From Turritopsis dohrnii (lineage: Eukaryota > Cnidaria > Hydrozoa > Anthoathecata > Oceaniidae): DNA of 64,000 nucleotides. The DNA lies in the NCBI GenBank assembly GCA_027922465.2, contig BQMF02000017.1:1178001-1242000 (forward strand). The letters run 5' to 3'. Each line of letters opens with the position of its first letter. The first letter of the stretch is position 1. This document shows positions 1 through 64,000 of the stretch, piece after piece. Both the position numbers and the translations under genes were made by a program. Under the pieces are notes generated by a model. It did no database searches. It worked only from the letters and a program-made list of their open reading frames with translations, and was not told the origin of the DNA.

Positions 1-1690
1 TCCGGGAAGAACGCAAAAGCTCATAGTAGTGATGTATGTAACTGCCAATAAACTGAACAACATGTTCGTTGATGCAAAATAATATAAAAGATACATGGAT
101 CCTTTCAGATATTTTAATGAGTATGATCATAACTCATAAACTCAAAACATTTTCCAAGAACATAATAAATTTTGGTCATGCAAAATACATTTATATCGAC
201 TAAAATCAACATACATAATTATAGTTAACTCATAGCAGAAATTTCTATTTCAGTTTGATTAACAATATGGCATGCACTTACATTCTTCATCAAAGTTGAA
301 ATTCATGATCAGTTTAAAAAAAATCTGTAGGAAGTTTAAGAAAGGTTGAATGATTTTTACAACATAACATTACATTTCTGATTACATTCATATGCACCCA
401 AAGGCATTGCAAAACTGTAATTGACACTATGCGAAACTTCATTGCATATACGTATACACCACCGATAAACTTAATAACATCTGAATAACATAAAACATTC
501 CTTCTTTTGGGAGTACAAAATCAGCTTATGTTTATATTGATATTTTCAGGTGTCACACAGTGACTACGTACGCAAATCATAAACTTTAAACATTTGATAT
601 GTACTATCAATCTCCTTAATTACAAACGTAATTCCCAATATTGCAAACACAAAAATCAAACAAAGATTTTGATCATTTAAAAATATATATATACCTATGC
701 ATGCTCTAAACTTCTAAGTCACCACACACACATATTTATATAACTGAAAGGAAAATTTTGGGTTGTTACATGATTTGCTGTGTATTGAGTTTACAGGCAA
801 TTGGAAGATGTTTGAATTCGCTACTGTAATTAGGAAAGCCATTTGTAATAAAGGACATTGTCAATATAAACTTAAAAACAAATCAAACATTAAAACATTA
901 AAAAATTATCATCAAACATTAAAAACATTACATTAAAACATCAGTAGACCCGCATTTTTTATGTTGGAGCTGAGGAGGACTCTAAGCTAAGCTTCAGTAT
1001 CCACAGCTCAAAAAGAATAACAGCCCATACATGAAACAAACGAAGATGTTTTGTGTTTTCACTAAAAACAAACAACAATGTATACCTTGTTTCTTCTATA
1101 GATTTTGTTTTCATCTTAAATTATGTATAATGCTCTTAAAAATCCATTTAATATTGACTAAAGAAATTTGTAAATCTAAAAGGGTTTCTTCGCTGGGTGA
1201 CATGCGTTGCACGACGTTTTGGTTTCATGTAAACGCACGCATGAATTTTCAAAAAACCGCTAGGTTTGGACAGTAAGAAAAAAACGAAAAAACAAAGCTG
1301 GTTTTAATAGCTTTCTTGATTTCGCAGAAATCTAAAAATGAAAAATGTTAGCTAGAATGTTTTTTTTCAAGAACAATAAACTCATAACATGGAACTCGTG
1401 TTTTAATAAACTAAATATCAACGATTGAAACTAAATTCAAAATTTTTCCGAAAGCTGTGAAAAAAGTGCTAAATGTTCTTGAATTTGAATTTCCTTGTCA
1501 CATAGATAAACACGAATATGAAAAAATGCTAAAATCAAGCATTGTTGACAATAACACATAGAACTTATGCGATATTCTTCGCCAGAAACTGTAAATAGCT
1601 TTTCGAATTTATAAATAAGCAGGCATCATACAAAGAGACAAATGAGTTAGTTAATACACCTCCATGGTTTATATCACTGATAACATTGCA
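1..1690. other. Gene-free AT-rich stretch
   Basis: No ORF, splice-bounded exon or terminal inverted repeat is recognisable here. The sequence is AT-rich with short poly-A/T runs. A longer ORF at 1031-1276 has no recognisable motif and is probably chance. Confidence 0.5.
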
Positions 1691-1695
1691 TATAT

Positions 1696-3112
1696 GTGAC
1701 GATTCGAGGGAAAATCACTACAAGCGATAATAGCGCTTTATACAAAGTGCTAATAGCGCTAAAAGAACAATGGGTTTTAGCGCTAATTTGTTCTTATTTA
1801 CAAATGTAGTAACAATATTAGTGATAAATTTAGCGCTTGTAGTTTTATCATTATCACTATTATCGCTTATAAATATCGCTCTTTACGAAAAAGCGCTAAA
1901 TTTTAGCGATAAGTATTTGATTTATCACTAAATTATTCGTATAATAATGTTGGTTCAATTAATTAATGTGAAACGGACAGAATATCAAATGAGATGAAAG
2001 TGAAATCGTTAATATCATTAATATCCTCTAAGGGCACAGATTACCGTTATTATCGTCAAAAAGTTTTGTTCAAGTCTTTTGTTTATACAATTTCACATAC
2101 CATGTGTTGTTTTATGAAGTTCTCAAATAACAGTGATTTAATTATTTTTTCGCCAAATAGCAATAAATACAAAACAAACTCGCTTGTTTTGACATGATAA
2201 ACTCTAATTCATTGTGTTATGACTGAACAGACGAGCGGACATATTTCTCGAGAAATAAAAAGTTTCCGAAACGTTTTTTATTTTATTTGTTATTCCGGCA
2301 CCTTCAGCACAAATCTGAAAGCCAATTTAAAATACTGTGTTATTCGATTTGGCAATGTATTATTTTGAAACATTTACAGGTAGCACCTGCTTGTGTATTA
2401 AATTGAACTTAATTGACTGGTTCCTATATTCAGTTGGAGATTAAAGATACAGAAGTTAGTTCGAAAGCAACCACAAGTAGAAACCATCTGCGATAATTCT
2501 TTTTTCTAGATTGTTGGATTGCCATTCTATAAGCTCTTGGGAGAAAACTTTTACAATATTAAAGACACATTACATTAAAAGTTTTTTCGATAGCAAAACC
2601 TTTATTATTATTCTTTCGAAAGACATTTCACTTGCACTGGGTGGAGATGTACCCTTAATTAAATTGATCACAACGTTTTTAGTGATCATTATTGACTTCT
2701 GTCACTGCATCGATAATGTCTTTAGGTTCAATATTAGGATGAAGTATGAATGTAGGAAGCGAAAAATAAAAACATTTTAACTTCGGCTTGACGAGTTGCG
2801 AAAGTTCTCTTTTGAAATACTCACTTTCGTTTAAATAAAATAACACCTGTTTCCTTCGGCTTTTCGTGAAGTTTATGTGAAAGATTGTCTGAAGGTTGTG
2901 TTGACACACACAAGTAAACTTACGTATAAAAAAGATGGAAAGATGAATAATATTTATGATGAATATATTAGCAACAAATTAATTATTCTTGAAAGCGCTT
3001 TTTGTGCTGCTTATATTTATCGCTAAGTTCGTCAATGTTAGCGATAAATTTAGCGCTACTTCTTGATGCGAGCGCTATTATTGCTTGTAGTGATTTTCCT
3101 TCGAATCGTCAC
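1696..3112. mobile_element. GTGAC-family DNA element, AGCGATAA subfamily
   Basis: This 1417-bp non-autonomous element has inverted ends starting GTGACGATTCGAGGGAAAAT and is flanked by ATAT target duplications (1692-1695, 3113-3116). Inside both ends are iterated AGCGATAA/TAGCGCT motifs. AACAAT lies at 1766-1771, 70 bp from the left end. The shared internal core module lies around 2380-2505 (hairpin-like CAGGTAGCACCTG followed by AGTAGAAACCATCTGC). No transposase ORF is visible. Confidence 0.85.
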
Positions 3113-3306
3113 ATATAACATTCAGAATGATTTCACGCGCATCCGCAACATTGACGTCACATCATTGACAGTTATTGCAAAGTTGTTTAGTGCTAGTTTG
3201 GGACCAAATTGAATGAATTTTGCAAAAAAAAACTTTGGAGGCTGTTACTGATATTAAAGACTGAGAGTTAAGATGAAAAAAATATCTAGCGTTCGTTCTC
3301 CTTTAA

Positions 3307-3498
3307 AGGGGGGTATACACGTAAAGATTCTTGAAAAATTTTCTTTTAGGCTTTTGTTTCACGCACGCTTCTCTCTCTTCAAAAAACAAACTCACATTCC
3401 CACCTGTTGTCATGAATAATAATGAATTGATTTACAATTCATTTCTAAAGCCTGGAAACACCTGGTTAAAACAAAAATTTTTACGTGCATACCCCCCT
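3307..3498. mobile_element. Small MITE with TAA duplication (PIF/Harbinger-like)
   Basis: A 192-bp element with ends AGGGGGGTATACACGTAAA and the inverse TTTACGTGCATACCCCCCT, flanked by TAA on both sides (3304-3306, 3499-3501). A 3-bp TWA duplication is typical of PIF/Harbinger MITEs; that family assignment is inference. Confidence 0.7.
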
Positions 3499-4321
3499 TA
3501 AAACCAGTTATACTTCAAAAACTTTTCATCTTTTACTTCCTAATTCTTTGATTTTATTTTGATTTTTAATGAACAAGGTGCGTTCTTTTGTTTTGATTTA
3601 TTTTAATGACGTTAATGTTCTTCAAGTGTGTAATATTTTAAATATGCATTTGCAGGTAACACATGTAAGTATATTAAAATACATTGATTACCTGGTTCTC
3701 ATTCATTTAAAGATCAAAGAAACAACAGCTGTTTTCAAAGTTTCTGCAAATAGAAACCGTCTGCTATAATTCGATTGATTCCATAATAGAACGAATTTGA
3801 TAGAATTGCTATTTTAGTAAATCCTCGGGGAAAAGTTTATTTTAATGTTTATTTTCGTAAAGATGTATTTTCACTCGGTGAAAGTAGTTGAAAACTAATT
3901 TTTATAGAAACAGATCTGGATAAACCTTAATTTCTCTGTTTTAAGAGACATTTCACCTTCACAAAATTAAGATGCACTGTTAATCAAATTGCTTGGTAAC
4001 GCTTTAAGTTATCTTTATGGACTTCATTTTGATAACGTTTTCAGGTTCTGGGGCGATTGGCTGTCCAGTCTGTATCCGGAGACGCGTGCGATCGCACGTG
4101 CACGCGCAGGCACACGTGCAAAACATTTTGCACAAGCAAAATAACGCTCGTGCAAAATTTTATAATCAAACACTTATCGCATGTGCAAATTATTATTGTG
4201 CAGCAAAAAAATCGTGACGTGAGTTTTTTTTTAATTGATTTTTACAACACCTGGCTCCTTGTTATTAAAAACACAGAATAAAAGCATTTATAAATCGTTT
4301 GATCATATAAAACGATCATAT

Positions 4322-5809
4322 GTGACGATTTCAGGGAAAATCATCACTAAGGATTTATCGCTATCTTGCATTAAATTAATGCAAAATTATCGCATCACAT
4401 ATCGCATCATTATCGCTTCACCAAAACTAATTAATTCGCAAATATCGCATAATTATAATAATTTTCTAATAACCAATCACAGCGGAGAATCATTTGGTCG
4501 GCAATTTCAGCTGCCATTATAAAAAAACGAGTGTTCAGAGTGTTGTTTAGACTAAAGGCTGTTTTTGGAAAATTTAATGCGGAAAGAAACGGACGAGTAC
4601 TACAGAAAGCCGTGATTAGATCTTTCGCTAATGTAAACGTAGCTTAATTAATAACCAGAATTTATAACAAAAGAAATATACTTGCATGAGCTGCAAAATA
4701 TATTTTAAAGACAAATGTGCGCCAAGAGAGAAAAAAAAAATCTTTTTCGAAAAGGAAATATAAATAAAAACTAAAAATCGTTGCTATCGCCGTAATAAGA
4801 TTGTTTGTTTACATAGTAGATTCCATGTTTCATATACGTGACCGTCCAAGGGATTTTGATAACAAACGATATAAATAAAATAAAGTGACGGTATTTTGTT
4901 AGAATATGAAAAGTAGGATTCACCTACTTACTACGTTTCGTTTCGTTGAACGTCTATGTATGTTTATATTTTTCATATTCCCATGCACCAGTTTTCGAGG
5001 TTGGAACATAACTGGGAGTATTATATCCAATTGCTATTTTGCCAAATAAAAATAAAAAGTTTTTTTATTGATAAAGATGTCTACACTCTCAAAAGATGTT
5101 GTTGTTATCGCGACTTCAGCATTATTTTGAAAACTCAATGTGACGGATGTATAATTACAGGTAGCACGCGTTCGTGTTAAATAATGAACTGATTACCTGG
5201 TTCTTATTCACTAAGAGATAAAATAAACAACAGTTTGTTCTCAAGTTGCTACAAATAGAAACCGTCTGCTATAATTCTTTTTTTTGTTTAAGTTGTTCCA
5301 CCGCTGTTCACATAACAGAACATGGTTCACATTCAGTTTAAGAAAAAAGAAAAAAAAGTTTGTTTTAAAGTTACTACCAATAGAAACCGTCCCTTACAAT
5401 TCTTTTTTGAGTTGTTCGATCGATATTTTGGTTTATTCCTTGGGGGAAAATCATTACTGACGAATTTATTATTACATTCTGATATTCGGAAGTATATCAT
5501 GACTAATAGCCGTTATGGTAAAATGAATTCCAAAACACAAATTTGTATTTGTTTTTTCAACAAGCGCATTAATTACTTCACGGTAATTATGTAAAATCTA
5601 AATCGAATGTATAAATTAAAAACATAGAATTTTATCGCAAGAAATATCGCTTTAAGCAAAGAAAATAAGCGATAAATTATCGCATCTTTTATCATTACTG
5701 ACGAATCTATCGTTTAATGATGCGATAAATGTGCATTAAATCTATTGTTTTGGTGCGATAATAATATGCGATAAATTATCTAAGTGATGATTTTCCCTGA
5801 AATCGTCAC
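4322..5809. mobile_element. GTGAC-family element, ATTATCGC subfamily
   Basis: This 1488-bp element has ends GTGACGATTTCAGGGAAAAT and its inverse, flanked by ATAT (4318-4321, 5810-5813). TTATCGC/GCGATAA motifs repeat inside both ends. ATTGTT at 5744-5749 is 60 bp from the right end. The core module occurs at about 5160-5280, with a partial second copy at 5360-5400. A solitary second left end of the family (CGTGACCGTCCAAGGGATTT, 4837-4856) is embedded within it. Confidence 0.8.
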
Positions 5810-5884
5810 ATATGATCATTCGATGATGTAAAACATCCCGCAAAGGAGTTAATACATTCTTTGTTTCTAATTATTTCATCTACA

Positions 5885-6103
5885 TGTTGCGATCTCGCCT
5901 TTTTCTTTTTTTCTGTTCTTCGAAATATTCAACGTGTTCGTCACTTGGGACATGTTTCTTCCTGTTTCTGAGATGTCATTCGCATTTTGCGATCCTGTCC
6001 TTTTTCTTTTTTCTGTTCTTCGAAATTCGACGTGATTCGATTGACGTCACTTGGGACATGTTTCTTCTTTGTTTCTGAGATGTCATTTGCATTTTGCGAT
6101 CTC
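5885..6103. repeat. Tandem repeat, about 100-107-bp unit, two copies
   Basis: TTGCGAT recurs at 5887, 5987 and 6094. The intervening units share a T-rich tract, TTCTGTTCTTCGAAAT, TCACTTGGGACATGTTTCTT and GTTTCTGAGATGTCATT. The array ends at the start of the exon-like ORF. Confidence 0.8.
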
Positions 6104-6104
6104 G

Positions 6105-6335
6105 CCCATCGAAAATCTGATAGCAATCAATATAAACGACAAGCTATGGACCCAGGCTGAAAGGGAGGCAATCATTGCAAGAGCTGCATCTAACTTCGAA
6201 TCCTCCAAAAGAAGGATTCATACGTTTGATGAACCTGTTGAACAACCTGTAAAAATACCGAGTGATGACGATGATGGAAGCACCGACGACGATGAAAGTA
6301 GTTCCGATAGTGAAAGTGAAGCCTCTGATGACTAG
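6105..6335 (+). CDS. Exon-like C-terminal fragment with acidic tail, unidentified
   Basis: I do not recognise this protein. The open frame ends at TAG 6333-6335 and encodes about 76 residues with ordinary amino-acid composition: a probably helical stretch (DKLWTQAEREAIIARAASNF), a basic SSKRRIHTF patch, then an acidic serine-rich tail (SDDDDGSTDDDESSSDSE). Composition and codon use differ from the poly-T repeat just upstream, which suggests a genuine last coding exon. It sits inside the 4066-6979 element. It may be the end of a decayed transposase exon or a captured host-gene exon. The true 5' boundary is not resolved. Confidence 0.4.
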   Translation, partial: PIENLIAININDKLWTQAEREAIIARAASNFESSKRRIHTFDEPVEQPVKIPSDDDDGSTDDDESSSDSESEASDD

Positions 6336-7057
6336 ATGATTCTAATGATTTCATTATTAGAAAAATTTGTTTCTAGGTTGTGTTCACTTTTGTTTGATAT
6401 AATGGTTTATATTTGAGAAAAACATTTAAAAGAAAGATCTCAAGTTATCTTTGATAGATAGATAAACTCATATATTTCCATCAACCTTCCTTTATTGTTT
6501 TTTAAAAATAAATTCTTGTTTCTTACTATAATAACATCCTCATGTGTATCATATGTATAGTCAAAACACAGGTGTTTCGAAAAGAAAAAACAACAAAAAA
6601 TTGTTTGTTGCGTATCAATTAAAAGCAACGGAAGAAGAAAAATTTGTGGAAGGGAAATCCCCCGTTTCAATCAATGAATGATAAAATAGGGAAAGCCCCC
6701 AAAACATAAGACAAGTAGTGTACAAGTATAATATTAGTATTATAAAATTATGATAATTGGTCAAACGTCTAATTCTTCTTAGAATTAGATTTTTCATCGC
6801 GCACTTGAATTACTTGTACGGCCTCAGAGCTGGCACTCTAACAAACAGAAAATATTGTGATTTGATGTAAGACAAGGATCGCACGCGCAAAATGAGTTTA
6901 TGCAATCGAACAGCTCGCGTGAAGTATTTTGCGCGAGCGATTCAACACTCGTGCGCTATTTTATTCCAGATACAGCCTGGCTGTCACATGATTTGATTCG
7001 CCCAATCAACGGCAGCGGCCGTATGACTTGCTGAAGTTAAACCTCCTGAAAATTTCA

Positions 7058-7163
7058 ACTAAAGGCCCGTTTCCACTTTATTCAACTCATCTCAAATCTA
7101 AATGAAAAATTAGTTCGCTTATATGTGCGACGACAGCGAACGATGTGAAAACCGGCCTATAGT
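7058..7163. mobile_element. About 100-bp MITE, copy 1
   Basis: Inverted ends ACTAAAGGCCCGTTTCCACT and AACCGGCCTATAGT. Further copies lie at 16135-16240 and 49342-49441, with half copies near 25120-25145 and 26235-26262. All are inside GTGAC-family elements at a homologous position, so this small unit is now carried as part of the larger family. Confidence 0.6.
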
Positions 7164-7627
7164 TCCGTCTTCCTTGCTCAATAGCTGCCGAAGCAAGAGC
7201 TCTTTAGCTCTTTATTATGAGGCATCGTTTTTAAAAATAAAACGTTTTCAATGATGAAACGTTTAAAACATTTTATTTAAACGTTTAAACGTTTTCTCTT
7301 TCGAATTCTTGAAACGTTTTTGAACTCTGGCAAAAACATTTAAACGTTTTTATAGAAACGTTTTTAAACGTTTTTTTCTATTGTTTTTGCAACGTTTAAA
7401 CGTTTCTTTAAAAAACGTTTTATCGCTTGTTATCAAAATCCCTTGGACAGTCACAATTTTTTTTAACTGTCACAGTGGACAGGGCACTAAATTTAGTCCG
7501 GGGCTGTAATAAAACAATGACTAATATCACTAATACAGTTTATTTTTTCACTGAATGTTTTTTTCCATTTTGAAACAAAGAAACACTAATCCAATAAGTC
7601 AAATTCCTCTTCATCATCTTCGCCATC

Positions 7628-7812
7628 TTAATCTAAAAGCATGAAGTCCGGCATTGCGAGGGCGATATTGTCTTCTTCAATTTGGTCACTTGTAAACGGA
7701 TTTTCATCGGGTTCAAATAATATGGGAAACTCGGATTTTAGCATTTCCCTACCAGCGCTACAGGATTGTTTTGACTTCAAGCCGTGAATTTCTTCCTCCC
7801 GTGAAAAATGGT
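7628..7812 (-). pseudogene. Exon-like fragment with acidic C-terminus, unidentified
   Basis: On the minus strand, a T-rich acceptor ending TTATTATTTTAG is followed by an open frame of about 61 residues (HFSREEEIHGLKSKQSC ... ENPFTSDQIEEDNIALAMPD) that stops at TAA 7628-7630. After that stop the same frame continues with an acidic run (DGEDDEEEFDLLD) to a second stop at 7585-7587. The first stop may therefore be a nonsense change that shortened an acidic tail. The acceptor lies in sequence homologous to the TTAA-flanked repeat at 35824-37323. No domain is recognised. It could be the last exon of a transposase of that element family. Confidence 0.4.
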
Positions 7813-8330
7813 CTAAAATAATAATTTTACTCAATTTTTTGTTAATTAATGTCTAACAACAGACGCCATTGCTGCTTGCAAAAGAGCATTGCAATGGAGA
7901 TCATACAAATTTTGGACATCACAGTGCGTTCACTCTTTCTGTAGGGATTGCGTGAATGTGAAGATCTTGTTTCTGTTGATGGAAATTCTTGTGTTCTTCG
8001 TGATGTAAAATACTGTTTAGCTTCAGTATTAGTGTTATCTTCGAATCTTCGAAGAGTGTATAAAGAATGGCACGTCTAATGGAAATTTAGTCTTTCGTTC
8101 CACATACATATCAGCTGTCATTTTGTCCATCATATTTTACATTGATGTTCAAAAACTTTTTCTGTTTACTTGGTTATCATACCGTCAAATATAAAAGACA
8201 CAATCAGCTATTTCGAAAGTTACTACAAATGGAAACCGTCCCTATTTTAAGTTGTTTGACATGATCCCTTGTAATACATGTATCTTTGTTTTCATCGTAA
8301 AGATCTATGTTTCCTAATTCAATCTTAAAA
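7804..8330. repeat. Remnant of the TTAA-flanked (Kolobok/piggyBac-like) F element
   Basis: From the ATGGTCTAAAATAATAAT motif onward this matches 35896-36095 and 36691-36980. It shares the ACAGACGCCATTGCTG block, the TCTTTCTGTAGGGATTG block and the ATGGAAACCGTCC core. It lacks the satellite insertion present at 36096-36690. Confidence 0.65.
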
Positions 8331-8341
8331 ATTTTTATTAA

Positions 8342-8560
8342 AGGGAAGTCTACTTTTAAAATCTAAATTTAGTTTTTTGTACCATTTGGAAGACTTTCAA
8401 AAATGATGAAAGTCAGTTTTTAAATTTTCAAAAAATCACTTTTCGTTCACGAGATATTGCTGTTTAAAGTTTTTGCTCCAAGCTTGATCTCCATGGAAAC
8501 GTGACATCACAACGTGCAAGGATAAATTGAGAATGTAAATAGCTCAGAAACTTTTAGTGA
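8342..8560. repeat. Solitary left end of a TTAA-flanked element
   Basis: TTAA (8338-8341) followed by AGGGAAGTCTAC and a body with CACTTTTCGTTCACGAGATA, resembling 37472 onward. No matching right end was found. The flanking sequence to 8890 holds nothing recognisable. Confidence 0.4.
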
Positions 8561-8889
8561 TGCACTGCTAGAATTTTGTATATACAGTGACAAACACCAG
8601 CAGGTAACAAATCACTTAAACTAAACGCTGCATCATTATAATTACCTGAGTTATTTATATGTAATGTAGTATCGAGATTACTGGTGAATGCATCTTACCA
8701 ATAAATGCATGAAACGTACTCATTTCATTTGAAAGAATTGTTGAATATACTGAAAAAAGTAAACAACTGGAACTGTCATAACACAAATCAAATCACTTTG
8801 TTAATACATTGACTCAAACTGTGACTACATAGTGGTATAAACTGAAAGTATAAACATCATGTGCAAGATATTGCTGAACGATTATGTCC

Positions 8890-9030
8890 AATAAACCGTT
8901 TTCTTGGCTCCGAAATGTTATAGTGAATTAAAAGGTGGTGAGATTAAGTTAAGTAAAGTAAATTAAATAGACGGGATTCCTTTGGGGAATTCTAGTGTGT
9001 ATCAAATTATTAGTCATTGTGCAATGCTTG
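8890..9030. repeat. Dispersed repeat shared with 63700-63835
   Basis: AAACCGTTTTCTTGGCTCCG through GTATCAAATTATTAGTCA matches the segment near the window's right edge in the same order. The function and boundaries are unknown. Confidence 0.55.
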
Positions 9031-9260
9031 GTCAAGTTATCACTGTGTGGGACAGATTAGTGCTATATTCCTTTTGGAAAATATGACATTGTTTAAACTA
9101 TCAAAGTTTTTTCACTACAAATCACTTGGTGGAAGCATGAGGATTTAGTTTGGGATAAAATCATTAAACTTTCGATGATGATGATGAGAACAGTGAGATT
9201 TTGCTTGGCTAATGTTTACGTAAGACGTATTCAAAACACGTTGATAGAAAATTTATCTAA

Positions 9261-10170
9261 TATATACTAGTAACTCGCGTAAAAGTTTTTTACGACTTTA
9301 ATTTTGAAAAGAATCTGCAGAAATACGACGCGTTGTTCCCGTGTGCGAACCCCATGAAGAAAATTTCAATCAAGAAATCGGGACTGGAAAGTGTGCTGAT
9401 GTTGTAGAGCTCGAAAAACTGATCAAAAAAATGTATGGGATCGTTCGCTATGACCAACCTGTTGCAGAGATATCATCGGTCAAAGATTCTGATGACGTCA
9501 TAGCAGTACCAAATACAATTTATGCCCAAATGTTGTCACTCCGTTGCCTGTATTGCCAACCCCCAAAAACGTCAGTTATCTCTATTGGTTCTCGAGATAT
9601 TTCCCCATAAAGGTCGCGTTCGATTGGGGATGCAATGCAAGGGTTCCCCCATGATACGATAAAAATAACTGATGTCACGCCGCGTGCTATTATACTAATC
9701 GTCAATTATCAATGGTCTAACGAAAAAATGACCACGACATACAAGTAACTTGCGTAAAAGTTTTTTACGGCTTTAATTTCGAAAAGGATGTGCAAGAATC
9801 CGGCAATCCCGTGTGCCAACCCCGCGATGAAAAATTTTAATCACCGAATCGGGACTGGAAAATGTACCCATGTTGTATAGCTTGAAAAACTGACCAAAAA
9901 ATGTATGAGATCGTTTCGCTACGATCAACTGCTGCAGAGATATCGTTGATCAAAGATTTTAATGACATTATATCCGCAGTACCAAATAAAATTTAGGCCC
10001 AAATTTTGCGTCACCCCATCGCCCGTATCGCTGATCCCAAGAAACGTCAGTTATCCCTATTGGTTCTCGAGATATTTTCCCTAAAACGTTGTGTTCGATT
10101 GGGGATGCAATGCAATGATTCCCCGTGATCATAAAAAAACTGACGTCAAATGCCACGTGCTTTTGGAATA
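9261..10170. repeat. Two tandem, diverged copies of an approximately 470-bp repeat
   Basis: CGCGTAAAAGTTTTTTACGA at 9274 and its counterpart near 9750 start two units that share CCCGTGTGCGAACCCC, GGGACTGGAAA, GCAGAGATATC and GATTGGGGATGCAATGCAA. On the minus strand both units encode a related peptide (CIASPIE..., ISREPI.ITDV). A diverged inverted relative lies at 53455-53700. Confidence 0.6.
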
Positions 10171-13100
10171 ATCGTGAAAAAAGTGTCTCTCGCCTCTACG
10201 TGGTTTTACGCGCACATAAGAAGACGATGACCGTAAAATTTAAACAAATATATCACTCTCTAAAATAAAAGTGTGGCACACAGCGCAGATTATTATAATA
10301 AGATATACTAGCCGCCCATGTTCAGCCTGCGTTGCATCACCACTTGCTCCAAATTATTGTACTTAAAACCTGCGATAAGACTTCCTTTGCTGCTGGCTTT
10401 ATCGCTTAATAAAGCTCGTTTGCACGTGAAGAGAAATACGTTCCTGGTGTTTCTAATCTTGCATGTTCTTAACTCAGCCGTTCATTGTCGCGGTCCCATT
10501 TAAAATGTCAGCAGACTTTCTTGCTTTACACAATGCATTCCGAACGTGAACTTCACGTGGTTTTTCTTTACGATTTTAAACCAATCAAATATCAGTTTAA
10601 CAATACACTCAAAACGCAGAGAGAAAAAACTTTTCAACTTATTATTAGCTTTTGTTTTACGCGCTCTAATATGGGTGCTGTCAGAAGTAGGTGATCTTAA
10701 AAAGATCACACGGGAGGAGAAAAAAATGCACGTGCTAAATGAATGAAGTGAATAAAAAACATTCGATCAGATTAAAATAGATTAAAAGAAATCGATTAAA
10801 AGAAATTAAGACAACTATTAAGACAAAAGCAAAAAAACATTTTGTTTCATTTTTTTAACAATCGGTTTTTAAACATTTTGATTGCTCGAAAAAAGTTTAC
10901 CCGTCTCAGACAGCCAGGCAAGCGTTAGGATACACTGGCAAACCGCACATGCTGCCACGTTCTGCCACTGCTGCTATTTGTCCAAAATGTTTAATCAGTT
11001 AGTTTCTTTGTATTTAGTTGATGTATTGTTTTCAAAGCCAAGTCAACGGTGGTCCTTGGAATATAAAACTAACAATAATAATAAAAATAAAACGTTATCT
11101 CTCTGGTTCACCAGCCAAAAATGTATTTGTTCCGAACTCACGTCGCACACAAAAAAAGAAATAATTTGGTTCACAACTCAATCTACCATTTTGTGTGACT
11201 TACAAACAAACAAACAAACAAACAAACAAACGGAGAATCGGTTATTAATATATAGAAAAATGTAATCGCAAAAACCAATCAAAATTTGTTGTGTAACAGC
11301 GCTTAAAATAACATTTTTAAATCCGACGATCACAAGATCGTTATGTTGAAGAAACGGGCGATCACAATGAAAATTTAAACAATCATAACTTAGGCGTTAG
11401 ATCACATTCGCGCACCTCTGTACACGTCCAAACATGAAATGGCGAGTTCTCTCACCCATGCAGTATTGTCAATGAAAAAATTGCCAGGCGTGCAACTAAT
11501 CGCACGCGCAAAAATGGGGTTATTTTGTAGTTCAGGCGTGCCATTACGAATCTAACTTTGCTCTCAAATATTTTTCAAAAAAAACCCACATACATGCACT
11601 CAAAATAAAATAGAACTGTCAGTCTTGTCATTATGAAGCGCCTGATCGCTCTAGCGCTCGCTATAACGCTTCTAAGGTTAGTTAAGACGAGCTTTTAATC
11701 CCGCACATAGATACTATTCAAAAACATGCTCAACTTATTATATTAGTGTTCGTGCTCAATTAGCAAAGAAGGATAACTTAGGTATATTAAGTGATTATAA
11801 GCAGGGGTTGACAAATTTCTACAGCATTTGTACATTGACGTACAAAATATATTTTTTTCACGTACGGCAAAAAATTTTTAACGTACATATTTCAAATCAA
11901 AATAGTCTTATGAAAATACATTAATGCGACAAAAAGTTTATTATCAATGTTTTATTATTCAGTTTTACGTTCTTTGTTTTTCTTTTGTAGAATTTCAACT
12001 ATTTTATCGACAGGTTGAAAAAGTTTGATTTTATGGTGGTAATTAGTTGGTGTAAATAGGGTCTAATCGTAAAACACCAGCAAATTAATTTATTAAAAGA
12101 CAAAAGAATTATACATGCTGTGAGCTGTGTTAACATGTGTTTTTTTATAAGAGTTCGAAAAAACATAAGAAAAAAATGTAGAAAAAAAATATGCGTTTCT
12201 TCAAAAAAAAAATGTTTTTAATTATAATTTCATGAAACGAAAAATGAATTCGAACAAATAACTGCCTATGGGAATAATTAGGTCTGAACTGAGCTTTGCT
12301 AACAAGAATAACATGTCTATTTTCAAGTACTTTTTCTTCAAATTTTGATATTGATATCACTGATTAAATATTTTATTTTTATTTTATCATCGCCCCTGTT
12401 CAATGCACCAGTCGCGCCTTTTTTTTTAGTAAAGAACAAATGCAGGTTGAGCCACTTTGCCATGAGGATGATTGGTTTTTCATTTGATTTCACAAACGTG
12501 TTTTATTACGTAGCACATTTTGAGGCTCAAATTGTTTTGTTTTAAAAACTTCTTTATCTAGTCTTTCCCTGGACTTCCTTTTTTTTACCATTATGACTTG
12601 GTTAAGGCCCTTTGATGATCATTAGACATGCCTGGCCGTGAGTGGCGTGCGATCGCACGCGCACGTGCCCACACATGCCATGTTAGGCGTGCGGTGATCG
12701 CACGTATAGAATTATAAATAATCATATCGCACGCACAGCGCTAAAACTCAAAGATCAACTGAATAACAGCTATCTCCTCACCTTTTTTTAGGTAATTACG
12801 TAAGAATGATTTTTAAAAAAGAAGACTCTTCATTGACAGGGTCTTAACTAGCGTTGTGGAGGACTGTTAAACGGCCCCTTCCCAAACCAAAATAAAGACC
12901 CTTTTTCCCAATTGGCAATTAACATTTTTTTTGAACATGACGTTACAGTGAATTAACAACATAGAATAACGAAGAAACGGTTAAAACTACTTTTATCAAT
13001 ATCAAGTTATCAACGATTCTTTGATTTGGTTAACTATACAGCGTTATGAAACTAGAACAAAGCAGTTTCATGTATCATTCACAAATATACTGTGCTTGTA

Positions 13101-13690
13101 AAGCTGCCATTATGAAAAACCTCGCTTATCGGCGTGCGAAATATTCAGCGCTCCTCTTGCGATCGTTAAAAATAGTTAACATTCACGGATCTATTCGATT
13201 GGTTCAAGAATAGAGGCTTTATTTTTTTATTCCTTCAAACTAAATTATCAATACCTGCAACCCTTTAAATTAGGAATTTTTTTATGACTGCAAAATTTTG
13301 TCGTCCTGATATGATGATTCTGGACACGTCGGGAAATATGTTTTTCACGTCGGCAAAATTGTTTTTATTAAAAATATGATTTTCCCTCGTTTTCCAATAC
13401 GTATCTAGAATTTAGGGCAATCGGTAATCTTTGTGACATTTTATCGAAAATCATGGATTTTCTTCGTAAAATTCACTACACACCAAACATTTTAGTTTCG
13501 TAATTTATGAAGGATCTTCCGGATAATCACAAAAAACGTTATCTTTAAAATTCAAACTTTTTGCTATCAGCAAATTAACCATGATGTTTATGTCTTCACT
13601 GGTTCAACTGTAGCAAACAACGAAAGGCATGCTCAAACTCAGCAAATGAAAAACAAAAAAATTTTTCACATTATTTCCCAATTAGGGCCT
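10171..13690. other. Gene-poor repeat remnants
   Basis: No supported gene. It contains CG-rich palindromes (AATCGCACGCGC near 11495; GCGTGCGATCGCACGCGC near 12645; GGTGATCGCACG near 12697) like those at the ends of hAT-like elements elsewhere in the window. It also holds inverted fragments (about 11640-11800) related to 62820-62960. I could not pair complete ends. Confidence 0.4.
11205..11231. repeat. (CAAA)n microsatellite
   Basis: About seven uninterrupted tetranucleotide copies. Confidence 0.9.
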
Positions 13691-13734
13691 AACGGCTCCT
13701 TCTCACAAATCCTAGTTTAAGCCCTGATTGACCA

Positions 13735-14048
13735 TTGTCCTCGAATTCAGGTTGGCACTCGGCATTTGCCGACGTAAATGCTGACCAACTACCTTCTACA
13801 CTAAACCAACCACTTATCAGGGCGATTATTGAAAGTAACCTGCGACGTAAACTTGTGCCTATGATATGTCTACTTTCATTCATTCGCAAAAAAAAAGAAA
13901 TTGTCGTTTACGTCATAGTGGAGAAAAGGAACTCCATTGCAGAGATTATATTAATTTGTCTTTTATTCATTTCAATCACGTAGAGGAAGGCAGTGTTTTG
14001 AGTCGAACGAATGTATTATTTTTGATGAAAAGTTCACCTGACGGTTAG
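13735..14048 (+). pseudogene. Coding-like remnant, unidentified
   Basis: One frame at 13735-13860 reads as ordinary protein (GWHSAFADVNADQLPSTLNQ then LIRAIIESNLRRKLVP). A second frame from 13866 carries KKRNCRLRHSGEKELHCRDY and ends near a GT-rich donor-like site at 14043. A nine-A run at 13888-13896 lies where the frames change. This could be a frameshifted exon of the same unknown gene as 14332-14430. Support is only composition, so confidence is low. Confidence 0.25.
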
Positions 14049-14331
14049 TTTTATTTAAAAGTATTTTACATGAGTCTTACGGTGCACTTTTTATGGCACT
14101 CCACATATAAAAAAGTCTATGAAATGAATGGGAATATCAAACACGTTCACCTGTCTCTTTTGTGTCAACTTGATTATAAAAGTTATTTGTTTACAAAACT
14201 AGATTAAATTGGATTAAATGAAAAATCACTAATGTGTATTCAGTATATTTTTACTTCCTTGTCTATTATGCCAAATGATTTTTGTTAAAATTACGATTTC
14301 GTTTTCTTTTCTTTACAAAACATTTCCCCTT

Positions 14332-14430
14332 ATGTCACTCGAAGAACCAGTAGCGGCCGATCCTGAAGGCCTTAAAAAATTAAATTCAAAACTTGGAGTT
14401 GAACATAAATCGTTTAGAGCACTTCGGCAT
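14332..14430 (+). CDS. Candidate first coding exon, unidentified gene
   Basis: ATG at 14332 opens 33 codons (MSLEEPVAADPEGLKKLNSK onward) that end exactly at a consensus donor CAT|GTAAGT (14431). The peptide is balanced, helical and charged, unlike the surrounding low-complexity DNA. A pyrimidine-rich tract precedes it, so it could be an internal exon instead. No continuation was identified downstream, where an inverted hAT-like remnant (14478-14620) and then a GTGAC element follow. Confidence 0.35.
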
Positions 14431-14477
14431 GTAAGTTAATAAATTGCCGACCTGTGGTAGGCCTCAGAACGGCAATG

Positions 14478-14620
14478 CTACATTATATCTTAGGTTTATT
14501 CGCTGTTGCTAAGGAGAACAACCACCGTTGCTAAAGTAATTTTGAAATTTCCTTCATTATTCGAATTCATTTGTTCACCTAACGAAAGAATATGAAAACA
14601 TAAGTGGTACCAGCAACGAT
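14478..14620 (-). repeat. Inverted remnant of the 62304-63652 hAT-like element
   Basis: GCTAAGGAGAACAACCACCG and the following CCTAACGAAAGAA segment are the inverse of 62740-62810 and of 25600-25690. It is followed by a short direct repeat, AAGTGGTACCAGCAACGATT, at 14601 and 14642. Confidence 0.55.
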
Positions 14621-15175
14621 TTAACAATGTGGCAACGATTTTAAGTGGTACCAGCAACGATTTAACTCGTTTTCGTGTTATTCAATGAAATTGAAAGGCA
14701 TCTTAGTTTCCAGTTCCTTATGGCTTGCGGTTACCGCACGTGAAGCGTTTTATTCACGGCCAGGCCTGATTAGATATGATATTATGTCGACCTAAAGTCC
14801 ATTCGTAAACTTGGTGCACTCCTCATATTTTGGTTAATATCTCAATATAGGATGATTCGATTTTAATAACTGACCCCTTTTTGGAAAGATATGGTTTAGT
14901 GGAACATTACATTGTCAATTTTTTTTTGAAAATTTTAAAAATAGGGAAGAAAAATGAAGATGAAAAATGTCTGCTTTTTTCCTACGGAAGCTGGGAAGCT
15001 GATTTTTGGCACGATGCTAAACAAACTTTCTTGATCACAATTATATAAAAATATATTTCAAAAATTGAATCCTGTTGAAGATATCATTCTTCAAAGACAC
15101 CCTTGTAAACAAACTAAATAACGATGAATTTTCTTCAAAAAACGGGGGTAATGCTCGACGTATGTATAATGATGT

Positions 15176-16538
15176 GTGACTGTCCAGGGGATTTTGATAA
15201 CAAACGATAAAATGTTTAAACGTTTTTCATTTTGTTGAAAAACATTTTTTCATTAACGAAAAAACGTTTTCTTGTTATGTGTGCAACGTTATAAACGTTT
15301 TCATAAACGTTTTTTAAAAACGTTTTTTTAAAAATGTTTTTATAAAAAACGTTTTTACATTAATCCATTTTTTTGCAAAAAACATTTTCAACTTTAACTG
15401 TCCAGCGGATTTTGGTATCGTTGCATTTTTCTGCAAATGTAAACAAGTTTTCGTGTCCAGCGGTTTGTTTATAATCACCTTCGTATGCGCCATTTTTGGA
15501 AAGTTCGTTATTAAAACCTGTTAAAATTAAAAAACTTTTCATCTTTTACTTCATAATTCTTTGATTTTATTTTGATTTTTAATGAACAAGGTGCGTTCTT
15601 TTGTTTTGATTGAGTTTAATGACGTCAATGTTCTTCAAGTGTGTACTATTTTAAATATTTTAAATATGCATTTGCAGGTAACACATGTAAGTATATTGGA
15701 ATACATTGATTACCTGGTTCTCATTCATTTAAAGATTAAAGAAACAACATCTGTTTTCAAAGTTTCCACAAATAGAAACCGTCTGCTATAATTCTATCGA
15801 TTCCATAATAGAAAGAATTTGATAGAATTGCTATTTTAGTAAATCCTCGGGAAAAGTGCATTTTCACTCGGCGAAAATAGTTGAAAACGGCTAATTATTG
15901 TAGAAACAGATCTGGATAAACCTTAATTTCTCTGTTTTAAGAGACATTTCACCTTCACAAAATTAAGATGCACTGTTAATCAAATTACTTGGTAACGATT
16001 TTAGTTATCTTTATGGACTTCATTTTGATAGCGTTTTCAGGTTCTGAGGCGATTGTCTGTCACATGATTTGATTCCCCCAATCAACGGCAGCGGCCGTAT
16101 GACTTGCTGAAGTTAAAACCTCCCGAAAATTTCAACTAAAGGCTAGTTTCCACTTTATTCAACTCAACTCAAATCTAAATGAAAAATTAGTTCGCTTATA
16201 GGTGCGACGACAGCGAACGATGTGAAAACCGGCCTATAGTTCCATCTTCCTTGCTCAATAGCAATTATTGTGAGACATTGTTTTTAACAATAAAAACGTT
16301 TTTAATGATAAAACATTTAAACGTTTAAACGTTTTTAATGTTCTGCATAAAACGTTTTATTTAAACGTTTAAACGTTTTCTCTTTCGAATTCTTGAAAGG
16401 TTTTTGAATTCTGGCAAAAATGTTTAAACGTTTTTACAAAAACGTTTTTAAATGTTTTTTTCTATTGTTTTTGCAACGTTTTAATGTTTCTTTAAAAAAC
16501 GTTTTATCGTTTGTTATCAAAATCCCCTGGACAGTCAC
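15176..16538. mobile_element. GTGAC-family element, AACGTTTAAACG subfamily, complete
   Basis: This 1363-bp element runs from GTGACTGTCCAGGGGATTTT to its inverse. Both subterminal zones are arrays of AACGTTTAAACGTTTT. ATTGTT at 16464-16469 is 69 bp from the right end. The core module lies at 15676-15795 on the + strand and the approximately 100-bp MITE at 16135-16240. The flanks carry an 11-bp direct repeat GTATAATGATG (15164-15174, 16539-16549) rather than the 4-bp duplication of other copies. Confidence 0.8.
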
Positions 16539-16875
16539 GTATAATGATGGAAATTGTTATTATTAATGATTGGAATCATGAATTAAGGTTTACTTCTGGG
16601 ATTTTAATGTTATTGAGGGTAGGAGCAAGACCAATGTGTGAATCACGTGACTTCACATTGTTTTTACAATGCATTTCTTTTACAGTCTTGAGAACATTAA
16701 ATTCCTTTTGAAGTTGCTGATAAGGAGTACCTAGAAATATTTACATCGATTGAAAAATTGAGGTGGCAATTTCCGTTAAAGGAGAAATATTTCATTTGTT
16801 ATGTTTGTTAAACATGTTTCATAAACCGTGAATTTCTATTTATAAAGACAAGTGCATACTGTATTCTCTTTGTTT

Positions 16876-19800
16876 TTCTCTGGCTTTTTCTCCGTAACGG
16901 AAAAAAAGTCCTGAAAGTTTAGTAAAAGCTTTTTAATTGCGCTTTTAATTGCTACAAAAAAATTTGTATAATGCACATTAATTCCGTATAACTTAAAGAG
17001 TTTTTCGAGATGAAGAATGAAGCTGATACAAGTGCACTCTTGGAGACTGATATCGGAGAGCCAATGCGTACAAAGCCAAACTACGCAAATACACCACCCG
17101 CTATTACTTCATGTCATGACTGCGGTAGATCATTCAAGAAAGTCGTTGGTTTAAAGATTCATCAAAGACATTGCAAGGAACGTGTAAAGGAAAAACCACC
17201 TGATAATCCGGGTGATCCTAATTCCAATGGTGAAACATCAATCCGGAATGAAGCAGTAACAAATGTTTTATATAAGTGGGGTCAAGTTAATGATAAGGTT
17301 TTCGAAAACAACCTCAACCTTGTATACGAGAAAATAGTCTATTGGAGAAAGAATCTGTTTCTGCTACCAACTGGTCGGGCTGGAAAGCAGTATATCGATG
17401 AGATCACCAGACTGATGCAATCTTGGGTCGGCAATACTGCCTTAAAGAACGTAGCTTTCAAGGCTATAATGGTTATGCCACAACTGTTACTTCAGAAGCC
17501 ATCAAAAATGAGTAAAGCGAAAGATCATTTAGCAGCACTTGAAAGACGAATGATCTTGTGGAATGAGGGTAACATACTAGAACTCTTGTGGGAAAGCGAA
17601 ACAATTCAACGTAACCTCAAATCTTTCAATAATCCAAAAACCATTGCTGAATTGTCAAAGAAATTCGCCACTGAAATGCAAAAAGGTAACGTCAATGGAG
17701 CGATCAAAATACTAACCAACAATATGCATAATGGGATTCTTCCACTCAATAAAGATACACTTTCTAAATTACAACTTAAACATCCTAAAGCGCACGATGC
17801 TGATCCTGAGGTTCTGCTTAGTGATGTTCCTGACATAATACATTCAATCAGATATGAGTGTATAACACCTGAAGCTGTCAAAAAAGCAGTGTTAAAGACC
17901 AAAGGTGGCTCCGGACCTTCCGGAATGGATGCTGATGGCTGGCGGAGAATATTAACATCAAACAGTTATGGGGATAGTTCTGCTAATCTATGCAAAGCTC
18001 TCTCCGAAGTTATAAAGAAAATGTGTTCGATCAAAGAAGAATCGTCGTCTTTAGAGACTCTTCTCGCATGTCGTCTGATCCCCTTAGACAAAAATCCTGG
18101 ATTACGACCAATCGGCGTAGGCGAAATTCTTAGAAGGATCGCTGGCAAAGTTGTCATTGGAGCTTTAAGGAATGACGTTATATCTTCTGTTGGTTCACTT
18201 CAAGTGTGTGCCGGTCATGATGCTGGTTGCGAAGCTATAGTTCACGCGATGAATACTATCTTTCAGAAAAATGAAACTGAAGCCGTATTGTTAGTTGACG
18301 CATCGAACGCATTCAATTCAATTAACCGTAAAGTATTCCTACATAATGTTAATATTATCTGTCCATCGATAGCAACATTCGTCTACAATTGCTACTCATT
18401 ACCGTCGAGACTATTTGTTTTGGGAGGTACCGAATTAAAATCATGCGAAGGAACTACTCAAGGCGACCCGATTGCTATGGCTATCTATGCTGTAGCAATA
18501 ATCCCATTGATACTGATGATAGTTCAATCCAATGCTGATACTAAAACAGCTGCATATGCTGATGATGTAACAGCTGCTGGAAGTACAAAAGATCTATTGT
18601 CTTGGTGGAAACTACTTTGCCGTATCGGTCCCAAATTTGGCTATTTTCCTGAAGCCAGTAAATCCTGGTTAATCGTAAAAGAAGAACAGTTACAAAACGC
18701 GAAACTAATATTCCGAGAAAGTGACATCAAGATAACGTCAAGTGGTAATAGACATCTCGGTGCTGTTTTGGGTTCGAAGGCCTACAAAGACGAATACATG
18801 AAACAGAAAGTAAACACCTGGTTGGAAGAGTTAACAATGCTGTCAAAGATCGCAAGAATTGAGCCTCAAGCTGCATATAGCTGCTTTGTTAGCGGTTATA
18901 AGCACAAACTTACGTACTATATGAGAACAATACCAAACATCTCTGGACATCTTAAAAGTGTAGATCAAATCATTTCAACCGATTTCATTCCAGCGATCAC
19001 GAATGGCATAAAATGTTCTCATAATGATCGTCAGTTGCTTTCACTCCCAACAAAGCTCGGTGGCCTTGGCATTCCGATCTTCACTGAATTAGCAGAAATC
19101 GAATACGCAAACTCATTAAAGTTAACCGAGAAACTTCAATCCAACATCGTCAACCAAGTAGTCCAGTATGATACAACATCTATTGGTACAGCAAATTTGA
19201 AGAACAAAATTCGTAAAGATAAACTTCAAAGAAACCAGGCTAAGTTGCTGCATTTAAATTCACATCTAGACGAAAACCAAAAACGGCTGATTAAACTAAA
19301 CCAAGAAAATGGTGCATCCCTATGGCTAAATACGTTGCCATTAAAAGACGAGGGTTACGTTCTGAACAAGCAACAATTTTGGGATTTGATCCGTATCAGA
19401 TATGGGTGGTCACTAACTCGTTTACCTGAAAAATGTGAGTGTGGAACAACCTTTACCATACAACATGCACTGTCCTGCAAGAAAGGTGGTTTTATATCAT
19501 TACGACATAATCAACTTCGAAACATAACAGCTTCACTCTTAAACGAGGTTTGCAAAGATGTGAAAATAGAGCCTGTATTACAACAACTAACAGGTGAAGA
19601 AACCGGGTTCCAAGGGGTGAATACGAACGTGGAAGCTAGAAGTGACATCAGTTCCCGCAGTTTTTGGTGCAATAGTCAAGTGGCATTTTTTGACATAAGG
19701 GTGTTCAACCCAAACGCCGCACGGTATTGTAACCAAAGTATTGCGAAGACGTATGAAGCGAATGAACGAGAGAAGAAGAAGCTTTATAATAAACGTATCC

Positions 19801-20180
19801 TCGAAGTTGAACATGGTACGTTCACCCCACTGATTTTTTCTGCAACTGGGGGCATGGGCCGAGAATGCAGCAAATTTTATAAGCGATTGGCAGAATTGAT
19901 CTCAGAGAAAAGAAAAAGCCGTTACGACCTCATAGCATCATGGATCAAGAGAAAAATCGCCTTTTCATTGATGCATTCAGTCTGCATATGTATCCGGGGT
20001 AGCCGAACAATTTTAAACAACAAGCTAGCTGAATCACTGTCCTGTGACGCCGAGGCTAGCGAAGTCAAATCAAAGATGATGTAAATGAAAATTGTAGTAG
20101 TTTAGTATAAATTTTCGCTACGCATAGGAACGAGGATTTTACTGGGAATAATGCCGTGTCCTCAACTGTTAGTACGGTAC

Positions 20181-20212
<32 letters not shown>
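16876..20212 (+). mobile_element. Full-length R2-like non-LTR retrotransposon
   Basis: A 3.34-kb element bounded by the 13-bp direct repeat ATTCTCTTTGTTT (16863-16875, 20213-20225). It has a 134-bp 5' leader, one uninterrupted ORF (17010-20084), a 99-bp 3' leader-out and a 29-A tail (20184-20212). The exact target duplication, intact ORF and clean poly(A) tract indicate a recent insertion. It landed in an exon of an HTH gene rather than in rDNA, so it does not behave as a site-specific 28S R2. Confidence 0.9.
17010..20084 (+). CDS. Reverse transcriptase / restriction-like endonuclease polyprotein
   Basis: The 1024-residue single ORF of the retrotransposon. Near the N-terminus is one Cys2-His-Cys zinc finger (C35, C38, H51, C55). 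The reverse transcriptase follows, with PSGMDADGWRRIL and GLRPIGVGEILRRIAGK, motif A LLVDASNAFNS (catalytic D430), motif B EGTTQGDPIAM and motif C YADD (516-519). The C-terminal half has the R2-type CCHC knuckle C-x-C-x7-H-x4-C (809, 811, 819, 823). After it come a likely PD-(D/E)XK-type endonuclease, RSD (D879) and FFDIRV (D895), and a lysine-rich segment. There is no APE endonuclease and no RNase H. The enzyme would nick a target and prime cDNA synthesis from its own RNA. All key residues checked are present. The clade within R2-like/RLE elements is not determined. Confidence 0.92.
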   Translation: MKNEADTSALLETDIGEPMRTKPNYANTPPAITSCHDCGRSFKKVVGLKIHQRHCKERVKEKPPDNPGDPNSNGETSIRNEAVTNVLYKWGQVNDKVFENNLNLVYEKIVYWRKNLFLLPTGRAGKQYIDEITRLMQSWVGNTALKNVAFKAIMVMPQLLLQKPSKMSKAKDHLAALERRMILWNEGNILELLWESETIQRNLKSFNNPKTIAELSKKFATEMQKGNVNGAIKILTNNMHNGILPLNKDTLSKLQLKHPKAHDADPEVLLSDVPDIIHSIRYECITPEAVKKAVLKTKGGSGPSGMDADGWRRILTSNSYGDSSANLCKALSEVIKKMCSIKEESSSLETLLACRLIPLDKNPGLRPIGVGEILRRIAGKVVIGALRNDVISSVGSLQVCAGHDAGCEAIVHAMNTIFQKNETEAVLLVDASNAFNSINRKVFLHNVNIICPSIATFVYNCYSLPSRLFVLGGTELKSCEGTTQGDPIAMAIYAVAIIPLILMIVQSNADTKTAAYADDVTAAGSTKDLLSWWKLLCRIGPKFGYFPEASKSWLIVKEEQLQNAKLIFRESDIKITSSGNRHLGAVLGSKAYKDEYMKQKVNTWLEELTMLSKIARIEPQAAYSCFVSGYKHKLTYYMRTIPNISGHLKSVDQIISTDFIPAITNGIKCSHNDRQLLSLPTKLGGLGIPIFTELAEIEYANSLKLTEKLQSNIVNQVVQYDTTSIGTANLKNKIRKDKLQRNQAKLLHLNSHLDENQKRLIKLNQENGASLWLNTLPLKDEGYVLNKQQFWDLIRIRYGWSLTRLPEKCECGTTFTIQHALSCKKGGFISLRHNQLRNITASLLNEVCKDVKIEPVLQQLTGEETGFQGVNTNVEARSDISSRSFWCNSQVAFFDIRVFNPNAARYCNQSIAKTYEANEREKKKLYNKRILEVEHGTFTPLIFSATGGMGRECSKFYKRLAELISEKRKSRYDLIASWIKRKIAFSLMHSVCICIRGSRTILNNKLAESLSCDAEASEVKSKMM

Positions 20213-20215
<3 letters not shown>

Positions 20216-21094
20216 CTCTTTGTTTAGCCACAACATCCCGGACAGCTTTTTTGGTGTAGTATTTTCTTTTCTTTGATTGGTATGTTCGTGGCATATATTA
20301 GAATTCTTTTAACAACGTGTGTTCCCTTGCGATATTTTGAATGAAAAGAAAACACAGAACCGCACGTTGCTGATTTAAATAGCAGAAAATAAAACTTCGT
20401 ACCAAGTACCATTTGTCTCTTTTGTATTATGTGATGGTTTATGGGGAAAAGGATAACAATCGAAAAAGTGATTCTTTAAGGGAGTGGTTCGGTTAAAAAA
20501 TGCAAATTTTAAAATTTGCCGATAGTTATTCATTTTACGTTACAAATTCAAAATCCTGTAAACAAACTTCATTAATTATTCATAAACCCTATTAAAAGCT
20601 TGATCTTTTCATGTTCTTTTAAATTGCTTTTATCTGTACCTTTTTGCTGACGTCACACCAGCACTTTTGTTTATTTTTTTTTCAAAAGATGTTTGTGTGT
20701 GAAGTTAAAAGAGAAAAAGTGTTACACAACGTTTATAAATGATTTCTGAAAAATGTCAGATGAAGAAAGTTACACAGAAGAAAACTTTTTTAACCAAGAT
20801 GGGGGTGCTAGTGGAAATGAGGCAGACTCAGAAGGATAGGAAAGTTATGACGAGCTCAGAAAAATGATGGAATGTTTTAGTCCTTATATGTTTGAGCCAG
20901 AAAAAGGGATTTCAAGTTCATCACCTTATGAAGACGAAAATGGAAATATTAGTGATATATCCATTGATAACGAAGCAAGTGAAGATAAACGCATTGGGAA
21001 TCTTGAATGGTGTATATGCTTTAATTGTTGTAGAGAATCAAGAAAAATCGATTGTCTTTGTTGTTGAGAGCTTGATGCACTTAATAATAAATTT

Positions 21095-23917
21095 GTGACC
21101 GTCCACGGGAAAAAACTAACAATGGAATTATAGATGATAGATTATAGATTATAGATAAGAAAACAATAGAAATTATAGATAAATCTAATCTATAATCTAT
21201 AATCGATAATCTATAATTATAGATAATTATAGATTATAGATTATAGATTATAGATTAGATTTATCTATAATTTCTATTGTTTTCTTATCTATAATCTATA
21301 ATCTATAATCGATAATCTATAATTATAGATAATTATAGATTATAGATTATAGATTATAGATTATAGATTATCGATTATAGATTATCGATTATAGATTATA
21401 GATTAATCTATAATCTACAATCTAATTTATAAGTTATAGATTCTATCTAAACTATAACCTATGTCATCAATAGGCAAAATTCAAAAGCCCTTAGTTCTGC
21501 TTCGCGGTAAAGAGAGTCATGTCATGGGAACATAATATACGCCATATTATAATATGTACGTATAGGTATACAGTTATCCGCGCCCTATATGTGGTGTAAT
21601 TTAAATGCTACTTCGGCCAGGCCTCTTGGAGAAACGTCTTGTTTACTATAAGAGTGGTCATTTGTGTTAGTAATAGAATGCTCTTTAATCCAATGTTTGG
21701 CGGTCATTTGTGACATGTTACGTAACAAAAGTTCAAAACGTTGTACGATTATGTCGCAAGCATAGCATACTTTTAAGTATTAAGGAAGAGTAAGAAGAAG
21801 CCATTCTTCAAGGCGTAAAGGTTAATCAAAAAGTGATTAAAACTTCTCGTTATTCTCCGTTTGATTATTAAACTTATCTTTCTCTACCTTATCGACTTTC
21901 TTGATGTTTATGAACAAACATGTTTTAAAAAATCTTTTTCTGGTGGCATCAGTTGAATAATAAAAATAGACTTGGCCACCTGGTTCACATTCACTGACAA
22001 GACAGTTTGTTGAAAACCAAATTAAAATGAATGCTTCAAGTAGAAACCATCCGATTGTCTTCAAGAGTATTTTGTTACTCACTTGAGAATAAAGTCTTCG
22101 AAGCGGATGTTCGAAGTGTTGCACAATGCATACAAACACCAGTTACGTACATGTGCATAATCTTTTTCTTCCATTCCAAACAAGAAACATAACATGATAA
22201 ATAATTAATGACCTTTTTTACACAACAATTATTTTGTGAATTGTTCGAGTGAATTTGTGAAGCAAATAATCATGAATAGGTTATAGAAAAAAAAATGGAA
22301 AAATAGTGACCTCATCTGAAAGAATCACTGAAAATAGCAAATCATGTGAAAGACCTAAATGGTTTCATCAAGAAAAACGTTTCTGACAGAACTTTTACTT
22401 CTATTAAGCAGGCCTTGTCAGGAGAATTCTTCGAGGCGTGCGGTTGTTCGCACGCCTGTTTTAACGTTTTTTATATGTGGCGTGCGATCCACCGCACGCC
22501 TGAAATTTTGTATGTCTGCCTAATCTTTTACAGACAAGTGGGGGACGTTTAAACTTGTGAACCCCAAACACAAGGACTGGCGTCAATACAATAAAGGTTG
22601 ACTCTCGCAGTCTTAACTTTTCTTGTCTGATAATGTTTAAACCTGAAGTCCTCTGTGGCTAGAGAATAAATCTTTCAATAAGAGGACTAGTGGGGTCGTC
22701 AAAGTATAATAAATAATCTTTGATCTTTTGAGAAAAGAAATGAAAATTCATTCATTATCAAACATTGATCGACTGCACAACGTAAAAAAGTTTTGAAAAA
22801 AATGATCATTCATTTTCATTCATTTTAAGACGTCACGATAGTATTCCCAAAAGCTGTCAGCTGTCTTTGAAAATATTTAAGCACGAGAAGAAAAAAATTT
22901 TACGTGCTTCATTCAAAAAAATATCTATAAGCAAAGACAGGTGACAATTTCTGTTTCTATATTGCGAAACATGCTGCAAGGTGATGTGATATAAATTGAT
23001 AAACACGTTTTCGAATGTAAATTTCATATTCGACTTTTTTTAATAACACATGAAAGAAATTATGTATCTCTTTTCGTCGTGGTCGATAACGTCATCAAAA
23101 ACTTCTTTTCAAGAAGATTAATAGATAGAAAAACCTTTTTCATGAACAAGATTAATAAAAGCCTTTTTGATATACAACTGGTACTTTAAAGTAAACAAAT
23201 ATTTAAATAAATTCCGCTGCGTCTAGACAGTGCCAGCTGGTTTTTTTACGTTACAATAACGAATGTATATAATCTTTTTAAGCTTCGCACTCCATCACAC
23301 GCCTAAAAATTAGATGGCGTGCGATGATCGCACGCCATATTTTTGAAGTTTTAAATTCAGGCGTGCGGTAGTCGCACGCCGCCCTTTTTCTTCCTGACAA
23401 GGCCTAGGTTGACAATATTTCGCGAAAGAAAAATTAACCTGCGTCCCTGGTCATGTTTTTTACTCCCGAAAAATGGCAGAATGAAAACATAAACAAACTA
23501 AACGAACGAAATTTTTATGCGATAACGGTAAAATTTCCACAAGTCATTAAAGTTGTTATCGCTTGTTTCCTATAATTAGTGCATGGGCTACTCGGTTATA
23601 GATATCTTGTAAAGATTTTACATTAGGTTATAGATCATTACGTCGTAAAACAGTTTATGCATATCACGGATGACATTGCATTGACATTGCATAGATTATA
23701 GGTTATAGATTATAGGTTGTAGATTATAGATTATAGATTATAGGTTATAGATTATCGATTATAGATTATAGATAATCTATAATCTATAATAATCTATAAT
23801 CTATATTATAGATAAAATTTTACCTATACATAGATTATAGATAAAATCTAATCTATAATATAGGTAAATATAGATTAATCTATAAATCATTGTTAGTTTT
23901 TTCCCATGGACGGTCAC
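21095..23917. mobile_element. GTGAC-family element, ATAGATTATAG subfamily
   Basis: This 2823-bp element has ends GTGACCGTCCACGGGAAAAA and its inverse, flanked by ATTT (21091-21094, 23918-23921). Long arrays of ATAGATTATAG (21121-21440, 23690-23885) form the subterminal zones. The left one contains an inverted pair of about 70-bp arms (about 21150-21295). AACAAT lies at 21162-21167, 67 bp from the left end. A weak core module sits at 21960-22060. It carries a nested hAT-like element (22409-23406). Confidence 0.85.
22409..23406. mobile_element. hAT-like element with CAGGCCTTGTCAGG ends
   Basis: Inverted ends CAGGCCTTGTCAGGA and TCCTGACAAGGCCT. Subterminal palindromes GGCGTGCGGTTGTTCGCACG and GCGTGCGATGATCGCACGCC lie near both ends. 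It shares ends and interior (AAGGACTGGCG, ACTCTCGCAGTC) with the inverted copy at 51109-53158. Target duplications are not clear here. Confidence 0.65.
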
Positions 23918-25366
23918 ATTTGATGATGCTACAAGAATGAAATGTATAACTGAATCTTTGAAGTTTAAAATTCTTTGTACTAATGAGTTAGTGCAGACAA
24001 ATGTTTTGACTGGGCTACATGAATCAAGAGGGGATTTCTTAGAGGAAAAATACTCCAACCGATCGTTAAGATATGTGACGTTCCAGGGGATTTTGATAAC
24101 AAATGATAAAATGTTTTATAACGTTTAAACATTTTACACTTTGTTGAAAAACATTTTTTCAGTAACGAAAAAACGTTTTCTTGTCATGTGTGCAACATTG
24201 TAAATGTTTTCTTAAACGTTTTTTCGTTTTTGTAAAAAACGTTTTTCTTGTTTTAAAAAAAACGTTTAACTGTTTTTACATAAAAAAAGATGAAAAGGAT
24301 TTTTAAGTTTTGTTTACAAAAAGCATTTTCAGTTCCTCAACCCGCTCAAAACACTTTAGCCTTCCGCTGTCCAAAAGAGTTCCTAGTTAGTCTGGAATCA
24401 ATGGAAAATAGTCGTCCAAGGACCACGTCATAAATAATTACGCTACAAATTGTACTGAATAAGTGTAGTTTTACGTTAGAATTTAAATCCTGGAATATGG
24501 TTTAATCTATAATACATAATGTCAGTAATAAGTGGTGGCTGTAATTCGTTATTAAAACCAGTTATAATACATTTTGTATAACCATTCACTTGAGAGAAAA
24601 ACATTGACGTCATTAAACTCAATCAGAACAAATGAACGCACCTTGTTCATAAATACATTCGCAGGTAACACATGTAAGTATATTAATGCACTGATTACCT
24701 GGTTCTCATTCAGTTAAGGATTAAAGAAACAACAGCTGTCTCAAAAGTTACTACAAATAGAAACCGTCCGCTATAATTCTATTAATTCTATAACAGAACG
24801 AAGTTGATAAATTGCTATCTTGTAAATCCTTTGGGAAAAGTTTCATGTTTATTTTCGTAAAGATGTATTTTCACTTGGCGAAAATCGTGAAAATGGATAA
24901 TTTTTACAGAAAATGTCAGATCTGGGAAAATCTTCATTCTATTTTAAGAGACATTTCACTTTCACTAAGTGAAGATGCACTCTTAATCAAATTGCTTCAC
25001 AACGGCTTTAGTTATCTTTATGGACTTAATTTGGATAATGTTTTAAGGTTCTGAGATGAACTGATGAATGATTTGCGCGACTGAATCAAAAATCAGTGGG
25101 CTCATACGTGCGACCACAGCGATTGATATGGAAACCGGCCTTCAGTTCCGTCATCCTAGCAAAATAGCTGCCGGAGTAACTGCTCACCGACTATGAGTGA
25201 AAATGATTATTGTGTTCGGTATCTGGTCTTCCTTTAAGAATTTTGAGAATTAAATATCGTTTTTATGTTCTTTTTGAACTTTCTTAACTTTATGTTTACT
25301 GTGGAGCAACCTGAAAGTAAAAAATTCAAGTTTTAAAACAATAAAACGTTTATAACAATAAAACAC

Positions 25367-25730
25367 AGGGTTCGAATTAGAAACAAAAAGTCAATTCGCA
25401 AAAAAGTTTGAACAGTGACTTGCCTAAAAATCTTGTCGCCCACCATGGCTGGGCGACAAAGCAAATTTTGAACTTTAGACCCTAACGACGCTAGCGTTGA
25501 CAAAATAAAACAAGATTGTAAAGGGAGCTGGAAACTAAGATGCTTTTTAATTTCATTGAATAACACGAAAACAAGTCCTGCTTACGTTTTCATGTTCTTT
25601 CGTTAGGTGAAAAAATGAATTCATATAACGAAGGAAATTTCAAAATTACATTAGCAACGGTGGTCGTTCTCCATAGCAAAAGCAAATTGGTGAATAATCA
25701 CTTAATATCCATAAGTTATCCTTCATCGTC
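25367..25730. mobile_element. Truncated hAT-like element (relative of 62304-63652)
   Basis: Starts at the terminal CAGGGTTCGAATTAG and follows 62304 onward through GTAAAGGGAGCTGGAAACTA and the TAGCAACGGTGGTCGTTCTC block. The right end is absent, replaced by the second copy of the host element's core. Confidence 0.65.
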
Positions 25731-26408
25731 AAAACAAATGAACGCACCTTGTTCATAAATACATTCGCAGGTAACACATGTAAATATATTAGTGCGCTGA
25801 TTACCTGGTTCTCATTCAGTTAAAGATTAAAGAAACAACAGCTGTTTCAAAAGTTACTACAAATAGAAACCGTCCCCTATAATTCTATTAATTCTATAAT
25901 AGAACGAAGTTGATAGAATCGCTATCTTGTAAATCCTCGGGGAAAAGTTTCATGTTTATTTTCGTAAAGATGTATTTTCACTCGGCGAAAGTCGTTGAAA
26001 ATGGATAATTTTTACAGAAAGTCTCAGATCTGGGAAAATCTTAATTATTCTTTTTTAAGAGACATCTCACTTTCGCCAAGTGAAGATGCACTCTTAATCA
26101 AATTGCTTCACAACGTTTTTAGTTATCTTTATGGACTTCATTTTGATAATATTTTAAGGTTCTGAGATGAACTGATGAATGATGTGTGCAACTGAATAAA
26201 AAAATCAGTACGCTCATACGCGCGACCACGGCGATTGATATGGAAACCGGCCTTTAGTTTTGTCTTCCTAGCTAAACAGCTGCCGAAGTAACTGCTCACT
26301 GACTATGAGTGAAAATGATTATTGTGTTCGGTATCTGGTCTTCCTTTAAGAATTTTGAGAATTAAATATCGTTTTTTAGGTTATATAAATAACGAAGCCA
26401 TAGATTAA

Positions 26409-26544
26409 TATTAAAATGAAGAAACAATATTCATAAAATCAATTTATTGCTGCGAAGCTTTTCGTAAGGATGATGTGAAAGAATTTTACGAAAAGCTTCG
26501 CAGCAATAAATTGATTTTATGAATATTGTTTCTTCATTTTAATA
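26409..26544. repeat. Near-perfect inverted repeat (foldback)
   Basis: Arms of about 59 bp at 26409-26467 and 26486-26544, separated by 18 bp. The arms read TATTAAAATGAAGAAACAAT ... CTTTTCGTAA. The transcript would form a long hairpin. The repeat lies within the duplicated half of element 24075-26874. Confidence 0.85.
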
Positions 26545-26878
26545 GTTTTTTAGGTTCTTTTTTAACTTTCTTAACTTTATGTTTACTGTGGAGCAACCTG
26601 AAAGTAAAAAAGTTTTGAAACAAGTTTTAAAACAATAAAACGTTTTTAACAATAAAACGTTTAAACGTTTTTAATGTTACTGCATAAAACGTTTTAAGAA
26701 ACGTTTAAACGTTTTCTCTTTCGAATTCTTAAAACGTTTTTAAATTTTGGTAAAAACGTTTTATCGTTTTTATCAAAACGTTTTCTAACGTTTTTTTCTA
26801 TTGTTTTTACAACGTTTTTAACGTTTTTTGAAAAACGTTTTATCATTTGTTATCAAAATCCCCTGGAACGTCACAAAT

Positions 26879-27268
26879 GTGCTTTTATAATATTGAATAG
26901 AACCTATTATTTTTTCCCTTTCTTTAAATGTGAGCAGAGTTTTTACATGTGTTTTGTTCTGCTGTGAAAATCTGAATGTGTGTAAGAGCAGTTGATAAAG
27001 AAGAAATAGAAATAAAACATGGGTCAAACAAATCGCACCCTTAATTATAAAAAGGCCTAAGTCAACTTACCCCTAATTTTAAAGGGGCCTAAGTCCATTT
27101 TTATGAAAATTGAGATTTTTGCATTTTTTGAAAGTTTGGGTCAAAGGCTATCTTTTGATGCCTGCAATGATCAACATTCAGCCCAAAAATTAGTCTAATT
27201 TTGCCTTGAAAGTTAGGGAAATCAACACATCTAACTTTAAAAAGGCCTATGTCCATACTTGAATATTT
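26879..27268. other. Short repeats, no gene
   Basis: Contains irregular direct repeats of AAAAAGGCCTAAGTC (27049, 27086, 27239) with T-rich spacers. No coding signal. Confidence 0.4.
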
Positions 27269-28530
27269 GTGACTGTCCAGGGGAATTTGATAACAAATTT
27301 AAACGTTTTTCACTTTCGTTACTGAAAAAACGTTTTCTAGTAATGTGTGCAATGTTGTAAACGTCTTCTTAAAATGTGTAAACGTTTTCAAAAAAACATT
27401 TAAAAGGTTTTTACATTAACGCGTTTAAAAGTGTTTTTTGCAAAAAACATTTTCAACCTTTGAAATGTTGACATTGATCATTAGTGATTGTCCAACGGAT
27501 TTTGATATCGTTGGATTGCCGTTACAGCCGTCACAGCCGCAAATACATAGTGTGCACCCCCCCCACTCTGCAGGGGGGGGGGGGGGGGTTTGTTGATTTG
27601 TGTTCGTTTTCTTTAGGTGGGACTTGGAAATTTTTGGATTTCAGGGGGGGGAAACAGGATTAGGTGGGACCTACTTTTTTCAGGTGGGACTATCGTGGTT
27701 TTGTAATAAAAATTGAAATGTGTCATCAATTAAAGTGCATCATCAATTTTTTCTGTTTCTCAACAAGAACGAAGGAATTTGTCTACCATTATTGATTGAA
27801 TCTAACAAATCATTTTTACCGAACCGAACGATGTAAACATTCTTATGTTAAGATGCAGACGCTAGACGTAATCGAATGTTTTGCTTCGAAAAATGGGTTT
27901 CGAATGTTATAAGTTACATAATAATAGGCAGTGGCAACAACATGAAAAAAGAGAACAAATCAAAACTTTATCTGTTATAATACGTCTCTTGCTAGACTAC
28001 TAGTACAGAGCTTTTTCTGAGCAGCCAAATATATCTTGTAAGCTTCTTTTTGTTCATATTTTGTTGACATAGTACTTTTACTAAACATTGAAATCTAGAG
28101 GATATATCTTGTATAGTTTCTTGTATTGTACTTAGAAGATATATGTTTCTGCTTCCTAAATTCTGCTGGGAATTCAAAATTTTCAAAATTTAGGTGGGGG
28201 ATCTATGAAGTGGTGGGACCATGCACGATTGATTTTAGGTGGGGGTTTTAACTTGTGCTGGGACCTCATTTTTTTGGTGGGACCTGGACCCCCCTTGCAC
28301 ACTATGAAATAAGTTTCGTTTGAAGCCATTTTTGGAAAGTTCGTTATTAAAACCTGTTATAATTAAAAAACTTTTCATCCTTTTCTTCATTATTCTTTGA
28401 TTTTATTTTGCTTTTTTATGAACAAGGTGCGTTCTTTTGTTTTGATTGAGTTTAATGACGTCAATGTTCTTCAAGTGTGTATTATTTTAAATATGCATTT
28501 GCAGGTAACACATGTAAGTATATTGGAATA
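27269..28530. mobile_element. Right-truncated GTGAC-family element
   Basis: The left end GTGACTGTCCAGGGGAATTT (after ATTT) and AACGTTT motifs are followed by a nested CATAGTG element. After it comes the GAACAAGGTGCGTTCTTTTG block, which breaks off at GTATATTGGAATA near 28530. Compared with 15176-16538 it lacks everything right of the core module. Confidence 0.65.
27546..28306. mobile_element. CATAGTG element, copy 1 (5-bp target duplication)
   Basis: This 761-bp element has ends CATAGTGTGCACCCC and CCCCTTGCACACTATG, flanked by AAATA (27541-27545, 28307-28311). The left end bears C8 then G16 (27557-27588), absent from copy 2. GGTGGGAC motifs repeat near both ends. A 64-codon minus-strand ORF (27992-28186) is identical in copy 2 but has no recognisable domain. 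Confidence 0.8.
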
Positions 28531-30377
28531 CTGCAGACAGACAGAGAATCGGCTATTAATACATAGATTATAGACAGGGAAATTTTTCTGTATCTTATGT
28601 ACAGTGTGTCCACCAGAAAGTGGGCACCTAACTTTTATAAGCATATCTTTTGTTTTTTTTCGTGCTTGTTTTTTTCAATTTTTATATTAACAGAAAGAAA
28701 ATTTTTTCCTCTTTCTAAATATATGACCTTTTTTATGGAAAAACCAATTTTTCGGGAATTATAATTGATTTTACCATGAAACCATGATATTAAATCAACG
28801 ATGATCAATTAACACTTGCTTGAATAGGCGTTAACGACTCGAGTAGCATGGGAAATAATAAAAAGCTAAAATATTGTAATAAAGCTGCGTTTATACAAAG
28901 AAAACTTTACGCTTTTACAAGCTTGAAACATGAAAGTTTCATTTCTAAAACTCTTTTACAAAGATTTAAAATCTTTGAATCGTGCTTTTTGATGGTGGAT
29001 CTCTACCCAGAAATGCCTGACTTTACAGCTACATAACTTTTTGTCTCATGAAAATTTCTTCTTATGATTGAATGAATTTCATAAAAAGTTTGTTTTCCCG
29101 CTTCTAAAGATGTTGGCAATACGTTGGAAATATGAAATTATTAAATCATAATAAAAAATTTAAGGTAAGTTTACACAATGAAAAAAAGTTTGTGCTTTTT
29201 AAAAAATTTCGTGACAAAATTAGCATAACACCACCAACAGCAGTTGTTTCAACGAAACAAAAGGTTAATTGCTTGTTAAAAGTCTGTTTTATTGATCATT
29301 ACAAAATTAACAACCGTATCAAAACAAAAAGTATTTATTATATATTTCCCCATAGGGCGAAGTATATGTTAGAATCGGCGTTTTCCTTCTCCTCCTCCTC
29401 CTCCTTCTCGGTTCACTTTTATAGCCGCAGTTCAGTATTGAAGGTAGATAAGAATAGAGGCTAGTTTTCAGTAAAGTTGTACGCCATCTTTTTTTAGTCA
29501 GTGCAGTTAGACAGTGGACGATTTTTGCTTTCTGCTAGCATTTTTGAGATGATTCAAAACGTTAAATGATGGAAATAAATTGTTTAAGTGTTGTGCTAAA
29601 AAGTTTTGTAAAAAAATTTTGAATGGACATGTGAAAAACAGAGAAAAAACGTGATATCAATGTCATGGATGTTTTGTTTGGTTTTGCGGATAGCAATGTA
29701 GCTATACCTATACGATGATTGGTAATTAAATGCTTGGAAACCATTGAAGCTGTGATTTCAGTGCAAAAATTCATTATTAAAAAGCCAGACTGAAGATTTA
29801 TTTTTATGAAAACATACACACAATCATCATGATGAAGGAAACCCTTTCTTCTTTGTGGAGAGAACAACACCAAACAACACCAAATCAAAAACTTTATGTG
29901 GAAACGTGATGTCGTATATACCAAAAGAAGTTTAGAAAACCAATTACGTATAATATTTTAGAAAGTCGTTCAACCTAACAACTGAAAAAGTTTACTATGA
30001 ATGAATTCCCATGATCACGTATACTGTTTTGATATTATATACAATTTTTTATTTTGAAAATTAACATACTGTCAATTTTCCTTATGAACAACGAATGTAA
30101 ATCAAAACACATTCTAATAAATAATAATCTGTAAACTAAGTCAAGCCAGGACACAAACTTCTACTTTTCAGCTATTATTTCTTACAAATTTATATTTTCA
30201 CAACCGAAATCTGTTTTTTTCATTTGGGATTTACAATAAAGATCTCTTTATCACATAATAAATAATGTGTGTGAACATATTTTTTTTTGTTGTTTATTCT
30301 GAATAATACATGCTTTGTTTTGTAAGAACAGTTTTATATGAACACAAGCCTCAGATTTAATAAGAACAACATTAAGA

Positions 30378-31117
30378 CAGCCCTCTGAATTTACGACGGC
30401 ATTCAGCTTTTGCCGTCGTGAAGCTGCCGTAAATAAAAATTACGACGGCAAAATTTTGCCGACAATGTTCTTTGAATACATTGAATATGTCAGGGGTATT
30501 CCTGGGAATTCCCCTGACATCTTCTGTTTATTCTCAAAAATTTTCTTCCTATAGAACATTTGTTTACGCCACGTTGTCGGTTTAACGATACTCACGTAAT
30601 GCCAAATAGAAAGCCTTTACACAGGAATGTTTATTATAAAGTATTATAAAGTCAGTTTGGATTTTGTTTTTGGATGATTTTTTTTCTCGATATGTTCATA
30701 GATATTCTATTCAAGTCAGTTTCAGTTTTGATTTCAATACAGATTGTTTTGTGATTTTTCTTTTCGCTTGCCGTGAAATTAGTAAAGAAACGTAAACACG
30801 TAGACTCGTGGTTTTTAAACTATGACTAATCAAACAGTTAGCAGGACAACTTCACAGCAAATCCCTGCGGTTTACAATTTCAAATCTTGTAACTTCTTGT
30901 TCTAGATAACACTATTGTTTTATAAACTATTTAGTTTCTGTTTTGTTAGCCATTATTCTACACCAATATTTTTACTAGAATAAACCAATCAAGTTTTGCC
31001 GTTGTTAACATCTTACATGGCATTTTTTTGCCGTCGTAAATAATGCTCTGTCGTCGCAATTTTCAAATACGACGGCATTTTTTCGCTGTCAGTCTTTGTT
31101 CCTAATTCAGAGGGCTG
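30378..31117. mobile_element. hAT-like element with 6-bp duplication and TACGACGGCA repeats
   Basis: Ends CAGCCCTCTGAAT and ATTCAGAGGGCTG, flanked by TTAAGA (30372-30377, 31118-31123). TACGACGGCA or close variants recur inside both ends (30392, 30440, 31068 and neighbours), a typical transposase-binding arrangement. No ORF of note in 740 bp. Confidence 0.8.
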
Positions 31118-31123
31118 TTAAGA

Positions 31124-32070
31124 ACAACCTGAGACTCAAGTCACTGTTTCAAAAATCAAGAACAGCCTGAGTCTGAATTTTCGTGTAAAATAAGAACTCT
31201 TCAGGATATGAATTTTTTCTCGAACAGTCGTAAATAGTTTCGAAGTTTATTATTTTCATATTCAGGCTGCAAAGGCCTCAAAAATAAGAACAACCACCCT
31301 CAGGTCAGATTTTACTGGTTCTTATAAAGAAAGAGTGTACTGGAATTTAATTTTATAAATTGTCATTTTAAGCCCTTCTTTTTTTTGAAAATACTCTTCT
31401 TTCTTTACACGTAATATTTTGTTAGCAGAGATTGTGTTCTGATTGCCTTTGATAGTTATTTGTTTATATGTCTATTTCAAAGTATTTTTAATGTCATATA
31501 TTAGTAGTATTAGCATTAGGTTTTCTTTTCTTCTTTTGTAAACCTGTATACGATTGTATGTTCTAAGTTTTATCCTAATTACAAAAAGCAAGTGTTATTT
31601 TGAATTACATTGTTTTCTTTGATTTTATGGCATAAAGGATAAGGAACTTGTCAAGAGTCAGCAAGAATAAAGATTTATTATGACAGAATTGCGTTACACA
31701 ATGATGTGGTTGTTAATATTCAGTTGCTTAAGGGGGAATGTTAAGTAATTTCAGTCATAGTTTTTACCTATGCCCGTAGTAACTTCACAGTCACTTTTTA
31801 ACTTCTCCGCAAAAATTGTAAGAGAAACTTTATCGTTTTTTACCACGAACATCTACATTTCACAATAAGTTCAAAACAAGTTCTTTTCTGGTATTAGATT
31901 CAATTTTACGCTGTGGACATTTTTTATCTGAGATTCAGGCTTACGAGTTATAATCATTGTAATTATTTAATGATACATTTTTCTTATGGTTATCAATGCG
32001 TACAATAATTGACAAAATTTTCGTAAGTTAGGGGAAATTTATAGTCGCATTTTTGCGAATCTTGTTATTC
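31124..32070. other. Interior of the TA-flanked element
   Basis: AAGAACAACCTGAGACTCA-like direct repeats (31121-31310) are followed by AT-rich sequence with no coding signal. Confidence 0.4.
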
Positions 32071-32224
32071 TTTAAAATAAAAATTTTTGTAAATAGGAAC
32101 TTATATTTTTGGAAAGCTCAAAAAATCCTCTTTCCAACCGTATAAAAACCACGTTGTATTGCTGAAAATTCGAAAGGTTATTTGTGTTTTGAACAAGGTG
32201 CCCACTTTTTGGTGGACACACTGT

Positions 32225-33735
32225 ATACATTACAGGTAACAGGTAACATTTATTTGTGTATAAAAATCTGCATGTTACTTGAAAATAAAAGATACAACAG
32301 TTAGTTCGAAGTTTAACAATAATAAAAACTGCCACCTCAAGTTCTATTTAAGTTATTTTATTAAATCTCTTGGCGAAAACTTTTATTTTTATTTTCTTCA
32401 GGGAAAGTCAAATGTCAGTTGAAAATTATTTTTATTCAACAGATATTTCGCCATCAACAAGTGGAGATATGCCCTTAACTGAATAGGTCATATCACAATG
32501 TTTTTAGTGATCTTTATTGACTTTTGTAACTGCATTCAGATAATATTTCCATAAAGAGTGAATTTGGGAAAAGACTTTCAGACAACCTTTCACATAAACT
32601 TCATAAAAAACTGAAGGAAACAGGTATTATTTTTATTTAAATGAAGGTGAGTATTTCAAAAGAGAACTTTTGCAACTCATCAAGCCGACGTTAAAATGTT
32701 TTCATTTTGTCCCTTCCTACATTCATCTTTCATCCCAATGTTCAACATGAAAGCATCGACGAAGACAGAGGTCGATCACTGAAAATGTTGCAATCAATTT
32801 GATTAAGGGTACATCTTCACCCAGTGCAAGTGAAATGTCTTTCGAAAGAATAATAATAAAGGTTTTCCTATCAAAAAAAAACTTTAATGTAACGTGTCTT
32901 TAATAATGTAAAGTTTTCTCCCAAGAGATTATAGAATGGCAATCCTGTCGAGCAAAAGAATTATAGCAGACGGTTCCTACTTGTGGTTGCCTTCAAACTA
33001 ACTTCTGTATCTTTAATCTCTAACTGAAAAAAAGAACTGGGAATTAAGTTCAATTTAATACACAAACAGGTGCTACCTGTAAATGTACCTTTCAAAAGAA
33101 TACATTATCAAATCAAATAAGTATTTATTTGACTATTTTAAAATGGCTTTTTTAAAGTGGATTTGTGCTGAAGGTACAACAAATGAAATAAAATGCTTTT
33201 CGGAACCTTTTTATTTCTAGAAAAATATATCCACTTGTCTTTCCATGTCATGAACAAGCGAGTTTGTTTTGAATTTATTGGTATTTGGGAAATAATAATT
33301 AAATCACGGTTACTTTAGAACTTCATAAAACGACATGTGAAGGTATGTGAATTGTATGAACAAATGACTCGAACAAAACTTTTAAACGATAATAACAGTA
33401 ATCTGTGATATTAGGATATTTACGATATTAACGTAAAAAATTAACGATAATTTCGTTAATCTATAATTCCATTAACGAACAAACGGGTGCTACCTGTAAA
33501 TGTACGTTTCAAAATAATACATAACCAAAGCGAATAACACGTTATTTTAAAGTGGTTTTCAGATTCGTGCTAAAGGTATGGGAATAACAAATGAAATAAA
33601 AGTGCTTTTCGGAAAGTTGTTATTTCTAGAAAAATATGTCCGCGTGTCATAATTGAATGAATCAGAGTTTATCATGTCATGAACAAGCAAGTTTGTTTTG
33701 AATTTATTGCTATTTAAAATAACTACAAAATATCG
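32225..33735. repeat. Decayed GTGAC-family composite
   Basis: The core module on the + strand (32236-32345) is followed by a segment matching the interior of 39173-40543 in order: CAGACAACCTTTCACATAAA, AAGAGAACTTTTGCAACTC, and the minus-strand core at 32955-33080. It continues to remnants of the TTAACGATA array near 33400-33470. The tail block GTGCTACCTGTAAATGTAC occurs twice (33069, 33487). No intact ends. Confidence 0.6.
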
Positions 33736-34098
33736 TCAAGTAAGTTTTCAGTAATGGATAATAATGTGCGCCATGGATGAGAAGAAAGGTATGCACACAT
33801 GCTTACACAGTCGCATGCTTATTTTGTCTCACCCTGTATATCAGCTTGAAGTTTTAGGGTATATCATAATGGATACAGCACTTCCCTTTGTTTGTAACAC
33901 CATTGACAGACAGTAATACCCTTGGTCGTATACTGCTGCTGATTTTAAGCCTGAAAATTAATCTATTTAATTTCAGCTATATTTTAAACATTTAAAAGTA
34001 TCGAATCAACATAGCAATATGTATCAACTATTTTTTTTATTTTCACGTGTATTTTCATACTATTTTTGTATTAAAGATCTCAATTGTTCTTTCTTCAG

Positions 34099-34224
34099 CC
34101 ATTCAGATTCAGTTGGAAACAACTATGGGCATTTACTGGTCCTGGTTTTCTCATGAGCATAGCATATTTGGATCCAGGAAATATTGAATCAGACCTGCAA
34201 CAGGGTGCTGTAGCTCAATATAAG
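34099..34224 (+). CDS. NRAMP exon a (TM1, DPGN motif)
   Basis: 42 codons in phase 0, acceptor TTCTTTCTTCAG, donor GTAAGT. Starts [16 protein letters not shown] and carries the metal-coordinating Asp and Asn of DPGN. It is preceded by an unassigned stretch where 5' exons should lie. Confidence 0.93.
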
Positions 34225-37200
34225 GTAAGTGTAATTGAGTTGGATTTAAAGTAAAAAAGTGAATTTATGGTCAGGGTTAGAAGTGCATTTCATGCCACTT
34301 CTAATGCATTGTATAAAATGAACGACTCAACCACATGATTTTGTAATCATTGATGTTCAGATTTGTTCCTAATTTTGAATGTTTTTTTTCATTTCATAGA
34401 TAACAGTTTCATTATACTATATTTTAGTTGCTATGGGTATTGCTTCTTTCAACATGCATGGGTTTGCTGATGCAGGTAATGTCAATCATTAATGATTATT
34501 GTCTTTTTTTATTGTACGTTATTTTTTTTAATTCTGACCTTTTGATTTTGAATTAGTAATATGTTTAATGAATTAAGAGAAGGTGTGGTATGTAGTTTGT
34601 CTTTGTGTTAATTTATCAGATATTAGCTGCAAGACTAGGGACTGTCACTGGAAAGCACTTAGCTGAAGTTTGTTATGAGCAATATCCTTTTATTCCACGT
34701 ATCATTTTATGGATAATGGTTGAGATAGCAATCATTGGAAGTGATATGCAGGTACCAAATTAACAGATTTATCAACCTTAATGCTCAATTGTGCCTACCA
34801 TTTTTATTTTAGCGTGTGACTGTTTGTATTACATTTTGCAGTCATATTCTTGTGAGAAACATGTAACATGTTTTTAATTCTCCACTTTTTTGGGTATAGT
34901 GCTGTGATGCCACCACTTTCATTTTCCATGCAAGTATGAGCAAGGATGCCAAGAAGTTTTAGTAAATACTTTAAGGAGACAAATTTTTTACATTGATTTA
35001 TTTTCGAAAGTCTGTTGTTTTTTTTTAAAAATTTTGCATGGATGCACTTATACTTTTTCTCTTTAACTCAAACATCACAAAAACATTCATTAATTCAAGA
35101 ATTCAAAATTTGAAACAACATGAAATTGACATACAACATTCTTCCATTGGAAAGGTTTTGATAAAAATGCAGCATTTTGTTACAAAATTTTTAAATGGAA
35201 GAATGGAAAAAAATCAGTTTCGCATGATAATACTTCCGTTTTTCCTAGTATTTTCAGCCTTGGTATGCTTATAAGCTATATGCTTAAAAAATAGGAAATT
35301 GAAGTGAAATTGAAGAAGTGAAATTGAAGAAACATTTTATTCTTTCCTGGAAAAGTTCTGTTTCTGTGTGAAAGTCCAACTATGCCCATGTGTCAAAGTC
35401 TTCTTTTGTCCAAATCACGAGGAAAAACACAAGCAAAAAGTTTAAAAAACTTTTTTTTCCTGGATTTATTTTTGCAAATTGGTGTTCCAAATATATTTTG
35501 TGAGGATGTATTTTGTCCAATAAATAATTTGTCTCCTTAAGGTAAACCAGATTTCAGTTTTGTTCAGCATCTTGCTACTTCAAAAATTTATCTATGAAGT
35601 GGAAAGTATCTCTTGCTGTGAATGACCCACAACAGCCACCTCCAATAACATGAGCAAAATGAGGCAAAGTAGGTTGGCTTAAAAATAAAAGGAATGTTGT
35701 AAGCATCCTCCAAGAGACCAAAAACGTTTGTACCAAAATCAAAACTTTGACAAATGTTATCTGAAAAGACAATTCTACCCATTGAAAGCAAGTTTTGCTT
35801 GATTTGACAAAAAAGTTGCTTGAAGGGAAATTAAGCCTTCATAGAGAATCTTTTATATTAGCTGCAGAAAGGTCTCATTAATCTGTGACCATAAAAAATG
35901 GTCTAAAATAATAATTATACTCAATTTTTCATTATTTAATATCAAACAACAGACGCCATTGCTGATTGCAAAAGAGCACTGCAATGGAATTTTTGACGTC
36001 ACAGCTCAATCGCTCTTTCTGTAGGGATTGAGTGAACGTGTAGATTTTGTTTCTGTTGATGAAAATTCTTGTGTTCTTCGTGATATAAAATATTGTTGAC
36101 TTAAGGACACCCGTGGTGGAGTAAAGTCTTTAAAATACCCGTGGTTTCTTCTCCTCCTCCTCTTCCTCCTCCTACTACTACTCCAAGTTATGAGCGTTTT
36201 CGTGCAGCATTTACATGGTATTGTTGCCGAATTCGCAAATTTGGTCAAATTTGGACTTCCAGTTGACCAATTTTCATGAAAATTTGCACAGAGCACAATT
36301 GAAAGGTGCTGATTTCGAATTTGACAATTATTTTGCCAGGTTTGACTAAAATTGGCCAATTTAGGCCAAATTTGGACCAAATTTCGAAAGTTCTTCAATA
36401 TTCATAAAAAATTGCACGGATCACATTTGAAAGGTGCTGATTTCGAATTTGACAATGATGTTGCCAGGTTTGACTAAAATTGGGCAATTTAGGCCAAATT
36501 TGGACCAAATTTTGAAAATTCTTTAATTTTCATGAATTTGTACGACACACAATTAGAAGTTGTTGGTTTTGAATTTGCTAGTCATTTTTGTTAGATTTGA
36601 ACATTATTTGGCAATTCGGCAATGTTGTATTTTTGAGACTAGATATGCATCGTTGTGTGACGTCCTGAAGTCTTCAAGCCAAGCGGCTTCTTGTTTAGCT
36701 TTAGTATTAGTGTTATCCTCGAATCTTTGAAGAGTATATAAAGAATGACACTAATCTTTCGTTGCACCACATACATATCAGCTGTCATTTTGTCCATCGT
36801 ATTTTATACCAATGTTCGAAACCTTTTTCTGTTTACCTGGTTATCATACTGTTAAATATAAAAAACACAATCAGTTATTTTGAAAGTAACTACGAATGGA
36901 AACCGTCCTTCTATTTTAAGTTGTTCGACATTATCCCTTGTGGAAGACTTGTACCTATGTTTTCATAATAAAGATGTATGTTTTTACTTGTCATCCTTTA
37001 TGCAGCATTTACAAGTGTTCCAATCTACCTGAGTTTAATTCTTCTTCTCTTTTCATCATGATCATTTACGTCAGTTTCAAAACTAGAATTCAGAATTCAG
37101 AAGACGCTGAACTTTCATGAACGTCAGACATCTGACGAATTTGCTCTGTGATGTCATGACTTTTAAAACAGAAAGCTGTAATTAACGGTGATTTAACTCA

Positions 37201-40200
37201 GTTATATTTTTTTTGGCTTTTTTCACTTGGGATACTTTTTATACATAAAAAGGTGTTCATCTAGGATAAATGAAGTATTTTATGCTCAAAATTAGAAAAG
37301 GAAATCCAAGGCTTAATTTCCCTTTAAAGATTATCATGAAGTGTAGCATCAGATTTTAACAATTTACCTCCATGTAATCTGTGGCAAAATTTTAAAGGCT
37401 GCTTAAAATATGGTCTAATGTTTTGTTATAATGAATGCAGATAAATGAATTGTAGGTAATTGCTGTCTTAAAGGGGAAGTTCGGTCTAATTTTTCACTTT
37501 TTATTTTTTCATTTGAACTTGTAATACTTTGAAAAGTTAGAAAGCCACTTTTTGAATTTTTGAAAATGCTCTTTTCGTTCAAAAGTTATTAAATCTTTTA
37601 GATGCTGAAAAATGAGTTTTTTCACAGTTGAAACAGATGTTCATTATGAATGATAAAATGACGTCACGTCGTGCAGAAAGAACTTTTAGGTGAAGAAAGT
37701 TTGTTATTGAACCTTCACACTATCAACAAAAACTCACTAGTAATACATCGTTTTATTTTTATTTTTTAATTCGAAAAATGCCAAGTTACTTTGCAACAGC
37801 TTGTACTAATCGGTGCACAAATTTTTCTTTCACACTTCACCAAAATTACAAGTCAAAGAGAATAACCAGAACTTCATAAAAGAAGGCTTTCCAACATAAA
37901 AATGAAGTGGACACTGCCAAAAGACTCAGGGTTTTATATCTTTACCCAACACTGATCAGATTGAGATGTATCGTTCTCTGCACATAATGTTTTGCTCCAA
38001 TCGACAACATTTTAGCAGGAATGGCATAGTGGTACGAAACTGACGCTATTAAACGCTGTTGATCTTCAATTTTTCTCTCCATGAACGGTACGTCTCATTT
38101 TTTCTCTCCATGAACGATACCTAACTCTCATTTTTATGTGGGAAAGGTTTCCTTGTCGCCCATAAAGCACACGATGGAATATCTTTATGTATTCCTTTAC
38201 CAAGTGTATTGTGTATCCACCAGGTCTATGTATTGTCTATACGCTGCAAATCTCAAAGTTCTCAACAAACAGAATTTTAGTCTTCATAGATTAGATGAAG
38301 GGAGGTTTTTATCAAATAGAAACATAAAACAAAACATAGTTTTTGTTCTAAGGAGACCAGAAAATGTTTCAACTTTGTTCCTTCCAGATTGGCTAAAACA
38401 AGCATGTTACTTTGCCTTTCATTTTTTAAATTTGTCGAAAAATGTGATGGATCGAGATAAAACAGGGAAATCTCTATAGAATTTAATTTTTGTACACTTT
38501 ATACATGCTAGACTGAAATAACAAACTTGGTGTGTATATCTGAAAAAATACGTTGCTTGTCAAATTTGCTGGTGGTGCCTACTCAGCCAACCTACTTCCG
38601 ACGACCCTTCTTCTGAACTTCATTGTGTCTGTACAGCACAAACTTTCCATGTAGGTATTCATAGGTTTGCAAAATTTTCCACAAAGATACCAACCTACGC
38701 TTCTTATAGGTAACGCATGCTGCTCTTCATCATTTTCGTTTCCTCTTCTTTGCTACTAACTGCTAAGATTTCTAACATCTCTTTGTGGTTCAAAATCAAA
38801 AGGTTTAAGTTATCAGGTATATCTTACAAACATTCATTATTTTCATCGAAAGATCTATTAGTTTCAGGTTTCAGCTATACGTTATTTAAAAAAAAAACCT
38901 TCTAAAAACACTTTATTTTGATAAAGCTTTTTTCTTTGCACATATGCTTTCTGCACGGAGTGACGTCACACGCTGAACAGATTAAAAATCTTATTTTTTT
39001 CAACAGGAAAACATGACGAAAAAACGTTTTTTGAAAGAAATGAACGAATAAGATTATTATATTTTGAAGTTTTGGTATGGAATAAAGCATCTCAGGCGAA
39101 AAATAATTAGGGCGAACTTCCCCTTTAATGATTTTATTATCATTAATAAGAAACGATTTGAGCACAATAAATTTGACGTTCCAGGGGAATTTGATAACAA
39201 ACGATATTAACGATAATTATTAACGATAATATCGTTAATAAAACAATAGAATTAGCGATATTATCGCTAATAATTATCGTTGCGTTATTATAGTTAATAG
39301 CGCTATTATCGTTAATATCGTTATTATCGTTAATATCGTTATATATATTATATATACTATAATTACGAAATTATAGTAAGAAAATAACTATATTTTTGAT
39401 ATTAACGATAATAACATTAATATTAAGCATGTGATCATTTTATTTGTGACAAGGAAACCATTTCGTGTATATTAATCTTTCTTTCGCTTGATTACGGCGT
39501 AAGAAATTCAATTTTAGAATTACCCTCAAGTAAAGTTTTAGAGCCCTGTGTAAACACAACTTTCAGACAACCTTTCACATAAACTTCATAACAAACTGAA
39601 GGAAAAGGTAATGTTATTTTTAAACGAAGGTGAGTATTTCAAAAGAGAACTTTTGTAACTCGTCAAGCCGACGTTAAAATGTTTTCATTCGTCCCTTCCT
39701 ACATTCGTCCTTCATCCCAATGTTGAACCTGAAAACATTATCGACGAAATGACAAAAATCAATAATGATCACTGAAAACGTTGCGATCAATTTAATTAAG
39801 GGTACATCTTCACCCAGTGCAAGTGAAATGTCTTTCGAAAGAATAATAATAAAAGTTTTACTATCGAAAAAAACTTTAATGTAACGTGTCTTTAATAATG
39901 TAAAGTTTTTTTTCCCAAGAGCTTATAGAATGGCAACCCGTCGAACAATTCAGAAAAAAGAATTATAGCAGACGGTTTCTACTCGTGCCTGCTTTCGAAC
40001 TTACTTCTGTATCTTTAATCTCCAAATGAATATAAGAACCAGCTAATTAAGTTCAATTTAATACACAAACGCGTGCTACCTGCAAATGTACATTTCAAAA
40101 TAATACATTACCAAATCAAATGACACGGTAATTTAAAGTGGCTTTTCAAATTTGTGCTGAAGGTACAGGAATAACAAATGAAAAAAAAGTGCTTTGTTAT

Positions 40201-43200
40201 TTCTAGAAAAATATATGTCCACGTGTCATAATTGAATGAATCAGAGTTTATCATGTCATGAACAAGCGAGTTTGTTTTGAATTGATTGCTATTTGGCGAA
40301 ATAATAATTAAATCACGGTTATTTTAGAACTTCATAAAACGACACACGTATGTGAAATGTATAAACAAATGTCTTGAACAAAACTTTTTGACGATAGTAA
40401 CGGTAATCTGTGTTCTTACCATATTAACGATATTAACGATATTAGCGATATTAACGATAATAACGTTACTCTGTAGTTCCATTAACGATAATAACGATAT
40501 TAACGTTAATATCGTTTGTTATCAAAATCCCCTGGAACGTCACAAATGATAGTCCAGTAATATATGTGACATGGAAAGTGAAAAGGGACCATTTGCCAGA
40601 AAATTACGCCTGTTTACCGAAATAAATTCTGCTGACTAGGCATTTTCCATGACAATTCAATGTAACATTACGCCGTACCAAAGACAAGCCACTGCAATTT
40701 TTCTTACCGACGTGTAAGACGTATAGTGTGAGACATAAGGCGTAAGGCCTAAGACATATAGCGTAATACATTAGACGTTTAGTGTAAGAGATAGCTAATG
40801 AATTATTTTGTATAACACTACCTGTTACACATTTCTTATAACAAAGCATAGTCACAAGAAAAAGAATAGTCTGGAAAATGCGGCCCTAAACGACCGATTT
40901 GCAGTGAGATGTTGCAATTTGAACGGCCCGCACAATTATGGTGCAAAAAACAAGCAGGAGTAGCAGCAAGACAAGAAGATTTATTTTCTGGAGATACTCC
41001 TTGATGCAATTTTTGCGGCTATTGATCACGATCTGAAATCAGTAAGTGGTCAGTCAGATGAGGGATGTATTTCAGTTGTTGGTGATATGCCTTATGACTC
41101 TTCTTGTTGGGCATCGTTTACTTGTAAACATTTCAAGAAAGGTTTGCCTGCTGGTAGAACGTGTTCTAACTCCTGGTTTAATTTCCAAACATGATAAATT
41201 CTATGTCCTCTAAAATTTCAGAAAAAATCCTTCACCCGTTTTTGAAAGGAAAATCCTGGAAAAAACTGTTCGATGAGGGTTGTTATCCTGACCTACAGTT
41301 AATAAAATGTGATGTTGTTTGGCTTTATACTTTCAAAGATCATCATGGAGATGCTGATAAGTTTTATTCAAAAATTTATACATGTGCATCGAACAAGACT
41401 GAAGATTTGTTTCAAGGGATCAGTAAGAAGTGTTCTGTAGTTGTGGGCTTTTAAATTGTAAATCATATTTTGGCTCACTTAACTGATGTTAGAAGCTTTC
41501 AAGAAGAATTTTAACTGCAAAGATACTGAAAGATTTTCAATTATTGCTTTGAATGGATATGTATTTGGGAATATATATCAATGAATACGTTTCAAGAAAG
41601 CTTAATAATCGACATTGTTTATCAGTTCTCTTGCTGGAAAATTTGACGATATCACTGCATGTTTTCTGGAGCACAAACTGGTTGACGTTCATGATTGAAA
41701 TGGATTTTGGAATGTACCTCCTAATATATTTTTACTGCTGTTGACAACAAGGAAAGCACTTGGTGAAAGATTCCTACATCCTTGACTTATTTCTAAAATA
41801 AGGACCAGAGATGACCATGTTATGAAGAAAGAACCTTCAATGAATTTACTTGAAAATTTGCTCATGCTGTACATTTGCACAAGAACATTTTCTTTTAAGA
41901 AAGATAAACAACACAAGATGAAATCTGACACAAGATGAAATCTGACAAAACTAGAACGAAATTGTTGCGGACTTATATTGAAACGAAATCATTGAACTTG
42001 GATATTCAAGGACACTGAAGCAGCCTCTGAAAACAGCTATTTTTATAGCTATATACATAATCATAAAAGCATTAATTGGGTACACTTTCATGTAAGACCC
42101 TGTGTTTTCATTGTTCTCATCCCCTACACCCCTCAAAAGTCTGTTTTAGTGGTTAAATTAAACCTAAATCTCAACCTATGTGCCATGTTACTGAGAGATA
42201 ATAAAAATGGCTGAGATAAAAGTTTCTCTAGGCAGAAGTACTCCCAAAGTGGTTTTTTTTACGTAATTATCTCCATCATGACTAGCTTGTCTTAAAGGGA
42301 AATTAAGCCTTTATCAACAACTTTTTATATTAGCTGCAGAAAGGTCTCATTGATCTTCTGTGACCATTAAAAATTATTTTAAATGATAACTATACTCAGT
42401 TTTTCGTTATTTAGTATCTAACAACGGACGCCATTGCAGTGCTCTGCGATAGAAATTTTGACGTCACAGCGCGATCGCTCTTTTTGTAAGGATTACATAA
42501 ACTACAACATTTTGTTTTTGTTGATGAAAGTTCTTGTGTTCTTTGTGAAATAAAACCTTTATTAAAAAGTATTTCGTTTTAGATTTATAGCAGGTATATG
42601 TGCGTCGGTGAGTTTTTGAACAAATGTGTATATTTTAGATGTATAAAAAATGAAATCTTCAGTATGACTGTTTTTGTTTTTCTTGAATCGTTAACGATAA
42701 ACTTATTTTACATTTTGCTGTTTCTTGATGTTTAAGATTGTTATGTTATGTTCGTGTTGTCTTTGTTGTTTTTCTACCGTTTCTTCTATCTTTAGAACAT
42801 AGTCGTAAAAAACATGTCATCATGTGCTGCCTACGTCTGATGTTTCTGCAAATGAAATTCGCTCTGTGACGTCATGATATTTATAACGAAAGCTGTAATG
42901 GCGATTTAACTAAGTTGTTTTTTTAGCAGTTTTTTTCATTTGGAATACCTTTTATACATAAAAAGGTGTTCCTCTAGGATAAATGAAGTATTTCATGCTC
43001 AAATTCAGAAAATAAATTTTAAGGCTTAATTTCCCTTTAAAACCAAAACATTCCAAAACAAATAAAGAAATTGCATAGACATAGCAGTTTGGATTCTAGC
43101 TTTGCTATCAATAAAGTTCCTTGTGAACAGAATAATTTATGGATAAGGTATTTATTTGCTTTAAGTGTTTCAATTAGTTTCTGATGAAGATGGGGAAGGG

Positions 43201-46200
43201 AAGAAAATGCACTTTCTTACACTCGCTGGCTCTATTAGCCCGAAGTAATTTTCAAGTGTGCTGACTCCTGCAAATTGTCGCCAATTATTCTACCCCTCCC
43301 TACCTATTATTAATATCTATTGCAACGTCCAATCTCCTATTATTGCACCCCTCTTATTATTTAGGACTCCAGAGTACATATCGTATAAATACCAAATATT
43401 TGACGAATTCAATCACTGAATGCATGCTGATTCTGATCCCTTTTTTAGATTCACTTGGATATAAACATGTTAGAAAATAGACATAAAAATGGCTTTGACC
43501 TATGGACACATTCAATGTTATTACCAGTGTTGCAAATAAGAGATTTTTGGTTGGTCGGTCAAAATGAGCTGGGGGTCTGGCCCCTAGAAAATTTTAGTAT
43601 TTTATGCTCCGTAGTGCTCAACGTACGTTGCACAGCTACGCATGTATAATTCTTTTGTCTTTCTGGTGTTTTATGTTTAGATCCTACTTACATTAACTAA
43701 TCATTTTAACATTTATGCCTCTTTTAGTGATTTTTTAGAAGCAAAGTTGTTGCTACCGTTTTGCGCCATCTGGCTCTTGTTTCGTTTAATTACTCCATTT
43801 ATTCTATCGGTATCAGATCGGAAGAATATCTGCATAAATGAATAAACAAACGGTCACCGCGCGCAGAAATCATAATACTAATGAGTATATTCCAACAACA
43901 GGGTAGAAGTACAAGATATCGTTGCGAAGAGAAAATTAATGCAATGTTTTGGTCAGAGCAAATTCAGATTTTACCAGCATGTCGATAAAAAAATAGATGT
44001 TTACATTATGAATCTGTTTAAAACTTCAAGAAGTGCATGTGGGTAAATGGCGAAATTTTGTCAGTCAGTAAATTTGGTTCGGTCATTTTAAAAAATCTGC
44101 ATTTATTTTGACCGACCAAAGCTCACAAACGTTCGGCAATAACCGATGACCGACCATTATTTGCAACACTGTATAACGTATGTCATAACATCAACAAACA
44201 AATTGCAACTGTGCCTAATGCATCTAATAGACCACAACCTCCAAGAACTTGACTCACTAACTAAAAACTTTGGTGCTACCTTGACATTTATGACTGAGTA
44301 ATATGAGAACTTGATGTGGTTGTGCGACAATTTTGGAAGCATAAACATGAACTTTGTTGTGTTGGAAGATTTGAGTGTTTGGGTTGTAAATTCACAGCAC
44401 ATGATTAATAAAAGAAACTGGTTATGTAGACTGAGATAATGAAGCAGCTTCATATTTCTTTTTGTCATAATAACATAACAACAGGGACTGCAGAACAGAA
44501 ATTTATTTGAGGGGGCTATTTGATTAAGTGCAAGAAAATTTTAATTGTTTAAAATGGCTAAAACCAGCACTGTTTTTCCTAATTAAGAGGCTCTTTCATG
44601 GCGCATAAATATGAGTTGTGTCACTGGAATTATTGAGTTGCATAAAAAATAATAAAATTATTAAGTCTTGCAGGCTGTATATGCTTAGAATAAGGGAATT
44701 GAATGGTAAAAAGGAATTGTCGTTAAAATTTCTTATGTTAAGGAAAAAAGATAATTATAGATTGTCTTGTGGAACTTGATGGTGGAATACTTTTGACTGG
44801 TAGGTTTAAAGTAGGGATATATCCTGAAATCAAAGTTACATATGGGAAAACAGGAAGAAATGGGCTTATCATAGATATATACTTTGTAAAAGAATACATT
44901 TTTGTTAGATATTTTTTAAAACATTTTGTAACAATTTTATTCAAAAGACTTTGCTAATTCTCGCTATACTCTTCGTCTCCTTGAGGAAGACGAAATACAG
45001 GGATACCTTGAGTTTATTTAACAGCCAAAAATGGTGAAACTTGCCCCTGGAAGACCAGAGGAAGTGAAAAATAATTCAAAAAATCTAAAGCTTCCAGCCT
45101 GATTTGAAGATTTTTTGCACCATAAAAAAGCATGGGTTCTAGTTTTTCACGGAACCCGACTTATTCATAAAAAACGGCCCTGATTCCAGACTAGTTTTTT
45201 TCTTGTGACTATGAACAAAGTAATAAAACTTAATTTTTCTAAAGCCTAGTAAAATTATTTAAATCAGTATATTCCTTATACAAAAAACTATTATTATTTC
45301 TTGTGATCATTATTCATAATAATGAGTTTTAATCTTACAAATTATTTTTCAGTGGTCGGGTGAGGCTTTTTTTTGGTTATTATAGCTACATTTACATCTT
45401 GCATATTTTTTAAATTTGACATATTCAATGTGTGTATAAAGAATAACGATACATCTAATGGAAATTTAATCTTTTGTTGCACACACATAGTGAACATTGT
45501 GAACATTGTGAATCATCGTACCAAAGATTTGTATTTTGGCATATTAACACAAGCATTAAAGAGTTTTAAAAGCCATTTAAACACTAGCTAACTGCCGTTT
45601 TTACTAGAGTTTAAATGGACCAAATAAGTGATTGGTCCCTTTTCCATTTTCCCTCAACCAGTCACGTATTATGATACTGAGATCCTCAAAAATGTTTTGA
45701 AAAAAGCTTGAATAATGTGTTTTTGTTTACGTAAGTTTTTTGCCATTGCCATCCACAATACAAACATCTAACAGTTTAGAAAGTTTATAGCTAGAATTTT
45801 AAGACATGTTTCAGTTAAAGTTTTGCAAGTATAAACTAAATGGATACTAAAAGGGTTTTTTATTCAAGAATATGGTGTTCAGTTTCTCTTTTGTCGATAT
45901 GCCCTTCTTGTTTATTATAAAGGAAAAATTGCATATTGACAGAAAAGAAATTGGAAAAACCCAAACAAACATAATGAAGCACTACAACCTAATTCTTGAG
46001 GAAGCTGAATTAGGCTGTGGAAATCTAGACCTTTCACATTTTTATTTTTCTAGGAAGTTATTGGCACTGCAATCGCCTTTTACCTTCTCTCAAATGGAAA
46101 GTATGTGTGTTTTGTCTACATTCATTTCTTTGTAGTAGGTCAAAATTTGAATTCTTAATGACTATTTTGAAAGGTTAATTTTCTATACCCCAGACGAAGC

Positions 46201-49200
46201 AGGTGTAAATGGAGGACTTCCATCATCAGCTTTCTTGTGAACTTTGTATAAGCCATAAAGTACTATAAAGTAGGTAATAATTTGGAAATGTTGACGTTCA
46301 TTATCAGTTTAGCCCCACTCAAATTGCTTTTGCTTTTGTCCAAGAAAAAACAATGGAAAATGGTCTTTCAAGGACCATGTCATAAAAAGTTACACTTGCT
46401 TTCCGTAATAGATTCTGCTGAATAAGTGTAATTTTAAATTAAAATTAAAGTTAGAATCAAAATTAATCCTGAAATTAGGTGTAATCTGTAATCCATAATG
46501 TAAGCAATAACAAGCCACTGCCATTTGTTGTTAAAACCGGTTTTAATACACTTGTAAAACTATTCATTTGAGAGAAAACAAAATATTGAGTAAAAGTAAA
46601 AAATTACCAGAGTAAGGCATAAAAAAGCATAATACTTAATCCTTTTATGTTATGGAATGTAACATCATAAGTGATAACTAGAATGTAATAAAGAAATGGT
46701 TCCTGTTTTGCAAAGCATAAATCAATTAGCCTGTTATTCACTGTTTGTGCCCAAATTTTAATAAAAATGTTTTATTATTTTTATCAAAATTTATGCTAAG
46801 CTTTTTTTCTATTGTTTTTTCCAACATGTTTAAGGCTTTTTGAAAATGGTTTTACCATTTTTGTTATCAAAATCCACTGGAGCGCCACTAATAATGATGA
46901 TGAAAAGAAATAGTTTATACATGTAAACATAACATTGAAAACATTAATGCAAACATGAAAAGTATTGTAATTTCATTATTGAATATTTGTTGCTTTTTCA
47001 ACTCATTATTGTCTATTGTTTTTCTTTCACAAAGAAAGAAGTAAATTCCTTCTCTGTCACTTGTTTTGCAAGAGGTAAAAGCAAAGGTAATTTGGGGGCC
47101 TTTTCTGAATTTTTGGGTCAGCTTGCATTTACAACAGAAAGGAACTCAGTGTTCATATTGGTTGAAGCTGCCTTCCATTCTGACATTTTTAAACATTGAA
47201 GTAGGTACCTGTCTATGGTCAACATTAAGATTTTGATCAAGAGCTGCAAGCTTTGGTAAATGGTGGATTTTGATTGAATTGAATTCTTCTAGATGTGTTG
47301 TAAATATGTTTTCTTTAAATGTTTTTGCAGTTATGTCAGCAAAGGTTTCACTGATTTCAAAGCTTTGTTTGATAGAGAATTGTCTGTTAATCATCATTCT
47401 TTTCATACTTTTAAGTTGCACATTTACTAAAATATTTATAATGAGTGACAATTGATCGAATAATTATATTAATATTGATTAATTAAAGAAATATCTTGAT
47501 ATGTGACATTCCAGGGGATTTTGATAACAAATGTAAAACGCTATGTAGTTGTATAACATTCTAACATTGTTCAATGATATCCGCACACAATTATTCTAAC
47601 AATTTCTATTATTCTTTCTTTTGTTCTTTTTTTTGTTCTTTTTATTTTCACTGATGACTATTGTATAGTGAAGTGTAATTGAAAACATATAACATAAAAT
47701 TGGAGTCAAACATCAATTCTAATGAAAATCTTGGAAATGTTTCATGATAAGTTTTTTCTTTATCTGATCTGTGTGTAATCCTGGTGTTTAATTTTAATTA
47801 ATGTTTAATCTTACACATTCAAAACAAATCAAAGAAATCATTTTCTGAAGACATTATGAAAATAAAATTTTAGGGTTAAATTCTGTTCAGTGCAATTCAA
47901 TTTTTGTTATTTCTAGCATTCCATTATGGGTCGGTGTATTGATAACTATTTTCGACACTTTCGTATTTCTTTTCCTGGATAAATATGGTTTGCGCAAGTT
48001 AGAAGCTTTTTTTGGTTTCTTAATCACTTGTATGGCAATAAGCTTTGGTTATGAGGTACCTTTGTTTATCCTACTAATGTATTGTTTGCAGCAGTTGGAT
48101 CTTGTATATTAAAAACTTAATTTTTTAGTATTTTATTGTACTTCCTGATCAAGAAAAGTTACTGAAGCACATGTTTCTACCAACTTGTGAAGACTGTAAT
48201 ATGAATGTTGTAAAACAAGTATGTAAACTATTTTCAAATTCAAGTTTCTTTCAATTTTTTCCTGACAGTTTGCTAATGTGAATTTGCATCAGCAATGTTG
48301 AGTGAAAATTTGTTATGTGTAAAGTAATAGTTAATAGTTTTCCATCCCTGTTCAATATTAGGTTTTTACTGTTACATTTGTAGGCTGTGGGTGTTGTAGG
48401 AGCAGTCATTATGCCACATAACTTTTACTTGCATTCTGCTTTAGTGAAGGTAAACCTTATTTTAAGTTGACTTATTCTCTATTTTAATAGTTGGTGTATG
48501 TCTGATAATCGACTGTTATATAACTAAGTAATAAGTAATATAACTAAGAGTTGCATTGTGCTGACGTCAGTAATGAGTATTAGAACAATAAGATAATGTG
48601 GTAAACTAATAAGATTACATATGATAGTTCTCTAGTGGTAATTCCTCGTGAAAAGCAGCTGACTTTATTCGTTATTACTCCTGGAATCAGACTTCCAAAT
48701 TACATCTGTTATTAAGCAATTGCTCCATGCATTAGTGAAAATAATCATACACATCATTGTCACTGTAAAATTTTATATAAACAAACAAACAAATATAAAT
48801 GAACAAACAAGTTCAGCATTAAAAATTCTTTAAGACTCAAAAGCTCTCCCTAGGTGAATTCCTTGTTTTCACCTTGTTCTGGCAGTTCCTGATACATAAT
48901 ATGATATCAAAATTTGAGTCATCTGGGCTTGAATGAGCTTACATCATCAGTAATACACTCATTGAATAAACAAATTAAAAGCATCACAAGTGGACTGAAA
49001 CAGATATGTGACTGTCCTGGTGATTTTGATAAGAAAATAATAAAACGTTTTTCAAAAAAACATTTAAACGTTGCAAAAACAATAGAGAAAAACGTTAGAG
49101 AAAAACGTTAGAAAACGTTTTTACAAAATTTAAAAAACGTTTCAAGAATTCGATAGAGAAAATATTTAAATGCTTAGTAAAACATTTTATGCAGTTACAT

Positions 49201-52200
49201 TAAAAACATTTAAACATTTTATCTTTGAAAACGTTTTATTGTTTAAAAGCATTGTATCAGTTCAAAAAGAACCTAAAAAAGATATACTGAACACAATCAT
49301 TTTCACTCATACTTCGACCGCTATTTAGCTAGAAAGATGACACTAAAGGCTGGTTTCCACTTCCTTCGCTGTGGTCGCACGTATGAGCAAACTAGTTTTT
49401 GTTTGAGTTGTGTGCGAATGAAGTGGAAACGGGCCTTTAGTTGAAATTTTTGGGGTTTAATCCGGTAGGTCATAGGGCCGCTGCCGCTGATTGGGCGAAT
49501 TAGGTCATGTGACAGCCAATGGCCCCAGAACTTGAAAACCTTATCAAAACGAAGTCCATAAAGATTACTAAAAACATTACGAAGCAATTTGATTAAGAGT
49601 CCATCTTCATTTTGTGAAAGTGAAATGTCTCCTAAAACAGAATAATTGAAGCCGGTTTTCCACTAGGCGAATTTATTCGCGCGAAGCGACTTTTTTCGCG
49701 GCGAAAAAAGTCGCGGTAAAAAAAATTGATTTCCACTAGCAGTACGAAAGTGCGCCAAAAATCAAACCATTTTGTAAACATGAAAAGAACAAGACGTTCA
49801 TTTCTGTTAAGAAAACTCTTTGTAATAAAGTTATTATAACTTCAAAAATGCAAGAAAAGAAAAGAAAAATATAAAAAGAGATATTGGGTACGACGCCTAT
49901 ATCAGGAGCGTAAAACAGGGTTTACACATTTCAGGTAATTGAAGAAACTTTGAGTTGCTTCCACAAATCGCATGATTGTGTAGGCAACTTTTTAAAAACA
50001 TGCTTTTAATTGTTTAATTGTTAAACGGAAGTCTCTATTGTTTTCAACAAACTCATTTGATGAATTGAAAGAAAAAAAAACATCTTTTTTGAAGAAACTT
50101 TGTTCATAATAAAATAGTTGTTCCATCAAAAAAATTATGAAGAAATTTGAACGTTCAGCTGAAACAAAAAAAAAGCATTCCAAAAACACTCCTTTCTTGA
50201 AGCCACAGCTTTGCTCAAACGGTTCTTTTTTCCTCTTTTCTTAAAACGTCTTGTTAATTAAATTTAACTGAAAATTTATACAGTTATACGGACTTGTAAT
50301 GTTTCTTAACTAAAAATATATCAATAATCAATCAATCATTAAATAAATTAAAAACTTCTTGCTAGCACGACGAGATGGAGCAATCTGATTGGCTTGCGAC
50401 TTTTTTCGCCACAAAAAGTAGAAATGGATTCTACTTTTTTTTTCGCTGAAGCGAATCGCTGACTTCAGCATGATATGACGCAATATCACTACTGCGCATG
50501 CTTAGCGGCGAAAAAAGTCGCTTCGCGCGAATAAATTCGCCTAGTGGAAAACCGGCTTAAGGTTTTGCCAGATCTGTTTCTATAAAAATTAGCCGTTTTC
50601 AACGACTTACATTGAGTGAAAATACATCTTTACGAAAATAAACATAAAACTTTTCCCCAAGGATTTACCAAAATAGCAATTCTATCAAATTTGTTCTATT
50701 ATAGAATTAATAGAATTATAATGGACGGTTTCTATTTGTAGAAACTTTGAAATTTTAAAACATTGACGTCATTAAACTCAATCAAAACAAAAGAACGCAC
50801 CTTGTTCATAAAGTAAAAGATGAACAGTTTTTTATTTATAGCTGGTTTTAATAACGAACTTTCCAAAAATGGCACATTCGAATGTGAAAAATTATAAACA
50901 AACCACCAGAAACTTCTTCCAACAAAACTTGTTTACGGTTATAGCGGTAATCCAATGATATCAATATCTGTTAGACGATCACTAATGATTAATGTCAATG
51001 TTTGTTACTAGAAAACGTTTTGAACAAAGTGAAAAGCGTTTAAACGTTATAAAACATTTTATCATTTGTTTCGAAATCCCCTGGAGAGTCACATATAGAA
51101 ACTATATGCAGGCCTTGTCAGGGAGAAAAAGGCCGGCGTGCGACTACTGCACGCCTGAATTGAAAAATTCAAAAATATGCTGTGCGATCATCGCAAATGG
51201 TCTGATTTTTAGGCGTGCGATGGAGTGCGATGCTTAAAAATTTAATAAACCCCTTTAAAAAATTTATGTACATTCTTCTAACATAAAAAACAGCTGGTAC
51301 TATCTAGACGCAGTGGAATGTATTTAAATATTTGTTTACTTTAAAGTACCAGTTGTATATCAAAAAGGCTTTTATTAATCTTATCCTTGAAAGAAAATTT
51401 TTCTATTTAACGATGTCGCAATGCCCTGTCGTCCAGACTTTTCTTAAGCTGCTTGATAACTAATGAATTTTTATTCCTTTTCTCAAAAGAGCAAGCTGAA
51501 ACACACATGACGCTTTTAAAGGAGAAATACAAAAGCAAACTTTTGAAAATAATTTTTTCCTTAATAATGGTTACATTACATGTATGATAAAATGTGTTCT
51601 TAAACAGATTGCTTGTCTGCGTTTCTTCTTATATTTTAACGATCTCGCTGCAGTCTTTTCTATATGTAAATCAGTAGCAGTGTGCATAGTGTGCACCCCG
51701 TTCGTTTTCTTTAGGTGGGACTTGGAAATTTTTGGATTTCAGGGGGGGGAAAACAGGATTAGGTGGGACCTACTTTTTTCAGGTGGGACTATCGTGGTTT
51801 TGTAATAAAAATTGAAATGTGTCATCAATTAAAGTGCATCATCAATTTTTTCTGTTTCTCAACAAGAACGAAGGAATTTGTCTACCATTACATTTGAAGC
51901 TTTTGATTTGTTTTTTTTTTTAATTATAAGACAAGGATAGTAATTGCAAGGCAAATGGGTACTGCAGTTATGCCTTTTTAACCTTTAGAAAACTGTTTTA
52001 CAAACTTTCAATCACCCATCCTAGGACTCGAACCTAGAAACAACTACTATCTTTTTAACTCATCTGATTAAAAACTCTTGTGAATCTACTCTGGTGGCTT
52101 TGGCTTTATCTGTTATAATACGTCTCTTGCTAAACTACTAGTACAGAGCTTTTTCTGAGCAGCCAAATATATCTTGTAAGCTTCTTTTTGTTCATATTTT

Positions 52201-53908
52201 GTTGACATAGTACTTTTACTAAACATTGAAATCTAGAGGATATATCTTGTATAGTTTCTTGTATTGTACTTAGAAGATATATGTTTCTGCTTCCTAAATT
52301 CTGCTGGGAATTCAAAATTTTCAAAATTTAGGTGGGGGATCTATGAAGTGGTGGGACCATGCACGATTGATTTTAGGTGGGGGTTTTAACTTGTGCTGGG
52401 ACCTCATTTTTTTGGTGGGACCTGGACCCCCCTTGCACACTATGGTGTGATAGATTGCGTAGCGATGTCATACACCTACTTTTTTCAATCTTTAAATTTG
52501 TGTACTATTGTAAAGAGAGCTGGAAAGGTGCTTTTTAATTTCATTGAATAACACGAAAACGAGTCTTGCTGGTACCACTTTTGTTAGGTGAAGAAATGAA
52601 TTTGTATAATGAAGGAATTTCAAAATTACCTTAGCAACCATGATCATTCTTCCTAGCAACAACAAAAATGAATAATCACTTAATATTCCTAAGTTATCTT
52701 TCGTTGTCAATTGAGTACGAACACTAATATAATACATTGAGGATGTTCTTGGAGTTCATTCTAACATATGAAAGAGTATCTACGTGTACGATTGAAAGCG
52801 CATCTTAAGTAACTCTAGGAATGTTATAGCAATAGCGCGCCTCATAATGAGAAGACTGTCACCAGTCATCTCATTGAAAGATTTATTCTCTAGCCACAGA
52901 AGACATTAGGTTTAAACATTATGAGAAAAGAAAAGTTAAGACTGCGAGAGTTGAGCTTTAAAGTATTGTTGCCAGTCCTTGTGTTTAGTTTAAAGTTAGT
53001 TTAAAGTTTAAACTTGCCTAAACATTTTTGTTTGTAAAAAATTAGACATACACAATTTAAGTAAAAAATCAAACACACACACTTAAAAACATTAGGCTTG
53101 TAATCATTTGCACGTCTCGAAGAATTCAAGAATTCATTCCTCTTCTGACAAGGGCCTGATATGTGACAATGGATTTTGATAACAAAATTATTTAAGAAAA
53201 TAACATCAATAAATGAAAGTTTACAATTTAAAAACTTATTACTGTGGTTTCATGTAAAGCAATAGCCTTATTTACGTATGAATAAAACTTTGTCTATATA
53301 TTATTATCCAAATCTCTGTCTGTTTGTTTGTTTATCTGTCATGCAGAATGGTAGATATGAGCTGTGAGAGAAGTTATTTTCTCTTTTTGTGTGCGATGTG
53401 TCAGTGTGAAACCAATTCATTGACACCCAAATCGAACCCATCATTTAGAGGAAATTGTCTCCGTAACCAATAGGGATAACTGATGTTTTGGAGGCTCCAT
53501 GATACAGACGATGTGGTTGCGAAAAATTTGGGCCTAATTTTTTTGAGGGGATGGGTCTGTGGCGTCATCAAAATCGTTGATTAACGATATCTCTGTAACG
53601 GTTGGTTGTAGCAAAACAATCCCACACTTTTTGTTCAATGTTTTGAGCTCTGCATGGGTACACATTCCGTTGTCAATTCCTTAACTTTATTTTTCATGAA
53701 CTCTTTGGATGACACAACTCGGGCTGAACATGGGCAGCTAGTTTGCCTTATTTACCTAAACAACGTAAATAGGTATCCTTTTTAAGGATAATCTCTAACA
53801 TATTTGGTCAAAAATACCAAATTTTTTTTTCAGCATTTCCTATGTAATTGCCTCCACAGTGAGCGTAAGCTTAAGTTTCACGAGAAAGGCAAAAGTCAGT
53901 TTTCGATT

Positions 53909-53943
<35 letters not shown>

Positions 53944-55821
53944 ACTTTTCATTTCTTTTTCCTAATTTGTTATTATTATGTATTAGTATAAGAAAAAACA
54001 ACAGTTGTTTTGTTTGTACTCAAAGTTTCATGCCTACATCGCAGACAATCTTCAGCAAATTAAACCGTTAAATAAAAGACTACAATGTGATGGTTTCATT
54101 GAACTGGCGTCAGTCATTGAGTCCGTGTTTGATTATCAATTGGTGTTTTCTTCGATGTCTGCACTCTGCCATTATTTTATTCCACTTGTTGAGAAGGTTT
54201 TCATACAGGTAGTTTGTGATTTCGTACTTTTCACATTAGCACAGTAGGCAATGTTTTGTTTTTGGTGAATATGCCCTGGCTTGTCTTATTATTGTGTCAA
54301 TGCATAGGCTGAAAATAAGCATTTTTCAGGCCAATTCCCGCATGTGCAAAATATGGGGAAAATCAAACCCCCTGAACTTCAAAGTACACACTCATACTAT
54401 TGACCACTGACATGCCCTGATGAATTCCCACCACACCCATTTTTATCTAGTCACAGGGAAAGTCCAAAATTAAGGGTCAATGCATAGGCTGAAAATAAGC
54501 ATTTTTCAGGCTAATTCTTGCATGTGCAAAATATGGGGAAAATCGATTCCCCTGAACTTCAAAGTACACACCCATACTATTGACCACTGACATGCCCTGA
54601 TGAATTCCCACCACACCCATTTTCATCTAGTCACAGGGAAATTCCAAAATTAAGGGTCAATGCATAGGCTGAAAATAAGCATTTTTCAGGCCAATTCCTG
54701 CATGTGCAAAATATGGGGAAAATCGAACCCCCTGAACTTCAAAGTACACACCCATACTATTGACCACTGACATGCCCTGATGAATTCCCACCACACCCAT
54801 TTAAATCTAGTCACATGGAAAATCCAAAATTAAGGTTCAATGCATAGACATACACTGTTGGTATTTCTTTTTCTTTCTGATTTTCCAATATTCTGCAGAG
54901 AGTGTTGTGTTTTTAGCTTTAGCTAAAAATGTCCCCACACTCAAGCATTCCAATTTGCATACACATCAAGCTATACATTGCAAGCTATACAACAGAAATA
55001 AAAATAAATTTTGTTTGAAAACAAATGTTTTGTTTTATTGTGGGCCTGGTAAGTGGCATGCTTATATGCTTAAATATTTCGACAAAGCCAGTTTTTTAGG
55101 AAGCCTCAAAGCTGCTCAACACTCACTCAAAATCGTTTTAGAACTGTCTCGCATTATGATCACAAGACGAGTAGCATGGAGGCTCCAGTCATAACACTTG
55201 TAACATTAAAAGCATTGAAACAGGCATAAAATAACGCCCTTCATTCAAAGAATTGACATGATGGCATCAAATGAACTTCATGACAGAGTCGATAATTCGA
55301 AAACTATTTAATCGGCCAATGGTCATTTAAAGAACAAGCAACCTTTTAGCCAGTCAAAAGAATCTATTAGAAATCTCTGTTTCAATGTTAGCATACGAAC
55401 TTCCTAAATAACATAATATAATTTGATAATAAATAAATTAATAATAAATAATAAATAAAATGATAAATAAATTAATAAATAAGGAATGACTCCCTCTTAC
55501 AGTACCATGCTTTGAAATGGGAAAAAAAGCAGCTAATAATTGTATACCACTGTGTAACGTCAACACAAAAACAGAAACTGACATTCACGTATCTTGTGAA
55601 ACTACTGTGCCTCCTCGTTTGCTTACGCTTGCTGCAGGGGCAATGAAAAATGGTTTATTCCTCATTCATCTTTGATATGTAATTGCCAAGTATTGCATAA
55701 AAACCTTTTAGCCAGTTATTAGGGTTGATTACAACAATTATATTGCTTTAGTCTAGAGATATCAAAAGATCCAGTAAGAAAGCTGTCAAAGAAGCCAACA
55801 TTTATTATGGTATAGAATCTG
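34099..55821 (+). CDS. SLC11 (NRAMP) divalent-metal transporter, partial gene, eight exons
   Basis: The exons join in one frame at GT-AG sites: 34099-34224, 34428-34475, 34620-34751, 46054-46100, 47917-48055, 48129-48218, 48384-48449 and 55752-55821. They encode the first half of an NRAMP/SLC11 proton-coupled Fe/Mn transporter of plasma or endosomal membrane. It includes the TM1 signature with the metal-binding DPGN ([20 protein letters not shown]), the TM3-TM4 region ending [11 protein letters not shown] and [20 protein letters not shown]. The TM6 MPHN follows ([18 protein letters not shown]). The conserved order and spacing match animal DMT1. The N-terminal exon(s) and everything after TM6 are missing; no 3' exon was found to 64000, so the next intron exceeds 8 kb or the gene is broken. 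Introns up to 11.3 kb are filled with transposons. Confidence 0.93.
34428..34475 (+). CDS. NRAMP exon b (TM2)
   Basis: A 48-bp mini-exon, [16 protein letters not shown], in phase 0, between ATATTTTAG and GTAATG. It matches the LLW.LLLAT..GLLLQ segment of animal homologues. Confidence 0.9.
34620..34751 (+). CDS. NRAMP exon c (TM3-TM4)
   Basis: 44 codons beginning [18 protein letters not shown] and ending [10 protein letters not shown]; donor GTACCA. The RLG.VTG..LAEVC block is diagnostic for SLC11. Confidence 0.93.
34752..35823 (+). other. Start of NRAMP intron 3, no gene
   Basis: AT-rich intron sequence. The ORF at 35038-35274 lacks motifs. No exon signal. Confidence 0.4.
35824..37323. mobile_element. 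TTAA-flanked F element (Kolobok/piggyBac-like), with satellite insert
   Basis: Ends AGGGAAATTAAGCCTT and AAGGCTTAATTTCCCT, with TTGA on the left (one change from TTAA) and TTAA on the right. Compared with 7804-8330 it contains an extra block, about 36096-36690, made of a 127-bp satellite. It carries the core block ATGGAAACCGTCC and a TGACGTCA site (35994). Confidence 0.75.
36240..36620. repeat. 127-128-bp satellite, about three diverged copies
   Basis: GGTGCTGATTTCGAATTTGA recurs at 36306 and 36433 with CAGGTTTGACTAAAATTGG between. The same satellite forms a longer array at 61780-62250. Confidence 0.8.
37472..39124. mobile_element. TTAA-flanked G element (Kolobok/piggyBac-like)
   Basis: 1653 bp with ends AGGGGAAGTTCGGTCTAAT and CGAACTTCCCCT, flanked by TTAA (37468-37471, 39125-39128). 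It contains TGACGTCA palindromes near both ends (37660, 38961). A 113-codon + ORF at 38138 has no recognisable domain. Confidence 0.75.
39173..40543. mobile_element. GTGAC-family element, ATTAACGATA subfamily, copy A
   Basis: 1371 bp, flanked by AAAT (39169-39172, 40544-40547). The first base of the left end is changed (TTGACG). Arrays of ATTAACGATA/TATCGTTA fill both subterminal zones. AACAAT lies at 39242-39247, 69 bp in. The core module is on the minus strand at 39960-40090. Nearly identical to 59529-60908. Confidence 0.87.
40880..41455 (+). pseudogene. Transposon coding remnant, unidentified
   Basis: One frame runs from 40880 to 41192 with a single TAG near 40961 and reads as normal protein, for example [20 protein letters not shown] and [21 protein letters not shown] shifted frame takes over and continues to TAA 41453-41455 ([36 protein letters not shown]). 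The composition and length suggest a frameshifted exon of the element's own transposase. I recognise no catalytic motif. Confidence 0.35.
42296..43036. mobile_element. TTAA-flanked F element, copy 2
   Basis: 741 bp with ends AGGGAAATTAAGCCTT and AAGGCTTAATTTCCCT and intact TTAA on both sides (42292-42295, 43037-43040). A shorter relative of 35824-37323 without the satellite. TGACGTCA at 42460 and again near 42867. Confidence 0.85.
43443..44240 (+). pseudogene. Coding remnant split by a hAT-like MITE
   Basis: 43452-43524 reads [20 protein letters not shown] onward. Sequence after the MITE, from about 44172, reads [20 protein letters not shown]. Both look like protein and lie within the 4.37-kb element, so they may be further pieces of its transposase. 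Identification is not possible from what I can see. Confidence 0.3.
43525..44171. mobile_element. hAT-like MITE, CAGTGTTGCAAATAA ends
   Basis: Ends CAGTGTTGCAAATAA and TTATTTGCAACACTG, followed internally by a second inverted pair, TTGGTCGGTCAAAAT / ATTTTGACCGACCAAAG. The terminus is the classic hAT form. No matching 8-bp duplication remains, so it is old or was rearranged. Confidence 0.7.
45221..46053 (+). other. NRAMP intron 3, 3' part
   Basis: AT-rich, no gene. The 46044-46053 region carries the T-rich acceptor for the next exon. Confidence 0.4.
46054..46100 (+). CDS. NRAMP exon d
   Basis: 47 bp, [15 protein letters not shown], acceptor TATTTTTCTAG and donor GTATGT, ending in phase 2. 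It continues directly from GSDMQ of exon c, as in animal homologues. Confidence 0.92.
46290..46888. mobile_element. Decayed GTGAC-family element
   Basis: The right end, AAAATCCACTGGAGCGCCAC, is degenerate. ATTGTT at 46811-46816 is 72 bp from it. The body at 46440-46580 matches 24490-24610. The left end is lost. Confidence 0.6.
46987..47199 (+). pseudogene. Coding-like remnant, unidentified
   Basis: After FTKKE the frame reads [20 protein letters not shown] then [17 protein letters not shown]. It is not part of NRAMP and has no recognised domain. Support is composition only. Confidence 0.2.
47503..47560. repeat. Solitary left end of the GTGAC family
   Basis: ATAT followed by GTGACATTCCAGGGGATTTT and ATAACAAATG, then unrelated AT-rich sequence; no partner end found. 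Confidence 0.6.
47917..48055 (+). CDS. NRAMP exon e
   Basis: 139 bp beginning [20 protein letters not shown] and ending AISFGYE; donor GTACCT. It completes the codon split with exon d. Highly conserved [16 protein letters not shown] segment. Confidence 0.95.
48129..48218 (+). CDS. NRAMP exon f
   Basis: 30 codons, [20 protein letters not shown] and CNMNVVKQ, in phase 0. It corresponds to the variable extracellular loop with the P.C..C pattern of animal DMT1. Confidence 0.9.
48384..48449 (+). CDS. NRAMP exon g (TM6, MPHN motif)
   Basis: 22 codons, [20 protein letters not shown] then VK. The Met and His of MPHN take part in metal and proton handling in the family. Donor GTAAAC. Confidence 0.95.
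49008..51092. mobile_element. GTGAC-family element, AACGTTTAAACG subfamily, inverted
   Basis: Runs from GTGACTGTCCTGGTGATTTT to its inverse, flanked by ATAT (49004-49007, 51093-51096). AACAAT at 49078-49083 is 70 bp from the left end. It contains the approximately 100-bp MITE at 49342-49441 and the nested 49650-50557 element. The core module is on the minus strand at 50705-50755. Confidence 0.85.
49650..50557. mobile_element. Nested element with AGCCGGTTTTCC ends (TAA duplication)
   Basis: Long inverted ends, AGCCGGTTTTCCACTAGGCG then AATTTATTCGCGCGAAGC, repeated inverted at the right. Flanked by TGA on the left and TAA on the right. The homologous uninterrupted site in the element at 3925-3945 shows AAATTAAGG, so the target was TAA and the left copy mutated. 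GCGAAAAAAGTCGC palindromes lie inside both ends. PIF/Harbinger-like by duplication size. Confidence 0.8.
51685..52444. mobile_element. CATAGTG element, copy 2
   Basis: 760 bp, flanked by GTGTG (51680-51684, 52445-52449). The outer parts match copy 1 closely, including the minus-strand ORF 52130-52324. The middle (about 51893-52107) is unrelated to copy 1 and contains a tRNA-like T arm. Confidence 0.8.
52012..52090 (-). ncRNA. tRNA-like / tRNA-derived fragment
   Basis: On the minus strand CTAGG-TTCGAGT-CCTAG forms a perfect 5-bp T stem with a pol III B-box (GGTTCGAGTCC). The upstream part does not make a convincing D arm or acceptor stem, so this is a decayed tRNA or the head of a tRNA-derived SINE rather than a functional tRNA. 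Confidence 0.4.
53163..53250. repeat. Solitary left end of the GTGAC family
   Basis: ATAT then GTGACAATGGATTTTGATAA and AT-rich sequence, directly abutting the hAT-like element. No partner end. Confidence 0.5.
53455..53700 (-). repeat. Inverted, diverged copy of the 9261-10170 repeat
   Basis: Shares CAATAGGGATAACTGA, GGCGTCATCAAAATC, ATATCTCTGTAAC and TGTACACATTCC-like blocks with the inverse of the repeat at 9.3-10.2 kb. Confidence 0.5.
53911..53941. repeat. (CAT)n microsatellite
   Basis: About ten uninterrupted trinucleotide copies. Confidence 0.9.
54298..54846. repeat. 180-bp satellite, three copies
   Basis: TGCATAGGCTGAAAATAAGC recurs at exactly 54301, 54481 and 54661, and the array stops at 54846 in a fourth partial start. 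The copies differ at only a few positions. The array lies within the 7.3-kb NRAMP intron between exons g and h. Confidence 0.95.
54907..55194 (+). pseudogene. Coding-like remnant, unidentified
   Basis: The later part of this frame ([47 protein letters not shown] end) has normal protein character. A neighbouring frame at 54020-54230 ([20 protein letters not shown]) is similar in kind. Neither belongs to NRAMP and I cannot assign a family. Confidence 0.25.
55752..55821 (+). CDS. NRAMP exon h
   Basis: 70 bp, [20 protein letters not shown] then IES, acceptor TATTGCTTTAG and donor GTGAGT, ending in phase 1. It matches the cytosolic loop before TM7 of animal homologues and continues from SALVK of exon g. 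Confidence 0.9.
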
Positions 55822-57991
55822 GTGAGTCTAATACATGTGAATCTGATACCGACAATGTCTGTGTTTGTTTGCATACATAATTGTTGTTGTAAAATCATTT
55901 GTTTAAAAACACTACACACGTAAAATTGTGTAGCTTTTTTAAGGAAATATTGTGTGCCATTAAATCTACAGTGGGATCAAACTAACCAGACATTGAACAA
56001 CTGCTTTGAAAAGACACGCAAAATATCCAATGATATTGGATGATCGCTTAAAATGTATAATTAAAAGTTAGTAATAATGAGTAAAAACTTTGTTCCCTGT
56101 GATGAAACAAACTGACATCATGTCAGTTGTATCCATACTTGTAGTGAAAAAATGCTTTTGTTTTTTACGTGGAACTAAGAGAGACTTAATTAAAGAAAAC
56201 TAAATTAAAGAAAACTACAACAATTTCCGCTTCAGCCCTAGAAGAAATTGCTCCATGCTAATTTTCAATATCTGAATGACTTTATCCATTTCATTGGTCA
56301 GCACAATATAGCAGTTGATCTTTCATCACCAGTTTGTTCCTCTGTAAATCCACAAATTTTTGTCACCTGGTTGTAGGCTGATACCACTAAAAATACAAGC
56401 CTTAGTTTTAAGGTTGGAATAGGGGCTATTTGTTGATTGTGGCTTAATTCCGAATTCTTTATTCAGTTTCCGCGCTTTAAAGCGTAGGAAATTGTTTGGT
56501 TTACACAGTTTCCTTAACTTACTTATTACTTTTACAACATTGGTTATTTTGCATGACCTTGATCAGAGTAGTTTAAAGGATTAGAATCAGTTTATGTGAA
56601 AAAAAGGAACAGTGCTTATATTATACTGAAAATTAAAGTACAGAAACAAGGCTGTTTACGTGATGAAACCTTTGGGTGAGTACATTATTATATCAGCATT
56701 CCACCCGATTCCACCTAAATTTATCATATCTATCCAGGAAAAAACTGCAAAATTTCAACCTTCAAAGCTTCAGTAGATGACATACATACATTTGTACCTT
56801 TAGTTGAAGAACGAAGAGGAAAGGCATTCTTTGGAGGGCGTTTAAAAAAGGACAAAAATGTTACAATTTATAGTATTCATAGTTTATTTGCAACTCATGT
56901 GAATCTTTTGAATGTAAGAGGTCTTTTTTTCACAATTAAAACATTATTGCCACACCCAAAATTGGCTTGTATGTTTTCCCATATTGGTGAATTTAGGGAA
57001 CACAAGCAAAAGTTTTCACTATTCCTTATTTATTATCATGTGCACCTTTATGCGAGTTGCTTTCCAAGATTGGAACGTGCAATTTAATGTCTTTGCACAT
57101 AATGGCCAACCAAGGCTTGACATTTAATTCTTCTGCTTTTATTTGTGATCAATTTTTTGAGCGGAGGTGAAAAAAGGGAACAATCACAAAAACGGCAAAG
57201 TTTCGTTCCTTAAGAAACAAAGGATTGGTGGAACGGATAATGCCACTTTCTTCCCCAGGTAAAGTTCATGATGAAATATGAATGCTAAATTTACACTGAA
57301 CCGGGTTCTATTTTTATGCGGAAGTTATAATAACCAGCTTACTAAATACAGTCCATTCCGCTTAGTGTATTCCCCTTAGTCAACAGTTCTTCATGTACTC
57401 TTTTTTGTCACACTTCTTCAATTCTTCAGACTTTGTTATCAAATGAGAAAGAGCTACAAATTCACAAGTATGGCTTGAAGTATAGAGAATAGAAAAAGTA
57501 AAAGACATTTTAAGAACAAAATACTTTTCTTATGTTCGCTTGCTTGTTACAAGAATAATCTTTACAAGTATATTATAATTTTCCTTTTCTAAACATTTTT
57601 CATTCTGTTCTTATTTTCGCTACTAATCTATGGACGCTAAACTTAACAAGTTTTTTGAGTTGATCTTCCTTCGTTAGAACCTTTTCCAAAGTGACTCTAA
57701 ATGATTGATTTATCGTTTTCAGAAACTTTTACGCGATCTTTTCGCATACAACTGGTCGTAGAAAACGTTGTGGATGAAGTATCATCAGTAGTAATGTCAT
57801 TAAGTTCGCTGATATCTCCGTCAGATTGGACATCTAAAATTAAGTATAATGCTTATTATTTCACCTCTTCCCTAAATTTTCTATTAGCATTTCTTTCACA
57901 TTGAGTAGTCATGGATTTTTTCAGCTATTATTGAGAACTCAGAATTTACCTCCTTCTGCGTTTTCGTTAACCTCATGACCATCCTGCTTCA
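55822..57991 (+). other. No supported gene; one coding-like stretch
   Basis: AT-rich. Within it 56737-56930 reads GKNCKISTFKASVDDIHTFV, ERRGKAFFGGRLKKDKNVTI and SIHSLFATHVNLLNVRG in one frame after an AG acceptor-like site. It looks like decayed protein code of unknown origin. Confidence 0.3.
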
Positions 57992-58921
57992 TCAGGTAAC
58001 ACAGCCTGTCCCTTGTCTTTTGGTCGTCATACGTAGACAAAACGGGTAGATGTTTTTCTTGGCTCTTATATCTGTTAATGTCACCTTTCCTCGAGTCAAT
58101 TCTTCTTTAAAGATTTCTCGAAGAAACGTTTCTTGTTCTTCATTAAGGTTTTCTTGATTGGGCATGTGTCTCAACACTGATCTAAGAAGGCTGCTTGTCT
58201 CAGCTGCCTTCTTTGATTTATCACTTAGGTAGTAAATCTTCTTTGCAGTCTCCTTCGAGTGACTCATAAGATTAGCCAAGTCGTCTTCTTTTCCAGGGCA
58301 ACTATCACGGGTTCTGGAAATACATGATTTACGTATTAACATGGCGTTCATTCTCATTCTGTACGGTGTTTTGCCGACAGCTTTATTCCAAAACGAATTC
58401 AGTTGGCCAGTGACCATAGAGGACCAAAGTTTATTTCCAGCCCAACTTACGAACACGGTCGACTCCGGGATCGAACCAATTCCATCCAGCCTGTTTCTAA
58501 AGTTACCAATGTAGGTTCTGCACGCCTGATATAATTCCAGTGAAAAGCATAGATTTGCAGGGCCAGCTGTCGCAATGGTCTTATGTTGAAATACGCTGAC
58601 CATGAAAGTTTGTCCATGGCACTTTCCAAGGTTAAACTCCTTGAGAGTCATGTTGGCTATTGCACCAGTTCGTGAGCCGTTTTCCAAGCAAAGATAAGTG
58701 ATAATGTAATCACGAACGAGAGTGAAAAGTTTCAACGTAGCACTTTCATTCGCTGGGTGCAAGAGAATACTTTTACATTCAGTTACGATTGCTGATGTAT
58801 CCAATCGTTTAACTTCATCGGCAGTTATGAGCTGCGATAAAGATGCCGTTTGTTTTTCCCATTTTCGCATATTCGTTTTTTTCTGGTATACAGGTAACCA
58901 ATTGTTCATGATTGTTATCAT
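57992..58921 (-). CDS. Tyrosine recombinase-like catalytic region (open part)
   Basis: 309 codons from ATG 58921. Tyrosine recombinases cut and rejoin DNA through a Tyr-phosphate intermediate, using R...(H/K)xxR...(H/W)...Y residues. Here R lies in GSRTGAI, a RKS..SR block replaces the usual HxxR, H lies in MSHS and Y in KIYYL. The C-terminal tail is basic (TTKRQG). The N-terminal domain lies upstream in other frames, so the open part is a fragment. Confidence 0.55.
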   Translation of the reverse strand: MITIMNNWLPVYQKKTNMRKWEKQTASLSQLITADEVKRLDTSAIVTECKSILLHPANESATLKLFTLVRDYIITYLCLENGSRTGAIANMTLKEFNLGKCHGQTFMVSVFQHKTIATAGPANLCFSLELYQACRTYIGNFRNRLDGIGSIPESTVFVSWAGNKLWSSMVTGQLNSFWNKAVGKTPYRMRMNAMLIRKSCISRTRDSCPGKEDDLANLMSHSKETAKKIYYLSDKSKKAAETSSLLRSVLRHMPNQENLNEEQETFLREIFKEELTRGKVTLTDIRAKKNIYPFCLRMTTKRQGTGCVT

Positions 58922-59528
58922 AACATCACATTCATACGCAAATGTTCTGGTATCTCTTGAGGTGATTCACATTGTATGAACTTGTAAAAGAATCTCAACG
59001 ATGAAAGATAACTCTTTATCGTCCCCACACTTCTTATGCGTTCAAAAGATGTTAGCATTTGTCTCTTATGACTTTCCTTTGAAATAATGCCACGAAATCG
59101 TTGTCTCCAATACTATTCAAAATACATGCGACTTCAGCTGCATGTTGTTTCGCTGAGCGGAGCGGTTTCGCTTTCCCATCAACAGTACAGAGCCATTTCG
59201 TAAAATCTATCATTATATTTGTTCAGGTTAAACTTTCATCGATAAATTCACTACATCATCTTCATTTTCATCGGAAGAATTGACATCTACTTCAAATACT
59301 GGGGAGTGTTGCTCAGCATCAAATTCTAAGATTTGCAACAGTTATATTAATTATCGAAAAACCCCACAGAAAATTATTTACCAAAACTCCTATGTACCTA
59401 AGTCATTTTTTTCAGTTTCAGTATAGTTTTCTTGAACTGCTTCGTCATCAGCTTCGACTTCTTTGCCCTCCTGTTGAATTAAGGAGGAATTATCTAATTA
59501 AAGACAAAAATCAAAGAGAACCATATAT

Positions 59529-60908
59529 GTGACGTTCCAGGGGAATTTGATAACAAACGATATTAACGATAATTATTAACGATAATATCGTTAATAAAAC
59601 AATAGAATTAGCGATATTATCGCTAATAATTATCGTTGCGTTATTATAGTTAATAGCGCTATTATCGTTAATATCGTTATTATCGTTATTATCGCTATTA
59701 TCGTTATATATATTATATATACTATAATTACGAAATTATAGTAAGAAAATAACTATATTTTTGATATCAACGATAATAACATTAATATTAAACATGTGAT
59801 CATTTTATTTGTGACAAGGAAACCATTTCGTGTATATTAATCTTTCTTTCGCTTGATTACGGCGTAAGAAATTCAATTTTAGAATTACCCTCAAGTAAAG
59901 TTTTAGAGCCCTGTGTAAACACAACTTTCAGACAACCTTTCACATAAACTTCATAACAAACTGAAGGAAACAGGTAATGTTATTTTTAAACGAAGGTGAG
60001 TATTTCAAAAGAGAACTTTTGCAACTCGTCAAGCCGACGTTAAAATGTTTTCATTCGTCCCTTCCTACATTCGTCCTTCATCCCAATGTTGAACCTGAAA
60101 ACATTATTGACGAAATGACAAAAATCAATAATGATCACTGAAAACGTTGCGATCAATTTAATTAAGGGTACATCTTCACCCAGTGCAAGTGAAATGTCTT
60201 TCGAAAGAATAATAATAAAAGTTTTGCTATCGAAAAAAACTTTAATGTAACGTGTCTTTAATAATGTAAAGTTTTTTTCCCAAGAGCTTATAGAATGGCA
60301 ACCCGTCGAACAATTCAGAAAAAAGAATTATAGCAGACGGTTTCTACTCGTGCCTGCTTTCGAACTTACTTCTGTATCTTTAATCTCCAAATGAATATAA
60401 GAACCAGCTAATTAAGTTCAATTTAATACACAAACGCGTGCTACCTGCAAATGTACATTTCAAAATAATACATTACCAAATCGAATGACACGGTATTTTA
60501 AAGTGGCTTTTCAAATTTGTGCTGAAGGTACAGGAATAACAAATGAAAAAAAAGTGCTTCGTTATTTCTAGAAAAATATATGTCCGCGTGTCATAATTGA
60601 ATGAATCAGAGTTTATCATGTCATGAACAAGCGAGTTTGTTTTGAATTGATTGCCATTTGGCGAAATAATAATTAAATCACGGTTATTTTAGAACTTCAT
60701 AAAACGACACACGTATGTGAAATGTATAAACAAATGTCTTGAACAAAACTTTTTGACGATAGTAACGGTAATCTGTGTTCTTACCATATTAACGATATTA
60801 ACGATAATAACGTTACTCTGTAGCTCCATTAACGATATTAACGATAATAACGATATTAACGATATTAACGTTAATATCGTTTGTTATCAAAATCCCCTGG
60901 AACGTCAC
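59529..60908. mobile_element. GTGAC-family element, ATTAACGATA subfamily, copy B
   Basis: 1380 bp, flanked by ATAT (59525-59528, 60909-60912). Both ends intact (GTGACGTTCCAGGGGAATTT). AACAAT at 59598-59603, 69 bp in. Differs from 39173-40543 by a few substitutions and changes in motif-array copy number. Confidence 0.9.
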
Positions 60909-61238
60909 ATATAAAACAAAACAAAAGTCATATTATGCTAAAGGTTTACCCGAACGACCTTCAGCTATGGGAATTCTTTTACGACTTTCTTTTTCTTCGG
61001 CAAAATCTGACATAGTTTCTCTTAACCAGTCATCATCAGAGGACTCACTGATTGGATCATCTCCAATGGACTTGATATGAGGGCAAATTCTTTTAGGATG
61101 CACCCGACACTTTGTTTTCCTCAACCAATCAGGCAGCTGTTCTTTTTTTTTACGAATTTCTAACTGACTTTGAATACACCGAGCGTTACACCGAGTGAGA
61201 TAGTGAAAGCTTTCTATAACATAAAGTCTCTGATGCAA

Positions 61239-61780
61239 TCTCCACTACTACATCCATTAGCATTACCGCCAGGACTCGGGGATTATTTACGAAAGATCCA
61301 GAGGATTTTCATTAACACAATTTTTTAGTGAATCCAACATAGTATAAAATACACATTGTAACATGATGATCCAAATTATCAAACTTCTCGTCTGTCTGTG
61401 GACCTCTTTATGATTCCTGCCACTTTACACCATCATGAAAAGTGCTTTATAGTTTGTGTCAACAACACACAAAATATGATAAATTAGCCAAACATTGAAT
61501 ATTTCGGGGACATTGTTCCCGATTTTCATCTTCTTAATGAATTTCGGGAACATTGTTCCCGATTTTCATCTTCTTAAAATTTGAGTTAGGGAACAAAAGT
61601 TGATAATCGGGAACAAATATTGAAAATAGGGAACAATCTATCTATCTGTGTAACAGTTTTTTGTCGTTTTCGGAAAGTCCGTTCGGATTTCTGATTGTTT
61701 GTCTATCCAAAATAAATTGACTGACCTAAAAGGACTTATACAAACGGACTTTAGGACATCTGTCGTGGAGTTTTAGTCAA
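61239..61780. other. No gene; short direct repeats
   Basis: GGGAACATTGTTCCCGATTT occurs twice (61506, 61546). It includes the 12-bp palindrome GGGAACATTGTTCCC-like centre. Otherwise AT-rich. Confidence 0.5.
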
Positions 61781-62250
61781 ACCTGTCAATTATGTCAATT
61801 ATGTACAAAGCACAGATGGAAGACGTGGATTTTGAATTTGACAGTCATTTTGTCAGACTTGACTAAAATTGGACAATTTGGGCCAAATTCGGACCAAATT
61901 TCGGAAGTTCTTCAAATTTCACTAAAGTTTGCATGGAATACATTTGAAAGGTGCTGATTTCAAATCTGGTAGTCATTTTGTCAGATTTGACTAAAATTGG
62001 ACAATTTGGGCCAAATTTGTACCAAATTTCAAAAGTTCTTCAAATTTCACAAAATTTTGCATGGATTACATTTGAAAGGTGCTGATTTCTAATTTGACAG
62101 TCATTTTGTCAGATTTGACTAAAATTGGACAATTTGGGCCAAAATTGTACCAAATTTGGAAAAATCTTCAATTTTCAAGAAAGTTTGCAGAAAGCACAGA
62201 TGGAAGACGTGGATTTTTAATTTGGTAGTCATTTTGTTAGATTTGACTAT
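61780..62250. repeat. 128-bp satellite, about 3.6 copies
   Basis: GGTGCTGATTTC or its variant recurs every 128 bp (near 61824, 61953, 62081, 62209), with TTTGTCAGATTTGACTAAAA and GACAATTTGGGCCAAA in each unit. Same family as 36240-36620. Confidence 0.9.
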
Positions 62251-62303
62251 AATTTACGTAAAAAGTAAAGAAATGAAATTGTGATAAAGCACCAATTATA
62301 TAC

Positions 62304-63652
62304 CAGGGTTCGAATTAGAAACAAAAAGTCGATTCGCAAAAAAGTTTGAACAGTGACTTGCCTAAAAACCCTGTTGCCCAACATGGTTGGGGGACAAAGA
62401 AAATTTTGAACTTTAGACCCTCTAAAACAGCATCTACAGCCTCTCTTCACTATATTTTTGTTCAGTTATTTTGTAGGAAACAACGTTGAGCATTGAAATT
62501 TCAGGCTTCCAGCATGGAAATTTGTTGCGCCATGAGAAACGAATTATCGTTAACAGAACCTAAAATCGTTTCAGCAGATTTACATTTTTGGCAACGAAGC
62601 GGTAACGACGCTAACATTAACGAAGTAAAACAAGATTGTAAAGGGAGCTGGAAACTAAGATGCTTTTTAATTTCATTGAATAACACGAAAACAAGTCCTG
62701 CTGGTACCACTTATGTTTTCATGTTCTTTCGTTAGGTGAAAAAATGAATTCATATAACAAAGGAAATTTCAAAATAACATTAGCAACGGTGGTCGTTCTC
62801 CCTAGCAACAGCAAATTGGTGAATAATCACCTAATATACCTAAAACTAATAATAATAAGTTGAGCATGTTTTTGAAGAGTATGTACGTGCGTGATCAAAA
62901 GCGCATCTTAACTAGGATCTAAGAGCGTTGTGTAGCGAGCGCTAGCGCGGTCGCGTTCCTCATAATGGGAAGACTTGAGTTATGGCTAAATCACAAATAT
63001 TTTGAGAGCTAAACATTGAAAAACACAAAATTTGTGATTATCTGAGGAAAAAGGAAATATGATTATGGGATCGTTACCGACATGTGAATATTGCGTAAAC
63101 GACACGATAACGATCGTGTCCGCCAAATTTCCGTTCCTGGGCTTCAATTGTGACAATTCAACTTTCTGCCGCTATCGATCGTGACTGTTTGTTTGTGGTT
63201 TGAGACAATAATTCAAAATTTCATTGAGTTTTCATCTTTTCCAGTTAAATATTTACGTCGAAAAAGAAGCACTGGAAATGAATTTGACTTTTTGAAAAAT
63301 CGATCATTGAAGAGCGAAACTAAATGAACTGTTAACTGTTTATTCCAAGGCCCTCTTTCGCTTTCGCTTTTGATAAAATAAAAGGGTTTTCCCCTGTGAG
63401 GATCGTCGCGCCAAATTATTTTTGTAAACAAAAGTGTGTAAAATGTTCGCACCTGTTTTTAAACATGTGGAAATTTTCTTTTCCAAGACACTGTTTATTA
63501 TGGAAATCTTTAAACATATTTAAAGGATAAATTTATTTATACTAAAGTTAAATACAGATTCGCAATTTTACTCCATTTGCCAGTCATTTGATTTGCTAAA
63601 ATTTCAAATGGACTCGCAAATTGCGAATTGCCATGTGCTAATTTGAACCCTG
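62304..63652. mobile_element. hAT-like element with 5-bp duplication
   Basis: 1349 bp with ends CAGGGTTCGAATTAG and CTAATTTGAACCCTG, flanked by TATAC (62299-62303, 63653-63657). It is the only complete copy of a repeat also found truncated at 25367-25730, 52500-52740 and inverted at 14478-14620. No transposase ORF. Confidence 0.8.
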
Positions 63653-63699
63653 TATACTTCCCTTGTTAGTGAATTGACCCATCTGTCTACACACTGATA

Positions 63700-63835
63700 C
63701 AAACCGAAACCGTTTTCTGCCTCCGAAACATCATATTGAATTGCAATGTGGTCAAGATTGAGTTAAATAAATTAAAGAAGGGAGTAATTTGATGAATTCC
63801 AGACTGTATCAAATTATTAGTCAGTGTACAAGTCA
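63700..63835. repeat. Dispersed repeat shared with 8890-9030
   Basis: AAACCGTTTTCTGCCTCCGA through TATCAAATTATTAGTCAGTG matches 8894-9020 in order. The remaining 165 bp to the window end shows nothing recognisable. Confidence 0.55.
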
Positions 63836-64000
63836 TTCAGATATCTTGAAAATTAGGGTAAAGGAATTTCCTCTAGGCCTGATGCCGAAATTGTTCAAGA
63901 CATGAGGCTTCTAGCAGTTAATTGTTAATTGCAACTGTCTTATCAGGATGAGTGCGACCTCCATAAGATTAAACATGAATTTACCCATAAAGGAGTTCGT

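Follow-up and report, generated by a model that had tools for sequence, protein, structure and literature searches.

An AACAAW box near one end of GTGAC-terminated transposons in Turritopsis dohrnii as a probable end-identity site

Sola2 transposons are described, in the available portion of PMC3627910, as carrying 4-bp AT-rich AWWT target site duplications (TSDs; ATAT, AAAT, or ATTT) and short imperfect terminal inverted repeats (TIRs) of 12 to 21 bp. Other DNA transposons have dissimilar ends. In the hAT element Hermes, the available part of PMC10368747 has the transposase BED domains binding the left end and none binding the right, while the asymmetric ends of piggyBat are required together, its left end containing an imperfect palindrome to which the available part of PMC11707139 gives no right-end counterpart. 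IS3EU elements, as outlined in part of PMC10045372, are DDE transposons with TA..TA termini and usually 6-bp duplications. Here, a group of elements with GTGAC termini is described from the hydrozoan Turritopsis dohrnii. These elements resemble Sola2 in their 4-bp AWWT duplications, with ATAT, ATTT, or AAAT flanking 85 of 100 ends (Sola2 as in the available portion of PMC3627910). The comparison with Sola2 is by description only, covering duplications and TIR length, and the candidate transposase here is DUF7869. Inverted end similarity extends over ~42 bp in elements E1, E2, and E3 and is longer where the arrays match. Unlike IS3EU, the elements combine GTGAC termini with 4-bp duplications, whereas a copy nested in one of them, at locus L034, fits IS3EU.

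The window, a 64,000-nucleotide stretch (C17:1178001-1242000, 33% GC), was analyzed together with scans of the 435.9-Mb assembly of 891 contigs. It contains eight complete elements with GTGAC termini (one end reads TTGAC) and inverted ends. Inside the TIRs lie subterminal arrays of five families, for which we coined the names ACGTT, CGATAAT, GCGC, TCGCA, and TAGATTA. The end bearing the AACAAT box is called the A end, and its partner without the box is called the B end. The features are as follows, with offsets counted from the terminal base.

1696..3112, + strand: E1, GCGC family, A end left, with TIRs, TSD ATAT/ATAT, offset 70
1766..1771, + strand: A-end box AACAAT of E1, context AAAAGAACAATGGG
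4322..5809, - strand: E2, TCGCA family, A end right, TSD ATAT/ATAT, offset 60
5744..5749, - strand: A-end box of E2, inside AAAACAATAGA
6978..7454, - strand: A-side piece of an ACGTT element, with a further piece at 3498-4065, B end not found
7380..7385, - strand: A-end box of the 7454 piece, offset 69
15176..16538, - strand: E3, ACGTT family, A end right, flanks ATGT/GTAT, without matching 4-bp duplication
16464..16469, - strand: A-end box of E3, offset 69
21095..23917, + strand: E4, TAGATTA family, A end left, TSD ATTT/ATTT, TIR with CAC on A and CAT on B
21162..21167, + strand: A-end box of E4, offset 67
starting at 21283, - strand: inverted copy of AAAACAATAGA in E4
24075..26874, - strand: E5, ACGTT family, A end right, flanks ATAT/AAAT
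26800..26805, - strand: A-end box of E5, offset 69
39173..40543, + strand: E6, CGATAAT family, A end left, TSD AAAT/AAAT
39242..39247, + strand: A-end box of E6, offset 69
46753..46888, - strand: A end of a decayed ACGTT-type element, box offset 72
46811..46816, - strand: A-end box of the 46888 end, with AAAACAATAGA intact and the array decayed
49008..51092, + strand: E7, ACGTT family, A end left, TSD ATAT/ATAT
49078..49083, + strand: A-end box of E7, offset 70
59529..60908, + strand: E8, CGATAAT family, A end left, TSD ATAT/ATAT
59598..59603, + strand: A-end box of E8, offset 69

The flanks were identical in six of the eight window elements (ATAT four times, ATTT and AAAT once each), in 21 of 25 listed pairs with the commonest TIR, and in 9/10 TCGCA, 10/10 TAGATTA, and 6/7 GCGC pairs. 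Among 100 commonest-TIR ends, the flank was ATAT in 60, ATTT in 17, AAAT in 8, and another word in 15. The target of piggyBac is TTAA. The elements at 7454 and 46888 are incomplete; the former is split by a ~2.9-kb hAT-like insertion at 4066-6977, which by eye has an 8-bp near-duplication and CAGNCTGTATC-type ends and carries E2 within it. Degenerate TIR copies occur 110 to 218 bp inward in ACGTT B ends (window positions 15394, 27484, and 50982), and another TIR copy lies inside E2 (4838), as if outside sequence had replaced B ends. The A end of E4 contains an inverted repeat at 21127-21316, with 94-bp arms of 97% identity, in which the box is duplicated on the opposite strand. Elsewhere in the genome, GCGC-family ends recur on a single strand at intervals of ~1,330 bp at C37:790307-795730, possibly a tandem array of elements.

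An earlier note had reported AACAAT about 69 bp from one end of every GTGAC-family element. All ten of its distances, recomputed 0-based from the terminal base, were correct, at the left-hand ends 1696+, 21095+, 39173+, 49008+, and 59529+ as well as at the right-hand ends 7454-, 16538-, 26874-, 46888-, and 5809-. The word was absent from a GTGAC family outside the window that carries a ATCGATTT array (0/10 ends). The same note held that the subterminal motifs differ completely between subfamilies, which is an overstatement, as ACGTT and CGATAAT A ends are 76 to 79% identical over their first 79 to 80 bp, a stretch that reaches up to the motif. Furthermore, the elements at 39173 and 59529 are two copies of one family (96%). 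Because of these relationships, the ten ends represent about five families, or four when ACGTT and CGATAAT are counted as one.

In a scan of all 6-mers, AACAAT alone was common to all five window families within one 13-bp offset window; each of the five next-ranked 6-mers was found in four families, and all overlapped the AACAAT site. At the opposite ends, no 6-mer was common to more than three families. The best sharing in 200 random groups was four of five, reached once. When either end could contribute, 1,000 dinucleotide shuffles gave some 6-mer in five of five families twice and in four of five 164 times, and some 8-mer common to four of five once. Genome-wide, AACAAT pairs spaced 16 bp apart start to start were not enriched (335 + 351, versus 403 + 408 for the reversed pattern).

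The commonest TIR pattern had 1,305 genome matches, the GCGC TIR 170, the TCGCA TIR 90, and the TAGATTA TIR 177, with no match to any reversed control; the group thus comprises at least 1,742 exact-match ends over four TIR patterns. For the commonest TIR, the first 100 of the 1,305 ends in contig order were examined, with some pairs inside the window itself. AACAAW (AACAAT or AACAAA) started exactly at 69 in 38 of these ends and at 67, 68, and 70 in one end each, with nine matches at other offsets (28 to 141); the off-peak rate predicts 0.1 at offset 69. These ends are interdependent: 86 are distinct over bases 28 to 110, of which 27 have the word at 69. In the rarer classes, the box lay at 70 in all seven close GCGC pairs (from 20 fetched loci, one pair being E1), at 60 in all ten TCGCA pairs (chosen in order of listing, with the window pair, C61, and C71 passed over), and at 67 in eight and 60 in one of ten TAGATTA pairs (drawn from 26 paired loci). 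The TAGATTA copy with the box at 60 has an array 7 bp shorter by loss, and in the tenth pair the array is disrupted and the word lies at 41.

The conserved block is wider than AACAAT, reading AAAACAATAGA in four of the five window families. In a further family, CGTTATAT, it reads AAGAACAAAAGAAA, with AACAAA at offset 69. We tallied AACAAWAG at offsets 52 to 79 over 101 distinct ends, drawn from the window and the loci up to L071, with families set by simple word counts. It was found in 17/39 CGATAAT, 9/20 ACGTT, 7/17 CGTTATAT, and 2/3 TAGATTA ends and in 0/1 GCGC (which reads AACAATGG), 0/10 ATCGATTT, and 0/11 other ends. From this tally, including the CGTTATAT AACAAA at 69, the core is taken to be AACAAW in an A-rich context.

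The within-subfamily conservation check proposed in the earlier note gave a mixed result, with no clear excess of conservation of the box over its neighbors inside young families. Mismatches per site in the motif and at non-CpG positions upstream and downstream of it, in that order, were 0.014, 0.012, and 0.077 for CGATAAT (n = 13), 0.030, 0.147, and 0.071 for ACGTT (n = 6), and 0, 0.024, and 0.058 for CGTTATAT (n = 10). In the five window ACGTT ends, 0/55 motif cells were mismatched, versus 15/150 upstream and 34/215 downstream. Since both sets were picked for holding the word, which biases them towards the motif, this test does not establish constraint on its own. The weight is carried by the comparison between families and by the A/B pairing, in which ends were picked by TIR alone.

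The main clue, missed by the earlier note, is that the box is found at one end only. The partner ends of all eight complete window elements (3112-, 4322+, 15176+, 23917-, 24075+, 40543-, 51092-, and 60908-) lack AACAAT. Across four end classes, exactly one end bore the box in 50 of 52 paired elements, both ends in none, and neither in two; without one false pair, the count is 49 of 51. By class, the box was one-sided in 24 of 25 neighboring +/- pairs with the commonest TIR (13 left, 11 right; both 0, neither 1), in 7/7 close GCGC pairs, in 10/10 TCGCA pairs, and in 9/10 TAGATTA pairs. In the commonest-TIR element with the box at neither end, one end reads AACAACAG. The commonest-TIR count becomes 23/24 without the window 4838/7454 pair, which is no true element, as 7454 belongs to the split copy. 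A 23-kb GCGC pair on C10, outside the count, is also one-sided. A and B ends align over the shared TIR for 46 to 99 bp, and in the TAGATTA class the TIR also distinguishes the two ends, being CACGGG at A and CATGGG at B in 25 of 26 pairs.

In the A-to-B direction, ACGTT, CGATAAT, and TCGCA elements have collinear bodies wherever these match. In contrast, the GCGC body (E1 versus E8, 86% over 916 bp) and the CGTTATAT bodies are inverted against these three; CGTTATAT and GCGC bodies are collinear with each other, as judged from two short stretches of 72% identity over 102 bp and 68% over 155 bp. The body of E4 matched no other window element. Despite the inverted bodies, A aligns with A through the box, and B aligns with B. 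Because homologous bodies are thus found in either orientation with respect to A, the mark is a property of the end, whose identity is kept through a flip of the body.

A DUF7869 gene was found in seven long copies from three families and points away from A in all seven (A read directly in one and inferred in six). The end marked by the box seems to be the one that lies 5' to the transposase gene. The DUF7869 protein carries a predicted DDE-transposase fold, although Foldseek alone matched the model to nothing at an E value of 0.001 or lower. DUF7869, so far a domain of unknown function, may thus be a DDE transposase. The C10 gene may belong to something nested, as that pair spans 23 kb. Long pairs on C78, C532, C272, and C167 had no listed DUF7869 gene match. 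At C653:19995-44064, six DUF7869 matches spaced ~4,650 bp apart may form a tandem array. Two other gene sets were set aside as transposase candidates. The integrase-like (PF24764) and HECT-looking genes of L034 were rejected because they lie inside a nested IS3EU element (894-5282, TSD ATAAAC) that is flanked by a 6-bp duplication of its own and whose empty site is seen in L028. This IS3EU element holds a PF24764 transposase and a second gene, which had no Pfam match and which we take to be HECT-looking. The K1 to K3 ORFs of L032 apparently represent another gene, as a GTGAC element sits within a K2 relative in L041. A search for coding remnants among six ORFs of E4 and E5 gave one weak Pfam match, under the cut-off. 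In the window, a 309-aa ORF at 57992-58921 is tyrosine recombinase-like by eye and had no Pfam match at E 0.001, and the only species-named relatives of a LINE protein among the 120 matches listed were from Clytia and Hydractinia.

Pattern scans of viral contigs gave no match, and a scan of other genomes' contigs gave one Arthrobacter match, judged on inspection to be chance. Among the paper titles and abstract openings listed in literature searches, none described the motif or DUF7869 as a transposase, although papers from 2024 on that mention DUF7869 alone may escape such a search.

Collectively, these findings suggest that the AACAAW box is probably the end-identity site of a DDE transposon group with GTGAC termini, 4-bp AWWT duplications, and a probable DUF7869 transposase. 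On sequence comparison, the box is at a fixed offset within each family and at one end only, and it persists across differing arrays and body inversions, with the gene side constant in seven elements. The box would be held by a DNA-binding part of the transposition complex, roughly six helical turns away from where cleavage occurs. The complex would load on A first and capture B afterwards; elements without one A and one B would not be mobilized, and selection for mobility would keep one of each. Binding specific to each family would then come from its array, and the box would serve all families as an architectural contact. Several observations speak against the end-identity reading: the offset varies by family (60 in TCGCA) and shifted to 60 in the shortened TAGATTA copy, the ATCGATTT ends lack the word, conservation of the box within young families is not clearly raised, and some long pairs had no listed DUF7869 match. 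Helical phasing, with offsets of 60, 69 to 70, and perhaps ~80 in ATCGATTT ends with a diverged AATAATCGG, is speculation.

That A lies upstream of the gene in all seven elements studied (A inferred in six) would also be expected if the box served the transposase gene as a promoter or regulatory element and non-autonomous copies had only inherited it. We consider this unlikely: the box is retained beside inverted bodies and in families with no ORF of 120 aa or longer in their window copies, and a promoter element does not require a fixed distance to the terminus. The idea, raised in the earlier note, of a host HMG/SOX-class protein that would bind the box and introduce a bend at this end appears improbable. 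AACAAW resembles a SOX core. However, the conserved block extends past AACAAT to AAAACAATAGA or AAGAACAAAAGAAA, no evidence for a host HMG protein was found, and Hermes ends show no such site in the available part of PMC10368747. What stands of the note's interpretation is a positionally fixed site in a transposon end, plausibly part of the transposition complex. It is very improbable that the box is a functionless relic of common ancestry in families too young to have lost it. The weak excess of conservation within families and the relatedness of ACGTT, CGATAAT, and CGTTATAT ends favor such a relic, but the box and its one-end rule (50/52 pairs) have outlasted a turnover of arrays, of part of the TIR, and of body orientation.

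The preferred reading, that of an end-identity site, makes the box a sequence handle on how a transposon distinguishes its two ends. Natural families have the box in common despite their different arrays, partly different TIRs, and differing body orientations, which suits the rule to end-swap tests. The available portion of PMC3627910 describes no end-specific box in Sola2. Hermes resembles the GTGAC elements in end asymmetry, in contrast to its 8-bp target sites and BED/hAT transposase (available part of PMC10368747), as does piggyBat, which belongs to the piggyBac superfamily (available part of PMC11707139). By analogy, both systems indicate that end asymmetry can take this form. Tentatively, the DUF7869-transposase group may obey a rule of A-by-B synapsis, written in one short box that survives array replacement and body inversion. 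The logic of this proposed rule is comparable to that of the 12/23 rule of V(D)J recombination.
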